Below are positions 1-64,000 of a DNA stretch of 64,000 bases, piece by piece. The position numbers and the translations under genes were made by a program. Origin of the DNA: a virus; the IMG/VR virus record IMGVR_UViG_3300025137_005088, positions 1 to 64,000 of that record. One strand, written 5' to 3'. The notes beneath the pieces were generated by a model. That model did no database searches. It saw only the letters and a list, made by a program, of their open reading frames with translations, and was not told where the DNA came from. The first letter of the stretch is position 1. Every line of letters begins with the position of its first letter.

Positions 1-1213
1 GCTCATATAAGTGCCTCCACTCTGGAAATATATCTATAAAACTTTGATTTCTGCTTGCATCTAATATGTTATGAATAGATTTAAAGTATGCTATATCAAA
101 ATCATTACTGGTATTTCTAGCACAATTTTCGATAGTTTGTTTAACCTGTTGTAAATGTTTAGTAACCCGAGGAGGTAATGGACAGTCTAATATCCTTTCG
201 TAATGTTGTATACAACGTTCAAGTTCACTGCGGGTAAAAGCATTTATATTAAGTTCGGTTGGAAAAGTTACAAGATTAAATGTAAACTCCATATCGGGAT
301 AGGCTTGTATAAAGCTGGGCAGATGCCATAGGTTTACCCAAGAAATACCTACATGGAAATACGCTTCTCTGAGGACGTTGTTTGGTGCTGTCTGACAGAA
401 ACTTTTGTATTTTTCAATATTTTCAGCAACATTATCCCAATCTGTTTTTCCAGCTCGTTGCCAATCATGTTTGGTTCCCATACTTTCTGCACTAATACTG
501 ATGTTGACATGTTTAAAATTTTCTAATAGACTTAATATATTATATTTTCCATATTCAACTTTAGATGCATTTGTTACCAAAATTAGCTGTAAATCAATAT
601 TGCCTATGTTAATTAGTTCTTCCAACATTTGATAAGTGCCGGGCATAATAGTTGGTTCACCGCCTGCCAGTTTGACTTTCCTCAGATAAGGCAAATGTGT
701 TTTTAAATCTTCCCAGTTTATGTTGTATTCACTAATACCAGTTTTTAGATCATAGTCCTTATACTTGCCTCTTCCTAATTTATATCCTAATAGCTTATGA
801 TCTTTAAGCCAAAGATTACTGCTACCTAAACTACAAAATCTACACTTGTAATTGCATAGATTACTTGATCTGACATCTAAATACTCTAGACGAAAGTTAT
901 CTATTGTACCGTCTGGATAAGTTATTTCCTTTGCTGATTTAGGATTGATATGTGGGAATATTTTAAAATTATCGGTCCGAGTACTAGAAAGTGATGAGCT
1001 TTCTTTTTTAACACAAAGGTGACACATTTCAGGAGTTGTGTTTGGATCTATTAGATCCAATCTGAGCTGACGTAAAACGGGATTATTTGCTGTTTCTGCT
1101 ATAGTTTCACTAGGATCAAATTGATTCTCCCATGTTTCACAACAGGCTTGTACTTTGCCATTGGGTTTAAAGAACAAATGATTCCAAGGTAAAGGACAAA
1201 AGAAATTATTCAT
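1..1213 (-). CDS. Radical SAM protein with N-terminal Twitch-type region (3' end outside window)
   Basis: The frame is open from ATG at 1213 to the window edge (about 404 codons) and is cut at its C-terminus or just before its stop. The N-terminus reads FCPLPWNHL, then a CC pair and a CxxC (CHLC): the cysteine pattern of an N-terminal Twitch iron-sulfur region. The radical SAM cluster motif CNYKCRFC follows near residue 122, then a GGEP motif (LAGGEPT). The last visible residues (LDASRNQSFIDIFPEW) match the C-terminal motif of the next two genes, so little is missing. The ATG overlaps the upstream stop by 8 bases (ATGAATAA), and its Shine-Dalgarno CGGAG lies inside the upstream gene. The substrate is unknown. 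Family membership is seen in the motifs; a reaction cannot be assigned. Confidence 0.9.
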   Translation of the reverse strand, partial: MNNFFCPLPWNHLFFKPNGKVQACCETWENQFDPSETIAETANNPVLRQLRLDLIDPNTTPEMCHLCVKKESSSLSSTRTDNFKIFPHINPKSAKEITYPDGTIDNFRLEYLDVRSSNLCNYKCRFCSLGSSNLWLKDHKLLGYKLGRGKYKDYDLKTGISEYNINWEDLKTHLPYLRKVKLAGGEPTIMPGTYQMLEELINIGNIDLQLILVTNASKVEYGKYNILSLLENFKHVNISISAESMGTKHDWQRAGKTDWDNVAENIEKYKSFCQTAPNNVLREAYFHVGISWVNLWHLPSFIQAYPDMEFTFNLVTFPTELNINAFTRSELERCIQHYERILDCPLPPRVTKHLQQVKQTIENCARNTSNDFDIAYFKSIHNILDASRNQSFIDIFPEWRHLYE

Positions 1214-2360
1214 AATGCTCAAACTCCGGAACTATACTGTGCAAGTTTTCACTTCTACTAGCGTCTAGTGTGTGCGTATACTTATAAAAAGCTGGTAGCT
1301 TGGTGCTCCAATCCTCATGCCACATGTAATCAATTATGCCTTGTACTTTGGGCAAATCAACATATGGCGTTAATTGTTCGTGTGCTTGTCGTTTAAGTTT
1401 GTTGGGTAACACTCTTATATTCAAATATTCAGGATGATTTAATATATTAAAATATATTTTATGCCCATATGGTTTTGCCCATTCAATGAATTGAGGCATA
1501 CGCAATATATTATACATTTGTACTGTACAGTGTATTTCTATATTTGCATTATCAAGTGTTTGTATACTTTCAAAGTTATCCAACACTGTCTGCCAACGAC
1601 TGGGATGTCTAATATAATGATCTAGTTCACCCACAGCATCTATTGAACAGTTGAGTTGTATGCGTTTAAAATGTCTCCATCTCTCTAATAACCAAGAGGG
1701 CATTTTAACCAAGTTGGTATTATATTTTAATCTTATATCTTTAGCTGTACCGTTGTCAATAAAATAATCTAATAATCTTTGCTGTTCTTTAATAACAGTG
1801 GGCTCTCCACCTGTTAAGTATATCTCTTCAACAGTGTGTGCAATAGCAAACAAGTTTTCCCAAGTCTTTTCTTCTTCGGGCCAATCCATTCTGCTAAGAC
1901 GTTTGTATTCACTTTCACTTAGTGCAGTTTCAACACTGGCCCATTCTTTTACCCACATGTTACTGGCATACGGATTGCACATACGACACTTTAGGTTGCA
2001 CAAGTTGCTGAGCCTAAGATCCACATACTTGATATCAAATGGAGCATCTTCAGTATACTGTTTGTCTTCACTCCATTTTTCATTCCATGCTTGTCTAGCA
2101 CTGCGGATACCTGCGTCCTCTTCTCTAAAACAACGTGTACACATGTCTGGTCGTTCACTGTTTAACAGTTGCTTGCGAATAGTTGCGTATGTTTCACTGT
2201 TCCATGCTTGTTGCATATCATCTCTATACAGTTTGTAGGGAGTTCCATCCGGCTTCAATATAAAGTTTTTGCCTGGCGTACTATTACAACACACTCGCAA
2301 GTTACCGCTTGCGTTTGTAGCTAGATGCATCCAAGGCAATATACAAAACGTGTCAGACAT
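1206..2360 (-). CDS. Radical SAM protein with N-terminal Twitch-type region
   Basis: The protein has 384 residues from ATG at 2360. A TTG three codons upstream would lengthen it, but MSDTFCILPW matches the starts of its paralogues, and the ATG sits in an 8-base overlap with the upstream stop (ATGTCTGA) behind CGGAG. Cysteines at about 6, 24, 25, 74 and 77 form the N-terminal Twitch pattern. The radical SAM motif CNLKCRMC lies at about 121-128, followed by LTGGEPT. Such enzymes reductively cleave S-adenosylmethionine at a 4Fe-4S cluster, and the extra cysteines probably bind an auxiliary cluster. The C-terminus ends LDASRSENLHSIVPEF plus four residues. The substrate is unknown. It is one of five tandem paralogues at the left end (a different radical SAM type, 3531-4505, interrupts them). 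Confidence 0.93.
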   Translation of the reverse strand: MSDTFCILPWMHLATNASGNLRVCCNSTPGKNFILKPDGTPYKLYRDDMQQAWNSETYATIRKQLLNSERPDMCTRCFREEDAGIRSARQAWNEKWSEDKQYTEDAPFDIKYVDLRLSNLCNLKCRMCNPYASNMWVKEWASVETALSESEYKRLSRMDWPEEEKTWENLFAIAHTVEEIYLTGGEPTVIKEQQRLLDYFIDNGTAKDIRLKYNTNLVKMPSWLLERWRHFKRIQLNCSIDAVGELDHYIRHPSRWQTVLDNFESIQTLDNANIEIHCTVQMYNILRMPQFIEWAKPYGHKIYFNILNHPEYLNIRVLPNKLKRQAHEQLTPYVDLPKVQGIIDYMWHEDWSTKLPAFYKYTHTLDASRSENLHSIVPEFEHYE

Positions 2361-3534
2361 ATGGTGCAAACTCCGGAACTATGTCAACAATGTTGGTGCT
2401 TCTTGTGCGATCCAATGTTTGTGTGTAACGCAAAAACTGCTCAAAATATTTGCTTTCGTCTTTGGCATTCATAAATGCCATGTTTTGATTAATAAATCTA
2501 TGAATACGTTTTTTACGTTCTGTATTAAATTCAACTGTCATTAAATATTTTTTATATTTTTCATCGGCTTTTTGTTTTAATTCTTTAGGTAATATTTGTG
2601 GATTAATGAATATTGGATCCCATGCTATATTACCATGCACAGGAGTATCCAATACTGTGTCAAAGTATTCATAACTTTCAGGTAATCCAAATACATTCCA
2701 AGCACTGTAACACAGTGCCGCTCTTCCATCATATTTGTCGCCTAATTCATCTCTAACAAGTTTTAAATTTTTTGCTAGTACATCAGTATCCGATTCGGTC
2801 CTTATATAGTTGTTTAGTAGAGGGTGTCCATCTATACTCAAACTTAAATCAACAGCTTTAAACTTTGCCCAACTGGCTATGGTATCAAATTTTCCGAACT
2901 TGACTTTGCTAAGATTTGTGCTATACTTAACTGTAATATTACTAGCATAAGGTTCCAACACTTCTAATACTTTGTAGTGTAATGGATCCATAAGTGGTTC
3001 ACCGCCTGCAAATTCTACTATTTCAATGGTAGGTGCTAGTCTCAGTATATCTTCTACAAATTGATCATTATCAAAGTTTGTTTGACGTTTTGTATCATTG
3101 TGCAAATCTAAACTTTCATACTCATGTTTAACTGCACTCCAATCTTTCATCCATGTTGTACTCAGCTCAGGCTTGCATGTTCTACATCTGAAGTTACACA
3201 AGTTACTCATTTTTAATTCTAATACTGGAACAACAAACGGCATCTCCGTTGTACATGTTGTAGGGATCATGTGTTGTCTAGTCTTGTTCATGCTTTGTCG
3301 CATACTAACTGAACCTTGGTCTTCCATATCCCAACACTGAAAACAATGTTTATTGCGTACACCTGTTAATAAATCTTTTCTTAGTTGCTGTTGACGCTCA
3401 CTGTTCCATGCTTGCTCGAAAGTTATGTCTTTTATATTGCCTAATGTATCTCTACTACGACAACAAGGAGTTATATCACCATTGGGTCTGGTGCTTAGGT
3501 GTGTAAATGGTAATGCACAAAATGTATCAGTCAT
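2353..3534 (-). CDS. Radical SAM protein with N-terminal Twitch-type region
   Basis: The start chosen is ATG at 3534 (MTDTFCALPF), which overlaps the upstream TGA as ATGA. An ATG five codons earlier is possible but departs from the family start. The protein is 393 residues. The N-terminal region has FCALPFTHL, CC and CFQCWDMEDQG. The radical SAM motif CNFRCRTC follows, then FAGGEPLMD. The C-terminus (LDRTRSTNIVDIVPEF) repeats the motif of the gene at 1206-2360. The codons for Pro-Glu-Phe contain CCGGAGTTT, the probable ribosome binding site of that downstream gene. The product modified is unknown. The family call rests on clear cysteine motifs. Confidence 0.93.
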   Translation of the reverse strand: MTDTFCALPFTHLSTRPNGDITPCCRSRDTLGNIKDITFEQAWNSERQQQLRKDLLTGVRNKHCFQCWDMEDQGSVSMRQSMNKTRQHMIPTTCTTEMPFVVPVLELKMSNLCNFRCRTCKPELSTTWMKDWSAVKHEYESLDLHNDTKRQTNFDNDQFVEDILRLAPTIEIVEFAGGEPLMDPLHYKVLEVLEPYASNITVKYSTNLSKVKFGKFDTIASWAKFKAVDLSLSIDGHPLLNNYIRTESDTDVLAKNLKLVRDELGDKYDGRAALCYSAWNVFGLPESYEYFDTVLDTPVHGNIAWDPIFINPQILPKELKQKADEKYKKYLMTVEFNTERKKRIHRFINQNMAFMNAKDESKYFEQFLRYTQTLDRTRSTNIVDIVPEFAPYV

Positions 3535-4505
3535 GCTGTTTCCAACCATTTAGTTGTATTAAGGTCAGCCGCACAGTTGCACCATTGTTTTGCACATATA
3601 ACAGGATCATTTTCAAGTGCGAATCCAGTTTCAATATTACCTAGTACTCCGCCTTGCTTGCACGTTGCTCTATATACACTACCGTCATTGTCTATCATCA
3701 GTGTTTCAATACCAGCCATGCACTTCCATTTTTTAAATGTATTCCATTTGTTTTTGGTTAGTGTATTAACATTGTCTAACCATTGTTCTTCTTTGGTAAA
3801 CAATTCACAATTTAATTCTGCTGTACCTGCACGATTAAAACTTTCCATATAGTCTAGCTCAGCTTGATTATAATAATTCTCTGCTCCAGCGTATTGTATA
3901 CCAGCAAACTTCATACCACTGCTATAAGGTTTATTCATTTCACCTGTCTGTAGATTGGTCATTGGTCTAATACGTCTTATATTAAATTGAATTTCATTTG
4001 CATTGAGCCATTCAACTACTGAATGTATCTCTTGTAATTTTCCAGGCAAGTACATTAAATGTACTTTTACTTGCTTGCGATTTAAATTACTGAGTACATG
4101 TTTCATATGATCTACACGCAAATATTCAAAGTGCCAACTGAATATCAAACTGTCAATTAACTCTAATGCACGTTGATATTTTTCCAATGGTAAACTACCA
4201 TTTGTTATAGTACTGCATTCTTCTACTCCGTAACGACTAAACAATTCTAATATATCTAGTATACGCGGGTGTACAAAAGGCTCACCACCAGTTATGCTCA
4301 TGCGTATTTTTTTGTCAGCATAAAACTCACGCATTGTTTTCACAGCATATTCGAACTTTTCAAAAGGCAAGTGCTTGCTTTTGTTGTCGTGTAGGTCTGC
4401 ACCACAATAACTGCAATCAAAGTTACAGCGTCTACCCATGTTCCATTCAATGCGTACCCACTCTTTATACTTTTTATTGCTGTGTTCTACTCTTACTAAT
4501 TGCAC
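3531..4505 (-). CDS. Radical SAM protein with C-terminal cysteine-rich (Twitch-type) region
   Basis: The protein is 324 residues and starts at GTG 4505, which overlaps the upstream TAG by one base (TAGTG) behind an AGGTGAG Shine-Dalgarno. The radical SAM motif CNFDCSYC is near residue 27 and SITGGEP follows, so here the core comes first. The C-terminal part holds WKCMAGIE, RATCKQGG and CAKQWCNC, an auxiliary-cluster pattern. The same pattern occurs C-terminally in the protein at 27716-28753 and N-terminally in the one at 22196-23539. It lies between two N-terminal Twitch paralogues, so the two radical SAM subtypes are transcribed together. The substrate is unknown. Confidence 0.9.
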   Translation of the reverse strand: MQLVRVEHSNKKYKEWVRIEWNMGRRCNFDCSYCGADLHDNKSKHLPFEKFEYAVKTMREFYADKKIRMSITGGEPFVHPRILDILELFSRYGVEECSTITNGSLPLEKYQRALELIDSLIFSWHFEYLRVDHMKHVLSNLNRKQVKVHLMYLPGKLQEIHSVVEWLNANEIQFNIRRIRPMTNLQTGEMNKPYSSGMKFAGIQYAGAENYYNQAELDYMESFNRAGTAELNCELFTKEEQWLDNVNTLTKNKWNTFKKWKCMAGIETLMIDNDGSVYRATCKQGGVLGNIETGFALENDPVICAKQWCNCAADLNTTKWLETA

Positions 4506-5776
4506 TAAAACTCACCTTCCAGTTCAGGTATATAATCTAGTACATTTGTTCCTCTTATATGATCTAGTTCTCTAGTAAAATGTTTGAATAATTCCCATTC
4601 TTTTTCTTTGTATTTGGGATTTTCAAGTGCCGTTCTTATGCGATCCATGGCATGATAGTTTTTATCCCATTTATCTAATACACGTTGTTTGATATGAGGT
4701 GGCATATTATTGATGTCTAGATAAGCAGGCTTTGATACTAGATCTGCAAAATTATTTGGTCTTTCATATCTAGTTGGACTGTCACTGGTTCTGTCGGCTA
4801 CCAAATGCAACCAATGATCTAAATCTCCAGTAACTTGGTCTATCCAGTCAGATAAATTTTGTAGATCAAATATATTATATGTGCTGATTGCAATACTAAA
4901 ATGTCCTTTTACATTATCAAATTGATCATACCATTTTAAGTTTTGTTCCAACTGTTCTATTGTTTGTACATTACTACCTCTGATATACTGATAAAGATTA
5001 CCAGTTGCTTCTATGCTGATATTGAGTATAATTTGTTTGAAATGAGGCCATAACTTTTTAAGTTTCTCAGGCACCCTTGTTCCGTTTGTGGTGTATCCTA
5101 ATATAACATTACTAGCACTGCCATTTGCAATCAATATCTCTAGCACTTCGTACATACCGTCCTGCATCAGAGGTTCACCGCCTTTGAAGTCAATGCGTTC
5201 CATTTGACTAAGTTTGTCTTCCATGTTTCTATACAAACTAGGATCTATACTCCTAGCTGTCGAATCGCCTACATGCCTGTTAAACTGTGGATTTATTTCT
5301 TGTAACTTTTTATCTTCTTTGAACCAATGTGTGCTTCCCCAACTGCCACACATTCTACACTTTAAATTACAGGTATTACCGAAGTTTAAGTCCATGTGTT
5401 TTAAGTTCATTGGAGGATTATCTAGGTAAGCGTCAGGTCTATTGTTTATTTTTGACAACATCCATTGTCGTCTACTAATACCTGCGGTGCTTTCATTTTT
5501 CCAACAATCTTCACACTCCGGTGGTTTTTCTTTTTTTAACATTGCTTGTCTTAGGTTTCCCATTCCTTCCCAAGCATCTTCTAGTGTATGACCTTTATAT
5601 ATATTCATATGTTCAGTTCCAGCTTGCAGTCCAAGCCGATTGCTAGAAGTAAACTTACAACAAGGTTTGATATCTCCATTGGCGCCGAGTGTAATACTGG
5701 TCCATGGCACTATACAAGTAGGAAGATCACTAGGCCAAGCATCACCTATCCTATAATCTTTATTAATACGGGTCAC
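4505..5776 (-). CDS. Radical SAM protein with N-terminal Twitch-type region
   Basis: The protein is 423 residues and starts at GTG 5776, overlapping the upstream TGA as GTGA. After a leader of about 20 residues comes CIVPWTSITLGANGD with a CC pair, then CEDCWKNESTAG. The radical SAM motif CNLKCRMC and FKGGEPLMQ follow. The C-terminus reads LDHIRGTNVLDYIPELEGEF, the family motif with Pro-Glu-Leu instead of Pro-Glu-Phe. The N-terminus is a little longer than in its paralogues. The longer central part may reflect a different substrate, but that is inference. Confidence 0.92.
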   Translation of the reverse strand: MTRINKDYRIGDAWPSDLPTCIVPWTSITLGANGDIKPCCKFTSSNRLGLQAGTEHMNIYKGHTLEDAWEGMGNLRQAMLKKEKPPECEDCWKNESTAGISRRQWMLSKINNRPDAYLDNPPMNLKHMDLNFGNTCNLKCRMCGSWGSTHWFKEDKKLQEINPQFNRHVGDSTARSIDPSLYRNMEDKLSQMERIDFKGGEPLMQDGMYEVLEILIANGSASNVILGYTTNGTRVPEKLKKLWPHFKQIILNISIEATGNLYQYIRGSNVQTIEQLEQNLKWYDQFDNVKGHFSIAISTYNIFDLQNLSDWIDQVTGDLDHWLHLVADRTSDSPTRYERPNNFADLVSKPAYLDINNMPPHIKQRVLDKWDKNYHAMDRIRTALENPKYKEKEWELFKHFTRELDHIRGTNVLDYIPELEGEF

Positions 5777-7179
5777 AGTAATTCTGCCAATATAGGAAAC
5801 ACCTCCGGAAACTTGTTCCCCCAGTTGCGTTGTTTATTAATTAAATTTAACCATTGTTTGGTTTCAGGAAGTCTAGCACTCCAGTCTTCTTGATTCATAA
5901 AGTTAATGATACCTTTATAACGTTTAATACCATATGGATTATCTAAAAATGTTTCTTTATCAATACCAGCTTCTTGAACACCAGTAAATCTATGCCAGTT
6001 TTCATCTATCCAAGGATAAAACTCTTGTTCATATTTGTCAGTTACCTGCTGTTTAATGTGTTGGGGTAATACTTTTAGGTTAAGTTGTGGTGGCCAATAA
6101 GCAAAATGCATGTTAATTCCACCTGCACCCAAGGGCCATTTGTTTATTTTCTTAAACCCTTGATCAACTTTCCACTTGACAAACTCTGGTATATAATGTA
6201 CATTAAGAGCCATAATGGTAGTAGCTGTGGTAACTTCTACTTGCGGAGCAGTTTCATCCAGTTTCCAAAACACTTCTTCTTGATGTTGCCACACACTGGG
6301 ATAGCGTATATAATCGTTGTGTTCACCATGTGCATCTATGCTGTAGTGGAAACGTACACGTTTAAACTCTGCCCACAGATCAAATAGATCATCACGCCAT
6401 TCAACTGCATTTGAGTTGTAGCGTAGTTCTATATTCTTGGCATAACCTTGTTTAATACATTCTTCTAATAGATCGTAGTGTTGATCAATAATTAAACTTT
6501 CACCGCCAGCAAAGTATAGTTGATACATGTGTGGAACTTGTTCCATAAGCTCTTTCCAAAAGCGTGGATTGTTCATGTGCCAGTTGTATGTTGCTCCGTG
6601 ATTCTTTCCTTTGTTTTGCCAACCTTGACTATTTTTTAATTTTTCATTATCTATTTGTGGATAAATGCTGTTCCATTCTTTTACCCAACCACTTGAATCA
6701 TGTGGGCTACACATAACACACGCTAGCTGACACTTTGTTCCCATACGCAAATCAATATAGCGTATTTTAGGCTCTACTCTGCCGTCAGCTTCTGTAGCTT
6801 TGGCTAGGTCAAATAGGTCATATCTATTGCCCCAATAGTCTGTCTCCCAGTTGCGTTTGCTTAGATGCCCAGCTTCCTCCTCTTTGTAACACTTTAAACA
6901 AGGTGCTGGCTTCTCTCCACGCAACATCATTTTGCGAACATTACGCATGTAATCCGAATTCCATGCATCAGTTAAACTGGTGTGATTGAAGTTAGCGGGA
7001 ACACCGTCGTCGTTTTTAACTACGCCAACTTCACCGCCGCCAACTTTTTTACTACTATCTGGGTCTTGAACACTGCTGGCATTACTTGTACAGCATGTTC
7101 GCATTTTGCCATCTGGTCTACTTGATAAGTGTAACCAAGGTAACGCACAAAATGTTGGGCTAATTTTGTCTGTTTTCAT
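5773..7179 (-). CDS. Radical SAM protein with N-terminal Twitch-type region (long variant)
   Basis: At 468 residues this is the longest of the paralogues here. The N-terminus shows FCALPWLHLSSRPDG, CC, an inserted Ser/Gly/Val-rich loop and CLKCYKEEEAG. The radical SAM motif is CQLACVMC, with Gln-Leu-Ala in place of the usual Asn-Leu-Lys, and FAGGESLI replaces GGEP. Both are mild departures within a still complete cluster motif. The C-terminus (KFPEVFPILAELL) is diverged. The ATG at 7179 has no evident Shine-Dalgarno and follows a 15-base gap after the upstream gene, unusual in this cluster. Confidence 0.9.
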   Translation of the reverse strand: MKTDKISPTFCALPWLHLSSRPDGKMRTCCTSNASSVQDPDSSKKVGGGEVGVVKNDDGVPANFNHTSLTDAWNSDYMRNVRKMMLRGEKPAPCLKCYKEEEAGHLSKRNWETDYWGNRYDLFDLAKATEADGRVEPKIRYIDLRMGTKCQLACVMCSPHDSSGWVKEWNSIYPQIDNEKLKNSQGWQNKGKNHGATYNWHMNNPRFWKELMEQVPHMYQLYFAGGESLIIDQHYDLLEECIKQGYAKNIELRYNSNAVEWRDDLFDLWAEFKRVRFHYSIDAHGEHNDYIRYPSVWQHQEEVFWKLDETAPQVEVTTATTIMALNVHYIPEFVKWKVDQGFKKINKWPLGAGGINMHFAYWPPQLNLKVLPQHIKQQVTDKYEQEFYPWIDENWHRFTGVQEAGIDKETFLDNPYGIKRYKGIINFMNQEDWSARLPETKQWLNLINKQRNWGNKFPEVFPILAELL

Positions 7180-7194
7180 ATATGTATTTAACTA

Positions 7195-8277
7195 CTATGT
7201 AAATTGTTCAGCAAAGGGATCAAATTCTGTTCCGCACTTCATAGCACATACACCTAATTTTCCTTGCTTTACACTGGGTAAATTCCAACTATTTTCAATA
7301 TTATTTAACAATGATCCTTGCATAACTGTGTGTAGATCATTGTTTATTACATCAATTCCCTCTTTCCCGCCGGCGAGATCAATATGTTCCCACACTTGTT
7401 CTATACGATAATCTTTGTGCCACCACTTGTACATACGACCAGCAACCCAACAACAAGGCATTAATAATCCTTCTGCCGTAATAAAGATTGATTTTTCTTC
7501 AGCTACTTTGCATTTTATATCACAACTATCATAATATTCACGCATACTTCCATAAGTTTTTTCTATTTCTTTTTGTTTTAATAGTGCTAGGTTTTGATTG
7601 CTTAATTGTTTGGGCTTTTCTAATAGCTGTGTTTCAATACCTTTTCTATTTTTTGCCTGGTGCGTGTCTTTCTTTTGACTATTAGCATTAAAGAATCTGC
7701 CTGACTTTTTCTTTTGAAAACGTTCTACACCCCATGATTTAGCAAGTGCTTCAGCTTCATCAACCTGATGTTCATTATGTCCAAATATAATGTAGTCCCA
7801 ACGTGCTCTACCGCCAGCATCAACGAATGCTCGCATGTTGCGTTCTACTATATCCCATACAACATTTTGCCTATACAGATGATTAGTGTCGCTAAGACCG
7901 TCAACTGAGAATATAACGGTACCTTTCTTTCCAATTGTTTTAGCAAGTGCTTGCCACCATTTAACATCTTTTGCTCCAGCGTTTGTGTTCATACTTAGCC
8001 ACATATCTTTATTGTGACTTCTAAAATATTCAAATACTTCCAGCGTATCCTTGGCTACTATAGGATCGCCCAGGTTACCACACATGTACATGGTGTTTAA
8101 TTGTTTAATAAAGTCAGGTGTAAAGATCGCTTGACAGTCTTGTAAACTTAATTCACTATTATCTATGTGGCGGTTGTCTACACCACCATTTTCATTTCTA
8201 TCACACATTGGACATGCCGCCTGACACTTTTGCGTAATTTCCAAATGCACTGATCTAATATCTTCATAGCTATACAT
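7195..8277 (-). CDS. Radical SAM protein with C-terminal SPASM-type region
   Basis: The protein is 360 residues. The radical SAM motif CQAACPMC lies near residue 18, at the start of the core. In place of GGEP it has CGNLGDPIV, the form seen in SPASM-type enzymes. The C-terminal third has CDIKCKVAEE, a GLLMPCCW segment and VCAMKCG, which fits auxiliary iron-sulfur clusters. SPASM enzymes often modify peptides or proteins, so a peptide substrate is possible. ATG 8277 overlaps the small gene at 8270-8494 by 8 bases. Confidence 0.9.
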   Translation of the reverse strand: MYSYEDIRSVHLEITQKCQAACPMCDRNENGGVDNRHIDNSELSLQDCQAIFTPDFIKQLNTMYMCGNLGDPIVAKDTLEVFEYFRSHNKDMWLSMNTNAGAKDVKWWQALAKTIGKKGTVIFSVDGLSDTNHLYRQNVVWDIVERNMRAFVDAGGRARWDYIIFGHNEHQVDEAEALAKSWGVERFQKKKSGRFFNANSQKKDTHQAKNRKGIETQLLEKPKQLSNQNLALLKQKEIEKTYGSMREYYDSCDIKCKVAEEKSIFITAEGLLMPCCWVAGRMYKWWHKDYRIEQVWEHIDLAGGKEGIDVINNDLHTVMQGSLLNNIENSWNLPSVKQGKLGVCAMKCGTEFDPFAEQFT

Positions 8278-8494
8278 CTAATATCAGTTTTACATCCTTG
8301 CCAGGACCTACACGACTGGGCAGGTCTCCGTATGTATTTACATACCATTCAATCACTGCACGGTACCATAGTTGACTGTTGTGATGTGCTTGTTTGTTGA
8401 ATTGATGAATATTGTTGTTGGTTGCCGCCATAGCACTCAATGCCCTAGCACTTTCTATTTGTAGATCTCTCAGTTTTAGATCGTCTAAATTCAT
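8270..8494 (-). CDS. Small protein of unknown function between a radical SAM gene and a methyltransferase-like gene
   Basis: The protein is 74 residues, starting at ATG 8494, which overlaps the upstream TGA (ATGA). The N-terminal half is probably helical, with many Ala, Asn and His; the C-terminal half has LWYRAVIEWYV and SRVGPGKDVKLIL. It has no cysteine and no membrane segment. I do not recognise a family. The tight overlaps on both sides support it as a real gene. Its position beside a SPASM-type radical SAM enzyme allows, but does not show, that it is a partner or substrate. Confidence 0.75.
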   Translation of the reverse strand: MNLDDLKLRDLQIESARALSAMAATNNNIHQFNKQAHHNSQLWYRAVIEWYVNTYGDLPSRVGPGKDVKLILDV

Positions 8495-9519
8495 TTCTTT
8501 CCAATCAACATAAACCTATTATAAAGTTGCGTATCCAATTCACCTTCATAGTATATTGTACGCATTGGATATTTCTTTTTTGCTTCTTTAACGTTTTTTA
8601 CACAATTAATATGTTGTGGATTGCTAAAATAATCATTTGTTTGTAAACACACTAAAGTATCCTTAGGCAAACGCTCAAACCAAGTTTCGTTCATGTGTTC
8701 ACAACTGGTGTTTATAACTAGGTCAGGCTGAACCCAAATTTCTACGTTGTTGCCTTCCATATTTTTGGTTCCTACTATAAAGCTAGCTTCATCGTCGTAG
8801 GTAATATCATCAACATCTTGCCATACACTCTTAAACTGCCACTGGTTATTAGTTTGTATATAGTTAAAATCATCTGCCATTTGTATGCACTGAACATCTT
8901 TTTCAAGACTTAAATATTTTTTAATATCAAAATTTTGAAAAAATAACTGTGCAACAGTAGCATACCAGCCTCCGTATTGTACTACTGTGCCTAACTTAGG
9001 AGGGTGTGCTATTCCTGTTTGTTCTGTTACAATTTTTTTAAGTTCATCTACCATCCATAACTTGCTACACATTTGTCCTCTGCTGAAATGCTCATTCAGA
9101 CTTGCCTGTGTTTCCCATTTAATGCACCAACTGCTGATTCTTCTAATATATTCGTCGTCGATGCAGTGTGCGATATAACGAGCTATCTTTCTATGCGTGA
9201 CATATTTCCAGCCTATATGATGTGACATTAGTATGTTAATAAATTCTTCACTGAATTCGATTCGTCCTCTGTTTATTTCACCAACTATTAATCTTTTTAT
9301 TTTCCAAATATTACCATGTAATACTGCTTTTTTAATATTCATAAACATATCAAGTTGAGGATGATCAATATGTGTAAGATATTCTTCAATTCCGTGTATC
9401 CAAAAGAAGTCTAACGTGGGTTTGTATATTATTAATTGTTCCCCGTCTTCACCTTTAATTACCTTTTCTTCACCTATTAGGAGTTTACCGTCTTCGTTTA
9501 TTTCGTCAAGTTGCGGCAT
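8491..9519 (-). CDS. Conserved protein, possibly a class I methyltransferase-like protein
   Basis: The start is ATG 9519 behind AAGGAG with 8 bases of spacing; a TTG one codon earlier is less likely. The protein is 342 residues. The N-terminal 150 residues are helical and unassigned. Around residue 185 a Rossmann-like glycine segment (VVQYGGWYATVAQLFF) is followed by an acidic strand, and near residue 275 comes DLVINTSCEHM, then LVCLQTNDY. This layout resembles phage methyltransferase-like proteins, but no catalytic motif is conclusive. It overlaps both neighbours (4 and 14 bases). Confidence 0.6.
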   Translation of the reverse strand: MPQLDEINEDGKLLIGEEKVIKGEDGEQLIIYKPTLDFFWIHGIEEYLTHIDHPQLDMFMNIKKAVLHGNIWKIKRLIVGEINRGRIEFSEEFINILMSHHIGWKYVTHRKIARYIAHCIDDEYIRRISSWCIKWETQASLNEHFSRGQMCSKLWMVDELKKIVTEQTGIAHPPKLGTVVQYGGWYATVAQLFFQNFDIKKYLSLEKDVQCIQMADDFNYIQTNNQWQFKSVWQDVDDITYDDEASFIVGTKNMEGNNVEIWVQPDLVINTSCEHMNETWFERLPKDTLVCLQTNDYFSNPQHINCVKNVKEAKKKYPMRTIYYEGELDTQLYNRFMLIGKK

Positions 9520-10210
9520 CAAATGTCTCCTTTAACCATTCAAAATCATTAATAAGATTTAATGTTTTTGCATTATTTTTATATGCTCGACCAAAGTCAG
9601 CGCCTTGCTTTGCTCCTAGTATTGCGTATTCACCGTTCTGTCTCGTATCGCCTTTGCTTTGCCATACCTTTAATCTGTACTCATTGTCAGTATTATCACC
9701 GTGTTCAATGACAGCACTGGCTAGTTTAGTACATTCTCTAAATGCACTGCGCCATGCATTAAAAGGATCTGTATTAAATGCTGTAATATTACTCACTTGA
9801 AACTTGGGCACAAATGGACAACCTATACTTGTTGTCATATCTACATTCCAATCCTTTGCTTCTAATAGTGCTTTGCGTGGGAACAGCTTTGCTCCGCCAT
9901 ATCCATACAATAGATCATTTACTGGATTTTGACTACGCCATACAAACACACAGTCACTTTCATACACTCCGGGCCAATGTTCTTTATTATGTCTCGGTGT
10001 AAACTTAAAATTAAACTGTTCGTCTATAATAGCATCAGCATCAATTACATAAAAGTTTCTCGTTTCTGCTAGTTTAGCCGCGGCTTTGTGTGCCGCAAAA
10101 ATGCCTTTAACACCCTGTACACGCTTGGCGAGGGGTGCGAACAGTTGTAGTAATTCAAAGTTGTCATCAGCATATGGCTCATGATAGCTAATCTGAATAA
10201 CATCTAACAA
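9506..10210 (-). CDS. Glycosyltransferase-like protein
   Basis: The protein is 234 residues. The start is TTG 10210: an in-frame stop lies eight codons upstream and there is no upstream ATG, while GGAG stands 8 bases before the TTG. VIDADAI near residue 57 is a DxD-type metal and nucleotide-sugar site. AAHKAAAKLAET, YGYGGAKLFP and AWRSAFREC are shared with the paralogue at 32399-33376. It is the first gene after the internal promoter at 10234-10261. A GT-A-type sugar transfer role is inferred; donor and acceptor are unknown. Confidence 0.7.
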   Translation of the reverse strand: MLDVIQISYHEPYADDNFELLQLFAPLAKRVQGVKGIFAAHKAAAKLAETRNFYVIDADAIIDEQFNFKFTPRHNKEHWPGVYESDCVFVWRSQNPVNDLLYGYGGAKLFPRKALLEAKDWNVDMTTSIGCPFVPKFQVSNITAFNTDPFNAWRSAFRECTKLASAVIEHGDNTDNEYRLKVWQSKGDTRQNGEYAILGAKQGADFGRAYKNNAKTLNLINDFEWLKETFDAAT

Positions 10211-10233
10211 ATTAAATTCTCCATATATAGTTT

Positions 10234-10261
10234 ATTATACACGTTAATTGCAAAAAGTCAA
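10234..10261 (-). promoter_or_regulatory. Sigma70-type promoter within the accessory cluster
   Basis: Reading leftward, TTGACT (10261-10256) is followed after 16 bases by a perfect TATAAT (10239-10234). The start codon of the glycosyltransferase-like gene lies 24 bases further on, with GGAG between. The -35 box begins directly after the stop codon of the small gene at 10262-10375. This is one of only two gaps in the leftward accessory cluster with a recognisable promoter, so it probably drives the left 10 kb. Confidence 0.8.
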
Positions 10262-10375
10262 TTACTCATATATAAAAGGATCTTTGTCCTTTAGTTCTTT
10301 CATTTTCTTTTTACGCCATTTGTACTCTTTGTATTTGGTCCAAGGTAAAAGAATAAAATCGATTATTGTTTGCAT
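10262..10375 (-). CDS. Small basic protein, 37 residues
   Basis: ATG at 10375 is preceded by a perfect Shine-Dalgarno, AAAGGAG (10387-10381), with 5 bases of spacing. The frame ends at TAA 10264-10262. The peptide begins MQTIIDFILLPWTKYKEY, continues with a run of Lys and Arg, and ends KDKDPFIYE. The hydrophobic N-terminus followed by a basic helix suggests membrane association or nucleic-acid binding. It overlaps the stop of the epimerase gene by 13 bases, in keeping with translational coupling. I cannot name its function. Confidence 0.75.
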   Translation of the reverse strand: MQTIIDFILLPWTKYKEYKWRKKKMKELKDKDPFIYE

Positions 10376-11331
10376 AGTTGCTCCTTTATATATTCTATAG
10401 TATAGATTAATCCCAGTCGTCTATCAACAGTGGGACACCATCTTAAAACTTGACTAGCCAGCAATACCTCTGGTTTACGCCTATTAGGATCGTCTACCGC
10501 ACTGTCTTGATATACTATTTCACTGCTACTACCAGTTAGTTCTATTATTTCTTCAGCTAGCTGTAACAGCGTTACTTCATCTGGGTTGCCTATGTTAATT
10601 GGGCCTGCATGTCCTGAGTTCATTAAACGTCTCAGTGCCGTTGCTGTGTCTGAAACATAACAAAAGCTTCTGGTCTGACTTCCGTCGCCATGCATAGTAA
10701 GTGGTTCATTTTGTAGTGCTTGTGTAATAAAATTACTAACAGCTCTGCCATCTGTGAGACTCATATACGGACCGTATGTGTTGAATATTCTAGCAATACA
10801 AGTATCAGCACTGCTGATATTACACATGGTTTCTGCTACACGCTTGCCTTCGTCATAACAAGCACGTGGGCCTAGTGTGTTTACATTACCCCAATACGTT
10901 TCTTCTTGCGGATGCTTTAGTGGGTCACCGTATACTTCGCTGGTACTGGCTTGTAACATTCTGGCTCCAGCTTGTTTACTAATGTTTAACATGTTGCGAA
11001 CACCATCTATATTGGTCATTAGTGTATACCACGGATCTGTTTGATAGTGTACAGGACTAGCTGGGCAAGCCAAATTATATATTTGTTTAAGAGGATCAAA
11101 CATGCCCATTGGCTGAGGCCACTCATAACCGTCTCCTATACTGTTGAGAAGATTATCTGTTACATCACGTTGTATAAAATAAAAATTATTTCTTCCTCTA
11201 AATTGTGCTAAATTAGCGGCACTGCCTGTATAGAAGTTGTCTAGTGCTACTACTGTTTCGCCATGGGCTAACAGTTGTTTACACAATTCAGTTCCTATTA
11301 ATCCTGCGGCGCCTGTAACCATTACTGTCAT
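10363..11331 (-). CDS. NAD-dependent epimerase/dehydratase, UDP-glucuronate decarboxylase-like
   Basis: The protein is 322 residues from ATG 11331, which overlaps the upstream TGA (ATGA); a TTG three codons earlier is less likely. It is an extended short-chain dehydrogenase: the NAD-binding GAAGLIG lies at about 7-13, a Ser/Thr-rich ASTSEVYGDP segment follows, and catalytic YDEGK lies near 157. LACPASPVHYQ, YWGNVN and GPRACYDEGKR are typical of UDP-glucuronate decarboxylase (UDP-xylose synthase), which converts UDP-glucuronate to UDP-xylose. A related epimerase activity remains possible. It would supply a nucleotide sugar to the neighbouring glycosyltransferases. Confidence 0.88.
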   Translation of the reverse strand: MTVMVTGAAGLIGTELCKQLLAHGETVVALDNFYTGSAANLAQFRGRNNFYFIQRDVTDNLLNSIGDGYEWPQPMGMFDPLKQIYNLACPASPVHYQTDPWYTLMTNIDGVRNMLNISKQAGARMLQASTSEVYGDPLKHPQEETYWGNVNTLGPRACYDEGKRVAETMCNISSADTCIARIFNTYGPYMSLTDGRAVSNFITQALQNEPLTMHGDGSQTRSFCYVSDTATALRRLMNSGHAGPINIGNPDEVTLLQLAEEIIELTGSSSEIVYQDSAVDDPNRRKPEVLLASQVLRWCPTVDRRLGLIYTIEYIKEQLCKQ

Positions 11332-12068
11332 ATGTACCAATATCCTAACTTTTTGAGACTAGCTATTTTAGCACTGTCTCCTAAATATTCTTTTGTATTA
11401 TCCCAATCCTCATATGCATAATTTCCAGTAACATGCCATATTGCCCAATCATTTGCTTGTACGAAGTTGTGTCCAGTGGGAAATTGTATAGGATCTAATA
11501 GGTCAACTTGTGTATTTGTTAAATGTTTAATATGAGTATTAACAAATAATTGACAAGTACTTGTGTAACCGTTAGCATACAAGTAATCTGTATTACACAT
11601 ACTTATGTTAGTTTCAGTTGCTCGCATTCCGTACATACCTGTACCACAGTTATAATCACCATGCGTCTTCAAAGGATAACCTAACCATGCATATTGTTTT
11701 ACACTTTGACATAGTTGATCTGCACCCAGGGCAAAGTGTTGTTGTACTGTTTGAGTATAATCTTTTTGTGCTACACAGTCAACATCAGTATAAAACCAAT
11801 TTTTGCCTTGTTGCATAATCTGTTGACCAATAATAAATTTATATACAAACACATGATGACTGCCTTGTGGTATGTGTACTGTGGGAACACGTGACTGCAT
11901 TGCGTGATAGCTTTGCAAGTCTAATGCTACATACAACATGGGTATACCCAACTGTTTACAACTCTCTGTCCAATTCATTGTTAGTGGTAATACCGTTTCG
12001 TCTCCCATACACCAAAACACTGTGTCTGATTCAACACTATCGCAATAATCTCTAATTGATTCTAGCAC
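11328..12068 (-). CDS. Glycosyltransferase-like protein (nucleotide-diphospho-sugar transferase type)
   Basis: I place the start at GTG 12068, six bases after GGGAG; a longer frame begins at GTG 12098 but would overlap the upstream gene by 47 bases. The protein is about 246 residues. WFYTDVDCVA holds a DxD motif for metal and nucleotide-sugar binding, and YNCGTGMYGM, QANDWAIWHVTG resemble acceptor-side segments of this fold. It lies between the epimerase and the oxidoreductase-radical SAM fusion. Donor and acceptor are unknown. Confidence 0.75.
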   Translation of the reverse strand: MLESIRDYCDSVESDTVFWCMGDETVLPLTMNWTESCKQLGIPMLYVALDLQSYHAMQSRVPTVHIPQGSHHVFVYKFIIGQQIMQQGKNWFYTDVDCVAQKDYTQTVQQHFALGADQLCQSVKQYAWLGYPLKTHGDYNCGTGMYGMRATETNISMCNTDYLYANGYTSTCQLFVNTHIKHLTNTQVDLLDPIQFPTGHNFVQANDWAIWHVTGNYAYEDWDNTKEYLGDSAKIASLKKLGYWYI

Positions 12069-14364
12069 TAGAGTCTCCCTGATAAAATGCTTGCACACTA
12101 ACAGTATTCATACTGTGTGCTTTTGCTGTAATAGGACCTAGTGTAGCATCAATACCAAAATCACTGTCACTCACTGACTGGTTAATAATTAAACTTATTA
12201 TATGTTCATAACTGTCCATAAACTCTGTATCGCCCGGTTGTATATCGATTGGTTTGCCTTTTGTAATCCAATCATTTACTATTTGTTCCAGTGTTGTGTC
12301 CTCTGTTACTTGACCAATAATATATCTATCATTATTGTCCCTATCCAAGAACCCTGCTTCTCTGCAAAGATAAACTAACCCATAAGCATCTACTACAAGA
12401 TCCACTTGCGGAAAGCCTTTGGGTAACATATTGTGTTCAGTAATGCAATGCATAGTGGGTGCATCTATACCTTTACTGAGTGCGTTTAGTGCATAACCAT
12501 AATCAATATGCAGGCGGTTTAAGTTCTCGCTTTTGCGTCTTTGTTCTACTTGTTCAAATATACGCTTCAGCTTTGTTCTATCTCCGAATGTACTAGCATC
12601 AGTTGGCTCTCTAAAGTTTTCTCTCAGTGTAATAAAGTCAAGTTGGTTACCACTTGCTACATTAATTTCTTCAATTAAATCTAATACTTCCAACAGGTCT
12701 TCCTCTAGTCCTGGAAGTATAACATAATTAAATCCGAATCGCAACTGTTTATTATTGAGCTTTTTATATTTTAAAAAGTCAATGGCATTTTGTTTTACTC
12801 TAGTAAAGCCTTGTTTGTGTTTGGTTACTTGTGTGTACACATCCTGATTACTTCCGTATAAACTTATACGCAATACTTCTAATTTAAACAAGTCTTGGTT
12901 AGCTTCAACAAACCGTTCAGTGAGCATAAATCCGTTTGTATACAAACTAAACTTAAATCCTCTTGCATGTCCAGCACTAATTAATTTCATTAAGTCAGGA
13001 TTGGTAAGTGTTTCTAATCCTCCACTTAAATAAAATCTATACGGATCGTCTTGTGGACTGGTATTAATTAAATTTAATAAATGTGGAGTAGCTTCACGCA
13101 ACTTGGACTTTTTGTAAGAGGCATTTGTATCCATGTTACGACCACAAAACGTACACCAAAACATACAGCTTTGTCCAATATGCAATCCTATTCTATGTGG
13201 ATATCCGTATTCATTTTTTAATACTTTTTGTATTGTACCACTTTGCATCAAGGGTATAATTGTATTTTTCCAATATTGACTGTTGCGTATGTCTTCAATA
13301 ATACACTGTTGTACAAAATCACTACTGCGTAATATTGAATTTATATCTAATAATTTGTGTTGACTTACCAGTAATTTTTGTTGTATAGTTTGTTGTGTAA
13401 CAAACGGAGTAGCACTGTAACAATCAATTACTTGTAAACAATGTTCTAACATTTGATATAGCTGTGGATCATATCTACTGTGTGCATAGCCTGCTGTTAT
13501 GATACTCTGTGCTAGGTATAATCCAAGTATTTGTACACGATCAAAGTCTGGACTGTGTCTTATAATATCTAAATGCTGTTCATACAGTTGTTGTACACTG
13601 GTACAAATAGTTTCAGTTATCCAACGAGTGTTGTCTGCGGTGTTGTACAATACAACACCATTTACAAATGCGTCCAGTTGTCTATCTAAACTTTTGCCAT
13701 CATCTTGAGCAAATTCATATATTTTATTATCTATCGTGATTATTCTTTTGTTAGCACTGTCACGTTCAAAGTCCACACTAACTATAGTTCCTGCAAAGTC
13801 CAATAACCAAAATACACCCCGTGGTGTTTGTGTTGTTTGCAATACTTGACAACTGTCTTTTTTAATTATTTTTCTTAATATTGTTAATACATGTGGACCT
13901 ATATCTTCTAGTACACTAATAGTAGGATCACTCACATACAGTTTACCATGTCTTTCAGTATTGTTTTCACTGTTCCATACGATATTAATTGTTTTAGGTT
14001 GTTGATCAGTTTTATCTGCAATTTCTTGTATACGATTGCTGTACTCTAATTCTAAACCAACTACCAGTTTACAATCGTTTTGTTTTGCAAGTTCTACCAA
14101 ATGGTCATGCTGTTCAAGTGAGCGAACAAACGGTTTTTCTACAAGTATGTGTCTATGATCAGATAAAAGTTCTACTGCACTGGCATAATGATCGTCTGGA
14201 CTATTAGCAATCCAAATATGATCACTGTCTAAACTAAGCAAGTTATCCACACTGCCAATTTGATTATTATGAGTATAAAACTGTGTAGTATACTCATTTT
14301 TATTTGCAACACGATCTATTATTTGAGCCCAGCGACCGCCGCCTACTATTCCGAGGGTACGCAC
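12052..14364 (-). CDS. Fusion of Gfo/Idh/MocA-type oxidoreductase and radical SAM enzyme
   Basis: From GTG 14364 (seven bases after GGAG) the protein has 770 residues; a TTG at 14391 would add nine. The N-terminal part is a Rossmann dehydrogenase: LGIVGGGRWA at the start, then VEKPF near 90, the Lys-Pro signature of Gfo/Idh/MocA enzymes that oxidise or reduce sugars with NAD(P). The C-terminal half has the radical SAM motif CMFWCTFC at about 399-406, LSGGLET in place of GGEP, and a late cysteine pair (MHCITE, YLCREAG). Both halves look complete. The radical part could act on the sugar oxidised by the first domain. Known sugar radical SAM enzymes exist, but this pairing in one chain is unusual. 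Confidence 0.88.
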   Translation of the reverse strand: MRTLGIVGGGRWAQIIDRVANKNEYTTQFYTHNNQIGSVDNLLSLDSDHIWIANSPDDHYASAVELLSDHRHILVEKPFVRSLEQHDHLVELAKQNDCKLVVGLELEYSNRIQEIADKTDQQPKTINIVWNSENNTERHGKLYVSDPTISVLEDIGPHVLTILRKIIKKDSCQVLQTTQTPRGVFWLLDFAGTIVSVDFERDSANKRIITIDNKIYEFAQDDGKSLDRQLDAFVNGVVLYNTADNTRWITETICTSVQQLYEQHLDIIRHSPDFDRVQILGLYLAQSIITAGYAHSRYDPQLYQMLEHCLQVIDCYSATPFVTQQTIQQKLLVSQHKLLDINSILRSSDFVQQCIIEDIRNSQYWKNTIIPLMQSGTIQKVLKNEYGYPHRIGLHIGQSCMFWCTFCGRNMDTNASYKKSKLREATPHLLNLINTSPQDDPYRFYLSGGLETLTNPDLMKLISAGHARGFKFSLYTNGFMLTERFVEANQDLFKLEVLRISLYGSNQDVYTQVTKHKQGFTRVKQNAIDFLKYKKLNNKQLRFGFNYVILPGLEEDLLEVLDLIEEINVASGNQLDFITLRENFREPTDASTFGDRTKLKRIFEQVEQRRKSENLNRLHIDYGYALNALSKGIDAPTMHCITEHNMLPKGFPQVDLVVDAYGLVYLCREAGFLDRDNNDRYIIGQVTEDTTLEQIVNDWITKGKPIDIQPGDTEFMDSYEHIISLIINQSVSDSDFGIDATLGPITAKAHSMNTVSVQAFYQGDSSARIN

Positions 14365-15833
14365 ACTTCTACTCCGTACTGCTTGGTCCAACGATCAGCA
14401 TCTTCTCTTGTGTTAACTAAAGGTTCTCCCTTTATGTTTAAACTTGTATTCAATAGCATAGGGCAACCTGTGTCAGCATACCAACGCTCTAGCAGTGTTC
14501 TTAGTCCAGGTGAACTTTGTTTAGTTACAGTTTGTACTCTACTTGTATTATCATAATGTATAACGGCAGGAAATAGGTCAGGATATTTGCATACACTCAC
14601 GTACTGCATAAAGTCTCCAGTCATTCCTTCAAAGTATTCACTTGCATGTTCTGCAAGGATTGCTGGTGCAAAGGGTCTGAAACTTTCTCTGTGTTTAATT
14701 TTGTTGACCAAGTCCTTAACTCCAGGTCCACGGGGATCAGCAAGAATACTACGGTTGCCAAGAGCCCTAGGACCAAACTCAGCACGACCTGAGGCCACGG
14801 CAGTGATCTTGTTGGAGTGTAACTTTTTGAGTATGCTCTCAGTTGGATATGTGCCTTCAATGTTGTGTCCTAAGTATACATGCGGCATCTCTAAGAATTG
14901 TTTTGTTTGTGCTAGTACACAACCTATTGCATTGCCAGCATCGCCTGGATTAGCTGGTACATGCACATTGGTAAAAAACTCTCCTGCCAGTGGATTAGCA
15001 ACACAATTTAATGCACAACCGCCTGCTATTATTATGTTACTATACTTAGCATCTGTCATAACGTATGCACTGCGACATAGCTCTGTGAATATTTCTTCGT
15101 ATATACGCTGAACTGCGGCGGCAATGTCAGCATAGTCTTGTGGTGTGTTTAGGTCAGGTCTCCAATCCAAACAACCTCTGTGGCAGTTGCGTTTGAATAT
15201 AGTAAATGGATGATAACTTGTTGGTATTTTTTCAATAAAGTCACGTTTGATATCTGCATACAGTCTGTCTTTGTCGCCTATAGCTGACATACCCATGAGT
15301 ATGTATTCATGTTCTTGTGGCTTTAGTCCTATACGCTGTGTCATAGCACTGTACCATATACCTATACTGTCTGGATAACTTTGACTCCATAGTTTTTTAA
15401 GTTTACCTTTTTCACCTGTCCATATGCTAACAGTATCCCATTCGCCAATTGAATCAACTACTAATATTACTGCACGATCATAAGGACCTGTGTAATATGC
15501 ATAGGCTGAGTGGCTCAAATGATGACTAGTTGTAGTGCAACTAGGTGCCTTATTGTGGAATTTGCGTATATATGTAGTAGGTGATTCCTTACCCAGTAGT
15601 GCGTATTGCTTTGCGTACAACTGACGAGTCTTTTTAAGCCACGGACGCTCATAATAGCATATTCTGTCTGGTTTACCGTACTGTAATGCTTCATCGATTA
15701 TGGATTGATTAAGATGTTTATCATTCTTAACTCTACTGTAACGTTCTGCATGGCCCGCAAACTCTAGTCCAGTGTCTGTAAACACTGCTAAACTAGCATC
15801 ATGTGCCATGCCTGTCCAACCCCAAGTAATCAA
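14346..15833 (-). CDS. Carbamoyltransferase (NodU/CmcH family)
   Basis: The protein is 495 residues, close to family length. It starts at TTG 15833, directly after the upstream TAA, with a perfect AAGGAGG (15847-15841) seven bases before. The N-terminal Kae1-like domain begins TWGWTGMAHDAS and carries the metal-binding HHLSHSA near 103-109. GGCALNCVANP follows, and the C-terminal YrdC-like region has GRAEFGPRALGNRS near 347. The family moves a carbamoyl group from carbamoyl phosphate onto a hydroxyl of a sugar or antibiotic. With the adjacent sugar enzymes this suggests a carbamoylated sugar. Confidence 0.95.
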   Translation of the reverse strand: MITWGWTGMAHDASLAVFTDTGLEFAGHAERYSRVKNDKHLNQSIIDEALQYGKPDRICYYERPWLKKTRQLYAKQYALLGKESPTTYIRKFHNKAPSCTTTSHHLSHSAYAYYTGPYDRAVILVVDSIGEWDTVSIWTGEKGKLKKLWSQSYPDSIGIWYSAMTQRIGLKPQEHEYILMGMSAIGDKDRLYADIKRDFIEKIPTSYHPFTIFKRNCHRGCLDWRPDLNTPQDYADIAAAVQRIYEEIFTELCRSAYVMTDAKYSNIIIAGGCALNCVANPLAGEFFTNVHVPANPGDAGNAIGCVLAQTKQFLEMPHVYLGHNIEGTYPTESILKKLHSNKITAVASGRAEFGPRALGNRSILADPRGPGVKDLVNKIKHRESFRPFAPAILAEHASEYFEGMTGDFMQYVSVCKYPDLFPAVIHYDNTSRVQTVTKQSSPGLRTLLERWYADTGCPMLLNTSLNIKGEPLVNTREDADRWTKQYGVEVCVPSE

Positions 15834-16358
15834 TTAACCGCCTCCTTGAAACATTAAAGGTGCATCTCGTGGACAGCTACTCACCAGTAAAGAGAACAAC
15901 GGATCAGGTGCTTGTTGCGGATCTATATTTTCTAATTTTACAAACTTTTCTTGTATCATGAACGCATCTTTTTCTAACTGTTGTCTACATGTAACTTCTT
16001 CATATGTACCATCATGGTATTGTAGGAAATGTACTAGTTCATGTACTAGCACTACTTCAAAAAATCTATCCTCAACCATATATTGTGTTGGCGAGTTCCG
16101 AATGTGTACAGTATTAGTATCATCGTTATAATAACCTGCTACATCACACTCCGGTCTTGGTTCTGCATATACACCTGCACATATTTCTTTTTGTGTATTG
16201 ATTATAATGTCAGGATAGGCCCAGCCTCCATATACATAATCAGTATGCTCTTCAATAAAACCTATCATATCTGGAACAAGTGCTTGTAGATAATTTACTC
16301 GTGCATCTGCTAGCGCCATTGTAGGAAATAACAAAGTAAACAAAAATACTCTAATCAT
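15834..16358 (-). CDS. Exported zinc-metallopeptidase-like protein
   Basis: The protein is 174 residues. The first 18 (MIRVFLFTLLFPTMALA) form a classical signal peptide with cleavage likely after ALA, so the mature protein would be periplasmic or secreted. HELVH at 106-110 is an HExxH zinc motif. Five further cysteines (at about 60, 71, 124 and 162, plus others near them) could form disulfides. It resembles small bacterial proteins with HELVHFLQ motifs of unknown substrate. Substrate and third zinc ligand are not evident. Exported enzymes are unusual in a phage operon. Confidence 0.75.
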   Translation of the reverse strand: MIRVFLFTLLFPTMALADARVNYLQALVPDMIGFIEEHTDYVYGGWAYPDIIINTQKEICAGVYAEPRPECDVAGYYNDDTNTVHIRNSPTQYMVEDRFFEVVLVHELVHFLQYHDGTYEEVTCRQQLEKDAFMIQEKFVKLENIDPQQAPDPLFSLLVSSCPRDAPLMFQGGG

Positions 16359-16373
16359 AATCCAATACCCGCA

Positions 16374-16763
16374 TTATAGTTTACCTTCTTCTCTCATTTT
16401 AGCACGAATCTTTGTCGCACTAATGTCGTGTACTGCTTTGCCTAAGTCATGTTCCGTAAATGAATATCCTACACCTCTACCATAACTAATATCAACAATA
16501 TTAGGTACTAACATAATTTCAAAGTCGTCTCCTATAACATATCCTTTGACATATAAATGTCCTGCTATATCATTAGTTACTTGATCAAAGTCAAAAGGGT
16601 TATCTAAATTACCCATTCCGGCATCAGCACCTTGTACATCTCTGACCATAATCATTACTTGTCCTGTAATTTCAAGTGCCTTTTCAAAAAGTTTTGAATG
16701 CCCTTCGTGCCACGGTTGCCATCTGCCTAACATTTGTACTGTTGGTTTTTTATAATCAAACAT
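16374..16763 (-). CDS. Nucleotidyltransferase-like protein (cytidylyltransferase fold)
   Basis: The protein is 129 residues. The nucleotide-binding motif GRWQPWHEGH (HEGH at 19-22) and the C-terminal ISATKIR (114-120) are the two signatures of HxGH nucleotidyltransferases, which join NTPs to phosphorylated substrates with release of pyrophosphate. It overlaps the kinase-like gene upstream by 8 bases, suggesting a two-step activation. Substrates could be a sugar phosphate, a nicotinamide nucleotide or sulfate; the sequence does not decide. Confidence 0.85.
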   Translation of the reverse strand: MFDYKKPTVQMLGRWQPWHEGHSKLFEKALEITGQVMIMVRDVQGADAGMGNLDNPFDFDQVTNDIAGHLYVKGYVIGDDFEIMLVPNIVDISYGRGVGYSFTEHDLGKAVHDISATKIRAKMREEGKL

Positions 16764-17181
16764 TGTTATTATCCCTGAAACGTTTTAATACTGGTTCTAA
16801 TTGTTGTGCTGTATCACTAAACCATTCGCTAACATGATAGTCACATTCAGGTGGGTTTTGAAATATTTTATTAGTATCCTCAAAACGTCCTTCTTTTATA
16901 GTATCCATCCAAACTGTGTAGTCTGGTGCAAATTCTATACGGGCTTGTTCGGTGGGGCACACAAAGTCAGCAACTGCAATTTTGCCAGCCATCTCTACTC
17001 CATCAGCCAAGTGTCGCATACGTTGTGCTTGTCTAATTCTTCCTTCGGGTGTAAAGTCCCAATCGTCATATTTTTTTCTAACTGTATCGGCGTTTATGTG
17101 TACTCCTTCAATTAGTTCTGCAAATGGTTTTGCTAGTGTAGTTTTTCCACTACCCGGCAGACCAAATATTAATATTTTCAT
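16756..17181 (-). CDS. Adenylylsulfate kinase-like P-loop protein
   Basis: The protein is 141 residues. It starts MKILIFGLPGSGKTT with a Walker A loop at 7-15. HINADTVRKKYDDWDF, then a segment rich in Arg and Gln, resembles the APS-binding part of CysC-type kinases, which phosphorylate adenylylsulfate to the sulfate donor PAPS. AVADFVCPT matches the next conserved strand. It is shorter than typical CysC (near 200). The three sulfotransferase-like genes at 25.6-27.7 kb would use PAPS. Another small-molecule kinase role is possible. The start overlaps the upstream gene by 32 bases. Confidence 0.72.
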   Translation of the reverse strand: MKILIFGLPGSGKTTLAKPFAELIEGVHINADTVRKKYDDWDFTPEGRIRQAQRMRHLADGVEMAGKIAVADFVCPTEQARIEFAPDYTVWMDTIKEGRFEDTNKIFQNPPECDYHVSEWFSDTAQQLEPVLKRFRDNNNV

Positions 17182-17692
17182 CTAGTGTATCCTTTATTAA
17201 TTTATACGGTATTCCAACACTCTCTAATAATCGTATTAGTCTTATCTCACTACCTTTCATTATTGTGTCCATTGAGTTATTATCTACAAATCTTTCTAAG
17301 TAATCTATCTGTTCATTTGTTAAATTCATATCCCATCTTTTTTGTATAGTATCGCCTGTTTTATCTTTAAACACACCACTGGCCCACAACAAATCATTCT
17401 CTACTCCATAGTTGCAGTAGTAGAATTCAAAATTCTCTTGCTCAAGACGCCACAAATGTTCTTTCCAGTCAAACTTGTAAAAACAAATGTCATTGGCATT
17501 TAGACCTTGGACAACAATGTGTTTATACTTGTTTATTATATTGTCTTTATGCAACTGTGTCAAGATATCATAATAGTTGATATAGTTTCCGTAATCCAAA
17601 GTATATACAGTATATTCATGTTCTTTGGGCAACGTGCTTAGCCATGTTGATCCCGGTTTGCTTTCACCGTTGCCAATTACTAACACTTTCAT
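17150..17692 (-). CDS. Protein of unknown function
   Basis: The protein is 180 residues and starts MKVLVIGNGESKPGSTW, a strand followed by a Gly/Ser loop as in Rossmann-like or SGNH-like folds. Central residues are rich in Tyr, Asn and Asp (DYGNYINYYD). No catalytic set is clear. ATG 17692 overlaps the upstream TGA (ATGA), and the 3' end overlaps the kinase-like gene. It may be a diverged relative of the SGNH-like proteins upstream; I would not assign an activity. Confidence 0.7.
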   Translation of the reverse strand: MKVLVIGNGESKPGSTWLSTLPKEHEYTVYTLDYGNYINYYDILTQLHKDNIINKYKHIVVQGLNANDICFYKFDWKEHLWRLEQENFEFYYCNYGVENDLLWASGVFKDKTGDTIQKRWDMNLTNEQIDYLERFVDNNSMDTIMKGSEIRLIRLLESVGIPYKLIKDTLDENINIWSAG

Positions 17693-18534
17693 CTTAGTTT
17701 TTCCAATGCTTTGCGTACAGCCTTTCCAACTTTTTTATTACCTGCCTTATTAAAATGTCCGATAAAAGTATCACTACCGTCTCTGCTTATTTTAGGATCT
17801 ATAGGAGCAAATATATGATATTTTTTATTAAGGAACAGGTCCATACTACCTTTGCCTACTCCCCAAGGATAAGGAACATCTAAACGTGTTCCATGTTCAA
17901 ATTGAGGCGTAACTTGTTCAACTTCATTTACCCATCTAAGGTAATACAATGGTGTCTGAGTTTCTCTGCATCTTTCGTCTATAAGTGTAGCACAACTTTG
18001 TACCACATGCTTGTTAGTCATACCTTGGAACATGTGTTTTCGCCACTCAGTTTCATTATTCATGTTGCCGCCGAAATCGCCTTTGCCGTTAGCACTGATA
18101 AAATTAAAATATTTGGCAGTACCTTTACCCTGATACATATCAATATTTTCTGCTCGCACGTCATACTCATGCCAAAATCTGTCACCTATATGTCCTGGTT
18201 CATTCCATGTGCATCTAGGTTCATATGTTAATTGTAATAATACATAGTCAAAGTCTTTAAGACGATTTTTATTGTAGTAGTGTTCAAGCACTGTAGCATG
18301 TTGTACTATGCCTCCGCCACTAACTGTGTAAAGTGTATGATAGTTTTTTGGATCTAAACTTTCAACCCAGCCGCCGTTTACATCAAGTGTTTCTCTACCT
18401 AATCCGTTGTCTACTTTCTTTGTAGTGCCGTCGGATTGTAGCACATCACTGTACATAATATAGGTTGGATCGTATGTGTAGCTTCCTGCACTAAAGCTAC
18501 AACCAAATACCAATACATTTTCATTGTAGTCCAT
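17689..18534 (-). CDS. SGNH/GDSL-hydrolase-like protein
   Basis: The protein is 281 residues. VLVFGCSFSAGSYTYDP at the start matches block I of SGNH hydrolases (Ser in GxSxS). The C-terminal FIGHFNKAGNKKVG resembles block V, whose His completes the catalytic set; the usual preceding Asp is not obvious. The family removes or transfers acyl groups, for example O-acetyl from sugars. It is a neighbour and distant paralogue of the gene at 18521-19180. Activity is inferred only. Confidence 0.65.
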   Translation of the reverse strand: MDYNENVLVFGCSFSAGSYTYDPTYIMYSDVLQSDGTTKKVDNGLGRETLDVNGGWVESLDPKNYHTLYTVSGGGIVQHATVLEHYYNKNRLKDFDYVLLQLTYEPRCTWNEPGHIGDRFWHEYDVRAENIDMYQGKGTAKYFNFISANGKGDFGGNMNNETEWRKHMFQGMTNKHVVQSCATLIDERCRETQTPLYYLRWVNEVEQVTPQFEHGTRLDVPYPWGVGKGSMDLFLNKKYHIFAPIDPKISRDGSDTFIGHFNKAGNKKVGKAVRKALEKLR

Positions 18535-19180
18535 CGCCTAAACCTTTTTTGATCATCTGTCCTAAAACAGTGTTTCCTTTTCTTGTAAAGTGTAAATCTG
18601 GATTATGTAAATCCTTTTTGTTCCATAGTTGTTCAATTGCGGGCTTTACATCTAAGTACTCAATATATTTATATGGGTACTTAACTCCAGTAAAGCTGTA
18701 GCTGTATGTGGGCAATCCTGTTTGTTGTGCTAGATGATCCAAGTGACTTGCACATGCTTTAGTTAGTATATCCCAACTGTTTTCCATTTGCCAAAACCAA
18801 TCACTCATTCCTTGTTGCCATTTGAAATTATATTGGTTAGCAATTTTGTTTTGCACTTTAGGTAATCCTCCTAGTCTATTATGAAATGCATTATCTATTT
18901 TCCATGCAAAAACATTGAGTCTAGATGTATAATACTCAAGTTGTTTCTGTATTACAATTCTAGGTTCCCATGTCTCTTGTATAATTATAGCACTATATTT
19001 TTTTATGTCAATTGATTCTAAACATGCACAGTAGCTCATAATGCCACCTCCAGGATGTGCATAAACTTGATATGGTTGATCAAGTTCATCATACCAGCAA
19101 TAGTCTGTGTGTAGTGTTTCTGTTGTGTTGTCGTAGCTGTACCAGCCCATACTAAAACTACAACCTAATATTAATATCAT
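18521..19180 (-). CDS. SGNH/GDSL-hydrolase-like protein
   Basis: The protein is 219 residues. ILILGCSFSMGWYSYD at the start parallels its neighbour. A GGGIMSY segment follows. The C-terminal NPDLHFTRKGNTVLG holds the DxxH expected for block V of SGNH enzymes, so this copy has a more complete catalytic set than the one at 17689-18534. ATG 19180 overlaps the upstream stop (ATGA). It is likely an esterase or acyl-transfer enzyme acting with the sugar genes nearby, by inference. Confidence 0.68.
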   Translation of the reverse strand: MILILGCSFSMGWYSYDNTTETLHTDYCWYDELDQPYQVYAHPGGGIMSYCACLESIDIKKYSAIIIQETWEPRIVIQKQLEYYTSRLNVFAWKIDNAFHNRLGGLPKVQNKIANQYNFKWQQGMSDWFWQMENSWDILTKACASHLDHLAQQTGLPTYSYSFTGVKYPYKYIEYLDVKPAIEQLWNKKDLHNPDLHFTRKGNTVLGQMIKKGLGDGLQ

Positions 19181-20451
19181 GCGTTAGCCTGTTCAACCAG
19201 TGTTTTCATATTTCCAAAGTTTACACTTTGATGGTGTGCATTTGCTACTCTAGGATCACGTAGCACTTGTAAAAAGTTTTCGTATTCAGGATGATCGGGT
19301 TTCCAACAAGCTCTAACTTCAAAGTCAATCATGTGTCCCCAATCAACTATAAGTGTAAATGTTGCTCTACTATACTTTCCAGGTCCTGACCAACGATCTG
19401 TTACCATTTGTATAAAGTCTGGTATCTCTTTATAGTTACATGTTTGTACAACAAAGTTATGACTCATTGCTCCGCTGAGTAGATTACTTGTATTGTAACT
19501 ATTTTTAGTTTTTGTGAAACTAGGTATTTGACTGTAAACATAATCTACATTACTGACTAGTTGATCCCAGTGACCTCCTAGTCTTGTTTCTTTTTCATAT
19601 GTTTCTTTTTTACCAGCATCGAAACTAAAAACAATTTGTTTAATTTGTTTATGAACTTTGCTTATACTATCCCATACCTTTGGAGTAAGCATTACACCGT
19701 TTGTTTGAAAATTAAGCCATGTGTTTGGTCTGTCAGTAAGATCCATTTCTTGTAGACGTTCTCTAAATATCTTACTACCAAAAGGATCACCTCCGCCTGT
19801 TATCCATATATCAAATTGATAATCTTTAGGCGCCTTCATTATTTCATCAAATAACTTATCTGTTAGTGATTTTCTTTGATCATATTTTTCACCCTTAGAA
19901 TGAATAATTTTACTATTTCTACAGCTAGGACAATATAAGTTACAACTTTCATCTGTACCAACTTGTATATCGTGTGGCAAGTAATTGGCTTGTGTGCTAC
20001 GGTTTTTCAATGACTCAACAATAATTGGATCTACATTATATTTTTGAGGATTGTCTATTACATTAGTTATTAGTGGCAATGCTGTTTCTGCATACTGAAT
20101 TTTAGGACAAGTGTTGTGTTTGCAATGGGGCCAGTTTGCTCCGTCATACAACTGATTACGAATTTCTTGTGCTTTAGGTCCATTCCATATCTCTTCCATT
20201 GTGCTTACATTTAGATCGCCTATGACTACTGGTAGCCAAAAAGGACAACACATGAAAACTGCACCCATATTATTAATTTCTGCTCTATTAAAAAAATAAC
20301 TGCAATATCTTCCGTTAAGATCTTTTTTAGTACCCGCAATAAGACTATCGTCTTGATAGAAACTTTTAGGTTTCCATCCTTTAGGTTGACCCTTAGGAAC
20401 AATATCAGGTGTTGAAGACTGCACTGCATCTGCTACAGAGATCGATGTCAC
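19177..20451 (-). CDS. Radical SAM protein with N-terminal cysteine-rich region
   Basis: The protein is 424 residues from GTG 20451, eight bases after AAGGA. It overlaps the upstream gene by 47 bases, long for this cluster. Before the core come YCSYFFNRAE, VFMCCPFW and CKHNTC, an auxiliary-cluster pattern that precedes the radical SAM motif CNLYCPSC near residue 170. WITGGGDPFG stands in the GGEP position. It is a distant relative of the N-terminal Twitch paralogues. The substrate is unknown. Confidence 0.88.
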   Translation of the reverse strand: MTSISVADAVQSSTPDIVPKGQPKGWKPKSFYQDDSLIAGTKKDLNGRYCSYFFNRAEINNMGAVFMCCPFWLPVVIGDLNVSTMEEIWNGPKAQEIRNQLYDGANWPHCKHNTCPKIQYAETALPLITNVIDNPQKYNVDPIIVESLKNRSTQANYLPHDIQVGTDESCNLYCPSCRNSKIIHSKGEKYDQRKSLTDKLFDEIMKAPKDYQFDIWITGGGDPFGSKIFRERLQEMDLTDRPNTWLNFQTNGVMLTPKVWDSISKVHKQIKQIVFSFDAGKKETYEKETRLGGHWDQLVSNVDYVYSQIPSFTKTKNSYNTSNLLSGAMSHNFVVQTCNYKEIPDFIQMVTDRWSGPGKYSRATFTLIVDWGHMIDFEVRACWKPDHPEYENFLQVLRDPRVANAHHQSVNFGNMKTLVEQANA

Positions 20452-21199
20452 AGCGTTTTCCTTTTGCTAATAATAATTTGTATTTGTTATATTGGCTATT
20501 ATTCCATACGTCTACAGGACTTGTATTCATATCAACTTTGCCCACAGGATTACGTTTACCAAAGTCCCACGGACACAAATACATTGTACCGTCAATATAT
20601 ACAAATGCTTCATTTTCTACTTTTTTGCAGGGTAAGTTTAAACTTTCAGTTTGGTCTTCCCATGGATGCGAGTACAGTTCAGTAATTTTAGCACATCCTG
20701 GTCTTACATTATTCCAATAATCTAAAAACATTTCCTGTTCCGCTTTAGTATCTGGCAAGTTAATCATTCTCACCTCACAATCTATCTCAGGGTGATTGTC
20801 TACAAATCTTGTAACATTTTCATATACTCTGTCAAAACTTATACCTCTAGTTTCGTCAAAAGTTTTTTTACTAAAACCATCAACACTAAAACGTATTATA
20901 TCAACAAACGGAGCAATCTTTCGTTCTGTTTTTATAGTCATAGGTTCGCCGTTACTATTAAGTTCAACTATAGCAGTAGGATCTTCTTTAATATATCTAG
21001 CTATATCAGGCAAACGTGTATCTACTAGAGGTTCGCCTAGTCCAAATGGTCTGTAGACAATACCCATATTTCTAGTATCATCTATTATTTTATAGATCAG
21101 ATCTATATCCATATGCTCTTTAGGGACTAAGTGATTAGGACAAAACCAACAAGTTGCATTACAAAATGTTGTTGTTTCTAGTTGTAGGTATTTAAACAT
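20405..21199 (-). CDS. Radical SAM/SPASM protein
   Basis: The protein is 264 residues, with a compact core. The radical SAM motif CNATCWFC is at residues 13-20, and RPFGLGEPLVD replaces GGEP. The C-terminal SPASM-type region has LPCKKVENE, MYLCPWDFGKRNPVG and CDIDLCSRC. Length and layout are those of small SPASM enzymes, many of which modify peptides, sugars or amines. It overlaps the genes on both sides (22 and 47 bases). Substrate unknown. Confidence 0.9.
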   Translation of the reverse strand: MFKYLQLETTTFCNATCWFCPNHLVPKEHMDIDLIYKIIDDTRNMGIVYRPFGLGEPLVDTRLPDIARYIKEDPTAIVELNSNGEPMTIKTERKIAPFVDIIRFSVDGFSKKTFDETRGISFDRVYENVTRFVDNHPEIDCEVRMINLPDTKAEQEMFLDYWNNVRPGCAKITELYSHPWEDQTESLNLPCKKVENEAFVYIDGTMYLCPWDFGKRNPVGKVDMNTSPVDVWNNSQYNKYKLLLAKGKRCDIDLCSRCSAVFNT

Positions 21200-22203
21200 A
21201 ATAGTTTCTCAAATTGATCCTTCGGTAATGTTGTTAACCTGATAGCTGTACTACTATATTCAGGTTGCTTACCATACAGTATCTTTTGAGAATCTAATCT
21301 ATTGATTATATCTTCTGTTGGTTCAAATACAACATGATTAATAGTTGGCTCGCTATATATTTTACAATTACTAAAATATTTATGTGCGAACTCAATACCT
21401 TCTCTGTTGCGTTGCAAACTCTTATCTACTATATAATGATGTTTATGTAAGTACTCAGCTAATCTAAGCGTTATACTACTAACACCCATTATGGGTCTAA
21501 TCTTTGTTATTTGTTCTATAGTATTTTTATGACCTTGAAGTATACCTAATCTAGCACCCGCAAGTCCCCAACTTTTACTGTAGCTAAATGCCAACAGACA
21601 GTTTTCGTATTTGCACAGATCAAAATAACTTTCTGTACAAAAGTGTCTATATGTGTTATCAATAAGCACAGTCATATTTGGATATGCTCCGCAAATATAA
21701 TCTATAAATTTTGCACTGTATACTTTACCACTTGGATTATTTGGACTACAAATATAAAATACATTAGGTCTATGTTTTTCGATAGCTTCTAATATGTCAT
21801 CTTCATTTTCACTGCATTCAAAAATATTACTTGTAAGATCTACTGCATTAGTCATAGCACCTCTGTACGTGGGTGTAATAGTTAAAAACTTGCTAGTTTC
21901 ATCTAGTGTAGCTTCAAATGTTAATCGTATAGCTTCGTCACATCCACAAGTAATTAATATGTTATCTAATGTAGTGTTGTAATAATCTGCAAACATTTCA
22001 TAATAACGATAGTAATCTTCATACTTCATTGAGCTAGACAAATCTAAAAAATGTTTTATAGCTTTTTGTATATGACCACACAATACTTCGTCTTGATTTT
22101 CGTTTCTATCTAAATTAATATACCCAGCTTCAATTTTTTCTACTCTGTTTACTAATCCGCTCCAATGTGGTCTATTAAGTTTTTTAATACTATCTCTAAT
22201 CAT
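21178..22203 (-). CDS. PLP-dependent aminotransferase, class I/II (histidinol-phosphate aminotransferase-like)
   Basis: The start is ATG 22203 (MIRDSIKKL), in an 8-base overlap with the upstream TAG behind GAGG; the longer frame to 22278 would add 25 residues inside the neighbour. The protein is 341 residues. Conserved points are ICSPNNPSG, LIDNTYRHF with the PLP-binding Asp and Tyr, and SYSKSWGLAGARLG with the Schiff-base Lys. Similar enzymes transaminate histidinol phosphate or decarboxylate threonine phosphate. Its substrate is unknown; a phosphorylated amino compound is a reasonable guess. Confidence 0.85.
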   Translation of the reverse strand: MIRDSIKKLNRPHWSGLVNRVEKIEAGYINLDRNENQDEVLCGHIQKAIKHFLDLSSSMKYEDYYRYYEMFADYYNTTLDNILITCGCDEAIRLTFEATLDETSKFLTITPTYRGAMTNAVDLTSNIFECSENEDDILEAIEKHRPNVFYICSPNNPSGKVYSAKFIDYICGAYPNMTVLIDNTYRHFCTESYFDLCKYENCLLAFSYSKSWGLAGARLGILQGHKNTIEQITKIRPIMGVSSITLRLAEYLHKHHYIVDKSLQRNREGIEFAHKYFSNCKIYSEPTINHVVFEPTEDIINRLDSQKILYGKQPEYSSTAIRLTTLPKDQFEKLLCLNTYN

Positions 22204-23539
22204 TAAACACAACCTCAGCCTCAGCTTTTTGCTCTTCAGTTCTTTCAAAATAATATTTGTGTTCAATGTCTCTACCATAGATAGGATAGTAAAAAATATC
22301 TTTGTCTTTAGGTATTATGTTTTGTACTTTTTCAGCAAAAGGTGTATCTTCAAAACTCATACACTTAACATTGATTTGATCTTGTGGATAGTCTTCAACA
22401 AGATTGCTAACCTTTTGCAACACTTTATCTATTGTAAACTCTACATGAAAACTAAATTCCAAGAACACACCTTTGTCTAATAGGTCTCTATATTTTTTCT
22501 CACCGCCTGTGCCGTTTGTGCTTATTCTAGTTTCATATCCTTTTTCAAACGCTATATCTACCAGGTCTGCTATCTGTGGATTAAGTGTTGGTTCTCCTCC
22601 GGTAATATAAAGTCTTCGACTGGGCTTTTTAGGAACATAAGGATCAACTAAAGTTAATCCATGTGTAAACTCGTCTGTGGTCATGTGTGGGCTTGCATTA
22701 TCATGTACACCATTTAGCAACTTGCCTGTGTCATCAAAAGTTGGTCCAGGACAATATGCACAATCATAATTGCAACGTAATCCAATATGAAAATGTACTT
22801 CAGCCATTGGCATTGCCATACCTCTACCCATTGCTACAATATTATCATCTGCTTTTGAAATTGGTAATTCTTCTAACTGCCAATGATTAAACTGTTTGTT
22901 TGTAACAAAATATTCTAACAATTCTTCTGTTTTTGCTTTTGGTTGTAGCAAGTCAGCATCACAAAAACATGCTTTGGTTTTACATAAAGTTTCTGTATTA
23001 AGTTCTAACTTGTCATAATCTTTCCAATGACCATCGTGACTTGCAATATGTCTCACATTTGCACAAACACCACTACAAATTTCACCAACTGGATTAATAC
23101 TAAAGTTGGTTTTGTATATAGGACAATGCCAGCCTCTCATATCCATTTGACGCATTTTTAAGGCTACCATGCTTATGCGTTTGTATTCCATTTTGTCTGT
23201 TAATACATAAACTGGATTCTCAACATACACAGGTTTTTTATAACCAATACTGCCATCATCTCGTATTAGTATGCCAGTATCGTCTGTACCAATCCATACA
23301 TTGCCATTCATATTTCTTGTTACAAGTTGTTCAACAATTTGTCCATCTTCATAACGGTTAATATTACGAGTAACTTTGCTTATGGCATAACCATGTAGTT
23401 TGTCGTCTTTATACTGTCCTGCATATGTTTTGTCAATACCTAATCCTTTGCGTTTACCATCAGTATATTCAGCAACTGAATCTTCCATCTCGCCTGGACC
23501 GGAGTAACCATTTCTCAGCATTTTTTTAGTTACTTTCAT
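22196..23539 (-). CDS. Radical SAM protein with MORN-like start and N-terminal cysteine-rich region
   Basis: The start is ATG 23539 (MKVTKKMLRNGY) behind AAGGAAG; the longer frame to 23587 lies inside the upstream gene. The protein is 447 residues. Near residue 40 YAGQYKDDKLHGYA resembles a MORN repeat, as in the gene at 24172-25605. Then come WHCPIYKTNF, EICSGVC, and CKTKACFCDADL, an auxiliary-cluster region. The radical SAM motif CNYDCAYC and YITGGEPT follow. In relatives at 3531-4505 and 27716-28753 the cysteine-rich region follows the core, so the order here is permuted. Substrate unknown. Confidence 0.85.
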   Translation of the reverse strand: MKVTKKMLRNGYSGPGEMEDSVAEYTDGKRKGLGIDKTYAGQYKDDKLHGYAISKVTRNINRYEDGQIVEQLVTRNMNGNVWIGTDDTGILIRDDGSIGYKKPVYVENPVYVLTDKMEYKRISMVALKMRQMDMRGWHCPIYKTNFSINPVGEICSGVCANVRHIASHDGHWKDYDKLELNTETLCKTKACFCDADLLQPKAKTEELLEYFVTNKQFNHWQLEELPISKADDNIVAMGRGMAMPMAEVHFHIGLRCNYDCAYCPGPTFDDTGKLLNGVHDNASPHMTTDEFTHGLTLVDPYVPKKPSRRLYITGGEPTLNPQIADLVDIAFEKGYETRISTNGTGGEKKYRDLLDKGVFLEFSFHVEFTIDKVLQKVSNLVEDYPQDQINVKCMSFEDTPFAEKVQNIIPKDKDIFYYPIYGRDIEHKYYFERTEEQKAEAEVVFND

Positions 23540-24179
23540 GGTACTCGCTTCCTTGTCTAAAAAAATCATAATCTGGATATTCTCCAACTTGAGACATTAT
23601 AAAATCTTGTTTTCTAAAAACTAAATCAACTTGATGTAAGGCACCATGTTCGTAATCCATGTTTACAATATCCCACAGTTTAAATCCGATGTGTTCAATA
23701 TCAGATATAAGCTCACCCATATATGGTAGTTGTGCTTCTACTATCATTAAATCAAACTGACAACAGGTAGCAACACCACCTCGTATTATGTCCAGTTCGT
23801 ATCCGTCAACATCAATTTTAACCAGACTGTTCCCGCCACGCCATCTAGGAGTTATATCTAAACTATCCAGTGTTGTTATTTTACTTGTATACCCAAAGGC
23901 TTTACCTTCATGTACTAAATTTAAATCTATATTTTCTTTTATTTGATTTCCTAGTGCTACATTTATAAGTTCGTAGCTGTATTTTTTATAGTTTTCGTGT
24001 ATCTCATCATTATGATTTACGTCAGGTTCGATTAATACATGATGTGCTTTTGGAAAACTAAATTGTAACCAAGGAGTGCCTGTGTGTACTCCAATGTCTA
24101 GTATATATTTTATGTCATACCCGCTTTGTTTTAAAAATTGTAAGCTATCTTTTATTCTGGGAATACGATGTTTAATCAT
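23526..24179 (-). CDS. FkbM-type methyltransferase
   Basis: The start is ATG 24179 (MIKHRIPRIK), in an 8-base overlap with the upstream TAA behind GAGG. The protein is 217 residues. YILDIGVHTGT is SAM-binding motif I; HVLIEPD marks the next strand. SLVKIDVDGYELDIIRGG is the signature of FkbM-type enzymes, which O-methylate sugars and polyketides. Its place beside a MORN-repeat methyltransferase and sulfotransferases fits glycan tailoring. The substrate is not known. Confidence 0.88.
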   Translation of the reverse strand: MIKHRIPRIKDSLQFLKQSGYDIKYILDIGVHTGTPWLQFSFPKAHHVLIEPDVNHNDEIHENYKKYSYELINVALGNQIKENIDLNLVHEGKAFGYTSKITTLDSLDITPRWRGGNSLVKIDVDGYELDIIRGGVATCCQFDLMIVEAQLPYMGELISDIEHIGFKLWDIVNMDYEHGALHQVDLVFRKQDFIMSQVGEYPDYDFFRQGSEYHESN

Positions 24180-25605
24180 TGCCAACCTCATATAGTCCTA
24201 ATTCGCCAGCTTCGAAGTTTTTAGGCTGTGGCGACCATACTCCTATTAGTGCGTTTTTATATTCCCAATAGCTTTGTGGACGCATATCCCACACTCGCCA
24301 ATTACCGTTTCTAGCAATACCCAACTGTGTTTGATCTAATGTTTCATGAGACAATATGTCAGGAGTGCAACACATTTCTTCACTAACTAAAATACCTCTA
24401 TCTGGGTGCATTAGATTCTTCACAGCATGTAGTTTTTTCCATGCAGTAGTTCCGTGTGTTGCATCATGTATTGCAAAATCTACTGGACCATACTTGTCCA
24501 TTAATTGTTTACAAGTGTCAGGTTTATAGCAATCTACACCAAGCTCTAGTTTTACTCCTTCAATTTTGCTAGCAATTTTTAGATCTTCTACTTGCTGTCG
24601 CCCTAGTGCATCTTCAGGTATACTGGTTGGTGTTAGCTTATCAACTCCAATTATAGTTGCTTGAGGGAATAGTTTTTGTAAAAATTGTAAGTGTTCTCCT
24701 CTACCAATACCAAGTTCAACAATAGTATAATTTTCATCTAATCCAAATATTTTATTTGTCCTTTTGAGATGTTTAACTATTAAATCATATATTGCACAGT
24801 ATCTTCTTTTCATTCTACGTTCAACACTTCTAGTAGGATTGTCTATCATATCAAATGCAATGCTACTGTATGTTTCAAAGTCTACCGGAGTACCTAATAA
24901 GAAATTGCTTTCGTAATCACCTTGTCCTAGCTGTTTTACCTGAGTCCTTCCGTGTGGTCTGCCACTTAAAAAATGTCCACTTGCAGTTCTAATCCAATCA
25001 CCATAGTGTGTTGTATCTCTTTTTCCTTGTACAAAGTTATATGGCGGCACATGTTTAGTTTCAGTAACAAAGTTTTTTTCTTCATGCCTAGTTACATTAA
25101 ACCCTTGCTCGTCTTTATAAGTTGTTGTTTTACCGCCTACTGCATTTACTATTGTACCATCTTCTAGTGTTCTACACCCTAGTCCATCTATGTTTGCTTC
25201 TTCTAATCCACAAGGCACATCATTTAGATACCATTGTCCTTCTCTTGGTTCGGCAATCATTCCATCTACACGACCTATAAATTTTACGCCTTTATGTACA
25301 GTTTCAAGTATGCCATATCCACAAGGTTTATTATTACTGAACTGTCCATAATACCTAGCACCAGTGGGCCATACATGCACACCAAACCCTTGTTTTTTAT
25401 CCAACAAGTTTTGCCCTATATAAGTTTCGCCATGATCCCATTCTTTAGCGGACATGCCGGTAACTTTATTGTAATCAAACTCAGCCGCACACTTTCCTGT
25501 TAATGGCAGATTATAAAATCCTAAGCCATGTTCAAACTGTGTTCCGTGTCGGTCTTGTACGACTTGTCCAATATATGTTCTGGGTGGCTTATAGTAGTCC
25601 CTCAT
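24172..25605 (-). CDS. MORN-repeat protein fused to a class I methyltransferase
   Basis: The protein is 477 residues. The N-terminal 150 contain MORN-like repeats, seen as TYIGQNLLDKKQGFG and YYGQFSNNKPCGYG, with further imperfect copies. The C-terminal domain carries a SAM-binding motif, IVELGIGRGEHL, near residue 297, IIGVDK after it, and VDFAIHDATHGT with a possible catalytic region. MORN repeats usually mediate membrane or protein binding, so they may place the methyltransferase on its target. ATG 25605 overlaps the upstream stop (ATGA). The substrate is unknown. Confidence 0.82.
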   Translation of the reverse strand: MRDYYKPPRTYIGQVVQDRHGTQFEHGLGFYNLPLTGKCAAEFDYNKVTGMSAKEWDHGETYIGQNLLDKKQGFGVHVWPTGARYYGQFSNNKPCGYGILETVHKGVKFIGRVDGMIAEPREGQWYLNDVPCGLEEANIDGLGCRTLEDGTIVNAVGGKTTTYKDEQGFNVTRHEEKNFVTETKHVPPYNFVQGKRDTTHYGDWIRTASGHFLSGRPHGRTQVKQLGQGDYESNFLLGTPVDFETYSSIAFDMIDNPTRSVERRMKRRYCAIYDLIVKHLKRTNKIFGLDENYTIVELGIGRGEHLQFLQKLFPQATIIGVDKLTPTSIPEDALGRQQVEDLKIASKIEGVKLELGVDCYKPDTCKQLMDKYGPVDFAIHDATHGTTAWKKLHAVKNLMHPDRGILVSEEMCCTPDILSHETLDQTQLGIARNGNWRVWDMRPQSYWEYKNALIGVWSPQPKNFEAGELGLYEVGND

Positions 25606-26348
25606 GCAAACTTTTCCTTGCAGTAATCGTAGAACTCTATATCCTTTGTTGTTGTTTCTTTCACTAGCTGTTTCTCGATGTTTGTTAGTTCCTCATAATT
25701 TAGATAGTCAATACCATGTTGACTTAAATTAAACTTTGTATTATGCTCATAGCTAATACTTAGATTGGGTTTTATATCATATTGCTTGGCTACTTTGTCA
25801 AACTGTTTTAAGTAATTATCCTCCATAAAAAACATGTGATCTAGTTTTTGTATATTCTCAATAGCTTGATCATATAGTTCTTGTTCATAATCGGTATCAA
25901 TTTTCCTTCCGTAATCAATACGCAAACACTGTTCATTACTAAACTTCTGATATTGTGCATACACAGGAGTTGGATGTAATCTACTACAATTAATAATCCA
26001 AGTTGTAAAGTCAATATCAGTAATACAACTATGCACATTAATCATTTCTAATTTGAAATAATTATATGCACTCATGATCCTTTTGATAGGATCTCTAAGT
26101 ATAGTAGCATACTTTACAGAATTTTGCAAGTGTTTATCTAAGTCAAAGCTAACACCATGTCCAATTATCAAACGAACATTTTCATCTTTACAGTTTTCTA
26201 TTAGAACTTTATGTTGATTGGATTGTTTAAAGTTAAACACCAACTCATGTGGAACACGCTGATAGGCAAATGTACTATTTGTTCTATACCTGTCTACTAG
26301 TGTGGTTCCTCCATTTTTAAGTATGTGAAATACTGCTAGTGTTTCCAT
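25602..26348 (-). CDS. Sulfotransferase-like protein
   Basis: The protein is 248 residues. FHILKNGGTTLVDRYR (Lys 11 to Leu 17) is the 5'-phosphosulfate loop that holds the PAPS 5'-phosphate. LRDPIKRIMSAYNYF (Arg 85, Ser 93) is the 3'-phosphate-binding motif. Both are characteristic of sulfotransferases that move sulfate from PAPS to hydroxyl groups of glycans or proteins. The gene overlaps a second copy by 13 bases. Acceptor unknown; sugar hydroxyls fit the neighbourhood. Confidence 0.85.
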   Translation of the reverse strand: METLAVFHILKNGGTTLVDRYRTNSTFAYQRVPHELVFNFKQSNQHKVLIENCKDENVRLIIGHGVSFDLDKHLQNSVKYATILRDPIKRIMSAYNYFKLEMINVHSCITDIDFTTWIINCSRLHPTPVYAQYQKFSNEQCLRIDYGRKIDTDYEQELYDQAIENIQKLDHMFFMEDNYLKQFDKVAKQYDIKPNLSISYEHNTKFNLSQHGIDYLNYEELTNIEKQLVKETTTKDIEFYDYCKEKFA

Positions 26349-27169
26349 TTATCTTCACACCTCTTATAAAATTCTATGTCTGCTTGCAAATCTAATTCAA
26401 CAAGATATTTTAAGTCTTCGTCTAATTCATGATACTTAACATACGCTAAATTGTGTTTGCTTAAATCATGTGTTGTTTCATTTGTATAGACCATTTCTTT
26501 CCATGCATTTAAGTCTAGTCTATAGTGTGCTAGTAAATCATCAAACCTAGTAACAATATCGTCTTCTTGAAAAAATACATGATCCATTTTGTTCATTACT
26601 CGTTCCCAAGTGATATTCATATTGTGTGTTTCTATTAGATTTTTTTCTTTTATCTTTTGTTGTATTTTTGTATTGTCAACATAGCTTGTGTCTTTTTCAA
26701 CGTCCCATGTAAGCACTGTGTTTAGATACATATCGTTCATTGTAAACATGTTTTTCAATGTTCCATCATTAAACCAATCGGTATGATCTACATGTTGATA
26801 CAAATAGTATTCGTACTGCTTTGTAACTGGCATCGGACGTAGCACATCTTTGTTTATGAACCACATATAAAAATCAATATCAGGACTGTCTGGATTCATA
26901 TAAAGCATTTGTGTACGATAAAAATTATACATGCTCATTATTCTACTGATAGGATCTCTAACACAAGTAATGTAAATTAAGTTGCTAGCGAGCTGTTCTT
27001 CGTAGTATCCTATTTGTACACTGTGTCCGAAAACAACTTTGGATTTGTCTGTAACTGTATCACCAAGGTCAGTGATTCTGAAACTATCGTTACTATTCCT
27101 GTATCTTTCTTTAAGTGTTGTTCCGCCTGTTTTAGGACAATGAGGAAAGATGATAATATTACTTGTCAT
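26336..27169 (-). CDS. Sulfotransferase-like protein
   Basis: The protein is 277 residues. HCPKTGGTTLKERYR (about 10-24) is the 5'-phosphosulfate loop, and CVRDPISRIMSMYNF (Arg 71, Ser 79) the 3'-phosphate-binding motif. The closing segment (DIEFYKRCEDKW) matches that of its neighbour at 25602-26348 (DIEFYDYCKEKF), showing tandem duplication followed by strong divergence. It is probably PAPS-dependent, with PAPS perhaps supplied by the APS-kinase-like protein at 16756-17181. The acceptor is unknown. Confidence 0.86.
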   Translation of the reverse strand: MTSNIIIFPHCPKTGGTTLKERYRNSNDSFRITDLGDTVTDKSKVVFGHSVQIGYYEEQLASNLIYITCVRDPISRIMSMYNFYRTQMLYMNPDSPDIDFYMWFINKDVLRPMPVTKQYEYYLYQHVDHTDWFNDGTLKNMFTMNDMYLNTVLTWDVEKDTSYVDNTKIQQKIKEKNLIETHNMNITWERVMNKMDHVFFQEDDIVTRFDDLLAHYRLDLNAWKEMVYTNETTHDLSKHNLAYVKYHELDEDLKYLVELDLQADIEFYKRCEDKWKH

Positions 27170-27719
27170 TGTACGTTCCAGTCTGAATTTTTCTTTTACA
27201 CTTTCTTAAAAAATTGTAATCTATGCTGTTGGCTACTTGATAGTCTCCTCGTAGTGCAGTATCTAGTTCATTGCTTTCAAATCTAGTGTTAAAATTTATA
27301 GTTTTACAATCTGTTTTTAAATACTTGCTAAGTTTCTCTGCAAGAAAGTCTAAAGTAAAATCTTTATGATTCATAACTTGTTCTTTTGGGTAAAGCGATC
27401 CTTTAGTAGGGTTCCATGTGATATAATTAATAAACCCTATAAATTTGTAATTTTTTTCTACTAGTTCTTTAGTTTCGCTAGTGTGTATATCTAAACTTTT
27501 GGTAATTATATTTCTTTCTTCAAACACTAACTCTTCAAAAGTTTTTCCTTTTGAATCACCATCACTATCTAAAAAATCCATTGTTTGTTCTATAGCTCTG
27601 TCAAATGGATCTCTTAATATTAAAATGTCAGCATTCTCTGTTACTAGCTCTAAGTTGTATATGTTAGCAATCTGTTCATGCCAGCAGTTTGGAATATAGT
27701 GTAATTTATTCATACTCAT
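27159..27719 (-). CDS. Sulfotransferase-related protein lacking the 5'-phosphosulfate loop
   Basis: The protein is 186 residues. LILRDPFDRAIEQTMDF (Arg 36) corresponds to the 3'-phosphate-binding motif of its two neighbours, and the C-terminal SIDYNFLRKCKRK matches their ends. The glycine-rich GGTTL loop is absent: the N-terminus starts with MSMNKLHYIPNCWHEQ. It may be a degenerate copy, a binding partner of the active enzymes, or a protein with altered chemistry. Tight overlaps on both sides (ATGA and 11 bases) suggest it is still translated. Confidence 0.7.
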   Translation of the reverse strand: MSMNKLHYIPNCWHEQIANIYNLELVTENADILILRDPFDRAIEQTMDFLDSDGDSKGKTFEELVFEERNIITKSLDIHTSETKELVEKNYKFIGFINYITWNPTKGSLYPKEQVMNHKDFTLDFLAEKLSKYLKTDCKTINFNTRFESNELDTALRGDYQVANSIDYNFLRKCKRKIQTGTYNDK

Positions 27720-28753
27720 ACAGCTACCGCTTCTTTAAACTTGCTTAAAATCAAATCAGTATTGCAAAAACAACTTGTCTTTTCACATGTGTATGCATAA
27801 GCAGGCATTCTAAAAGTCTTAAGGTTCTCTATATGTCCAAGCCACCTTATAGTTCCATTCTCATCTTTACCTTCAGGTAAACATGCGGCTCCACTAATAT
27901 ATCCAAGTTCATTAACAAACAAACCATCTATACCAGCATTACACTTCCATCCTCTGAATTGATTTTTCTTTGCACTGTACAGTCCATTTGTATCTAATAT
28001 AGTTTCTTCTTTGTATCTACCATCAGCCATTTTGTAAACCGCTGTAGCATCAATCGGCATACTGTATTGTTCGAAGCTAACATCTGGATTAGCAGTTTTT
28101 CTTTTGAATGCCAATTTCTCATCAATCTTTTCTTGTTGTTCTTTTGTATATACATGTGGTCTTTCTTTTTCAGTTAACCAATCTGCAACAATAGGAACTT
28201 TCTCAACAAAAAACTGTCCCATGTATGGTTGTGTCTTTAGCATTTCAAAAAACTCAATACACTTATCAAAGTATACTTGTTGTGGATGCATCATAATACG
28301 CACTCCTAACAGTGTATAAGGCCATAGTGTATCAATAACTTTAACACAATGTTTTAAACTTGTTTTTTCACTATGAAAGCTAAAACTTATCCAACGAAAA
28401 CTTTCCTTGTGTTTTTCCCAAAACTTAAGACTTTTACTTCCGTTTGTAGTCAATCCGACCTGCACATTTTCTTCTACTAACCAAGTTAAGAAATCATCAA
28501 ACACAGGTAATGCGGTAGGCTCGCCTCCTGTAAAACTTATTACAAGTTCTTCATCCTCATTGAGATAGCTTTTAATCTTAATTACAAATTCTTTGTATAC
28601 TTCCAAGTCAAAAGCAGGACTACTACCTTCGTAGTTGTAAGGGTGGCAGTATGCACAACTGAAGTTACACTTGTTGGTCAAGTTCCAGTTTATATGAAAG
28701 TATTTGTTATACTTTTGCTTAATCTCTATAAGCTCTGCACTATCCGACAGCAT
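27716..28753 (-). CDS. Radical SAM protein with C-terminal cysteine-rich (Twitch-type) region
   Basis: The protein is 345 residues. The radical SAM motif CNFSCAYC is at about 29-36 and SFTGGEPTA follows. The C-terminal region shows WKCNAGIDGL, GAACLPEGK and CEKTSCFCNTDL, the same series as at 3531-4505. It is a likely paralogue of that gene, and of 22196-23539 where the region precedes the core. It lies between the sulfotransferases and an unassigned gene. The substrate is unknown. Confidence 0.9.
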   Translation of the reverse strand: MLSDSAELIEIKQKYNKYFHINWNLTNKCNFSCAYCHPYNYEGSSPAFDLEVYKEFVIKIKSYLNEDEELVISFTGGEPTALPVFDDFLTWLVEENVQVGLTTNGSKSLKFWEKHKESFRWISFSFHSEKTSLKHCVKVIDTLWPYTLLGVRIMMHPQQVYFDKCIEFFEMLKTQPYMGQFFVEKVPIVADWLTEKERPHVYTKEQQEKIDEKLAFKRKTANPDVSFEQYSMPIDATAVYKMADGRYKEETILDTNGLYSAKKNQFRGWKCNAGIDGLFVNELGYISGAACLPEGKDENGTIRWLGHIENLKTFRMPAYAYTCEKTSCFCNTDLILSKFKEAVAV

Positions 28754-29756
28754 CTACTGTTTTCCCCTCAGTAAGTTTATAACCAATTGCCTGATTAAAT
28801 TCTGGATCTGGTACTACGTCAAAACTTCCAACTTTCAGCATTCCCCAAGTTAGCATATCAAATCTATTTCGAGTATCAGTCTTTTTAATCTTATAACCGC
28901 CCCAGTAGTTGTCTAAACTGTGATTTAAATGATCTAATGCTTCTTCATGTGTTCTCCGATCACCACACCAAAACATTAGTTCACCTGCATAACAACATTG
29001 TTGTTCTACTAAATCAAAACTACTACTTGTCATTTTTATTGCATTGTACTCATTATCGTCATACATTTCAATCATTATGTTATCGTAGTCATACCCAATT
29101 TGTGTAGGATATAAAAATATTTCACCTGGATTTCGTTCCATACTAAAACGATCAACCCATTCATCATCTAAGTAATGAAACTGATGATTAAACTTTAATC
29201 CAAAGTTTTGTAAGTTTGTTTCCTGTGTAACAGTTGTGGTTACATCTCTTAATACTTTAAGTGAATGAAAAATATGAACTAACTTTTCAATATGTCTTGT
29301 GATTCCTTGGTCATTAAGTACGCGATAGATTAGTATACATTGTGTTTGCATTGGATTAATAATGTCTTGATGTACTATTAGTCCCCATTGGTGATCTATT
29401 TTTCCTGCATCCATTTTATACCAATCTTGTAATGGGACGATCTTTTCTAATGTATTTTCAATTTGAGTAAATGCCTGTCCATTACTCATTACTGTATGTC
29501 CTAAAATTTCACTCAATGGAATGTTAGCAGTGTTATATCCATCGGCAATTTTATTCCATTCTTCTATTTTATCATTTAGAATAGGAACGATTTGATATAA
29601 TCTTTCTAATGCGTGGTGTTTATGATACACATTCCAATGCGTTACTTCCGGAACTCCAACAATATCCAACCCTAAATTAAACCAGTCTGCAAATATATCG
29701 CATTTGATTAGTTGGTTTTCTTTTTTATCGTTTTGCAATTTAAATTCAAACTTCAT
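28740..29756 (-). CDS. Protein of unknown function
   Basis: The start is ATG 29756 (MKFEFKLQNDKKE), with GGAA upstream, overlapping the previous gene by 11 bases. A longer frame to 29873 would add 39 residues read from inside that gene and is unlikely. The protein is 338 residues and acidic, rich in Tyr, His and Trp. Visible segments include THWNVYHKHHALERL, DHQWGLIVHQD and ELMFWCGDRRTHEEAL. There is no membrane segment and no motif I can name. Confidence 0.72.
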   Translation of the reverse strand: MKFEFKLQNDKKENQLIKCDIFADWFNLGLDIVGVPEVTHWNVYHKHHALERLYQIVPILNDKIEEWNKIADGYNTANIPLSEILGHTVMSNGQAFTQIENTLEKIVPLQDWYKMDAGKIDHQWGLIVHQDIINPMQTQCILIYRVLNDQGITRHIEKLVHIFHSLKVLRDVTTTVTQETNLQNFGLKFNHQFHYLDDEWVDRFSMERNPGEIFLYPTQIGYDYDNIMIEMYDDNEYNAIKMTSSSFDLVEQQCCYAGELMFWCGDRRTHEEALDHLNHSLDNYWGGYKIKKTDTRNRFDMLTWGMLKVGSFDVVPDPEFNQAIGYKLTEGKTVDAVG

Positions 29757-31044
29757 ACTTGTTCCATATTTTATAAAGCTCTGCAAAGTCAGAATTAAAA
29801 TCTGTCTTACGCATTTTATCAATACTGCGAATGTACTTGTTGAGGGGAAGCCACTTGTCGCTCCAGTCCTCACTGTTCATAAAGTTTGTCATGTGCTTTA
29901 ATTCTTGCACTTTATTCTTCTCTGGATACTTCAACATGAAGTTATCAATTTTTTCTGTAACAATCTGTTTCATTTCTTTAGGTAATACTTTAGCACACAT
30001 GTACTGTGGATAGTGTAACACACCAGGATGAAACATTCCTTGGTGATCATGTATTCCAATTTTTTTATAGTTTTGGTCAAACAAAAACTGTGCAAAGTCT
30101 GGCAAATACCAAATGTTTAATGCACTTACAGTACATAATACTTTACCAACAATATGGTCAGCCGCGTTTTCTACTTTGTCTAGTGTTTCGTGTACAGTTT
30201 GCCAATTAGTTGGATAGCGTAACCATTTGTTCATTTCGCCTATTCCGTCTATACTAAGCATAAGTTCTACAAACTTAAAGTGACCCCACAGTTCTAATAT
30301 ATCATCTGGCATAATAGTACCGTTGGTATGATAGCGTAGTTCTATATGTTCAGCATGTCCACTTTCGACACATTTCTTTAAGAAACGTTTATGGTTCTTT
30401 AAGTATAAAGGCTCGCCTCCTGCAAATATAAAGTGACGCATGCCAGCTAACAAAGGATCTATCTCTTGTTCCCAAAACTCGTCATCAGCGGCCCAGTCAT
30501 ATTTGTTGTTGCAATGGTCTTGTATTTTCCAATCCCAGTCACCTTTTACTTCAGGATTGTCGTGACTTAGGTCTCTGATCTTTTCTGCATCTTTGACCCA
30601 CTTACTTGAATCAGTTGGTCTACACATTACACACTGTACGTTACAAGTATTACCTAAACGTAAGTCTAATGTAATCACATCTTGGTCTAAGTATCCGTCT
30701 TCTTTAGTGCTTGTAATTAGTTCGTCAATATATTCTCTGCCAAGTTTTTTAGCCCATAAATTGTTTTCATTCATTCTGTGACTGCGTATGCCAGCCGCTT
30801 CTTCTTTCCAACAATGCTTACAAGCAGGCAATGCTTTACCAGCTATCATATCTTTTCTAGCATTTTTGAAATAGTAACTATTCCATACTGCATTTATATC
30901 AGCATTGTTTAAGTTAATACGTTTATCTTGTGTAGGCTGAGCTAGACAGCAAAGCAAGGCTGTGCCGTCTGTATAAGTTGCCATGTGCATCCATGGAAGA
31001 ATACAAAATTTCTTTCCATAGTCTTCTAAAAAATCTTGTGCCAT
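29746..31044 (-). CDS. Radical SAM protein with N-terminal Twitch-type region
   Basis: The protein is 432 residues. FCILPWMHMATYTDG, a CC pair and CKHCWKEEAAG form the N-terminal auxiliary region. The radical SAM motif CNVQCVMC and FAGGEPLYL follow. The C-terminus (IDKMRKTDFNSDFAELYK) keeps the Asp-x-x-Arg of the family but not the Pro-Glu-Phe. ATG 31044 shares its A with the upstream stop (TAATG). It is 22 kb from the left-hand array of the same family, so that family occurs in two places. Confidence 0.92.
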   Translation of the reverse strand: MAQDFLEDYGKKFCILPWMHMATYTDGTALLCCLAQPTQDKRINLNNADINAVWNSYYFKNARKDMIAGKALPACKHCWKEEAAGIRSHRMNENNLWAKKLGREYIDELITSTKEDGYLDQDVITLDLRLGNTCNVQCVMCRPTDSSKWVKDAEKIRDLSHDNPEVKGDWDWKIQDHCNNKYDWAADDEFWEQEIDPLLAGMRHFIFAGGEPLYLKNHKRFLKKCVESGHAEHIELRYHTNGTIMPDDILELWGHFKFVELMLSIDGIGEMNKWLRYPTNWQTVHETLDKVENAADHIVGKVLCTVSALNIWYLPDFAQFLFDQNYKKIGIHDHQGMFHPGVLHYPQYMCAKVLPKEMKQIVTEKIDNFMLKYPEKNKVQELKHMTNFMNSEDWSDKWLPLNKYIRSIDKMRKTDFNSDFAELYKIWNKYEV

Positions 31045-32396
31045 TATTCTACCAACTTTCTAATATTTTCATACAACTCGTCATCGACAATACTAAAGTT
31101 GGTATTACGTTGCTTGTCCCATACCTGTGTCATCTTTACAAAGTCTTGTAACTGTTCTTTCCAGTTATCTAACTGCGGTTGTTCTAAATATCCTACAATA
31201 CCATCTACGCTATTTTTTATCAACCAATTCTTCTCATATAATATATTACACTTTTCTTTGAATTCGAGCAATCTATTTTTTGCATTGACTCTCATTTCAA
31301 CAGGTAAATTTCTCACATCTAAATACGGAGGATGTGTATTAATTAATATGTCAACGCCAATACTTTTCCATTCTAGTTCTGGTTTTCCTGCATAAAATTC
31401 TTCACCTAACTCGTGTGCAAGCCATAGTATTTCATGTATTCTGTTCACATTATAAATTTGTAACACAGGACTTATATTGCTAGAAACGTTTGGTAAACTT
31501 AATATGCTTCTATAGTTTCTCAGTATAACGTCCCAACTCTTGGTGCCTCGTATGAATTCATTTACAACACCTATGCCATCTAAACTAGCGTTGATGTCCA
31601 CGCTTTCGAACTTACCAATACTATCTAAAAACTTTTGGTTTGCATTTGTACAGTTAGTATTCATAAAAACATTAATGTGCTTGCTGTGACCTTGTTCGGC
31701 GGCATAATTCAAAAACTGCATATTATTTTGAATCATAGTAGGCTCGCCTCCGGTCATGTAAACTTTTCTTAGTTTAGGCATCCAATCGTAAATATCTTTC
31801 CAAAAATCATCAGCATCGAACTTTTCTCTATATTCTTTACTATTGATCCAATCTGGACGTTTTCCATATGTCTTTTCTTGTATACGAGTATAATCTTCTT
31901 CAACATCGGTGAGCTTTACATCTTCTTTAGCAATAGTACTACTGTTAAAACTGTTGCACATTCTACAACTAAGATTACACAAATTACCTAAACGCAAGTC
32001 TAAATAAAGGGGGTCGTGTTCTGGTAACTCAAAGTCATTGTTATAGCTTGCTTCAATGCGTTCATGAATAGCGTCTTCGCCTATACGGCGTTCCCACTCC
32101 TCATTGTGCATTTGTCTAAAACTTTTTTTACCTACTTCTTCTTGTAAGTAACAGTGTTTACAACTACTAATTTCTTCACCTTGGATCATTGACATGCGTA
32201 TATCTTTCATGTCTTTTCCGTTCCAGGCTTCTTTTAGTGTTGTACTATTGATGTCCAGTATTTTTCCATCTTCGCTACGTAGGACACTGGGTTTGGCAAT
32301 ACAACAGAAGTCAATGCTTCCGCTGGTATTGACCATCATGCTCAACCATGGGTAAACACAGAATGTCTCTCCATACAATTCATCCCAATCTGCCAT
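31044..32396 (-). CDS. Radical SAM protein with N-terminal Twitch-type region
   Basis: The protein is 450 residues. FCVYPWLSMMVNTSG, CC and CKHCYLQEEVG mark the N-terminal auxiliary region; the radical SAM motif CNLSCRMC and MTGGEPTMI follow. The C-terminus (WDKQRNTNFSIVDDELYENI) is a diverged form of the family motif. It is co-transcribed with the related gene at 29746-31044 (TAATG junction) and follows a glycosyltransferase-like gene with a 2-base gap. The substrate is unknown. Confidence 0.92.
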   Translation of the reverse strand: MADWDELYGETFCVYPWLSMMVNTSGSIDFCCIAKPSVLRSEDGKILDINSTTLKEAWNGKDMKDIRMSMIQGEEISSCKHCYLQEEVGKKSFRQMHNEEWERRIGEDAIHERIEASYNNDFELPEHDPLYLDLRLGNLCNLSCRMCNSFNSSTIAKEDVKLTDVEEDYTRIQEKTYGKRPDWINSKEYREKFDADDFWKDIYDWMPKLRKVYMTGGEPTMIQNNMQFLNYAAEQGHSKHINVFMNTNCTNANQKFLDSIGKFESVDINASLDGIGVVNEFIRGTKSWDVILRNYRSILSLPNVSSNISPVLQIYNVNRIHEILWLAHELGEEFYAGKPELEWKSIGVDILINTHPPYLDVRNLPVEMRVNAKNRLLEFKEKCNILYEKNWLIKNSVDGIVGYLEQPQLDNWKEQLQDFVKMTQVWDKQRNTNFSIVDDELYENIRKLVE

Positions 32397-32398
32397 GC

Positions 32399-33376
32399 TT
32401 ACCCAATACTGTCGTCGACTTGGTCTTCTCTAATCATAGCACCCAGTCTATGTGGGTTTTTATAAACCGTCTTAAAAAATCTACTTCCTACGTGGTCCAT
32501 GTCTGTAATTTCAAAATCCAAGTCACTCCTAAGTTTATCACCTAGTTCAATTGTTTTAGCTTTGAGTTTGTCCCAATTCCAACTTACACCAGTATTTACA
32601 CACATTTCACCACCGCCTTCAAACTCAGGAAACAGTTCTTCGTTAAACATTTTAGTTAACCAATCAAAATCTCTAACATTGCGCCAATCCCATTTACGTC
32701 TTTCAATATTGGTCATATAGCATCCGAGTCTTGCACCATATATCGCCCATAGTCCATTAACAGCATCTTCACCTACTGTCATCCATACTAGCAATCTTTT
32801 ATAATTTTCGTAGTGTATTCTTTTAATGTCTGCAGGATCAACTACATCACCGCCTTCTAATCCCATCTTAACGCCTTCTCGGAAACCGGCACGCCATGCT
32901 TGTAATGGTGATCCGTTATTAGCTACATCACAATATACATTGTTCATCTGTATATAACGTATGTTCCAACAAAAGTCAACCTGTGCGGCTTTATCACTTT
33001 CAGGAGCCGCTTCGTGTGTACGCATTCTATTAACTACATCAACGGGCCAACACTTGATGCCGCCATTGCCATATACCAATCCGTTTACTGCATTTTTTCC
33101 TGCCCAGCTAATCACATCAGTTGGAGTAATTCTATTCATATCTAGTACAGCATTAAAAAAATCTTCTCTTACAATATTATCTGCATCGACTGTAACAAAT
33201 CGTTCAGTTTCAGCTAGTGCCGCCGCGGCTTTGTGTGCGGCATCGCTACCCCATACTCCGTGACTGCGTTTTGCCCACGGACATTTATCTTGTAGGTCTG
33301 CCCAATTTTGTTCTGCGTTAGGCTCGTCATAGCTGATATATATTATATCAAATTCTGTAACTGGCGTTAGTGTCAT
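32399..33376 (-). CDS. Glycosyltransferase-like protein
   Basis: The protein is 325 residues and paralogous to the one at 9506-10210: both have AAHKAAA, LAET, a V/IDADxI DxD site, YGNGGIKCWP or YGYGGAKLFP, AWRxxFRE, and a closing DFxWLxxxF. This copy is longer by about 80 C-terminal residues. ATG 33376 follows CGGAG, which overlaps the last codons of the upstream gene. A GT-A-type transfer reaction is inferred. The two copies lie near opposite ends of the cluster. Confidence 0.7.
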   Translation of the reverse strand: MTLTPVTEFDIIYISYDEPNAEQNWADLQDKCPWAKRSHGVWGSDAAHKAAAALAETERFVTVDADNIVREDFFNAVLDMNRITPTDVISWAGKNAVNGLVYGNGGIKCWPVDVVNRMRTHEAAPESDKAAQVDFCWNIRYIQMNNVYCDVANNGSPLQAWRAGFREGVKMGLEGGDVVDPADIKRIHYENYKRLLVWMTVGEDAVNGLWAIYGARLGCYMTNIERRKWDWRNVRDFDWLTKMFNEELFPEFEGGGEMCVNTGVSWNWDKLKAKTIELGDKLRSDLDFEITDMDHVGSRFFKTVYKNPHRLGAMIREDQVDDSIG

Positions 33377-33379
33377 TGT

Positions 33380-34387
33380 TTACTCCGATTGGTTAATGTA
33401 GTCAAATGTTAGATCGACATTGGTTTCTCTACATAAAATTCCACATTTAGTTAAGTCTAAATTTGGTGTAGATATTTCTAAAGTTCTATCCCATCCGATA
33501 CTTTTCAATGGTAGAACAATATGTTCTAGTAACTGACTTGGATTCACTGGATCTGTTATATATAATCCTATATCAGTATATATTTTACTGTCTTGTGGGT
33601 TTTGAAAATTACTTCTGAATTGAGTGACCTCACCTTTTTTAATTATTGTAAAGTCTGTCGCAACGTCTCCAAAAACTTTAGTAGGTTTAGCAAATGATCT
33701 TCTTCTGCTATATCTGGTTCTATAATCTATTCCTGTAAAGTTTGCTTTTCTCTGTAGTCTATAACTAGAAAATATTTTCTTAGTCATAATACTCATTTCA
33801 CCTAGTCCGCATATTCTTCTCAGTGGAGCCATATCAAAAATCATATAGCCTTCTTCAATTAATTCACCAGGATCAATTTCTATTGTTTTAACTAGATAGT
33901 TAGGATCGTTCTCTCTAATAAGAAAAAGTGTTATAGGGTCGTACTTTCCATCTTTTTCTGGATTCAAACTGATGTTTCTAAAAAAACGTTTACCTGTCAT
34001 TCTATATAGTGTGTCTTGATTAAAGTTTACTTCCATTTTCCAACTATTAATGTATAGTATAATATTAATATCAGCTTTAACTTTTTGATTAACTGGTACC
34101 ATACTCAGTCGTCTTTCAGCTTCTTTAATTCTCAAAACTGCTGATTTTTCAACTAATCTAAGTTCGTGGTCAACATCAACTACAGCAAATTTTTTAGGAT
34201 CAACATGACCCATAAGTATTTGTCTAGCATCGTCACTGTCTGTTACAATAAAAGGACTTTTTATTTGATCCTTTTCTCTATTTGTAACCGTGACAATATC
34301 ACCTGCTTCGTCATCATAATAAACACACCACTTGGGTGCAGATTTATCGCTCTTGTAATCTCTGAGTAAGGTTTGTTCTGAAGACAT
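33380..34387 (-). CDS. Protein of unknown function
   Basis: The protein is 335 residues. It overlaps the upstream glycosyltransferase gene by 44 bases; no ATG, GTG or TTG lies in frame just after that overlap, so the start at 34387 stands. It is beta-rich with basic patches such as YSRRRSFAKPTKV. Segments IILYINSWKMEV and GLYITDPVNPSQLLEH look like strands of a structural or accessory protein. No enzyme motif was found. It could be a virion or an assembly protein. Confidence 0.72.
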   Translation of the reverse strand: MSSEQTLLRDYKSDKSAPKWCVYYDDEAGDIVTVTNREKDQIKSPFIVTDSDDARQILMGHVDPKKFAVVDVDHELRLVEKSAVLRIKEAERRLSMVPVNQKVKADINIILYINSWKMEVNFNQDTLYRMTGKRFFRNISLNPEKDGKYDPITLFLIRENDPNYLVKTIEIDPGELIEEGYMIFDMAPLRRICGLGEMSIMTKKIFSSYRLQRKANFTGIDYRTRYSRRRSFAKPTKVFGDVATDFTIIKKGEVTQFRSNFQNPQDSKIYTDIGLYITDPVNPSQLLEHIVLPLKSIGWDRTLEISTPNLDLTKCGILCRETNVDLTFDYINQSE

Positions 34388-35258
34388 CTACTATTTCATC
34401 TGTTAAAAACGTTTCATCACTATAATGAATAATTCCACTGCCGATAACGCTATTTTCTATTTGTATTTTCTTGTTATTGGTTACCCAATAATTTAACATA
34501 TCAGTCCAGTTACCAGGAGCTTCGTCTGGATTGTTAAACACACCATGTGACAGTGTATGCAAATCGTAATGATTATTAAGTTTTACACCAATATCGTCTG
34601 TATGATCAACAAAGTGTGTAATTACATTACCCAAAACATTTTTTTGAAAATACTCTGGCTTTTTATTTGGAAACACATGATTGTATACGTCTCTCCAGTT
34701 TTGTAATACAGGGTCAGCCATTTTAAACCATTCTGCAACTGTTTTATCCTTTTTATCAAAATACATTAAGTTATAAAAATATCTAGGTAATTTGTATTGT
34801 GTTTCGTATTCAAATCGCCAAGTTTTGGGAACAGGAAAGTTTCTATAAGCAAGTGCATCAATGGGAACACTTATACCGTTCCTAGATGACATCACCGACC
34901 AAAGATCATTTACATCAACGTTTATGAATAGTGTATCATAATCAACATATATTGTTTCTTCATAAGGTGTTGCGTGATAAACTTGCCATAAGTTCATTCC
35001 GTGGAACCCATCTTTGTGGGCACTGTTTCCGTATGGTAATTCTATCATATAGTCAAATACATGTTCATAAAAACTTTGTACATTGCCTAGTTGACCTTTA
35101 TCTACAATCAGTGTAATACTTGCATCTGGATCACATACTTTTATGCTACATGCAAGTGCATAACAATATCGAATATTGTCTTCACCTGTATTAATACCTA
35201 ATGTTACAAAACCTCGTTTAGGTGCATCATTATTTTCAATTTCAATTTCTTCAGACAC
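34344..35258 (-). CDS. Glycosyltransferase-like protein (GT-A fold)
   Basis: The protein is 304 residues from GTG 35258, in an 8-base overlap with the upstream TGA (GTGTCTGA). GINTGEDNIRYCYALACSI at the start, an LIVDK strand, and ETIYVDYDTLF with a DxD motif near 106 are typical of GT8-like enzymes. FNLMYFDKKD, for a later substrate region, is less certain. It is one of a pair with the gene at 35251-36162. Together they follow the fibre-type genes, so virion proteins are possible acceptors. Confidence 0.75.
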   Translation of the reverse strand: MSEEIEIENNDAPKRGFVTLGINTGEDNIRYCYALACSIKVCDPDASITLIVDKGQLGNVQSFYEHVFDYMIELPYGNSAHKDGFHGMNLWQVYHATPYEETIYVDYDTLFINVDVNDLWSVMSSRNGISVPIDALAYRNFPVPKTWRFEYETQYKLPRYFYNLMYFDKKDKTVAEWFKMADPVLQNWRDVYNHVFPNKKPEYFQKNVLGNVITHFVDHTDDIGVKLNNHYDLHTLSHGVFNNPDEAPGNWTDMLNYWVTNNKKIQIENSVIGSGIIHYSDETFLTDEIVDVFRTNLTQRLQER

Positions 35259-36162
35259 TGGCTTTTTCTTTCGCTAAATCTAATAGAGTTTGGTAGTGCC
35301 TATCTAATGCACGTTTATTCATAATATGTAAGTTTTGATCTGTATGTCTGCACAGTATATTTTTCCATTGCTCTGTTCTATTGTGCTTTAAAAATACAAC
35401 ATCATTTAATCCATTTACTTGTGCAATGTCATCTTTTTGATCCATGTTTAACAACGGCTGGGCCATAAAATCATGTACAAAGTCATCGTTATTCATACCA
35501 TTCATTAGGTGTGTTGCAATGCTAACACAAAAGTCGGTTCTAAATAACATTTTTGGAAATTGGTATAGCAAGCTATAATATTCCCAATTATCCTTTACAT
35601 GACTCCATATATCAAAGAACAATTTGCTTTCTTCACTTTGGTCAAAATAAACTATAGTACTCCACCAATGGTGTATACCTGCTTCATTCAAAGTTATTTC
35701 GTTTGTATATGGCATATCTCCACCTATATACTGTGCGTATCTATGCATTGCAATAGGCATATCAGTTTCAAAAATATAATTGTAAAAGTCGTTCATCAAC
35801 AAATAGTCTGTGTCGAGTAACAGTGTACGCTCATAGGGTGTATGATCGAAAACTGTGTGTTTGTTACTATTCCAAAAGGGTGCATTAAATTCGCTCCAAG
35901 GACTGTCTTGGTGCCTTCTTATATTAGTTCTTTTTTCAGTTACACTGCCGTCAATGATAATATTATCAAATGAATCCTCAATGAGATTTTTGTCGTGACT
36001 GGTATTCATCCATTCTAACGTACCATCATCAGTAATAAGTGTAACAGGCATATTTAATTGTTTTTTTGCATACTGTGATGCTAGTATTGCAAACTTAGCA
36101 TAATCTAATTCTTCATTGTTATAGCAAAATAAACAAATGCCATTTCCTTGTTTTTGTGACAT
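35251..36162 (-). CDS. Glycosyltransferase-like protein (GT-A fold)
   Basis: The protein is 303 residues. GICLFCYNNEELDYAKFA at the start and YERTLLLDTDYLLMNDF with a DxD motif near 118 resemble the neighbouring GT at 34344-35258. HHWWSTIVYFDQ matches that protein's later region in position. Donor and acceptor are unknown. A 3-base gap separates it from the small gene upstream, and the two are the first members of the accessory cluster after the promoter at 36539-36568. Confidence 0.72.
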   Translation of the reverse strand: MSQKQGNGICLFCYNNEELDYAKFAILASQYAKKQLNMPVTLITDDGTLEWMNTSHDKNLIEDSFDNIIIDGSVTEKRTNIRRHQDSPWSEFNAPFWNSNKHTVFDHTPYERTLLLDTDYLLMNDFYNYIFETDMPIAMHRYAQYIGGDMPYTNEITLNEAGIHHWWSTIVYFDQSEESKLFFDIWSHVKDNWEYYSLLYQFPKMLFRTDFCVSIATHLMNGMNNDDFVHDFMAQPLLNMDQKDDIAQVNGLNDVVFLKHNRTEQWKNILCRHTDQNLHIMNKRALDRHYQTLLDLAKEKASV

Positions 36163-36165
36163 TCA

Positions 36166-36513
36166 CTACCAATCCATCAGACTTTTAATATTTCGAGCTT
36201 TCTTAATTTTTTCTGCTTGTACTTTGTATTCATTACTTGCCTCTGAATAAGCACTTACCATTGTTTCTAAAAATTCACTCAGATTATCTATTAATATCGG
36301 ATTCTCTTTAGTGTCTATTAGAATAGCTTCTTTCCTGTCCATGTCAAGTAAAGTTTTTACGAAGCTAATGGTAACTGCATCAGCAAAAAATACGCCCTTG
36401 GCATAATGTACAGTTTGTAAAACTTGAGTTCGTTGTTTTAGAGTGCGTTTCTGATTACCTAGTGTAATTCGATAATTTGCAAACTCTAGAGCTTTCTCGA
36501 GTCTCTCATCCAT
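36166..36513 (-). CDS. Conserved-type small phage protein of unknown function
   Basis: The protein is 115 residues, mostly alpha-helical and charged, with ADAVTISFVKTLLDMDR and a basic C-terminus (KIKKARNIKSLMDW). ATG 36513 follows a strong AAAGGAG with 7 bases of spacing. It is the first gene after the promoter region at 36539-36568. No enzyme motif is present. It may be an assembly factor or regulator; the sequence does not say. Confidence 0.75.
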   Translation of the reverse strand: MDERLEKALEFANYRITLGNQKRTLKQRTQVLQTVHYAKGVFFADAVTISFVKTLLDMDRKEAILIDTKENPILIDNLSEFLETMVSAYSEASNEYKVQAEKIKKARNIKSLMDW

Positions 36514-36538
36514 AGAGTTTCTCCTTTAGTTATATACT

Positions 36539-36568
36539 ACTATAACTTATTTATGTAAGGTTTGTCAA
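36539..36568 (-). promoter_or_regulatory. Sigma70-type promoter overlapping a late-promoter-like box
   Basis: Reading leftward, TTGACA (36568-36563) is followed by TTATAG (spacing 17) or TATAGT (spacing 18). Inside the spacer lies CATAAATA (36555-36548), one base from the T4 late box TATAAATA. The accessory cluster starts 26 bases further on. Early and late activity from one site is possible. The 63-base gap holding it is the largest on the minus strand between 36.6 and 10.4 kb. Confidence 0.72.
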
Positions 36569-36576
36569 CTGTTTTT

Positions 36577-37740
36577 TTAATAATCATCTACACTTGTAAA
36601 GTCGTTAACAATAGCAAATGTCGGAGCAGGTGTTACATCAAAGCTAGTTGTACCAATAGTGAGTGTATCTGGCATCAAGTAGCTTACTGTAGGAGTAATT
36701 GTTCCGTCGACGAAGTTGTTATGTGTAGTATCGTCTAACACCATCTTAAATTGAACACCAGCTCCGTTATCAATATACTTGCCGTAGATTCTAAATTTTA
36801 ACTGTTGATAGGTGCTATAAGCACTGTATGCACTAACATATATTGAGTAACTGTATGATCCGCCAATAATTGCAGGATCTGCAAAGCCAGGATAGTTTCC
36901 AGGTCCAGAAATATATCCGTAGCCATATCCGTAAGATCCATATCCATATCCGTAAGATCCAACTTTTCTACCTATTGTAACACCACTAGATGTAAACAAT
37001 AACCCTTCGTTAGTGTTTGTATCTGATCCATCACCGTAATTTGCAGTGAGATCATAAAAGCCTTTGCCTTCACTGGTTCCACTTGTTGTTGCGGCGCTTT
37101 GTGTCATTGTGTCCCAATTCATAGTAAGAACACCCATTTCGTTAATAACATCACTCCAGTTGTAATATCCAGCAGTTGATCCGCCTGTCATGTTTAGTGA
37201 TACTCTTAATTGTCCGCCGCCATTAAAAAAGTATCTAGCAGAATTATAGTCTGCCCAATTAAATTTATGTTCACCATTGAGCTGGTTATTCCAAGTTGTT
37301 GTTCTTGCATATCCTGTAGAAGTAGCGTTAAAAGCACTTGCATTGGTCGCATCTATTGTTAAATGTTTGTTGTTTAGTAGGATAGGGCTAAACTTTGTTC
37401 TAACTAAGTTTATATCTTCTGCTCTAATAGCTGTGCCCGCGGCTATAGTTGTTCTATTAGTCGGTATTGCAAAAACTAAAACATTGTCTGTTAGGTCTGT
37501 GTGATTAATACTAATATTTGTTCTAGATACTAGTTCTTGTAATCTTTCTGCTGTAATAAGAGTGCCGTCAGCTAGTGCATCAGATAAATTAACTGCACCC
37601 CAGCCAAATTTATGTGTTGATATTCTATTAGAATCAGTTACAGCCGCAGTTGGATATTTGTCTCCAAAAACTTTATTAACATCAACAGCAACAAGATTAT
37701 ATTCTTCGTTTGTTGCTAGATCTCCAACAGTACCTACCAT
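36577..37740 (-). CDS. Tail-fibre-type virion protein with Gly/Tyr repeat
   Basis: The protein is 387 residues, rich in Thr, Asn, Ser and Gly, with no enzyme motif. FNWADYNSARYFFNGGGQL is a segment I associate with marine-phage fibre proteins. Near residue 260-280 a short tandem Gly-Tyr-Ser repeat occurs (separate entry). It is the last gene of the structural block, one base after the fibre-type gene at 37742-38653. A receptor-binding or fibre role is inferred from context and composition. Confidence 0.75.
   Translation of the reverse strand: MVGTVGDLATNEEYNLVAVDVNKVFGDKYPTAAVTDSNRISTHKFGWGAVNLSDALADGTLITAERLQELVSRTNISINHTDLTDNVLVFAIPTNRTTIAAGTAIRAEDINLVRTKFSPILLNNKHLTIDATNASAFNATSTGYARTTTWNNQLNGEHKFNWADYNSARYFFNGGGQLRVSLNMTGGSTAGYYNWSDVINEMGVLTMNWDTMTQSAATTSGTSEGKGFYDLTANYGDGSDTNTNEGLLFTSSGVTIGRKVGSYGYGYGSYGYGYGYISGPGNYPGFADPAIIGGSYSYSIYVSAYSAYSTYQQLKFRIYGKYIDNGAGVQFKMVLDDTTHNNFVDGTITPTVSYLMPDTLTIGTTSFDVTPAPTFAIVNDFTSVDDY
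36919..36960 (-). repeat. Tandem 21-base repeat encoding GSYGYGY twice
   Basis: Two copies of a 21-base unit, differing at two bases, encode GSYGYGY followed by GSYGYGY and then a further Gly-Tyr. The run interrupts an otherwise beta-rich fibre-type protein. It may be a flexible linker. It could also be a site for copy-number variation. Confidence 0.85.
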
Positions 37741-37741
37741 C

Positions 37742-38653
37742 TTACTTTGATCCCACTACTACTTCTATTGTACCTACTTCATCAGTAGTTTTTTCTTCTA
37801 ATGATCTACCTATAACTTCTTTCCAACTATAGTCATCTGGTGCTACTATTCCAACTCCGTCTGTTCCGCTTGACACAACCCTGTCGCCTTTGCCTATTTT
37901 TCCAATAATTTTACACGGAACTCTACCTGATAGTGCAACAAATGGATGTGTAGCATCTGTACCTGCGGCGGCATTCATTTCAAAGCCCGGTGCTGTACTA
38001 ATAATTCCAAAGGCTTTAATGTCACTGGCTGTAGTTGTTTGTGTAATTTCTTTTGCACCACCAATTTTTACTATTGTACCTGCGGTATATTCTGCATCAG
38101 CTTCATAACGCTCTGCAAGGTCAGCATATTCTGCACTTGTAGCAATACCTCTAAATTTATAATGTGTTGTATTGTTCATTGTTACACCAGATTGTATACT
38201 AGGAAACTGTGTACTAAGTGCAGTAGTACCGTCTTCTAATTTTTCATCATTGTGTGGTGTCCAAGCTACAGTATCATCTGTGGTAATTGTTACAATATTT
38301 GAATCAACAATCATTTCTATTGTTTTATGGAAATTCCCCCCAGTGTCTTTTCTGTTTCGGAATTCAATTTTAGTTGTACCTGAACCACTTAACAATATAC
38401 TCCAAATACCATTGTCGTAAACTTTTAATTGACTGCTAGATGTATCATACCAAAGTTGTCCTTCAGTTGGATTACTAGGAGCTGTTGCATTTGCAAAATT
38501 TTCTAACAAGTGTAACATGTTTTCGTTTAATGTTTCACCGAAGCGTGTAAAGTTTTTACCAATCAATCCAATACTAGTACTGGTGTCAACTGTTCCGTCG
38601 TTTACAACTATTGCTGTTTTATTATTTTGACTATAATCTATTGTATATGGCAT
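37742..38653 (-). CDS. Tail-fibre-type virion protein
   Basis: The protein is 303 residues. The N-terminus has FGETLNENMLHLLENFANATAP and EGQLWYDTSSSQLKVYDNG, and later comes YADLAERYEADAEYTAGTIV, a pattern I know from fibre and structural proteins of marine T4-like phages. The C-terminal part (VGTIEVVVGSK) is beta-rich. ATG 38653 follows AGGA with 7 bases of spacing, 12 bases after the upstream gene. The exact T4 counterpart is uncertain. Confidence 0.8.
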   Translation of the reverse strand: MPYTIDYSQNNKTAIVVNDGTVDTSTSIGLIGKNFTRFGETLNENMLHLLENFANATAPSNPTEGQLWYDTSSSQLKVYDNGIWSILLSGSGTTKIEFRNRKDTGGNFHKTIEMIVDSNIVTITTDDTVAWTPHNDEKLEDGTTALSTQFPSIQSGVTMNNTTHYKFRGIATSAEYADLAERYEADAEYTAGTIVKIGGAKEITQTTTASDIKAFGIISTAPGFEMNAAAGTDATHPFVALSGRVPCKIIGKIGKGDRVVSSGTDGVGIVAPDDYSWKEVIGRSLEEKTTDEVGTIEVVVGSK

Positions 38654-38665
38654 ATCTTATTCCTA

Positions 38666-39268
38666 TTACAAGTCTGCAAAACTTGATCTGATTCTTAATG
38701 TATAAATTACCTGTATTTTTCTATTTGCACTTTTCTGTACAGGATGAAAGACTACATGTGTTAACAAATCGTTGTTACCACTATAAATTCCAAGCTCGTC
38801 GAAAACATATGTATCGTTCATACTTGTAGCTGTATCTGTTGTGTCTTGCCCAGTTACAGTACCGTAATCTAATGTACATGTTGTTACTACATCAGTGAAA
38901 GTGTTAGGTGCAGTATGAGCTATTTCTGTGCCATTTGTAGCACTTCCGCTTACCGACTCATCAACTGCTTGACTAAATGTTTGGTTGTATAAAACACCAC
39001 TAGCACTATTAGTGTTAGTTGCTTTATACGTTACTGTTCCTAATCCGTCAATAGTTGTACCACCGTTACCAAATCGCATTGTGGCGATATGATGATTACC
39101 TGTGTTACCTGCTTCATTTGCTAGTAGACTAGCTAGTGCAACACTCATATTTTCATAGTTGATTGCATTTCTTCTGCGTACCAATACTTCACCAGATTTG
39201 GGATCCCATATTTTAATATGTCCCTCAATTCCTATTAATGATGTATCGTTTAAATTATCTAGACTCAT
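38666..39268 (-). CDS. Virion structural protein, probably fibre-associated
   Basis: I place the start at ATG 39268 (MSLDNLNDTSLIG), giving 200 residues: it follows GGAAAG and lies 20 bases after the late promoter box at 39288-39295. The longest frame begins at 39328, which would put the promoter inside the coding sequence. The protein is rich in Thr, Ser and Gly, with HIATMRFGNGGTTIDG and a closing YTLRIRSSFADL. Role unknown beyond a structural guess from context. Confidence 0.72.
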   Translation of the reverse strand: MSLDNLNDTSLIGIEGHIKIWDPKSGEVLVRRRNAINYENMSVALASLLANEAGNTGNHHIATMRFGNGGTTIDGLGTVTYKATNTNSASGVLYNQTFSQAVDESVSGSATNGTEIAHTAPNTFTDVVTTCTLDYGTVTGQDTTDTATSMNDTYVFDELGIYSGNNDLLTHVVFHPVQKSANRKIQVIYTLRIRSSFADL

Positions 39269-39287
39269 TGCTCTTTCCATTATAATG

Positions 39288-39295
39288 TATTTATA
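39288..39295 (-). promoter_or_regulatory. T4-type late promoter box TATAAATA
   Basis: An exact TATAAATA on the minus strand overlaps the stop of the giant gene upstream. Transcription would begin about 39281 and the gene at 38666-39268 starts 20 bases after the box. In T4 such boxes are recognised by gp55 with sliding-clamp coactivation, and a gp55 gene is present at 61363-62241. Confidence 0.85.
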
Positions 39296-42200
39296 TCGTT
39301 CCTTTGCCTGCATTTCTAATGAATGCATGTTCAGGCGAAATTCCTGCGGTACTTAGGCTTGTACCACTATCGTTGTATGCTAAACGTAGTCCGTCCCCAT
39401 AATGTGAGAATTTTTCTAGTGTTGGTATTCGTGTACTTGGTCCTGTGTTCCATATTTCGTCACCTATGCTGTGTGCTTTTGGACTAGTTCCTAATGTACC
39501 TCTTGTAACTCCAATGAGTTTACATACTGTGCCCGCACCGCCGACTGGTTCAATAGCTAGGTATTCAATACGTTCTGTTCCTATCCATGCAACGCCTGGC
39601 ACTAAATTATTATTATCACCTACACCAACTGTTAATGCATCATCAAATGCAGTTATATCATGAACTGTAATTTCATTACTTGATACTGTAATATTAGCAA
39701 ATAATTCAGCTTTCTTTAAATCTATAATAGCATTACTTGAATGTATCCCTTGTGGTTCGTACATATTAATCCTAAACGCTCTACTGTCAGATGTCACTGT
39801 ACTACCACTAGCATTTGTTTGTACTAGTATGCTTATATTTTCTGTATAGTCTGTTGGTACAAGCTCTTTGCCCCAGCCTTCTAATACAGTTTGTTGGAAT
39901 ACGTTGCCATTATAATCATCTGTGAAACTTGCATTTGCAGTTATAAATTCTGATGTATCAATATCACCTGTAGGTGTACTAGTAAAGTCACCACCAAGTA
40001 ATACTGTATCACCTTCCCAAGTTCTTGTACTATGATCTTCGTACTTGAGAGTAACAACACTATTTCTTTCAATATCTTCTATTTCAATATTTGTAGATTC
40101 GCCATGTGTGTTACTTTCCATACTGCTTAATAGTTTAGTGTGGAAAGGTTTAATACTGTTTACATATTCTTCTACAACATTTATATCATATGATTGATAC
40201 TTGTCTTTGTTTGTTAGCAATGGTCTCTTAATTCCTAGATGTGCAAATGTAGTTTTAAAAGCAAAATCGTCTGCTGTATTTTGTAATATTGCTGTAAACA
40301 ATAACTTAAACCATAGTTGATTATACTTAACATGATGTGTTCCAATAAAAATTTCACTTCTAAGCAAGTCCATTAGTTTGCTTATAACATTATCACTACA
40401 TGCATCGAATGGTGTTACATCTAATCCAATGGCGTCAAATCCGTTGCCGAACTTCGATTGGTTCCATACCTCTTCACTTAGTTGTACAGTTGCTTTTTCT
40501 TTAAACACAAGTTTGTCAGCACCATTAATATAATAGTACATCTCGCTTCTATCTATGTCTGCTCCTGGGCTAGTGCTTTTAACTAAAATGTAACTACCAT
40601 CAACTGGGTCACCTGCACTAACATAGTCTGTCCTAGTATTGTATACAATGTCAGCTACTGTATTTGGATTAAATCTAAAAGTTTCATTATCTTCAGAATC
40701 TTTTTCAACTAAATGCCAGTCTACTAAGTTAACATAATCTTTAATTTTATAAGTTACTGCTCCTTCTATAAATGTACTTGAAAATGCATTTTCCCAGTTA
40801 TTAATTTCATCAACAACATTTACAGTACTTAATAATGAGTTTACACTATGTACAAAGTTTTGTCTAGCTTCTTTTACATCTCTATACAAACTTTGTCTTG
40901 GACGAGTTTGAAATCCATATCTGTTGTATTTGTGCAGTTTGAGATCAGGTAATGGTTGCCCTCTCCATACGCTGATATCGTCGGCTTGTGTACTTTCAAT
41001 AAAGTTATAGTCATACACTTTACTCCAGTGACTCATGTCTGTGTCGAGGCTTGGTTGACTATTTTGATTATTTGCTTGTAGGCTTGTGTAAAAGTTTGCG
41101 CCTTCTTTTACTACTTGATCATCAGCGTAAACTGTTGTGTTATTCCAAGTCGTATAAGTTTTGTTAACACTATGTCTATTAAATCCAGCTAAACTATCTC
41201 TAATTTTTATATGCAAATATTCTGGTATAGTTATGTTAGGATCTTTTTCAGCAAGCATTACCCAGTCTTGCATTGGCAATGCTAGGGCAGTATTCTTTTG
41301 ATTAAGTTGTGCCACTGTGTCATTGTTAACAAAATTTCTAATATTTGCTAGTAACAAGGTATCACTACCTGCTTGTGCCGCCCAACTTAAATCAAATGCA
41401 TTTGGATTAAGCATTATTTGTGCTAGTTGAAAAACATTATAATTGCTTTTTCTAATACTATTAATTTTGTTTTTAATCCAAAAATAGTAAACAGTCTCAG
41501 TTTGCTTGCTTGCTTCATTGTAGTAGTTTTCTTCAGTCCAGTTGTATATAGTTTGACCATTTATTATAACACTATATGCTTCGCCGCTAGCTTCTTTATT
41601 ATCAACTATTGCTTTTTGTGTTACTAACTCGCTCCACTGTTCTGGAGGTACAGGACTTGCTGTCCATTCGTAAATGTCTATACTCGAGCCATCAAATAGT
41701 TTCCCCCAATTATTTTGTTGGTAATCTATTGTACTTTGCTCATAGTCTAAGTATACTGCGGTGCTAGTATTCCACCATCTTGCACCTAGATACTCTCTTC
41801 CCCACTGTTCGTCATTCACAATACTACCATCTATATTATTAAAATTATAATTTGCAATATCGTTTGTAATTTTATAGTCAATTTCTTTATCAACAAAACC
41901 AAATATAATTCCTTTAACTGGATCATAAACTTCTAGTGTTGTAATAGTACTTTGTTTCTCTGCATCATACAATTTAATATTTTCTACTAGATCATTTCTT
42001 GCTTGTGCAATACCAGTTCTAACTTGCTTCCATTCACCTATATGACCGTTAGCATCACTCCAAGTACCAGTCCAACTATATACTGCACTTTGTCCTGTTC
42101 CGTCATCATCTACATAAGCATAAATTGGATTTGCTGAAAGTGTTTGCCTAACGCCTGCGAAATTGTATTTGTAAACATTATTTACTTTCACTTGTCTATC

Positions 42201-45200
42201 TGCTTCTAGTGCAGTATAAGTTGAGAAACGCATTTCTCTTAAAGGATAAATGTTGCCGGTATTGCCGTTTTGCTCAATAAATTCATCAATGAAAAACTTG
42301 TTAGTTTGATTTGATACTTTGGTTACTTTGTGTATGCCGTCTATATTAGGAACACTGTTACTTCCTCTTATTAAAACATAATCTCCAACACTTAGATTGT
42401 GTGCTTGTACATCACCTGTTTGTCGATTAATTTTTATTTCAGCATCATCTCCGGCGTCTGGTCCTGCACATATATCAAATGTATACATACCAAAGTCCAT
42501 TGTTTGATAAACTTGATAGCCTAGGTTATAACTGCCAAACTCACTATTATCTGCAACCCATATAGCAAAAATATTTGGATCACTTGTATCTTTTGTAAAA
42601 ACCGGATTACCATTTGAATCTACCAATGCTTCAAACACTGCACTGGTTGCACTTACCGTTGCACTCAATGTTTGTGCAGTTATACCTATAGTTATATTTG
42701 CTGTTCCTGCTCCAATAACCATTGTACCGTTTGTACTTGAAAGTTTTAGCTTGTTGCTAGCATTTGTTGCACTTACTCCAGCAATATTTGCATTATTAAC
42801 CTTCTCTACGATATCAGTAATGCTCAATCCAACATTACTTGTAGCAGTTGTTGTACTTGCTGGTACAAGTCCACTTGGTAAACCTATTGAACTATTTGCT
42901 GTTCCTGTGCCAATAAACAAGTTAGATAGCGTTGAATTAATTTGTAGTACATTAGTATTACTTGTTCCTGCCGATGCAGTAATACCTATTAGTCCTGCTT
43001 CATTGATTTGATCTATTGTTTGTTGTAGTGATAAAGGTAGTTGTAAGTTTTGTGTATTGGATGATGCACCTATGCTTTCAGTTGCTGAACTAAATCCAAC
43101 ATTTGCATTTTCAGTTCCGACACTTATTGTTAATGTAAATGTTACTGCCGGAGTGTTTGTTGTTTTAGTAATTTTTAGTCTACTGCTAGCATCAGCACTT
43201 GCTGTTATATTGCTAATTCCTGCGTCATTTATTTCTTGTACTATATCAGTTAGTGTATACAATTTAAATGCAGGTGTAGTTATAGTTGCTACTACTGTGC
43301 TTGGCGCAAATGTAGTTGAAGCGTTCGCACTATTCTTGAGATATGTTGCAATATCGTCTGTATATGTACCGCTGTTCAATGCGGCTTGCGAATCAGTAAT
43401 ATCACTTGGTGCTACAACTTGCGTACCTGCAACAACTTGTGTGCCTGTATAGCTTGTACCTTTTATATTATTAATAGTAATTAAGTCCTGGTCTAACAAA
43501 AACTCTGCAGGTTGTTGTGTACTACCACCGCCCTGGATAAGTGTAAGTAGATGACTTATGTTCAATCCTGCATTGTTTGTATAGTATGTTGTAATCCAAG
43601 TTGTCCATGCCGCCACACTATTAGACGCAATGTATGCCGCTCTTAAACCTTCAATTCTACTAATTCTAGTTGTAGCTGTGCTTGATATAGATGATTGATT
43701 TTGTATCCAACTAGTATTAAAACTATTTTCATATGCCTGCTGGGCTGTGATGTTTGTACTTGCATTCTGTGAATCATTAAAGTTAATTGTAGTGCCATCA
43801 ATAATTAATGTAGCAGTTGCACTACCTTGTATAGTTGGATTAATGGTTGTTCCTACCTTATTAATGTCTGCAAAAGTAACTGTAGACACAATATTAGAAA
43901 AAGTAATTATAGTATTAATAGTAGAACTAGAACCTAGTATTACTGTCGATCCATGTGGTACTATATCGGTACTAGCAATGTCTACTATGCCAGCTACTTG
44001 AATTACATTTGTAGTTGTACTGGTAGCACTTTTGCTTAGTGTTATAGTGTTTCCATCAATAACTAATGTTTGTCCAGTACTCGGAATAACTGGTAATTGT
44101 ACTGTGCCTGTTAGTTGAATAGGATTGCTAGCAGTTGCTAATCCACTAGCTCCATCTTCATCTATCATTGACCAGGTCCTACCTTGATGTAAAACTTTTT
44201 CGTTAAATTTGTAACTTATATTGCTATCCCATATACCAATATCTTGCCAATTACCACTGTGGTCATATGATGTTTTTACTTCTTCTGGAAACTTTTCAAA
44301 ATCTTCTTTGTTTATAACTCTATAATCTGCTTCACTTAATAATGGTAAACCAGCAGTTGTGTAATCTTGTGCAAATAACTCGTCGCTTGAATCTTTAAAA
44401 GTGTTTACTGGTCTTGTTAAAAAGTTGCTTTCAGTACTATCATGTACTTTAAGCGGACTAGTTTGGTCAATGTCAATTACAATATCGCTGAGTACATCAA
44501 ACTTTTGTCCTGCACTAATTCTTACAGGTTGTGGACTTGTTTTTAGTAAGTCCGGAGTAATTTGAAATTCTAATGTGCTTCGTTTGGATGTGTCACCAAA
44601 GTCTGCAATTCTTACTGCCCATTGCTCTAATAGCTCTGCACTTGCTTCGCCGTCGAATAATTCTTGGTTACGCATAAATGCAGTGAGTGCATGATCTGTA
44701 CCTTTATATTTGTAACTGCCTTTGACAAATTCGTAAAGACTATCATCATCAAAGCCTAAGTTTTCGCTCCATTTTGGTTTGTTATATCCTGCATTAAACC
44801 TTGCAATGTCACTTAATTGTTTGTTACTCAATGTATTTGTTCTACCTAAGTATTGATCTACTTCTCTAGCTGTAGTATCAAAGTTTGGTATAACTGTGTT
44901 ATCATTAACTATATAACCCGGTGAATATAATTTACCATTCCAGTCTTTAGTTCTGCTACCACTCCACACTATTCTATTGTGTCTTTGTGCAATACTTGAA
45001 TCGTATATTGTATCATCAAAGTTAGTAATGTTGTCAAATATAAACACATGTTCTAGTTGTACTTTGTATAATCTTATTCCGTACAATCTAACACTATCTG
45101 GATCCTTAATTTGAAATACAGTTTCGCTATCAAGCTCCATGCTCTTCCTATCAATAATTAAATCTGAACTAGATATTTGCTTACCTGTTTCGTTAATAAT

Positions 45201-48200
45201 ATTATACACACCATCATATTTTTTATTGATATTATCAAAGTATCCATCTAATCCATCGTTAACTGTTACTTTAGTATCGTCTGGAATAAGCGTAATATCA
45301 GTTGTACTGTTTCCTATTGCCCATGTTACAAAGTTAGCCGCCGAACTTCTCCATTGCTGTGTAAATCCCAAGTTGTTTAGATAATGACCATATCCATTTA
45401 TAAAGTTATAAACTTCTTGAATTGATCTAAGTTCTGTATTGTAGTCCAACTGAGTTGTAACTTCGTCAAACGCTGTGTAACGCAGAACTTCCACAGTATT
45501 AGTTCCTTGAAACTGTACACTAATACCTTGAGTTGCTGTATTTGGGCTATTATATGTAAAATATGATAGACTGTTATCAAAACCGTTAAGAGTGTATCCG
45601 TTTGCTGTTTTACTAATTTTAATACCACCGAAGAAAAACTCCACATCTGGCTTGCTAGTATACATCACTGTTGAAATATTTTCCTCAGGAACAAATACTC
45701 GACCTTTATCTTGACTGCTTTCTAATATAAACTGATTATTTCTATTTACAAATCCGCCTGCTTTAATTATTGGTTGAAAACTTAAATTTTCTAATCTGTT
45801 TCTCAGTGTGTCTGCACTGGTTCCATACAAATTACTAAATTCAATAATTGCATTACTAAGTCCATTATAATAATGTGTAGCATTTTCAGCAAGTATAGGA
45901 TCTAGTTCTGCACTTCCTGTTGAGATACTCAGTAGTGGTCTATTAAAATATTGTGTTCCTTGATTAGTAACACTGGCACTAACAATACTTCCATTTTCTA
46001 CAAATACTGTTATCTCACCATTAATACCAAAGTTATCATTTACTGTTACAGTAGGTGCAACTGTATATCCGCTACCAGGATTAATAATTTTAATGCTTTC
46101 AATAATCTTTCCTATTATTGAACTTCCACTGATGTCAGTATTTTTCCAACTATCTAGTTTAAGTTTATCTGTATCAATTTCTTGTGGATGATCATAACCT
46201 ATTAAATTTTTAACTTGTCTTCTAGCTGTTCTAAAATAGTTGTTTAGTGCAATTAGTGGTCTTGTTCTCAAGAATGCAAGTGTTTGTGCTAGTTTACCTG
46301 CACTTGATCTGCGCCATACTGCTTCTACCGGACCCCAATCACCATAAACAAAATCCTGAGATGCATCTCCTGAAGTAGGAGCTGGTACCACTCCAGCTGT
46401 GTCAGGATCGTTCATTATACCACCGGTTGTTACAAGTGTATTATTATTCCAATCATAATTTTTATATGTGTAATTGATGTTATAAGTTTGACTATTAACA
46501 CCTAACGCAGGATCGCTTGTTTGTCCAAACTCAAGTGCTAATAATAGTGCTGAACGCTTTGTAGCGTCTGTCCAACTGTAGTTTGCGTCCCACCATGTTG
46601 GTTTAGTATTATGACTCAACATCTCCCAAGGATGGGTATGCGGTCTATCTGTATTGAAATAGTAAATGTATAGGCCTCTCCAGCCGCCAATGCCGGGTCC
46701 TACACTGCTATAGTTCCAAGTCCATTTGTCACTGCCATCGTAGTATGTGCTACTGTTTAACGCTGTAATATTGTTCTTAGATTTGTATTTGTTAAACTCG
46801 CTTCTAATAGAATTATTCACTTCATCCCATGTATATACTGCTGGTCTGTGTGCATTTGGAAGGTATGTACTAACATTAAGAGTATTAGGTAAATCTTCTC
46901 CTAAGTTATTATAAATTCTATTCTCAAGATCCCATATACCTGCATCAATAGGATTAAATCCTACTTGCTGTCTATTGTACATTTCTGTACCCAGTCTTAC
47001 ATGCACACTTCCATCATGTCCTAAAATAACATTGTCATTAAATAATTTATCACTATCTTTACTATAGTCACTTCTAAGCTCTGGTACATATGGTTTAATC
47101 AATCCCAGTTTAGCCGCACTAGGAGGAACAAAACTTACACTATTTCTCTTGTACCATCTTATGTGTGCATTGTTTAAACCTGAGCCTGGAAAACTATTAA
47201 TACCTGGTGCAGTAATAGTAACTCTGTTTTGATTAATACGATAATCTAAATCTTTAACAAGTGATTTCCATGAGTGATTGCCGTTACTATCTGGAATTTG
47301 AATCCAAACTTGTACATGATTAAATGTATCATCATAGTTGTTAATTTCTTCTGGTAATTTAAACGCTGGTGTTTGATCTAATATCCAACTTACATCTGCA
47401 CTTTTATAATCTCTATACATAGCCATTTCACTATGAGCAAATGGACTATCTGCATTCTTACCTAAGTGAAGTGCTTCTAGTGTTTTATCAACTAGAGTAT
47501 AAATTGGTAGTGTTTGATCTAAACTTTCGTGTAGTTGTACAATTTTAAGTTTAAATTTTTCTTTAAATTGCTCATAGTTTGAACTTGCAAATTGTAATGC
47601 ACTGTATGGATTAGTTGATACATCTACTAGTAACTGATTTAGCAATTCAGTACTGTAAGGTTGTTGTCTAATTGTACCGCCTGTATCACCTACTTTTACT
47701 ATATTTCTGTAGTTGTTTGTTCCATACCAATTACCAGTGAACAAAGGATTACTGGTCATCTGACTACTAAGGTGTTGAATTAAATCACCGTAACTTATTT
47801 TGTTAAAATCTAAGTTTTGTGCATTGTGTACTTGTGTAAGTGCCGGTTCAAATTCGCCTTCGCCTGTTGTTCTATAATCTTTCTTTGAAAAGAAACTAAA
47901 TTCGTATATATCATCTTTAGTCAATCCACTAGTAATACTAATAACATCTCCAGTGTGACTGAAGTTTGTAAATGGATCACCATTTTTTAGTACGGTAACA
48001 TTTGTCTCACTCGGATTATCGCTTAAAAATATTACACCAAAGTTTGCTGGGTCAGCTACAAGTCTATACTTTATGCTGTTTACTGTAGGAGTTCCAATTT
48101 GTATCTGAAACTGATTATCAGTTCCGGCTGTTCTAACAAGTCCTGTGCCAAGTGCCGAGCCATCCATATTCACAAACTCTATTTCAGCTTGTGGAAATAG

Positions 48201-50705
48201 TGTAGTTATTGCGTAGTTATTGCTGTAGTGAAAAAATAGTGTAGGTAACTTGCCGCCAACTCTTTGTACTCTGCCAGATAAAACAGATAAACTTGGTTGA
48301 CTGCTTACTCCTAACAATCCAAATTCTTTGAATATGTTGTAGCATCTATCACCGACAAAACTTGTATGTCCGACATCTACTTTAAGAGGTACACTAGCAT
48401 CACTTATTACTTTTCTAATTTTTTTGTGTATGGGTTGTCCATTTCTTAAGGGTGTCCAACCATTGTGATATCTACCTGTGGTTAAGTTAAAACCAAAGAA
48501 GTTCTCTGGCGACTCGAAAAAGTCATCATCGCCATTATTGACAGGAGTATCCAAGTATCTATAGTAGTAATAGCCTTTAATTTCTACTTGGTTACTCTTA
48601 GATAAGTCTGTACTTTGATTTACATATGTGAATCTTTTGCTTAGTAAATTTGTAACAAAATTAAGTCCTGGATTATTTCCATAGTCAACATACTCAGGAT
48701 TGAACCCTAGTGCATCATCATAATCATTTGTTTCACTGTGTACAAAATCAAATATAGTAGCACCAAAATAGTCACTGTTTGGATATTTTGTCGAATCATC
48801 AATTTTTACAAGATCAGTATCATATAGCTGTACTTTCATACCCTGACTTCTATGTTGCTTTTGTTGACCGTATACCCAACGTGTACTATTCCAATATATC
48901 TCAGCACCGCTAAACGGAAAACTTCTATCACTTATGCCAGCCGCAGTATCTTCTGGTGCATTGTGTACAAAATTAAATCCATTTAATATTACAACTTTAT
49001 CACCACTTACCAACTGTGTTGCACTGTTAGTTCCGTCGTCATTATATCTTACCTGTAGAGTAATGCTTGAACCCACACCAGAAACTTCAAATATTTTATT
49101 TTTGTATATATTATTTGTAGATTCTAAAAATAGTACAAAATCACCATTCTCTAATTCAACAGGAGTAACTTGTTTCCAAAATTCTTTGTTTTCGCCATGT
49201 ATTGGATTGCGTATTTCGCCATGTGCTTGCACACATTCCCAAAATGTAGTTACCAGATTAGGTGTTACACCACTAATAACCTTTACTAAAGCCCCAAAGA
49301 TATAACCTTTATTGGACCATTGTTCTGTAAAGTTACCAGGAAATAAATTGTATGACGATTGTCCAACTATGAGTGTTGCTGGATCTATTTTGTCTTCTAG
49401 TACATGATCTATATTTAAAATATGTTTTGTACCAGTATTGTATTTTTCTATTCCAGCTCGATATTCAATAATAGGTCTTACTGCTCTGTATTTGTCTAAT
49501 GCATAGAGATCATCTTTAACATCTGCATAGCCATCATATATTAAGCTATTAGCAATAGTTTGTTCATGTACCCAAAGATTAGAACGTGACCATGCATTTT
49601 TATCTAGACCAGTACGCTGTTCACATGTATAATCTCTAGTGGTCATTCTATGTTCTCTGAGATCAAAATTCTTAAAGTCAAATGCAAACTTATCGCTATC
49701 AAATCCAGCTGGTTCTTGACTACTATAAGTTGTTACGTTAGCCCATACTCTTTTTCCTTGTTGCCCTTCGTACTGACCTGGTTCAAATTGTTTCGTTAGT
49801 TGAATACCGGCAGTATCACCTACTCCGTCTACAATAAAAATTGCATCGTTTAAGTAATCACTTGACGTAGTATAAGAATAGAATGTGTGTATTTCTATTT
49901 CTTCATTAACTGCCGGAGCAGTCGTTAGTGTTACCATACCAGTGACTGAATTATATGTATATGCTGACGTCAACTGTCTTACATTGTTAACATATACTAT
50001 GTTTCTAATAGCACCAGTAACTGTAGCTGTAAACATATTGTTGCCAGGTACAGTTTGTGTAAATCTATCCACTGTGTGCGGAGAAAATCTAACACGCATG
50101 CCATTTTCGAATGTAAGTGCTCTACCATTTTTCTGTACAGGAGTTGTGTATGTAGTTTCTCCAATAATAGTATCAATATCAAATGCACTTGTATATTTTA
50201 GTTCACTAGGAGGAAGGACGTCTAGTACCCAATAGTATCTATGATGATTTATAAACATATCATAGTTAATTGGTAAATCAAGTGTAAATGCTTGTTCGTT
50301 TAGTATTTTACTATGATTATTTGTATTGACTTCATTATACTTTAAACTACGAATTAAATCATCATATGCCAAGGCTTGATCAATACTGTTATCATTATTT
50401 TTGTTAACCATACCTGGCGTAAATTGATAAGTGTCGTTACTTCTTCCATCAACCAGATAGCTATCATCTAAGCTAGGAGTAAACCTATCATCACCTATAG
50501 TTTTTCCAACAAAATGTTTGACAGGTTCTAAGCTACCACTTGACATTAATTGTTCAAGTGTACTATCAAAAAACTGATTGTTTACTGTTGTTTGTAAGAT
50601 ATCAGGTAATAGTTCACTTACCCGCCTGCTTCCAGTTTTTTGTAAACTTTCACCTGGTCGATTTATTTTAGGAACTATAGTTGGGTTAGTTTTACGTTCA
50701 CTCAT
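39291..50705 (-). CDS. Giant virion structural protein, VrlC-like
   Basis: The protein is 3804 residues in one uninterrupted frame. It follows gp6 at a TAATG junction. Large proteins annotated VrlC occupy this place in marine T4-like phages, and the size and Asn/Ser/Thr/Tyr-rich composition agree. An early region has NHHRYYWVLDVLP. About residues 1530-1585 carry a GSGY-type repeat like one in gp6, and residues 2485-2660 hold three hook-IN-like repeats (separate entry). The C-terminus ends ISPEHAFIRNAGKGTI. It is probably part of the baseplate or the fibre network; the actual function is unproven. Confidence 0.85.
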   Translation of the reverse strand: MSERKTNPTIVPKINRPGESLQKTGSRRVSELLPDILQTTVNNQFFDSTLEQLMSSGSLEPVKHFVGKTIGDDRFTPSLDDSYLVDGRSNDTYQFTPGMVNKNNDNSIDQALAYDDLIRSLKYNEVNTNNHSKILNEQAFTLDLPINYDMFINHHRYYWVLDVLPPSELKYTSAFDIDTIIGETTYTTPVQKNGRALTFENGMRVRFSPHTVDRFTQTVPGNNMFTATVTGAIRNIVYVNNVRQLTSAYTYNSVTGMVTLTTAPAVNEEIEIHTFYSYTTSSDYLNDAIFIVDGVGDTAGIQLTKQFEPGQYEGQQGKRVWANVTTYSSQEPAGFDSDKFAFDFKNFDLREHRMTTRDYTCEQRTGLDKNAWSRSNLWVHEQTIANSLIYDGYADVKDDLYALDKYRAVRPIIEYRAGIEKYNTGTKHILNIDHVLEDKIDPATLIVGQSSYNLFPGNFTEQWSNKGYIFGALVKVISGVTPNLVTTFWECVQAHGEIRNPIHGENKEFWKQVTPVELENGDFVLFLESTNNIYKNKIFEVSGVGSSITLQVRYNDDGTNSATQLVSGDKVVILNGFNFVHNAPEDTAAGISDRSFPFSGAEIYWNSTRWVYGQQKQHRSQGMKVQLYDTDLVKIDDSTKYPNSDYFGATIFDFVHSETNDYDDALGFNPEYVDYGNNPGLNFVTNLLSKRFTYVNQSTDLSKSNQVEIKGYYYYRYLDTPVNNGDDDFFESPENFFGFNLTTGRYHNGWTPLRNGQPIHKKIRKVISDASVPLKVDVGHTSFVGDRCYNIFKEFGLLGVSSQPSLSVLSGRVQRVGGKLPTLFFHYSNNYAITTLFPQAEIEFVNMDGSALGTGLVRTAGTDNQFQIQIGTPTVNSIKYRLVADPANFGVIFLSDNPSETNVTVLKNGDPFTNFSHTGDVISITSGLTKDDIYEFSFFSKKDYRTTGEGEFEPALTQVHNAQNLDFNKISYGDLIQHLSSQMTSNPLFTGNWYGTNNYRNIVKVGDTGGTIRQQPYSTELLNQLLVDVSTNPYSALQFASSNYEQFKEKFKLKIVQLHESLDQTLPIYTLVDKTLEALHLGKNADSPFAHSEMAMYRDYKSADVSWILDQTPAFKLPEEINNYDDTFNHVQVWIQIPDSNGNHSWKSLVKDLDYRINQNRVTITAPGINSFPGSGLNNAHIRWYKRNSVSFVPPSAAKLGLIKPYVPELRSDYSKDSDKLFNDNVILGHDGSVHVRLGTEMYNRQQVGFNPIDAGIWDLENRIYNNLGEDLPNTLNVSTYLPNAHRPAVYTWDEVNNSIRSEFNKYKSKNNITALNSSTYYDGSDKWTWNYSSVGPGIGGWRGLYIYYFNTDRPHTHPWEMLSHNTKPTWWDANYSWTDATKRSALLLALEFGQTSDPALGVNSQTYNINYTYKNYDWNNNTLVTTGGIMNDPDTAGVVPAPTSGDASQDFVYGDWGPVEAVWRRSSAGKLAQTLAFLRTRPLIALNNYFRTARRQVKNLIGYDHPQEIDTDKLKLDSWKNTDISGSSIIGKIIESIKIINPGSGYTVAPTVTVNDNFGINGEITVFVENGSIVSASVTNQGTQYFNRPLLSISTGSAELDPILAENATHYYNGLSNAIIEFSNLYGTSADTLRNRLENLSFQPIIKAGGFVNRNNQFILESSQDKGRVFVPEENISTVMYTSKPDVEFFFGGIKISKTANGYTLNGFDNSLSYFTYNSPNTATQGISVQFQGTNTVEVLRYTAFDEVTTQLDYNTELRSIQEVYNFINGYGHYLNNLGFTQQWRSSAANFVTWAIGNSTTDITLIPDDTKVTVNDGLDGYFDNINKKYDGVYNIINETGKQISSSDLIIDRKSMELDSETVFQIKDPDSVRLYGIRLYKVQLEHVFIFDNITNFDDTIYDSSIAQRHNRIVWSGSRTKDWNGKLYSPGYIVNDNTVIPNFDTTAREVDQYLGRTNTLSNKQLSDIARFNAGYNKPKWSENLGFDDDSLYEFVKGSYKYKGTDHALTAFMRNQELFDGEASAELLEQWAVRIADFGDTSKRSTLEFQITPDLLKTSPQPVRISAGQKFDVLSDIVIDIDQTSPLKVHDSTESNFLTRPVNTFKDSSDELFAQDYTTAGLPLLSEADYRVINKEDFEKFPEEVKTSYDHSGNWQDIGIWDSNISYKFNEKVLHQGRTWSMIDEDGASGLATASNPIQLTGTVQLPVIPSTGQTLVIDGNTITLSKSATSTTTNVIQVAGIVDIASTDIVPHGSTVILGSSSTINTIITFSNIVSTVTFADINKVGTTINPTIQGSATATLIIDGTTINFNDSQNASTNITAQQAYENSFNTSWIQNQSSISSTATTRISRIEGLRAAYIASNSVAAWTTWITTYYTNNAGLNISHLLTLIQGGGSTQQPAEFLLDQDLITINNIKGTSYTGTQVVAGTQVVAPSDITDSQAALNSGTYTDDIATYLKNSANASTTFAPSTVVATITTPAFKLYTLTDIVQEINDAGISNITASADASSRLKITKTTNTPAVTFTLTISVGTENANVGFSSATESIGASSNTQNLQLPLSLQQTIDQINEAGLIGITASAGTSNTNVLQINSTLSNLFIGTGTANSSIGLPSGLVPASTTTATSNVGLSITDIVEKVNNANIAGVSATNASNKLKLSSTNGTMVIGAGTANITIGITAQTLSATVSATSAVFEALVDSNGNPVFTKDTSDPNIFAIWVADNSEFGSYNLGYQVYQTMDFGMYTFDICAGPDAGDDAEIKINRQTGDVQAHNLSVGDYVLIRGSNSVPNIDGIHKVTKVSNQTNKFFIDEFIEQNGNTGNIYPLREMRFSTYTALEADRQVKVNNVYKYNFAGVRQTLSANPIYAYVDDDGTGQSAVYSWTGTWSDANGHIGEWKQVRTGIAQARNDLVENIKLYDAEKQSTITTLEVYDPVKGIIFGFVDKEIDYKITNDIANYNFNNIDGSIVNDEQWGREYLGARWWNTSTAVYLDYEQSTIDYQQNNWGKLFDGSSIDIYEWTASPVPPEQWSELVTQKAIVDNKEASGEAYSVIINGQTIYNWTEENYYNEASKQTETVYYFWIKNKINSIRKSNYNVFQLAQIMLNPNAFDLSWAAQAGSDTLLLANIRNFVNNDTVAQLNQKNTALALPMQDWVMLAEKDPNITIPEYLHIKIRDSLAGFNRHSVNKTYTTWNNTTVYADDQVVKEGANFYTSLQANNQNSQPSLDTDMSHWSKVYDYNFIESTQADDISVWRGQPLPDLKLHKYNRYGFQTRPRQSLYRDVKEARQNFVHSVNSLLSTVNVVDEINNWENAFSSTFIEGAVTYKIKDYVNLVDWHLVEKDSEDNETFRFNPNTVADIVYNTRTDYVSAGDPVDGSYILVKSTSPGADIDRSEMYYYINGADKLVFKEKATVQLSEEVWNQSKFGNGFDAIGLDVTPFDACSDNVISKLMDLLRSEIFIGTHHVKYNQLWFKLLFTAILQNTADDFAFKTTFAHLGIKRPLLTNKDKYQSYDINVVEEYVNSIKPFHTKLLSSMESNTHGESTNIEIEDIERNSVVTLKYEDHSTRTWEGDTVLLGGDFTSTPTGDIDTSEFITANASFTDDYNGNVFQQTVLEGWGKELVPTDYTENISILVQTNASGSTVTSDSRAFRINMYEPQGIHSSNAIIDLKKAELFANITVSSNEITVHDITAFDDALTVGVGDNNNLVPGVAWIGTERIEYLAIEPVGGAGTVCKLIGVTRGTLGTSPKAHSIGDEIWNTGPSTRIPTLEKFSHYGDGLRLAYNDSGTSLSTAGISPEHAFIRNAGKGTI
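42720..43255 (-). repeat. Three tandem hook-IN-like repeats in the giant protein
   Basis: Three related segments of about 70 residues each contain IVQEINDAGISNITASADAS, TIDQINEAGLIGITASAG and IVEKVNNANIAGVSATNAS, followed by short strands and a Gly-Thr-Ala-Asn turn. This resembles the flagellin hook IN motif found in flagellar cap and hook proteins and in some phage fibres. The copies are diverged, so they are old rather than recent duplications. Confidence 0.75.
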
Positions 50706-53700
50706 TAGTAGCCTCCGCCGCTAGAACTTGATCCACTGCTTGAACTTGCAGAATTATTACCAGTAGTATTTTCACCAACTGTTGTTAGGTTTGCTATACT
50801 AGTGCCAGTTACTGAAATATTATTTGATTTTACAACTGGAAGAAATAATTCATCACTGCTACTGCTTATTTCAAATAGTGCAATACTATTTTTTGGATTA
50901 GCAACACTTTCGATTGTAATCTGACTTATTTCACCAATCATGTTGTTGTGTATAAACGCCGCCATTTCAGTAAAGTAAAAATCTTCACCAAAGTCCCAAT
51001 TATCAATATTAAAGTATGTATCAATTAAATTTATAACTCGTTGTTTAATCTCTGTGTCACTTAGTGAGGTATTTGAAGTTTTGGTTACATTAAATTTAGC
51101 TTGCAATTCTCCACTTGCTAAATCTCCAAACAATATTTTATACTTAACAGGTCTGTATATCACTTGATCACTAATACTCTTCTTGCTGTTTAAACTATCA
51201 AACGTATCAGTAAGTTCACTTATAGTTGGTGCATTGGGCTTAGTTTCTGGTCTAGTATCATACAATGCCCAATTCCTAAATGTAGTATTATAACTGTCTA
51301 GTAACACATAGGTATCTATAATATTAGTTGTGCTTGGATCAATCAAATAGTTGATATCAGCTATTCTATTGTACTGTGTATGTAAACTACCTATACCATT
51401 TACAACTGTGGTTCCGTCTGTATCATCCTGTACCGTATAATCAAAACCATTTACAGTTTTAGTGCCTAACTTAATTGTTTGTGATCCTACGATTCTTTCA
51501 AATGCTTCTGGATCATTTGGATATCCGTCGTTATCTGGATCAGCAAGCGTAACCCTCACATTGTGCGGATCTGAATATCCATCTGCATATATAAAATATC
51601 CATATGCATTAAACTGAAAGTCTTTTCCAATTGGATTAGGGTCTGTTTCACTTGTAGGATTGATACTTAGAATTTTTACATTGTCTCTGAGAGGTTTAAG
51701 TGTTTCACTACTAAATGTTTCTGCAAAATTTAAATTAGTAAATTTAAGTTTCTTAGGACTTCCTACAATAAATTGTGTTTTTCTTGTAAGCATTTCCCAT
51801 TCATTTACACCATAGTTTAATCTAATTATCCAACTATTATCAATGCCTGTACTCGAACCGTCGCCTGCGTATTGTAAACTAAAGCTAGATACATCGTTTA
51901 GTGTTTCGCTGTTAACTGACAAGTTAGCACTTTCAATTACAATCCACTTTTGACTTGCCGCATTATAGCGTAGTCCAAAACTATTATTACTGTTAATTTT
52001 AGCAATAACGTTTGATCGTGTAGTTTTATCTAAGTCTGTGCTAAGTTTTGGAACTAATCTTCGTATTCTACTAGAGCTTCCTACGACACCACTTAAAACT
52101 ACACTACCTTTTCCTGTATTGTCAATACCTATTGGATTACCAGCACTATTATCGTCTCCTAATCCATCTTTATAAAGTCTATCTACTTTAATCCATTGTG
52201 TTTTTGCATTAAGTATAATACCTTTTACAGTCGCGCCGGTGCCGCTTCCGCCTGTAATACTAATATTAGTACTTTGGTCATATCCACTACCACTATTTGT
52301 AATAGCTACTGTAGTTACTGCACCATTTGCTATTGTACAAGTTGCTGTAGCACCTGTACCTTTACCTGTGATTACCACAGTTGGTGTGCTAGTATATCCA
52401 GTGCCGCCAGTTGTTACGCTAGCACTACTAATATATCCCATTTTATATGGTGAATCAATAAATTCTACTAATCCATTGATATCTGCTTTTTTAAGTACGC
52501 TGGTAGTTGTTTGACCCATTCTTTGAATAATACTATTATAGGTTATATAACCACTACAAGTTCCGCTTCCTTTTGTAATTTGATTCCATCTGTACACATT
52601 TGATTCACTGCCATCTGCGTTAAAAAATATTATACCATCAGTAGTATCATTGAAATCTTTATTAGCATCATGTGTAGCTGAACTGTACCCTTGTCTATTA
52701 TAGTAAAAATTAAATATTTCTGGATCAGCTAGAATTGGTTTAACATACTTGTCATATATTTGTGTGCCGTTTAAACTTGTAGGCAAACTTACAACACTTC
52801 TAGATGTTGCTCCATTTTCATAAAGATACACATCATCGGCATACTGTGTTGCATCACTGTATGTTGCTGTAGGATCATATATGTCACGGAATCTGCTGTG
52901 ACCACTGTGTACTCTGTTCACACTTTTAATTTTACGAATATTTTCACTAGCTGTTAGAGGTGCAATAGCATAGTCATCTGCTGTTACCATTCTATCCTGT
53001 GTTGTGAAGAATCGAGGAGCATTCGCTTTGATACTAGCAAGACTTTCTCTTTCACTTGAATTGCTTACTACACTTTTTAAACTACATCTAAATTTTGCCT
53101 GATGTGTGTTTCCGCTTCGGCTAATATATGTAACATTAAAGCCAATACTGTTAAAACCATCTGGTGTTAAGCTATACGTTCTGTTTAATCCTGTTCTGTA
53201 CCAAACTCTAATAGTACCACGTGGAATATTACCAAATCTTCCGTCAGCAAAAAGTATACTAATCTGGTCATTTTCTCTACTACTGATACTGTAAATATCT
53301 CTAATTTTATTTTGTTTTGCATTGAACAGTGTATTAGCACCAAATAGTCTATCTACTCTAGTCCATGTTTTTAATACTTGACCTACTTCGTCTACAGTTT
53401 GAACCCACACTTCACCGTTAGCAACATTATCACTATTAATGTCAACTGCTAAATTTGGTAATCCGTTGTCGATTTGAAAATCTTTAAAGTTTAGTGTCCC
53501 TTGTTTAAATCCTACAAAGAATCCAGTGTTTGGTGAGCCAAATCCACTATTGTCATTTCTATAAAGTAAATCAACTGCTGTATAAGGATCAGGGTCTTTT
53601 TCAATCACTGCATTTATAGTACTGTTAATATTTGGATTGTACAAACTAAATGTTGCATTAGCATTATTAATTTTGTTCGAAAACTCTCTACTAATTTTGT

Positions 53701-54280
53701 TGTTTGTACTATTTGTTCTATAAATTTCGTTTGAGATACCTTCAATTATTGTTTTGCTAAAAGGCGATCCAAACTGACTACTACTTTGAAAAATGCTATT
53801 CATAATAGCTAAGAAGTTTTGATAGCTTGCAGGGTTTGTTACGTCTTCAAACTGTGTAACAACATTTGCAAGACTTTCACCTGTGGCATCAAATACTTGT
53901 TCGTCGGTTTGTACACTATCAATCTTTAAAAAGCCATTTGATACAACGTTTCTAGTAGGAGTGTAACCTAAGAATTCAGCAATACGCAAGGCGCTTTCTC
54001 TGCGTTCTGCTGTACTTAGATAGTTTTCTCTTTGTCCTAGGTCTGCTCTAAATGCTAAGTTATGTCCTAAGAATGCAATCAATTCAATAAGTGCTATAAA
54101 TTCACTTGAATTAATGTAATCATTAAAATTTTCTGGATAGTTTGTGCTGATGTAATCAACCATTGCTGATCTGATTGTTTCAAAATCATATGCTTTTAGA
54201 TTTGCTTGAGCAAAACTTTCGTATGCTACCGTAAAATCCTCTGCGGCAAATAAACTACTCTGACGTGCGCCTTGTGCCAT
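50705..54280 (-). CDS. 6: Baseplate wedge subunit gp6
   Basis: The protein is 1191 residues. The N-terminal region (YESFAQANLKAYDFETIR, SSEFIALIELIAFLGHNLAF, REsaLRIAEFLGYTP-type segment) is typical of T4 gp6, which joins wedges into the baseplate ring. T4 gp6 is about 660 residues, so this form is much enlarged. An insertion near 617-688 has a repeated GTGYTSTPTVVITG-type motif. It ends with a Ser/Gly-rich tail. TAATG junctions connect it to gp25 upstream and the giant protein downstream. Confidence 0.9.
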   Translation of the reverse strand: MAQGARQSSLFAAEDFTVAYESFAQANLKAYDFETIRSAMVDYISTNYPENFNDYINSSEFIALIELIAFLGHNLAFRADLGQRENYLSTAERRESALRIAEFLGYTPTRNVVSNGFLKIDSVQTDEQVFDATGESLANVVTQFEDVTNPASYQNFLAIMNSIFQSSSQFGSPFSKTIIEGISNEIYRTNSTNNKISREFSNKINNANATFSLYNPNINSTINAVIEKDPDPYTAVDLLYRNDNSGFGSPNTGFFVGFKQGTLNFKDFQIDNGLPNLAVDINSDNVANGEVWVQTVDEVGQVLKTWTRVDRLFGANTLFNAKQNKIRDIYSISSRENDQISILFADGRFGNIPRGTIRVWYRTGLNRTYSLTPDGFNSIGFNVTYISRSGNTHQAKFRCSLKSVVSNSSERESLASIKANAPRFFTTQDRMVTADDYAIAPLTASENIRKIKSVNRVHSGHSRFRDIYDPTATYSDATQYADDVYLYENGATSRSVVSLPTSLNGTQIYDKYVKPILADPEIFNFYYNRQGYSSATHDANKDFNDTTDGIIFFNADGSESNVYRWNQITKGSGTCSGYITYNSIIQRMGQTTTSVLKKADINGLVEFIDSPYKMGYISSASVTTGGTGYTSTPTVVITGKGTGATATCTIANGAVTTVAITNSGSGYDQSTNISITGGSGTGATVKGIILNAKTQWIKVDRLYKDGLGDDNSAGNPIGIDNTGKGSVVLSGVVGSSSRIRRLVPKLSTDLDKTTRSNVIAKINSNNSFGLRYNAASQKWIVIESANLSVNSETLNDVSSFSLQYAGDGSSTGIDNSWIIRLNYGVNEWEMLTRKTQFIVGSPKKLKFTNLNFAETFSSETLKPLRDNVKILSINPTSETDPNPIGKDFQFNAYGYFIYADGYSDPHNVRVTLADPDNDGYPNDPEAFERIVGSQTIKLGTKTVNGFDYTVQDDTDGTTVVNGIGSLHTQYNRIADINYLIDPSTTNIIDTYVLLDSYNTTFRNWALYDTRPETKPNAPTISELTDTFDSLNSKKSISDQVIYRPVKYKILFGDLASGELQAKFNVTKTSNTSLSDTEIKQRVINLIDTYFNIDNWDFGEDFYFTEMAAFIHNNMIGEISQITIESVANPKNSIALFEISSSSDELFLPVVKSNNISVTGTSIANLTTVGENTTGNNSASSSSGSSSSGGGY

Positions 54281-54642
54281 TATTCTTCACCTGTAAAGTT
54301 AAGAAACAGTTCTTCTGCTGTTCCTGTGTCTATGTATTCTAATCTAACCTTTATCTCTAAACTATGTTCAGTAGGTTTGCTTAATAGCGTTTCCAACACA
54401 TTCCAACGTGGATCATTGTTAACTATTTTGTCAACATCATCTCTTGCTTCTTGCTCTGTCGCTTCATCTAAAGGCTCAAATACTAATTCAGGTAGTATAC
54501 TACCAAAAGTAGGATTACCTACTCTTTCTCCACGACGAGTATGAAAATGATTAAGCAAATCACGCTTTGCAAGATCAGCATCTGTAAGTGTTTTTGCACC
54601 GCTAATACTGTCTATTGTGCTATATCCGATATAGGTTACCAT
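54280..54642 (-). CDS. 25: Baseplate wedge subunit gp25
   Basis: The protein is 120 residues, the usual length. The conserved FHTRRGERVGNPTFGS segment lies at about 33-48, and LPELVFEPLDE and a closing LEIKVRLEYIDTGT support gp25. gp25 forms the wedge core at the tail sheath junction with gp6 and gp53. The ATG has no clear Shine-Dalgarno: the sequence before it is AT-rich and includes a late-promoter-like box. It may be read by coupling or from a very short leader. Confidence 0.92.
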   Translation of the reverse strand: MVTYIGYSTIDSISGAKTLTDADLAKRDLLNHFHTRRGERVGNPTFGSILPELVFEPLDEATEQEARDDVDKIVNNDPRWNVLETLLSKPTEHSLEIKVRLEYIDTGTAEELFLNFTGEE

Positions 54643-54647
54643 ACTAT

Positions 54648-54655
54648 TATTTATG
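54648..54655 (-). promoter_or_regulatory. Late-promoter-like box CATAAATA before gp25
   Basis: CATAAATA matches the T4 late box at seven of eight positions. It lies in a 32-base gap, but only five bases separate it from the gp25 ATG, so a transcript starting there would be leaderless or nearly so. This weakens the call. Confidence 0.35.
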
Positions 54656-54674
54656 GTAAAATTAAGTACCCGGT

Positions 54675-55571
54675 TTATATTTTTATTGTAGTTCTTATCA
54701 AATCACCTGTTTTCATGGTTTCAGTGATTGTAAGTGTAGTTCCATCAACAGTAAAGTCAAATAAGTGCTGTTGAATGTTATCATTAATAGTTACTGTAAG
54801 TTTTTCCATTGGAGTCATACTAGCAGATTTAGACAGTGTAAACGTATTAGTGCCGCTGTATACGAAATTTTGTACTATAAGTGTATCATTATAGTCTTTA
54901 ACTATTTGTCTTTGTTTTCCTTCTGGGGTAAACGATAAAAATTTTAGTGTTTCAGCATAATAGGCAAATCTTGCTCGACGAAGTTGATCTGTATTGAGTG
55001 TACTTTTTTCATTGACCTCTCTGATACTAAAAACGCCTCTACTTCTGTACCAAGTTCTATTTTTTGGAGTTCCATAGTCTGCTAATCTTAATACAGTTGC
55101 AATTTTAATACATAAATCTTTATTAATGGTACTGTTTACTATCATGTTTGCAACTGTCTCATAATCAAGTAATCGCAATGGCTTTAATAAATTGTATTCA
55201 ATGGCACCTTGTATACTTTGAAATAACTTGCCTGTTGCCCAATGATATAGTATTATTGCATCATATGCACTTCTACTCATAGTAGTAACATTATTAGCTA
55301 TTAACTGACTTTTAGCAAGTAACTCTTGTTTATTATATGATTCTTGCCAAAGATCAAATGCTTGCTGTTCTGTTAGTCCTGTATTATATTCACCTTCGCC
55401 ATATGCTGTAGTATCAAATCCGCTATAGCTACTAAAAAATCCTAATGCTAACAATCTTGCATTTTCACTAGAAGTAACATTTTCTAAAGACAGTTGTGTA
55501 GTATATGCTGTTTCATCTTTAACAGTAAAATCACTCCATATCTTTTTAAATTTGTTTTCAACTGTGTCCAT
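54675..55571 (-). CDS. Baseplate-associated protein with lysozyme-like region
   Basis: The protein is 298 residues. Residues 40-120 (FFSSYSGFDTTAYGEGEYNT, TEQQAFDLWQESY, MSRSAYDAIILYHWATG) follow the order of T4-type lysozymes, including the short Gly-rich loop and the YDA segment, but a clear catalytic Glu is not identified. The C-terminal part is beta-rich. Its position among baseplate genes and the absence of a lysozyme domain in gp5 make a tail-borne or degenerate lysozyme plausible. A purely structural role is the alternative. Confidence 0.55.
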   Translation of the reverse strand: MDTVENKFKKIWSDFTVKDETAYTTQLSLENVTSSENARLLALGFFSSYSGFDTTAYGEGEYNTGLTEQQAFDLWQESYNKQELLAKSQLIANNVTTMSRSAYDAIILYHWATGKLFQSIQGAIEYNLLKPLRLLDYETVANMIVNSTINKDLCIKIATVLRLADYGTPKNRTWYRSRGVFSIREVNEKSTLNTDQLRRARFAYYAETLKFLSFTPEGKQRQIVKDYNDTLIVQNFVYSGTNTFTLSKSASMTPMEKLTVTINDNIQQHLFDFTVDGTTLTITETMKTGDLIRTTIKI

Positions 55572-56977
55572 TACCGTGGTCCTACTTTTCTTGGATTAAC
55601 TGAACTTGCATTAGAGCTTGTGGCGTTTGCATTTGCATTAGGAGATTGATTATTGTTTATTTTAGTCATATCTACATCTTTAGCAGTAAATTCGGCAGTA
55701 GCACTTGCAACCTGTGGCAACATCTCTTGTTCTTCTGCATGTCCTCCCCACGGTTCAGCTTCTGGAACTCTTCCGTTTATGCTTTCTTTAACTGAAGTAT
55801 TCACTGTTAAATTATTTGCTACAGTTTTAGTTGCCGCTGTAGCTTCTGGACCATTCAAATCAATTAATGTCGCTGTAGTTCTCATATTTCCTTTAGCTCT
55901 GATATGTCCATTTAAATCTGTCGTTAATTTAATATCTTTATTGGCATGCAAATTAAACTCACCTGTTGCGGTTTCTATTGTTGCACCATCTTCTCCTCTT
56001 GCTTTCATAGTAATTTTATCTGCATCTAGATTAAAGTTTCCTTCGCAATACAAATTAAAATCTGTTTTAGTATGCATACTAACAGCTTCTTCGGAGTATA
56101 TATCTATTTTACCATCATTGCTCATTTGAATCCAACTACTGCCACTTTGATTGATTATATAGATCATTCCAGTGCCATCATGCATTAGTATTTGTGCACC
56201 GCCTTGACTTGCAAGTCTAACTAAATTACTCAGTCCAGATTTTCTATTTTTGTCTGGTGTTAAACAAGTATCGCTATTTGGAAGTGTTCCATCGTCCATA
56301 ACAAAACTATGTCCGCCGGGTGTATTAAATCCAAACACTTGGGTTGGACTTTCTCTTCGTTGACTACTACTGCTTAATCCTCGTAGACTATCTATACCAA
56401 CACCTTGCCCAGTAAGAGCTTCTCCGTCTTTGCTTTTATCACTGTTCTCTTCACTACCTTTAACAGTCATCCCAGATGCTCTGGGTCGTTTATTTTTATC
56501 TTGTGTTTTTTTAACACTAGGATCTAGTGTAGGTCCTAATGTATCCGCTTCGCTGTCTACAAATGCCGCCGCATTGCTAGGCACACTAGCATTCCTAGTA
56601 ACGTCAGGAAGCACACCTACCATTACACCTACATCACTGTTATTAGGAAAAGCTACTAGTATTTGACTTCCTGGTGCAGGAGGATGACTGCTCATACCGT
56701 AACTATTTGTAGCGTTTGCGTATTGATATGATCCTCCGTATGGAGTTGCACGTCTTATACGATGATATTGCTGTCTTTCATCTTTACTATCAACATTACC
56801 TGCATAGTTTTCACCGACAAGTTCAACATACATAAACCCTTCATATCTATCATCTACAGTATCAATAACTTTTGCGATAAACAAACCTGTGTACTTTTGA
56901 AGGCCGTTTACAGATTTAGACATATCATAACCTTTTTCAAAAGTTTGATTTATGTCGTTCATTCCTTTATATCTCAT
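55571..56977 (-). CDS. 5: Baseplate hub spike protein gp5 (no lysozyme domain)
   Basis: The protein is 468 residues. An N-terminal OB-fold-like region reads LFIAKVIDTVDDRYEGFMYV, then RRATPYGG and PPAPGSQILVAFPNNSDVGV. After a low-complexity linker the beta-helix part has short repeats (IDIYSEEAVSMHT, FNLYCEGNFNLDADKITM). T4 gp5 carries a lysozyme between these parts; none is visible here. It pierces the outer membrane in the T4 model. The ATG lies 4 bases after the upstream stop, behind AGGA. Confidence 0.88.
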   Translation of the reverse strand: MRYKGMNDINQTFEKGYDMSKSVNGLQKYTGLFIAKVIDTVDDRYEGFMYVELVGENYAGNVDSKDERQQYHRIRRATPYGGSYQYANATNSYGMSSHPPAPGSQILVAFPNNSDVGVMVGVLPDVTRNASVPSNAAAFVDSEADTLGPTLDPSVKKTQDKNKRPRASGMTVKGSEENSDKSKDGEALTGQGVGIDSLRGLSSSSQRRESPTQVFGFNTPGGHSFVMDDGTLPNSDTCLTPDKNRKSGLSNLVRLASQGGAQILMHDGTGMIYIINQSGSSWIQMSNDGKIDIYSEEAVSMHTKTDFNLYCEGNFNLDADKITMKARGEDGATIETATGEFNLHANKDIKLTTDLNGHIRAKGNMRTTATLIDLNGPEATAATKTVANNLTVNTSVKESINGRVPEAEPWGGHAEEQEMLPQVASATAEFTAKDVDMTKINNNQSPNANANATSSNASSVNPRKVGPR

Positions 56978-56981
56978 ACTG

Positions 56982-59786
56982 TTATCCTATCATAATATCT
57001 TTTAAAAATTGTGGTGCATTTTTAGCTCTTATTCTGCCATTAGCATCAGGTAGTCCTCCCCAATAAGGACTGCCTCCTTGTGCTTGTCCAAATTGTTTAG
57101 CAATATCTACATGAAATCCATTATTTCCCATATAGCCGTTACCAGCACCTATGCCAGTTGCACCTGCACGTTTAGCTTCAGCTAAAAAGTTTTGTATTAG
57201 CGGAACGTCTGCCGGATTGCTTAAACTTAAATTTCTACCAGCGGCATTTTGTATTCTAATATCAGCCGCCGCACCGTTGTCATGTCGTGTTGTACCTGTT
57301 CTATTTCCACCGGAAGCTATATCGGGTTGTCCTCCACTGTATACAACTACACTTAGCCCGCTGTTATCAGCCGCAGTTTGTAATATATTTTTAAGTTCAG
57401 ATTTGATTTCTTGATTTCGTATTGTGCCATTAGAATTAACTTGAGATTCTGTTACACTAGGATTGGCTACATCACCATCTTCTACTTCACCTAAGTTAGG
57501 CCCAGGTTGCTGTTCTGTTTCTGAACCTGGTTGTTCACCTTCGCCTTGCTCTTCTGGGAGTTTCAATGCTGGAGATTGTTTTTCTTCTTGCATGTCCATT
57601 TGACCAGTACTTAAATACTCCCACATCATACCTACATTTGTATTTGTATCTCTATAACTCTGCAATGTCATTGTGAACTGTCCATCAGTATAGCTTACAT
57701 CTACTGTGTGAACTCTAAATAATCCAACAATACCATAGTTTGCTTCTGGTATCCGCATAAGACCTGTGTCTGGGTCTGGATAAGTTGGGAAATCTAAATT
57801 TAAAAAGTAACTAACACCTCCTCTAGTATAGTTGGCACCCTCTAGTGTTGACTTACGACTTTTAGGTCTACCTAACCAATAAGGATCTCCTCGTACTGTG
57901 ATTTGTTGCTGTACTAGATCACCTAAACTTTCTAAATTTAGTTCTACTGCACCCAAGAACACTGCACCTGCTGTGTCGCCTTCATCTGGTCCGTTGGTTG
58001 CTTTGCTGTTAATAGGCGCAATATCGTGAGTAAGAGGAAAATTATCATATTCATCATTATTTTTGTTAACACCAAATAGCTCGCTTTGTGTTAAGTATCT
58101 TCCAGACTGGTTATTAAATGCTCCGTTGTTTACACGATTTTCTGCTTTTATTTGTTGTTCAAGTAGTATGACCTGATCTTCTAGAGGACCTTTAGATTGT
58201 TCTAGTGTTTTTATTTCTTCTTTTGCGTCTTTGATCCTATTTTGAGATTGTACAACTATACCACTATTGTGTGCATCTTCATTTGGATTGAAGTTATCTG
58301 CCGAACCGTTGGCTTGCATTGCATTTCTAGCATTCTTAAGATTACCTTCGTTTTCTCTAATGAGAGCGTTTTGTGCATTAATTTTTTCATTGACCTCTAA
58401 TAGTGCAGTTTTTTTAATATTAAATTCACTACCAGGTGTACCTTCTCCGCCAAATGTATTAGCTACAAATCTACCAGCGCCTTGATTTAATGCTTGTATT
58501 TGATAATAAGTTGTGTTAAGATAGATATCTAAGTTTAAAACTTCAGTGTTTAGTCCTGTATGATAATAATCAAAACGTTTCTTTAAAAGATCTTTTCTAA
58601 TAATGCTTTGTAAACGTTCTTTTTGTATTGACCTACTCTTAATAACTTCTTCGTATGAATCAACATCATGATGAAGTTCAGGTACAGCAATAGCATGTAC
58701 GTTAATTGTTATTTCTTTAGCCCAATCTCTTGATATTGGATCGTACATTTGATACACAGTATCGGTATCGAATACAATCCATTGACTTAAATCTTTCCAT
58801 GTAGTTGCTTTAGCTTTTGCATCATTGGGATTGTCTTTGTGAAAGCCTCCTTCATCTGTTGGAAGTTTTCTATATTCTGTTGTTTGAAATAACGCCATTA
58901 CAATAAGGTCAGTAAGTCTTGTGCCTTTTGGTATAGTAAAAGTTAAATTTCCAGTACCAGTTACACTAACATTTCCTAAGTCGACATTACCCGCAGTTGT
59001 GTTTTCACCAGTTGGTCTCGATCTGCCAAACTCATCTGGAGTGCTAGTGCTTTGAGACGAGTCTGGGCTTGATCCAAAAGACCATTCTAAGAATGGGCTA
59101 GCTTTTTCAGTAACACCAAATACATAGTCATGTGATAAAGATCTACCTGAGCTATTTGCAACTTGTTTATCTTCTTGAATATTAACTTGTTTTTGCAGTC
59201 CTTGTAAGAATCCTCCAAAAGTACTTGCCGCTACAGTCATGTCTTGTTTTGTAGTAAGTATTAGTTTTTTGAAAGCATCTTGTGTTGTTTCAATTAAATC
59301 TGCTCTGTACTGTGTGGCGCCTTCATTGTATGCAAAGTCTAGAGAGGTCATCGTACACATCCAGTAATAAGGTGGTGTAATGTTCTGTGTCGGTGCTCCG
59401 TCTTGTTCGTATCCTATAAACTTTAGTTCTAACAAGTATGCGGCTTTTAAATGATTTACAATTCCTAAATCTTGAGCGGCTCGAGCAATTCTTGTATATA
59501 GTGTAGCACCACCTGGTTCAACTAAGCTGAAACTAAAAACATTTGCTACTGCTTCTCTGTTAACAGCTTGTTTGTTAAATGCTAGTTTTAAATTTTGTTG
59601 CACACTTTGGATATTAATCTCGGCTTCTACACCGCTTTGAGCAATTATTTTTACATTGTTTGAGTTAATAACTTGATCGTACTTGTTCACATCTTCTGGA
59701 CGTACCATATACATAGTCCAGTTATAGGTTACATTGTCATACCCATTGAGTATATTATCTTCATAGAATTGAACTTTTCTAGCCAT
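56982..59786 (-). CDS. Baseplate hub-type protein with C-terminal peptidase M15-like domain
   Basis: The protein is 934 residues. The N-terminal half (ILNGYDNVTYNWTMYMV, YLLELKFIGYEQDG, TMTSLDFAYNEGATQY) fits hub or tail-associated structural proteins. A probable coiled coil rich in Asn, Glu and Lys lies near 460-550. The C-terminal part has TRHDNGAAADIR near 832 and GFHVDIAKQF near 890, the zinc-binding layout of M15-type peptidoglycan peptidases. It may therefore supply the cell-wall-degrading activity missing from gp5. The T4 counterpart is uncertain. Confidence 0.78.
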   Translation of the reverse strand: MARKVQFYEDNILNGYDNVTYNWTMYMVRPEDVNKYDQVINSNNVKIIAQSGVEAEINIQSVQQNLKLAFNKQAVNREAVANVFSFSLVEPGGATLYTRIARAAQDLGIVNHLKAAYLLELKFIGYEQDGAPTQNITPPYYWMCTMTSLDFAYNEGATQYRADLIETTQDAFKKLILTTKQDMTVAASTFGGFLQGLQKQVNIQEDKQVANSSGRSLSHDYVFGVTEKASPFLEWSFGSSPDSSQSTSTPDEFGRSRPTGENTTAGNVDLGNVSVTGTGNLTFTIPKGTRLTDLIVMALFQTTEYRKLPTDEGGFHKDNPNDAKAKATTWKDLSQWIVFDTDTVYQMYDPISRDWAKEITINVHAIAVPELHHDVDSYEEVIKSRSIQKERLQSIIRKDLLKKRFDYYHTGLNTEVLNLDIYLNTTYYQIQALNQGAGRFVANTFGGEGTPGSEFNIKKTALLEVNEKINAQNALIRENEGNLKNARNAMQANGSADNFNPNEDAHNSGIVVQSQNRIKDAKEEIKTLEQSKGPLEDQVILLEQQIKAENRVNNGAFNNQSGRYLTQSELFGVNKNNDEYDNFPLTHDIAPINSKATNGPDEGDTAGAVFLGAVELNLESLGDLVQQQITVRGDPYWLGRPKSRKSTLEGANYTRGGVSYFLNLDFPTYPDPDTGLMRIPEANYGIVGLFRVHTVDVSYTDGQFTMTLQSYRDTNTNVGMMWEYLSTGQMDMQEEKQSPALKLPEEQGEGEQPGSETEQQPGPNLGEVEDGDVANPSVTESQVNSNGTIRNQEIKSELKNILQTAADNSGLSVVVYSGGQPDIASGGNRTGTTRHDNGAAADIRIQNAAGRNLSLSNPADVPLIQNFLAEAKRAGATGIGAGNGYMGNNGFHVDIAKQFGQAQGGSPYWGGLPDANGRIRAKNAPQFLKDIMIG

Positions 59787-60085
59787 TAGTTTGTCCCGGT
59801 AGGTCTGTAATTCTTAGGTGCAACTATCCTAGTTCCTGAGATAAAATCCATTATAGGATCAGTAAGTGTATCTCTATTGTAATGTGCAAATACCCACCAT
59901 AGTCTCGAACTTCCGTACATGTCATATGCTAGTAAATCTGGTCGTTTGTTATATTTTGGTTGTAGTACTAGTGAAGTTGTTTCTTCTGTCAGATTGTCAA
60001 TGGTCAATGGAGGTTGATACAAGTCTAAGTATTTTTTATTGACAGATGTTGTAACATAGTTACTTTTATTATCGTATCTCTTCAT
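59786..60085 (-). CDS. 53: Baseplate wedge protein gp53-like
   Basis: The protein is 99 residues. RPDLLAYDMYGSSRLWWVFA and HYNRDTLTDPIMDF match the N-terminal part of T4 gp53, which locks the wedge core, and T4 gp53 has the same feature order. It is shorter than T4 gp53, and proteins of this size are sometimes called LysM-like. Junctions on both sides are TAATG. The symbol is given by resemblance of this segment. Confidence 0.72.
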   Translation of the reverse strand: MKRYDNKSNYVTTSVNKKYLDLYQPPLTIDNLTEETTSLVLQPKYNKRPDLLAYDMYGSSRLWWVFAHYNRDTLTDPIMDFISGTRIVAPKNYRPTGTN

Positions 60086-60687
60086 TAAATAAATCCATTT
60101 TGATATGCTTTGCCACTAATAAAGTCGTTAGTAGTAAATTCTCTTTTTTGTCTGTCTGGGTTTTGCTGTACTGCTAATCCAACAAACATGTTCATCATTA
60201 CTGGTATCTGTGTATCTCCATCAAACAATTTTAGATCTACATTACTATCATATGTTGTACTAAACTGTGTTACTACAACAGGAACATTATTAAACTGATT
60301 CTGTCCAAATGCACTAAAATTTAATACTGGAGGAGGAGTACCTGCTACAGGTGAGTTTTGATTGACTCCAAAAAACATTTTTGAAACACTTCTCAAAAAA
60401 TGTAATACAGCATATGTATATCTAGCTTCGTCGTCTGTAACACTAGCAAATTGACAAGTCAATTGTATGTCTGGACTTGGCGTATTTCTATACGCTTGGT
60501 ATGTATAATTTGTGTGTGTTAGGTCATAAGGCGAGTAACCTACGCTTTGTGAATATGTAATATCGGGCTGTATAGGAAACATAATGCCTCTATGGACTTG
60601 AAGTGGGGCCGCTGGTCCATTGAAGTAAATTGCAGGAGCATTTCTTTTTAAGGTCAGTTTAACACGATTTTTACTTAGAACTGTCAT
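60085..60687 (-). CDS. Baseplate tail-tube-associated protein (gp48/gp54-type)
   Basis: The protein is 200 residues. It has FPIQPDITYSQSVGYSPYDL, THTNYTYQAYRNTPSPDI, LHFLRSVSKMFFG and GTPPPVLNFSA, motifs I associate with baseplate tail-tube cap proteins of marine T4-like phages. It is shorter than T4 gp48 or gp54, and I cannot decide between them. ATG 60687 overlaps the upstream gene by 17 bases. Confidence 0.65.
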   Translation of the reverse strand: MTVLSKNRVKLTLKRNAPAIYFNGPAAPLQVHRGIMFPIQPDITYSQSVGYSPYDLTHTNYTYQAYRNTPSPDIQLTCQFASVTDDEARYTYAVLHFLRSVSKMFFGVNQNSPVAGTPPPVLNFSAFGQNQFNNVPVVVTQFSTTYDSNVDLKLFDGDTQIPVMMNMFVGLAVQQNPDRQKREFTTNDFISGKAYQNGFI

Positions 60688-61264
60688 TAATTTTGTCCTT
60701 TACAAATCTGTACATATCGGGCTCAATAGTGCCAAAAAATTCTCTGAAAACCATCATCTTTTGATTATCATTTAAGCTATCGTTCTTCATTACATCTCTA
60801 AAATCAGTAGCACTCATACCACCTTCTTGAATTGGTACTTCAAGCACATACGCTCCTTGGTCACTAGGTACCATTTCAGCACCTGATTTATAATCTCTGA
60901 GAAAACCGCCTCGTTTTAATCTACCCGCATCCTTAGCACTAAACACTAATACCACCGCCGTATCATCAGGGTTTTTACCTGTTAGTTTTACATCTGGTCG
61001 GTATGGTTGTGTTTGTACAACTTTGTCTATTGGTATGTTAAACATGCCATTCATAATCTGTTTCTTCTCTTCAAAGCTAAACGGATCACGATCAGATGTT
61101 GCAGTCTTGCTAACTGTAGTAGCGATAAATACGTTAGAGGAACCAAACTGTTCCACTAGATTCATATACACTTTGTGATGACCTTTATGCATTGGCTGAA
61201 ATCTTCCACCATAGAACACAGCAATATCTTTTGCTATGTCTTCTCTCAGTTGTGTTAATCGCAT
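60671..61264 (-). CDS. Nucleotidyltransferase (cytidylyltransferase-like)
   Basis: The protein is 197 residues. FYGGRFQPMHKGHHKVY at about 17-33 is the HxGH nucleotide-binding motif, and MSATDFRDVM near 150 is the second signature. It is distinct from the smaller relative at 16374-16763. The family activates phosphorylated substrates with CTP or ATP, as in NAD synthesis. It is the first gene of the late structural operon, with TAGGAG before the ATG. An NAD-salvage role is one option. Confidence 0.85.
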   Translation of the reverse strand: MRLTQLREDIAKDIAVFYGGRFQPMHKGHHKVYMNLVEQFGSSNVFIATTVSKTATSDRDPFSFEEKKQIMNGMFNIPIDKVVQTQPYRPDVKLTGKNPDDTAVVLVFSAKDAGRLKRGGFLRDYKSGAEMVPSDQGAYVLEVPIQEGGMSATDFRDVMKNDSLNDNQKMMVFREFFGTIEPDMYRFVKDKINDSSK

Positions 61265-61282
61265 GGTCTTCTCCTATAGTTG

Positions 61283-61290
61283 TATTTATA
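61283..61290 (-). promoter_or_regulatory. T4-type late promoter box TATAAATA
   Basis: An exact TATAAATA on the minus strand lies 18 bases before the start codon of the nucleotidyltransferase gene, with TAGGAG between. It would drive the baseplate operon and points away from the gp55 promoter 22 bases to its right. Confidence 0.87.
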
Positions 61291-61311
61291 GGATAATTAT
61301 ATATGTAGTTA

Positions 61312-61340
61312 TTGACAAGCACATGTTAACCATGTATACT
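61312..61340 (+). promoter_or_regulatory. Sigma70-type promoter for gp55
   Basis: TTGACA (61312-61317) and TATACT (61335-61340) are separated by 17 bases. The next bases (AAG) match the promoter at 62245-62273. A Shine-Dalgarno AAGGA follows at 61351 and the gp55 ATG at 61363. The host sigma factor probably reads it early in infection. Confidence 0.88.
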
Positions 61341-61362
61341 AAGTTCAAGTAAGGAATTATCA

Positions 61363-62241
61363 ATGAGAAAACAAAATTATTTAAACAATAAAGACATGCT
61401 TAAAGAAATACACAAAAGTAAGTTAAGCTATTGCTATGTGTTAGACGACGAATATAGTAGATTTGATGTAATTGTTGAATCAGAAGATGAAATTACTGCT
61501 CCAGAAGTTGTACAAACAGCAAAAGAAAGTAGAGCTAGACAATTAAGCATTCAGGCATACGAAACTGCTTATTTAGATTGGTATGATAATACCAGTAGAA
61601 AACAAAGTCAAAAACCCAAACAAGTAAATTATAAGATCGATCCAAGCACAATAGACGAAAAAAGTCTAGTGTTTAGAGTAATGACGTTTGAACATGTACC
61701 ATTAGAACCTGGTAGAAAAAACAAACCCAAAACTGTAGCAGATCATCATAGTAAATGCAACTTTCCTCCATTTAAACATTTTGCATATGTGGATAACGAA
61801 GCTAAAGAATGCTTGCGTAGTCATTGGGAAGGTGGACTAGATAATGGTAAATTTAATGTACAGCATGGTACCATTACAAATAATCTAGCTAAGATGTATA
61901 TTAAACTGTGCGAACGTTACAGTATGCGTAGTAACTGGCGTGGATACACATATGTAGATGAAATGCGTAGTCATGCACTATTACAATTATCACAAATCGG
62001 ATTGCAGTTCAATGAGCTAAAAAGTGAAAATCCATTTGCATACTACACAGCCGCAGTTACCAACAGTTTCACTAGAGTATTAAACTTGGAGAAGCGTAAT
62101 CAAAACATTAGAGATGACCTATTGCAAGAAGCAGGTCAGATGCCTAGTTGGACACGCCAGATTGAACATGAAATGGCAGAACGAGCTAAATGGGACGAAA
62201 AAACAGACAAAGAACGTAAAGAACACGGATATAATGTTTAA
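61363..62241 (+). CDS. 55: Late transcription sigma factor gp55
   Basis: The protein is 292 residues. The C-terminal half has FNVQHGTITNNLAKMYIKLC, MRSNWRGYTYVDEMRSHALL, and ENPFAYYTAAVTNSFTRVLN, matching sigma-like gp55, which directs host RNA polymerase to TATAAATA late promoters. The N-terminal 130 residues (FPPFKHFAYVDN is the last visible part) form an extension; compact gp55 proteins are near 180. It has its own early promoter, and the late box it would use faces the other way. Confidence 0.92.
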   Translation: MRKQNYLNNKDMLKEIHKSKLSYCYVLDDEYSRFDVIVESEDEITAPEVVQTAKESRARQLSIQAYETAYLDWYDNTSRKQSQKPKQVNYKIDPSTIDEKSLVFRVMTFEHVPLEPGRKNKPKTVADHHSKCNFPPFKHFAYVDNEAKECLRSHWEGGLDNGKFNVQHGTITNNLAKMYIKLCERYSMRSNWRGYTYVDEMRSHALLQLSQIGLQFNELKSENPFAYYTAAVTNSFTRVLNLEKRNQNIRDDLLQEAGQMPSWTRQIEHEMAERAKWDEKTDKERKEHGYNV

Positions 62242-62244
62242 GTG

Positions 62245-62273
62245 TTGACAAGGTATAGTTATGAAGCTATACT
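62245..62273 (+). promoter_or_regulatory. Sigma70-type promoter for gp47
   Basis: TTGACA (62245-62250) and TATACT (62268-62273), again with 17 bases between and AAG after, repeat the layout of the gp55 promoter. They lie just after the gp55 stop. ATG 62307 of gp47 follows 34 bases on, with CGGAA before it. Confidence 0.87.
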
Positions 62274-62306
62274 AAGTGAGAGTTTAAACTGAGTGAACGG
62301 AAATCC

Positions 62307-63323
62307 ATGACATTTTTTAATCGTGCGGCTTGCTTTACGGACATACACTTTGGAAACAAAAACAATAGCAAGCAACACAATCGTGATTGTGAAGAGTTTG
62401 TTGATTGGTTTGTAGCACAAGCAAAAGAACAAAACTGTGAAACGTGCATTTTCTTAGGAGACTGGCACCATCATAGATCCAGTGTAAACGTTAGTACTCT
62501 CAACTATAGCGTAGAAAACGTTGCCAAACTAAGCAAAGCATTTAAACAAGTGTATATGATTACTGGTAATCATGATCTCTATTATAGAGAAAAACGTGAC
62601 TACAACAGTTTACCATATGCAACACTATTCGACAATGTACAGTTAGTTAATGACCAAACATTAGTGCAAGATGAAGTTGCACTTGTTCCTTGGTTAGTAG
62701 GCGATGAGTGGAAACAGATCAGTAAGACCAAATGTAGATACATGTTTGGACACTTTGAACTTCCTTACTTTAAAATGAATGCTATGGTAGAGATGCCTGA
62801 TCATGGAGGTCTTAATGCAGAATATTTGCAAGGACCCGAGTATGTGTTTACAGGACATTTTCACAAGAGACAAAACAAAGGCAATGTACACTACTTAGGA
62901 TCACCTTTTCCACATAACTATGCAGATGCATGGGATGACGAACGTGGTATGATGGTACTAGAGTGGGGTGGCAAACCCGAGTATATAGACTGGGAAGGCC
63001 CACGTTACAGAACTGTTGCATTGAGTAGACTTATAGACGAACCAGATTTAATCCTCAATAGTAAAACTTATTGTAGAGCTACATTAGATATCAATATCAG
63101 TTATGAAGAAGCTAGCTTTATTAAAGAAACTTTCAGTGAGCAGTATGGTGTAAGAGAGATAACACTTATGCCTAGCAAAAAAGAAGAACATGCACAGGAC
63201 TGGAGAGTTGTAGAAGATATAGAAGTTGAAAATGTTGACCAGATAGTGTATAATAGTTTAAATGCTGTGGATAGTGACATGATTGACAAGAAACTGCTAG
63301 TGGATATATATAACAACCTATGA
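62307..63323 (+). CDS. 47: Recombination endonuclease subunit gp47 (SbcD/Mre11-type)
   Basis: The protein is 338 residues. Metallophosphoesterase motifs appear in order: FTDIHFGN (Asp 11, His 13), FLGDWHHH, TGNHDLYY, MFGHFE and FTGHFHKR. gp47 with gp46 forms the Mre11-Rad50-type nuclease that resects DNA ends for T4 recombination-dependent replication. The stop shares bases with the gp46 start (ATGA). Confidence 0.95.
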   Translation: MTFFNRAACFTDIHFGNKNNSKQHNRDCEEFVDWFVAQAKEQNCETCIFLGDWHHHRSSVNVSTLNYSVENVAKLSKAFKQVYMITGNHDLYYREKRDYNSLPYATLFDNVQLVNDQTLVQDEVALVPWLVGDEWKQISKTKCRYMFGHFELPYFKMNAMVEMPDHGGLNAEYLQGPEYVFTGHFHKRQNKGNVHYLGSPFPHNYADAWDDERGMMVLEWGGKPEYIDWEGPRYRTVALSRLIDEPDLILNSKTYCRATLDINISYEEASFIKETFSEQYGVREITLMPSKKEEHAQDWRVVEDIEVENVDQIVYNSLNAVDSDMIDKKLLVDIYNNL

Positions 63324-64000
63324 TTACTATTGAAAACCTAACCGTAAAGAACTTTATGAGTGTCGGCAATGTTACACAAGCTGTACGTTTCACTGAAAAC
63401 GGACTGACGCTTGTACTGGGTAACAATGTTGATCTAGGAGGCGACGGCAGTAGAAATGGTACTGGTAAGACCACTATCATTAATGCACTCAGCTATGTAA
63501 TATATGGCAATGCACTAACTAATATTAGAAAAGATAATTTAATTAACAAAACTAACGGCAAAAATATGATGGTTACGTTAGATTTTGAGATTGCTGGTAA
63601 AAAATACCGTATCGAACGTGGCAGAAAGCCACAAGTGCTTAAATACTATGTCGACGAATTGAATGTCGAAGAAGATGAAGCACAGGGTGAAAACAGACAG
63701 ACTCAAGTACAAATAGAAAAACTATTTGGAATGAGCCATGATATGTTTAAACACATTGTTGCACTTAACACATATACAGAACCTTTTCTCAGTATGCGAG
63801 CAAACGATCAGCGAGCAATTATTGAGCAGTTACTAGGTATAACAATGCTTAGTGAAAAATCGGAGGTTCTTAAAGAACAACAAAGGCTAACGAGAGATGC
63901 AATCAAAGAAGAAGAGTATCGAATTAACGCAGTTGAAGAAGCAAATTCCAGAATTGAGAAAAGTATCGGTGATTTGGAACGCAGGCAGAAAATTTGGCGG
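63320..64000 (+). CDS. 46: Recombination endonuclease subunit gp46 (SbcC/Rad50-type), partial
   Basis: ATG 63320 overlaps the gp47 TGA, and 227 codons are visible before the window ends. GDGSRNGTGKTT near 41-52 is the Walker A ATP-binding loop. YRIERGRKP and ALNTYTEPFLSMRANDQRAI follow, typical of the N-terminal ATPase lobe, and a coiled coil begins at the right edge. With gp47 it handles broken DNA ends. No Shine-Dalgarno is evident, so translation probably depends on coupling. Confidence 0.93.
   Translation, partial: MITIENLTVKNFMSVGNVTQAVRFTENGLTLVLGNNVDLGGDGSRNGTGKTTIINALSYVIYGNALTNIRKDNLINKTNGKNMMVTLDFEIAGKKYRIERGRKPQVLKYYVDELNVEEDEAQGENRQTQVQIEKLFGMSHDMFKHIVALNTYTEPFLSMRANDQRAIIEQLLGITMLSEKSEVLKEQQRLTRDAIKEEEYRINAVEEANSRIEKSIGDLERRQKIWR

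Follow-up and report, generated by a model that had tools for sequence, protein, structure and literature searches.

Does the dense series of radical SAM genes in this marine phage constitute one dedicated system or a gathering of scattered metabolic genes, and what could such a system make? The window analysed, 64,000 nucleotides in length, opens with the first base of a 67,065-base IMG/VR record (IMGVR_UViG_3300025137_005088), and its gene 1 is truncated by the contig end.

Radical SAM genes and their domain layouts

A six-frame search of the whole record revealed exactly 14 PF04055 matches, all on the minus strand and all inside the 14 genes that the first-pass annotation had named as radical SAM genes, a count that is thereby borne out. 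The CX3CX2C motif is intact in all of them, and it occurs in 14 of the 57 predicted proteins as against 0.085 expected from residue shuffling. Thirteen genes exceed the curated PF04055 cut-off; the gene at 5773-7179 stays below it (26.5 bits) and scores 418 bits against NF033640 (N_Twi_rSAM), whose membership cut-off is a full-length score of 170 bits. The genes are as follows.

1-1213, minus: gene 1, radical SAM with N-terminal twitch (N-twitch), cut by the contig end; NF033640 275 bits
1206-2360, minus: gene 2, N-twitch; NF033640 394 bits, AlphaFold pLDDT 97.2
2353-3534, minus: gene 3, N-twitch; NF033640 340 bits
3531-4505, minus: gene 4, radical SAM core with C-terminal CxC twitch; PF04055 51 bits and twitch
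4505-5776, minus: gene 5, N-twitch; NF033640 294 bits
5773-7179, minus: gene 6, N-twitch; NF033640 418 bits
7195-8277, minus: gene 7, radical SAM; PF04055 30-32 bits
12052-14364, minus: gene 13, fusion of Gfo/Idh/MocA oxidoreductase and DesII-like radical SAM; PF01408 and PF04055
19177-20451, minus: gene 21, radical SAM with N-terminal SPASM; PF13186 and PF04055
20405-21199, minus: gene 22, radical SAM/SPASM; PF04055 and PF13186
22196-23539, minus: gene 24, radical SAM core preceded by a relocated twitch-like domain and, before that, weak MORN-like repeats; PF04055
27716-28753, minus: gene 30, radical SAM core with C-terminal CxC twitch; PF04055 44.5 bits, twitch at 268-333
29746-31044, minus: gene 32, N-twitch; NF033640 385 bits
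31044-32396, minus: gene 33, N-twitch; NF033640 357 bits, dN/dS 0.037 against the relative G001

At least four domain layouts had been claimed, and the PF04055, PF13186, NF033640 and Gfo/Idh/MocA matches do resolve several. An N-terminal twitch precedes the core in seven genes (NF033640, 275-418 bits), the only ones to reach the NF033640 cut-off; the gene at 19177-20451, in which a PF13186 SPASM domain comes first and the core second, misses it with 70.8 bits only, and the other six fall short of it too. The core is followed by a C-terminal SPASM or twitch in the genes at 20405, 3531 and 27716, it carries C-terminal cysteines in the gene at 7195, and a DesII-like core is joined to a Gfo/Idh/MocA domain in the gene at 12052. 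In the gene at 22196, an N-terminal twitch-like region lies between MORN-like repeats (E 0.0019-0.027 in three orthologues, below cut-off) and the core, with a hit of the C-terminal-twitch profile (E 0.0019) at residues 146-206 of the longer ORF.

The island thus holds at least 14 radical SAM enzymes, and in the closest relative, G001, it continues further, with 17 radical SAM genes and one divergent one. A set of this size was taken to be unusual because marine phages were supposed to carry radical SAM genes only singly, which is wrong. The marine T4-like virus TARA_ERS488813_N000010 has 12 radical SAM genes (Nishimura et al. 2017, PMC5332604), the host recognition cluster of pelagimyophages contains radical SAM gene cassettes (Zaragoza-Solas et al. 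2020, PMC7029224), and other IMG/VR contigs were found to carry 15-25. The TARA virus resembles the present one in its many radical SAM genes within one large marine T4-like phage, and phage Fe-S carrier genes accompany them there; however, that report (PMC5332604) framed them as Fe-S metabolism, without cassette anatomy, partner genes, exchange or chemistry. Large radical SAM sets in marine phages being already published, what is new is the anatomy of the island.

A constant head and an exchangeable cassette

The radical SAM genes form one co-directional island, which starts beside the glycosyltransferase gene 34, behind the tail genes. Its constant head and the promoters around it are listed below.

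32399-33376, minus: gene 34, GT-A-fold glycosyltransferase family with its paralogue's fold, constant boundary of the cassette; 66-93% in all relatives reaching it
33380-34387, minus: gene 35, constant, no function assigned by Pfam scan or comparison of relatives
34344-35258, minus: gene 36, constant, GT8-like glycosyltransferase by inspection; 26% identical to gene 37, no Pfam match
35251-36162, minus: gene 37, constant, GT8-like glycosyltransferase by inspection, with a DxD-type stretch (LLDTDYLLMND) by eye; 63-92% in relatives A-E, no Pfam match
36166-36513, minus: gene 38, 115 aa, opens the constant head; in every relative with contig coverage
36539-36568, minus: sigma-70-type promoter in the gap that precedes gene 38, TTGACA-N18-TATAGT; same element before the gene-38 homologue in 13 of 13 phages
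10234-10261, minus: second sigma-70-type promoter, TTGACT-N16-TATAAT; TTGACA-N16-TATAAT in G001, absent in G004
39288-39295, minus: T4-type late promoter TATAAATA serving genes 41-39, the last tail block; conserved across 12 group members
61283-61290, minus: T4-type late promoter TATAAATA of the baseplate/tail block (gene 50 onward); found in relatives whose contigs reach there

The late promoter before genes 41-39 is not seen at that site in the distant G012, and the contig of G003 ends before it. The tail protein at 36577-37740, adjoining the island, bears a striking Gly-Tyr repeat in most relatives, though not in G008, whose cassette is of the same type. The constant head (genes 38-34) probably includes three glycosyltransferases; the glycosyltransferase and methyltransferase assignments of genes 9, 10, 34, 36 and 37 rest on fold or motif and not on curated families.

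A multi-radical-SAM cassette lies behind gene 34 in 12 of the 12 relatives whose contigs cross that point. At least five unlike cassette types occupy the site without following the phage tree, and the phages with cassette type A do not form a clade in the backbone phylogeny (p-AU 7e-10 without G012, 4e-35 when it is included). The closest gp6 sequences to that of this clade come from jumbo phages, Atu_ph07, PA5oct and SCTP-2 among them (38-41%). The dN/dS values of the radical SAM genes against G001 range from 0.04 to 0.30 and are mostly below 0.15; the genes are under purifying selection.

The seven N-twitch genes fall into seven separate clades, which indicates a set put together from lineages that were acquired separately; they are seven old lineages and not an expansion inside this phage. 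Such separate ancestries in a hypervariable island would also be expected of an ordinary accumulation of unrelated auxiliary metabolic genes, but the fixed site and the constraint on the genes, together with the contiguous operon, its own conserved promoter and recurrent partner genes, make this very improbable. Profile searches placed the genes in the superfamily and the relatives do not have them scattered; the interpretation proposed at first is partly supported, in that the genes form one island with same-site cassettes in relatives, and the idea of a modification system seems sound in outline, with a putative target. The same-site versions suggest a dedicated, interchangeable system for unusual sugars, whose product is predicted from gene content.

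The pelagimyophage cluster is alike in location and content: it, too, is hypervariable, lies amid structural genes and contains glycosyltransferases together with radical SAM cassettes. It differs in having tail-fibre genes inside the island, between VrlC and gp14, whereas the cassette described here starts behind a constant glycosyltransferase block, is dominated by radical SAM genes and belongs to another phage group.

Sugar chemistry and the N-twitch enzymes

The firmest chemistry of the island is sugar chemistry, as evident from the remaining cassette genes.

8270-8494, minus: gene 8, 74 aa, conserved; 73-96% in G001, G004 and G008
8491-9522, minus: gene 9, partner family resembling methyltransferases; weak Rossmann methyltransferase match
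9506-10210, minus: gene 10, GT-A-fold glycosyltransferase, gene 34 paralogue; AlphaFold pLDDT 92.7, best PDB matches GT-A glycosyltransferases
10363-11340, minus: UDP-glucuronate decarboxylase (UDP-xylose synthase, UXS); human UXS1 structures E about 1e-92
11328-12098, minus: nucleotide-diphospho-sugar transferase; PF03407 above cut-off
14346-15833, minus: carbamoyltransferase, NodU/TobZ type; PF16861 and PF02543
16374-16763, minus: nucleotidyltransferase; weak profile match
16756-17181, minus: small P-loop kinase, APS-kinase-like; weak profile match
17150-17692, minus: ORF without assigned family; no Pfam or PHROG match
17689-18534, minus: putative SGNH-like by eye; 23% identical to gene 20, no significant Pfam match
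18521-19180, minus: gene 20, putative SGNH-like by eye; G-C-S-F start motif, no Pfam match
21178-22278, minus: class I/II (HisC-like) aminotransferase; PF00155, TIGR01141 138 bits, below cut-off
23526-24191, minus: FkbM-family methyltransferase; PF05050 39 bits
24172-25605, minus: MORN repeats and methyltransferase-like domain; PF02493 above cut-off, PF01728 weak
25602-26348, minus: sulfotransferase-like; 29% identical to gene 28
26336-27169, minus: gene 28, sulfotransferase; PF03567 at cut-off
27159-27719, minus: gene 29; no Pfam match
28740-29873, minus: gene 31, 338 aa with a later start; match in neither Pfam nor PHROG

The kit is of sugar type, comprising UXS, the DesII-like/Gfo/Idh fusion, GT-A glycosyltransferases and sulfo-, carbamoyl- and methyltransferases. 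The product of 10363-11340 belongs to UXS, matching UXS1 with an E value of 1e-92 against 1e-28 for the next best family. Gene 13 is homologous to DesII (dTDP-4-amino-4,6-dideoxyglucose ammonia-lyase) over nearly its whole length, with 345.8 bits to TIGR04426 over positions 26-459 of 468 and, for its radical SAM part, an E value of 1e-77 to the solved structure 8hzv. However, the bit score lies 104 below the TIGR04426 equivalog cut-off of 450 and the protein is fused to a Gfo/Idh/MocA oxidoreductase; its filing as DesII was rejected and it is regarded as a DesII homologue only. All significant PDB fold matches of the gene 10/34 family are glycosyltransferases (TM-scores about 0.4), and D57 and D59 are invariant in it, as in a GT-A fold with a DxD motif. 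Other cassettes at the same site encode an SIS isomerase, a ribulose-P-epimerase family member, a DegT aminotransferase, a UDP-sugar dehydrogenase and a C-methyltransferase, and also KdsA/KdsB-like DAHP_synth_1 and CTP_transf_3 genes.

A swappable central cassette at a fixed site with nucleotide-sugar, sulfo-, methyl- and carbamoyl- functions recalls bacterial O-antigen and capsule loci, but the island lies beside phage tail genes, is dominated by radical SAM genes and is without export and polymerisation genes. Hydropathy revealed no clear membrane segment in the window genes or scanned cassettes, and hence no flippase, polymerase or initiating transferase. With no ABC exporter either, its assignment as an O-antigen or capsule locus was rejected.

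The seven N-twitch genes pass the curated cut-off of NF033640 over their full length, an entry that gives no function. Beyond that entry, the twitch is a BtrN-type C-terminal twitch moved to the N-terminus, and the family has a large phage radiation with recurrent partners. The FC, CC and CxxC cysteine pattern of the N-terminal twitch is invariant or nearly so in alignments; this domain aligns (E 1.8e-7) to the C-terminal twitch of BtrN (4m7t), an enzyme acting on an aminocyclitol. The core matches BlsE, whose substrate is cytosylglucuronate. The gene 10/34 family occurs in 41 of 80 other, independent N-twitch virus loci and the gene 9 family in 60 of 80. An A-type carrier is encoded in 5 of the 6 records above 170 kb, counted among N-twitch records only. 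Bacterial N-twitch neighbours display a modest sugar enrichment only (4 GT2 of 143) and are mainly other radical SAM genes; neighbours in other phages include Asp/Arg hydroxylase-like and QueC-like genes.

The closest whole-protein folds of the N-twitch enzyme include the peptide maturases SkfB, CteB and SuiB, which, like BtrN, combine the core with auxiliary-cluster twitch or SPASM domains, but in the reverse domain order. The N-twitch enzymes might accordingly install cross-links, epimerisations or hydroxylations on tail or other proteins, glycosylation being a second layer; these best structural neighbours, the nearby hydroxylase-like genes and the Gly-Tyr repeat of the adjoining tail protein favour such a role. 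Yet Pfam scans of the cassette revealed no precursor peptide and no PqqD or RRE domain, gene 8 is without precursor hallmarks by eye, G008 is without the repeat, and the window enzymes with known solved relatives are sugar enzymes, so that protein or peptide modification seems rather unlikely. As for DNA hypermodification, some phage pathways of this kind reportedly involve radical SAM or PLP enzymes, and QueC-like genes occur in some relatives and other N-twitch loci; but none of the radical SAM genes is QueE by profile, the cassette is without hydroxymethyl-pyrimidine synthase or kinase, and the sulfo-, carbamoyl- and UXS genes would have no obvious role, which makes it scarcely credible.

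The predicted glycan and its acceptor

The explanation considered best, with a probability of about one in two, is that this hypervariable and exchangeable island serves the phage to assemble an unusual glycan and to decorate it. The constant head would be read from its own sigma-70-type promoter, followed by the swappable cassette. In this cassette version, UXS would supply UDP-xylose, and gene 13 may couple DesII-type radical deamination to a Gfo/Idh-type reductase in one protein, giving a predicted deoxy-sugar. Methyl, sulfo and carbamoyl groups would finish the sugars, and soluble GT-A glycosyltransferases would transfer them. The N-twitch enzymes may take on the difficult C-H steps, be it dehydration, epimerisation, oxidation or the joining of carbon atoms, with nucleotide sugars or the glycan under construction as substrates. 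Every paralogue would then catalyse a reaction of its own, and different cassettes would give different 'serotypes'.

Counting for this glycan are UXS, the DesII-like fusion, the carbamoyl-, sulfo- and FkbM methyltransferases, the aminotransferase, the PF03407 transferase, the sugar genes of other cassettes, the gene 10/34 GT-A partners, fixed-site exchange with constraint, the gene 38 promoter (13/13), the BtrN-like twitch and the BlsE-like core. Counting against it are the SkfB/CteB/SuiB folds, the modest bacterial sugar enrichment, the hydroxylase-like and QueC-like phage neighbours, several island genes that match nothing, the TIGR04426 score below cut-off, and the glycosyltransferase and methyltransferase calls without curated families.

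Much of the same kit (DesII, BtrN-type twitch, BlsE-like core, TobZ/NodU-type carbamoyltransferase, aminotransferase, glycosyltransferases) could also yield a small, diffusible compound built on sugar, comparable to aminoglycoside or nucleoside antibiotics, against competitors or host during infection. This is improbable, as no transporter, resistance gene or membrane protein is seen and constant glycosyltransferases adjoining tail genes suggest a macromolecular acceptor.

That acceptor may be a virion protein or a host envelope sugar. An island that alters the LPS core or O-chain of the host early in infection, to shut out co-infecting phages or change recognition, overlaps with the glycan explanation and is a real possibility, though short of probable. 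Its sigma-70-type promoter differs from the late promoters of the tail genes, which is what an early role would require, the Kdo- and heptose-type genes of other cassettes are typical of LPS-core sugars, and the pelagimyophage authors read their glycosyltransferase-rich clusters likewise (PMC7029224). On the other hand, the site beside tail genes suits a virion target equally, and no clear membrane segment is found by hydropathy in the window or scanned cassettes. LPS-core enzymes can be peripheral, and the missing membrane proteins are therefore not decisive.

We propose, tentatively, that the N-twitch enzymes are a new glycan- or nucleotide-sugar-modifying class, sets of which marine phages shuffle with dedicated GT-A and methyltransferase-like partners as 'serotype' cassettes, so that lineages differ in the sugars, made by radical chemistry, that they carry on display or force upon their host. 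If the glycan explanation is true, marine phages devote more than 30 kb to exchangeable sugar chemistry by oxygen-sensitive radical enzymes, which would explain the Fe-S carrier genes of such phages and give NF033640 a context with specific, testable reactions. It would also represent a large untapped enzyme set and a means by which phage or host surfaces could change rapidly.

Radical SAM genes of the island

The window covers bases 1-64000 of an IMG/VR virus record of 67,065 bases. The six-frame search with PF04055 returned 14 matches, and each of them falls within one of the 14 genes which the first-pass annotation had named as radical SAM genes. Thirteen of them pass the curated cut-off, and the fourteenth, at 5773-7179, lies below it at 26.5 bits but scores 418 bits with NF033640. 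The CX3CX2C motif is kept in all 14, against 0.085 expected on residue shuffling of the 57 predicted proteins. Seven genes belong to the N_Twi_rSAM family (NF033640, 275-418 bits), in which the radical SAM core has a twitch domain at the N-terminus (N-twitch). The other seven differ in domain layout.

Radical SAM genes of the window outside the N-twitch family (all minus strand)
3531: radical SAM with C-terminal CxC twitch (profile match)
7195: radical SAM core (profile match)
12052: DesII-like core fused to a Gfo/Idh/MocA oxidoreductase (profile match and homology)
19177: PF13186-first radical SAM protein (profile match)
20405: radical SAM/SPASM (profile match)
22196: radical SAM, twitch-like domain shifted in front of the core (twitch by a weak profile match)
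27716: radical SAM with C-terminal CxC twitch (profile match)

The size of the set had been taken as a sign of a dedicated modification system; as up to 25 radical SAM genes occur in other records, a sample biased by its selection for N-twitch genes, 14 is not exceptional. Two virus contigs, L281 of G069 (77 kb, 25 matches) and L279 of G068 (43 kb, 17 matches), are denser than the window, and a 457-kb virus contig (G042, L224) carries 15 matches and an A-type Fe-S carrier. This carrier is encoded in five of the six N-twitch-holding records above 170 kb, and an IscU-like protein in two.

Domain order and ancestry

The model of the N-twitch enzyme (pLDDT 97.2) shows fold matches to SkfB, CteB, SuiB, viperin and BlsE. 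A profile search aligned its N-terminal domain with the C-terminal twitch of BtrN; the domain order in N-twitch enzymes is therefore permuted. A second radical SAM family, with a CxC twitch, displays this domain mobility too. Its twitch is C-terminal in 128 proteins, lies before the core in three including window gene 24 (22196-23539; E 0.0019, weak), and in up to nine cases is encoded as a small ORF of its own, some of these possibly cut by contig ends. The small ORFs consisting of a stand-alone CxC twitch and adjoining radical SAM genes (L209:6241-6579, and on L219, L247, L223 and L257) suggest split enzymes. Gene 18 of the relative G005 (L095:16262-16573) encodes 103 aa whose CC...C..C pattern resembles that of a detached SPASM/twitch domain, and adjoins a radical SAM gene of 260 aa.

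Each of the seven N-twitch genes belongs to a clade of its own in a 97-sequence tree. The clades also contain relatives from other phages and, in several cases, from MAGs of Bdellovibrionota, Halobacteriovoraceae or Neisseriaceae. This rules out tandem duplication as their origin and indicates a set that was assembled and not duplicated in place. The dN/dS values of the window radical SAM genes against the closest relative, G001, are 0.04-0.30, mostly below 0.15, a level of constraint similar to that on the tail genes or stronger.

Promoters and cassette exchange beside the tail genes

Baseplate/tail genes upstream of the island (same strand, minus)
50705: gp6-like
54280: gp25-like
55571: gp5-like

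The window gp6 is 38-41% identical to that of jumbo phages such as Atu_ph07, PA5oct and SCTP-2, and as a query it recovered 74 marine IMG/VR loci. The tail protein at 36577-37740 contains a Gly-Tyr repeat (SYGYGYGSYGYGYGY), which is extended in G005 and G006 and missing from G008; the repeat is unsupported across cassettes as a radical SAM target.

The T4-type late promoter word TATAAATA is depleted in the window (3 copies against 11.75 from shuffles), and two of the three copies directly precede tail blocks, both conserved across the phage group. The gap before gene 38 (site at 36539) holds TTGACA-N18-TATAGT; 11 relatives share this form, and the distant relative G012 has TTGACA-N17-TATTAT. 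Because this sigma-70-type element is conserved, a late-only promoter is not accepted as the single reading for the island; the island head (genes 38-34) and the cassette beyond it thus have an early- or host-type promoter of their own, apart from the late tail promoters. As no terminator-like site was found in this gap, late transcripts could still read through into the island.

Among the 13 related records compared, genes 38-34, like the tail genes, are constant, and a multi-radical-SAM cassette follows gene 34 in all 12 contigs reaching that site. The reading of G003 as an island-free relative was rejected, since its contig stops short of the site. At least five cassette types occur there.

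Cassette types at the site beyond gene 34
A: window, G001, G002, G008, G012
B: G004, G009, G011
C: G005, G013, G017
D: G006
E: G007

G004 is a mosaic, of type B proximally and with orthologues of window genes 2-10 distally, mostly 79-91% identical. Type A is not a clade on the gp6 tree (p-AU 4e-35 with G012 and 7e-10 without it), and type C is also split; the discordance indicates that cassettes are replaced at one fixed site. This tree test is the stronger argument for transfer, as the identity contrast against G012 alone is moderate evidence, radical SAM genes being intrinsically more constrained. G001 has the whole island, in which 17 radical SAM genes form a single run; a divergent one lies further on. 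Contamination or chimerism is disfavoured by the presence of the same island in independent assemblies, including the type A island on contig NZGL01000008.1, which is deposited under a gammaproteobacterial MAG. Contigs of the gammaproteobacterial MAG MED685, represented by L126, L159 (NZGL01000008.1) and L183 (NZGL01000017.1), are phage relatives in which radical SAM islands occur along with tail genes, so this reference genome appears to include phage contigs.

Partner genes and possible role

Besides the radical SAM genes, the island encodes a carbamoyltransferase, an aminotransferase, an FkbM methyltransferase, a PF03407 transferase, sulfotransferases and a MORN-methyltransferase. For 10363-11340, the best NCBIfam hit, a 4,6-dehydratase, was superseded by UDP-glucuronate decarboxylase (UDP-xylose synthase). 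Hydropathy revealed no clear membrane segment in the window genes or the other cassettes scanned. The small signal-peptide-like protein at 15834-16358 has weak metallopeptidase-family matches and a homologue in none of the relatives fetched.

Of 80 virus loci recovered by N-twitch profiles, 60 contain the family of the methyltransferase-like gene 9 (8491-9522) and 41 that of gene 10 (9506-10210) and its paralogue gene 34 (32399-33376). An apparent single family of 117 members is really these two, linked by fusion proteins. The gene 10 model (pLDDT 92.7) matches GT-A glycosyltransferases with TM-scores near 0.4. The N-twitch enzymes would act on sugars or glycans; the main rival is that they modify peptides. 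Bacterial N-twitch neighbourhoods show little sugar enrichment.

One marine T4-like genome carries 12 radical SAM genes (PMC5332604) and pelagimyophage host-recognition islands carry radical SAM cassettes (PMC7029224); the available text of neither report assigns these enzymes a function. The literature search on the family name found no functional study of N-twitch. Vibrio phage K566 (L283), a deposited record whose source is given as seawater and oysters, carries three radical SAM genes in a 4.5-kb stretch and another close by, and may serve as a laboratory entry to N-twitch enzymes.

The island is exchangeable and constrained, and it encodes enzymes of nucleotide-sugar synthesis, of radical sugar deamination by homology, of glycosyl transfer and of decoration. 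The promoter type favours an early role, perhaps directed at the host, and the site beside the tail genes favours the virion as the target.

Follow-up and report, generated by a model that had tools for sequence, protein, structure and literature searches.

A predicted split PAPS synthase and sulfotransferase-like proteins encoded by a marine phage

Introduction

In known PAPS synthases, such as human PAPSS1/2 and the Aquifex Sat-APS kinase (2gks), an adenylyltransferase and an APS kinase are paired or fused and take sulfate to PAPS. The phage genes described here share this arrangement and, as proposed below, this conversion, and the kinase fold, modeled on a homologue (L277), fits the APS-kinase domain of these enzymes (Z 16-17.6). 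Unlike PAPS synthases, however, the phage adenylyltransferase is a 129-aa NadM-like protein and not a PF01747 ATP sulfurylase, the phage kinase is shortened, without the usual lid, and the two genes are split in this phage.

We analyzed a window of 64,000 nucleotides, i.e., the whole stretch at positions 1 to 64,000 of IMG/VR record IMGVR_UViG_3300025137_005088, which comes from a marine virus of bacteria. Based on sequence comparisons, genomic context, and structure models, we think it likely that the two overlapping genes spanning 17181-16374 (minus strand) together specify a compact PAPS synthase in split form, with the nucleotidyltransferase acting as a non-canonical ATP sulfurylase, and that this pair supplies phage enzymes of the heparan-sulfotransferase type. 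The reactions, the acceptor, and the benefit to the phage are those we infer from comparative evidence: P0002 would adenylylate sulfate (ATP + sulfate -> APS + PPi) as a NadM-like type missed by ATP-sulfurylase models, P0001 would convert APS to PAPS by phosphorylating its 3'-OH, and PAPS would then be used by P0004 and P0003, as well as by any host sulfotransferase. Neither the kinase-nucleotidyltransferase pair nor a NadM-like ATP sulfurylase was found described in the open-access literature, although absence there is not proof.

Results and discussion

A short kinase of the APS-kinase family and its constant partner

An earlier note on this DNA had proposed a sulfation module of four ORFs, and all four were recovered, on the minus strand and within a single dense run of overlapping minus-strand genes. 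The first, P0001 (141 aa; 16756-17181, minus strand), had been read as a shortened APS kinase that would make PAPS. It carries a P-loop (GLPGSGKT, 17140-17163) and scores above the gathering cut-off of PF01583 APS_kinase (30.8 bits; cut-off 21.1), a score level with those of the generic models AAA_18 and AAA_33, while its 21.4 bits against the TIGR00455 equivalog model (cut-off 138.7) indicate a divergent relative and not an equivalog. When the kinase family profile was compared to the PDB, the APS kinase 2yvu was matched at E 6.1e-15, and nearly all leading full-domain matches were APS kinases or PAPS synthetases. The fold was evaluated on a model of the viral fusion homologue L277 (59% identical to P0001, pLDDT 83.7), for which the VIA list was filled by the kinase domain, and the results concern the kinase half only: APS kinases or PAPS synthetases occupied each of the top 29 rows, with APS kinases reaching Z 17.6 at an rmsd of 2.1 (137 residues), and the next fold was gluconate kinase at Z 15.2. 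APS kinases, rather than the unrelated kinase that the earlier note had named as evidence against its reading, are thus the best structural match to this model.

Residues of the APS site are also retained. Among 22 sequences aligned to 2yvu, D32, R35, F43, and P76 are invariant and R48 is nearly so, and P0001 itself includes the D and R of DGDxxR (as DTVR, D32-R35, 17077-17088), the F and R of LGFSxxDR, and the P of FISPY, although the exact motifs vary. P0001 shares these residues, the P-loop, and the overall fold with CysC (PF01583, TIGR00455), yet it differs from CysC in its length of about 141 aa, its score far under the TIGR00455 cut-off, its WDFSxEGR and FVCPT variants in place of exact LGFSxxDR and FISPY motifs, and a C-terminal GRFEDTN segment that replaces the DPKGLYKKA lid. 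Overall, profile, fold, and genomic context strongly support P0001 as a predicted shortened APS kinase that would produce PAPS. If true, some of the phage "cysC" genes reported from viromes as sulfur assimilation genes would be suggested to be half of a PAPS-making sulfation module. Among annotated phage records (INPHARED), relatives of the kinase were found in five isolates only.

Downstream of the kinase gene, and sharing 8 bases with it, lies the gene for P0002 (129 aa; 16374-16763, minus strand), a NadM-like nucleotidyltransferase and candidate ATP sulfurylase. This pairing is nearly constant: in 77 of the 80 viral loci, the nucleotidyltransferase gene directly follows that of the kinase, and the two are fused in some SAR11 genomes and phages. 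The halves of the kinase-nucleotidyltransferase family phrog_10255 are matched in order by the two adjacent genes (P0001, 9e-36, positions 2-115; P0002, 2e-18, positions 124-228). The sulfate donor and transfer pair proposed earlier was therefore incomplete, as it omitted P0002, the constant partner of the kinase, and combined the kinase with sulfotransferases that accompany only a few phage pairs.

Sulfotransferase-like proteins on the same gene array

Two of the three candidates are supported as probable sulfotransferases, one by motifs, family score, and fold, and the other by motifs and paralogy. P0004 (277 aa; 26336-27169, minus strand) includes a 5'-PSB-like motif (HCPKTGGTTL, 27113-27142) and a 3'-PB-like motif (RDPISRIMS, 26933-26959), matches PF03567 Sulfotransfer_2 just over its cut-off (22.3 bits; cut-off 22), and matches heparan sulfate 2-O-sulfotransferase at 0.007. 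For its low-confidence model (pLDDT 55), the top 14 rows in VIA-align were all sulfotransferases, with a best Z of 8.7 (4ndz). The best Foldseek matches were sulfotransferases as well, but because these had an E of 0.7, we place the weight of the assignment on VIA-align, motifs, and Pfam. P0004 thus resembles PF03567 and heparan-sulfate sulfotransferases (4ndz, 5t03) in both motifs and best fold matches, while sharing only 12% identity with them. P0003 (248 aa; 25602-26348, minus strand) is a paralogue of P0004, 34% identical with both motifs aligned (5'-PSB-like HILKNGGTTL, 26298-26327; 3'-PB-like RDPIKRIMS, 26070-26096), and by itself remains under the PF03567 cut-off at 13.8 bits. The third candidate, P0005 (186 aa; 27159-27719, minus strand), could not be retained as a sulfotransferase: its sole motif is an RDPxxR string (RDPFDR, 27597-27614), it has neither a 5'-PSB motif nor a Pfam match, and its profile aligned to those of P0003/P0004 over 14 columns with a probability of 1.5%. 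P0005 is nevertheless in fixed synteny with P0003 and P0004.

Because the nearest solved relatives of P0003 and P0004 are heparan-sulfate sulfotransferases, the acceptor would most likely be a glycan, and the sulfated target is perhaps a surface glycan. Surface decoration by phage sulfation is plausible, and would be a kind of virion or cell-envelope modification new to viruses.

Whether the pair serves these particular enzymes is a separate question. PAPS may instead feed sulfur assimilation or the sulfotransferases of the host, with no relation to P0003 and P0004, a reading that we consider less likely. These two lie 8.4 kb away from the pair in the window, and most phage pairs have no known PAPS user nearby, since P0003/P0004-type sulfotransferases occur in few pair-carrying phages; none of the annotated phage records in INPHARED included a relative of P0004. 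Against this, P0003 and P0004 share strand and gene array with the pair, of 6 records with P0004 relatives, 3 also carry the kinase on the contig and the other 3 are fragments, other phage sulfotransferases are found near the pair (L034, L243), and no PAPS-reductase-like motif was detected near the pair in the window. PAPS synthesis by the pair is also supported by operons in which Pfam-confirmed sulfotransferases follow the kinase and nucleotidyltransferase (L214), the kinase (L215, L216), or the fusion (L217).

Links to sulfotransferases and aprBA in SAR11 genomes

Across 148 SAR11 genomes, the kinase was strongly associated with PF00685 sulfotransferases (60 genomes with both, 9 with the kinase only, 18 with the sulfotransferase only, and 61 with neither; odds ratio 22.6, p 1e-15, kinship ignored). 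The odds ratio increased to 38, again ignoring kinship, once genomes with an apsK-like gene or CysD were removed, and the kinase and CysD were never found in the same genome among the 148. The association is not absolute: the 9 kinase-bearing genomes noted above have no PF00685 match, and 8 sulfotransferase-bearing genomes have no detected PAPS source.

A nucleotidyltransferase without the kinase adjoins aprBA in 26 of 30 SAR11 genomes, in the order nucleotidyltransferase-membrane protein-aprB-aprA, and P0002 homologues were found ≤4 kb from aprA in 32 SAR11 genomes, a feature of context and not of sequence. Since SAR11 AprBA makes APS from sulfite, one could propose that the kinase makes PAPS from host APS, and that the nucleotidyltransferase has another APS-related role, e.g., adenylyl transfer from APS to phosphate, as its kinase-less presence at aprBA might suggest. 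We regard this as improbable given the fusion and constant pairing, both in phages and in those SAR11 genomes where aprA was not detected: most SAR11 genomes with the fused form have no detected aprA, and APS there would therefore have to come from sulfate. Pelagibacter ubique has been reported to encode aprBA but neither sat nor cysDNCHIJ (PMC5069961); because a table in the same study lists a cysC, the kinase and sulfate genes of this organism need to be interpreted with care. The literature lists the sulfate-releasing step as missing in SAR11, and the P0002 family, if our reading is true, would provide a candidate for it. SAR11 bacteria rank with the most abundant in the sea, and their missing step would then be testable with one small protein.

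Other neighbors of the pair might instead point to activation of another compound such as a sugar, which the kinase would phosphorylate and the nucleotidyltransferase would then turn into an NDP-sugar, as HldE does. The gene order (kinase, then nucleotidyltransferase), the next rank of gluconate kinase in the fold search, a GmhA-like isomerase adjoining the pair in three SAR11 loci, and, at about 16 phage loci, kdsA/kdsB-like neighbors of the pair are all in line with this possibility. However, APS kinases rank above sugar kinases in both sequence and fold, the linkage of the nucleotidyltransferase to aprBA would be left unexplained, and genome-wide the kinase tracks sulfotransferases and not GmhA, a control gene with which no association was found in SAR11 genomes (odds ratio 1.6, p 0.23, kinship ignored). 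HldE-like sugar activation is thus improbable as well, and was rejected on the negative GmhA control. A PAPS synthase does not account for the Rieske oxygenase and enoyl-CoA hydratase genes that neighbor the split pair in many SAR11 genomes. DUF2061 was considered as an independent link to sulfate activation and set aside, as neighbors of gammaproteobacterial DUF2061 genes showed none.

A NadM-like nucleotidyltransferase as a candidate ATP sulfurylase

The nearest sequence relatives of P0002 are NMN adenylyltransferases (MJ0541, 1.2e-9). Like archaeal-type NadM, P0002 displays a GRxQPxHxGH N-terminal half (GRWQPWHEGH, 16698-16727) as well as NPF and ISxTxIR-type motifs (ISATKIR, 16404-16424); unlike NadM, its C-terminal half is shorter, with a conserved YGRxVGY (YGRGVGY, 16464-16484) and an extra Arg (R41), and its family is genomically linked to sulfur genes. 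A role as NMN adenylyltransferase, with the pair making NAD in the manner of NadR or of the NAD-restoring pathways of phages, is highly improbable: NadM is indeed the nearest solved relative and phages do encode NMN adenylyltransferases, but kinase searches return APS kinases instead of the NadR ribosylnicotinamide kinase, P0002 is far under the NadM equivalog cut-off (19.5 vs 181.2 bits) and aligns to NadM mainly over its N-terminal half, and the genomic context is sulfur metabolism.

P0002 is not a PF01747-type ATP sulfurylase either, an assignment that was dropped after Pfam gave no PF01747 match and an hhalign comparison with canonical ATP sulfurylase aligned 22 columns only, at a non-significant probability of 5.5%. 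P0002 is about one third as long as Sat (PF01747), and the resemblance lies in motif order (PxHxxH-type, GRD-type, ISGT/ISAT-KIR) and in the presence of the family where sat would be expected, beside aprBA. On balance, we lean toward the NadM-like nucleotidyltransferase being a third, independently evolved ATP sulfurylase beside Sat and CysDN, which would fill the missing sat step of SAR11 sulfite oxidation and, with a minimal APS kinase, form the compact PAPS synthase of many marine phages, which in at least one lineage also encode their own sulfotransferases. P0002 is 59-61% identical to the aprBA-linked SAR11 proteins.

The kinase and its constant partner

The virus, whose full record of 67,065 bases is mostly covered by the window, encodes a T4-type late sigma factor, an SbcD-like (gp47-like) protein, and baseplate genes, and its genes at ~9.5–39 kb are overlapping, densely packed, and on one strand. 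Within this region, an ORF check recovered all four genes of a sulfation module proposed in an earlier note, i.e., an APS-kinase-like protein (P0001, 141 aa, 16756–17181) and three sulfotransferase-like proteins (P0003, 25602–26348; P0004, 26336–27169; P0005, 27159–27719), all on the minus strand. P0001 scored above the Pfam APS_kinase cut-off, but generic AAA models tied with it and it fell far under the TIGR00455 cut-off, so that single-sequence search left its identity unsettled. Unlike that search, a profile built from 22 relatives does settle the identity as APS kinase at the level of sequence comparison: against PDB, it matched the APS kinase 2yvu (6.1e-15), and nearly all other leading full-domain matches were APS kinases or PAPS synthetases. 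Family members all share D32, R35, F43, and P76, and nearly all share R48; these residues line up with APS-kinase motif residues. P0001 carries WDFTPEGR where the phage relatives L243 and L287 have LGFSPEDR or LGFTANDR, variants nearer to the canonical APS-kinase motif. A structure model (pLDDT 83.7) of L277, a viral fusion of kinase and nucleotidyltransferase (NTase) that is 59% identical to P0001, matched APS kinases with Z 17.6 and rmsd 2.1 over 137 residues, with gluconate kinase next behind (15.2); the kinase domain dominated these matches, and this fold result thus concerns the kinase part of the fusion.

The kinase genes are followed directly downstream by an NTase in 77 of 80 viral relatives, and the two are fused in Stenotrophomonas, Xanthomonas, and Clavibacter phages as well as in 78 further IMG/VR loci. 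Hence, while the note had paired the kinase with a sulfotransferase, its constant partner is the NTase, here P0002 (129 aa, 16374–16763, minus strand; motifs GRWQPWHEGH and ISATKIR), the next gene, which overlaps P0001 by 8 bases. P0001 and P0002 each correspond to one half of a single PHROG family (phrog_10255). The nearest solved relatives of P0002 are NadM-type NMN adenylyltransferases (1.2e-9), from which it differs by a shorter C-terminal half holding YGRxVGY; R41 is conserved. P0002 falls outside the canonical ATP sulfurylase family (hhalign probability 5.5%), and the similar motif order of that family (PxHxxH-type, GRD-type, IS[GA]TKIR) may reflect superfamily descent or convergence. 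Three loci (L054, L058, L077) carry a second, divergent NTase paralogue just upstream of the kinase (29–31% identical to P0002), and a DUF2061 membrane protein of roughly 70 aa (PF09834, 1.3e-13) lies between kinase and NTase in about 16 of the 80 phage loci (L017, L020, L024, L032, L035, and others).

SAR11 genomes suggest a role of the pair in PAPS synthesis

Close relatives of the pair occur in SAR11 genomes, which provide the best evidence on its role. A kinase-less NTase, 59–61% identical to P0002, adjoins aprA in 26 of 30 SAR11 genomes among those listed, with a membrane protein gene and then aprB between NTase and aprA and, nearby, genes resembling suyAB, xsc, and a TauE exporter (aprA was assigned by TIGR02061 match, the other neighbors by sequence reading). 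A canonical ATP sulfurylase was found in only 9 of 148 SAR11 genomes; in P. ubique, aprBA has been reported and cysDNCHIJ and sat reported absent, with a cysC for several strains in a table of the same paper (PMC5069961). Since APS is the compound common to aprBA and a PAPS synthase, the parsimonious reading is that the NTase would act as an ATP sulfurylase. Our best reading, in which we infer the chemistry, is that this activity and the APS kinase would together form a compact PAPS synthase.

Across the 148 SAR11 genomes, the kinase co-occurred strongly with PF00685 sulfotransferases: 60 genomes carried the two, 9 had the kinase alone, 18 a sulfotransferase alone, and 61 lacked both, for an odds ratio of 22.6 (Fisher p 1e-15) from counts that ignore kinship and include incomplete genomes. 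The odds ratio was about 19 in genomes ≤1.0 Mb, and 38 once those encoding CysD or anything apsK-like were excluded. CysD and the kinase never occurred together among the 148 genomes, and of the 18 kinase-less genomes with a sulfotransferase, 10 encoded CysD or an apsK-like gene, a pattern that mutual replacement of these genes would predict. As a control, GmhA, which is encoded in the same glycan islands, was compared with the kinase and showed no association (odds ratio 1.6, p 0.23). Sulfotransferase genes of two Pfam families, confirmed as such, directly adjoin the kinase or fusion in four SAR11 genomes (L214, L215, L216, L217), with L214 displaying kinase, NTase, and sulfotransferase with overlapping ends. 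For G024, G057, G059, G064, G073, G087, G089, and G146, in which sulfotransferase genes but no kinase, apsK-like gene, or CysD were detected, either the PAPS source is unexplained or the genomes have gaps. Many SAR11 pairs have genes for both a Rieske oxygenase and an enoyl-CoA hydratase as neighbors; in L091 and similar loci, a split pair is flanked by the oxygenase and a metF-like gene on one side and by the hydratase on the other, with dimethylglycine-dehydrogenase-like genes nearby.

Probable viral sulfotransferases and their likely acceptor

P0004 scored narrowly above the PF03567 cut-off, and its profile weakly retrieved heparan sulfate 2-O-sulfotransferase (0.007). Its structure model is low-confidence (pLDDT 55); the first 14 VIA-align rows were all sulfotransferases (best Z 8.7), and Foldseek pointed to the same family (E 0.7). 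P0003 is a paralogue of P0004 with both sulfotransferase motifs and is likewise a putative sulfotransferase; for P0005 (186 aa), put forward as a third, the support stops at an RDPxxR string. Close relatives of P0004 are found on few IMG/VR contigs, three of six such records also carrying the kinase and the other three being fragments. Different sulfotransferases lie near the pair in the phage loci L034 (Pfam-confirmed) and L243 (by motif). In most pair-bearing phages, no sulfotransferase was detected close by, and PAPS from the pair may therefore feed host enzymes or unrecognised ones. Judging from their family and neighboring glycan-type genes, the acceptor of P0003 and P0004 is likely a glycan, and kdsA/kdsB-like genes (named from sequence) near the kinase in about 16 of the phage loci L002–L081 also suggest envelope glycans. 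A NodU-type carbamoyltransferase lies near the kinase in 16 of the loci in this set.

Virome surveys list phage 'adenylylsulfate kinase (cysC)' as an auxiliary metabolic gene. Searches of open-access papers found no description of the NTase as an ATP sulfurylase or of the pair as a PAPS synthase; the proposed reactions are already known, whereas the enzyme family for one step has apparently gone unrecognised, and the setting is viral.

The surrounding modification array

The pair lies in a large glycan or peptide modification array (9506–33376) that includes several radical SAM/SPASM proteins, an epimerase (10363–11340), a carbamoyltransferase (14346–15833), an aminotransferase (21178–22278), and an FkbM methyltransferase (23526–24191). 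The products of 24172–25605 and 22196–23587 combine MORN-repeat-like N-terminal parts with a methyltransferase-like and a radical-SAM-like part, fusions that are unusual among phages, and a 779-aa protein (12052–14391) appears to fuse a Gfo/Idh/MocA-like oxidoreductase to a radical SAM domain. L089, from a record titled Gammaproteobacteria MAG MED685, is so similar to this array that it probably represents a phage contig that ended up in a bacterial MAG through binning. In the structural region (39291–50705), a single ORF encodes 3804 aa.
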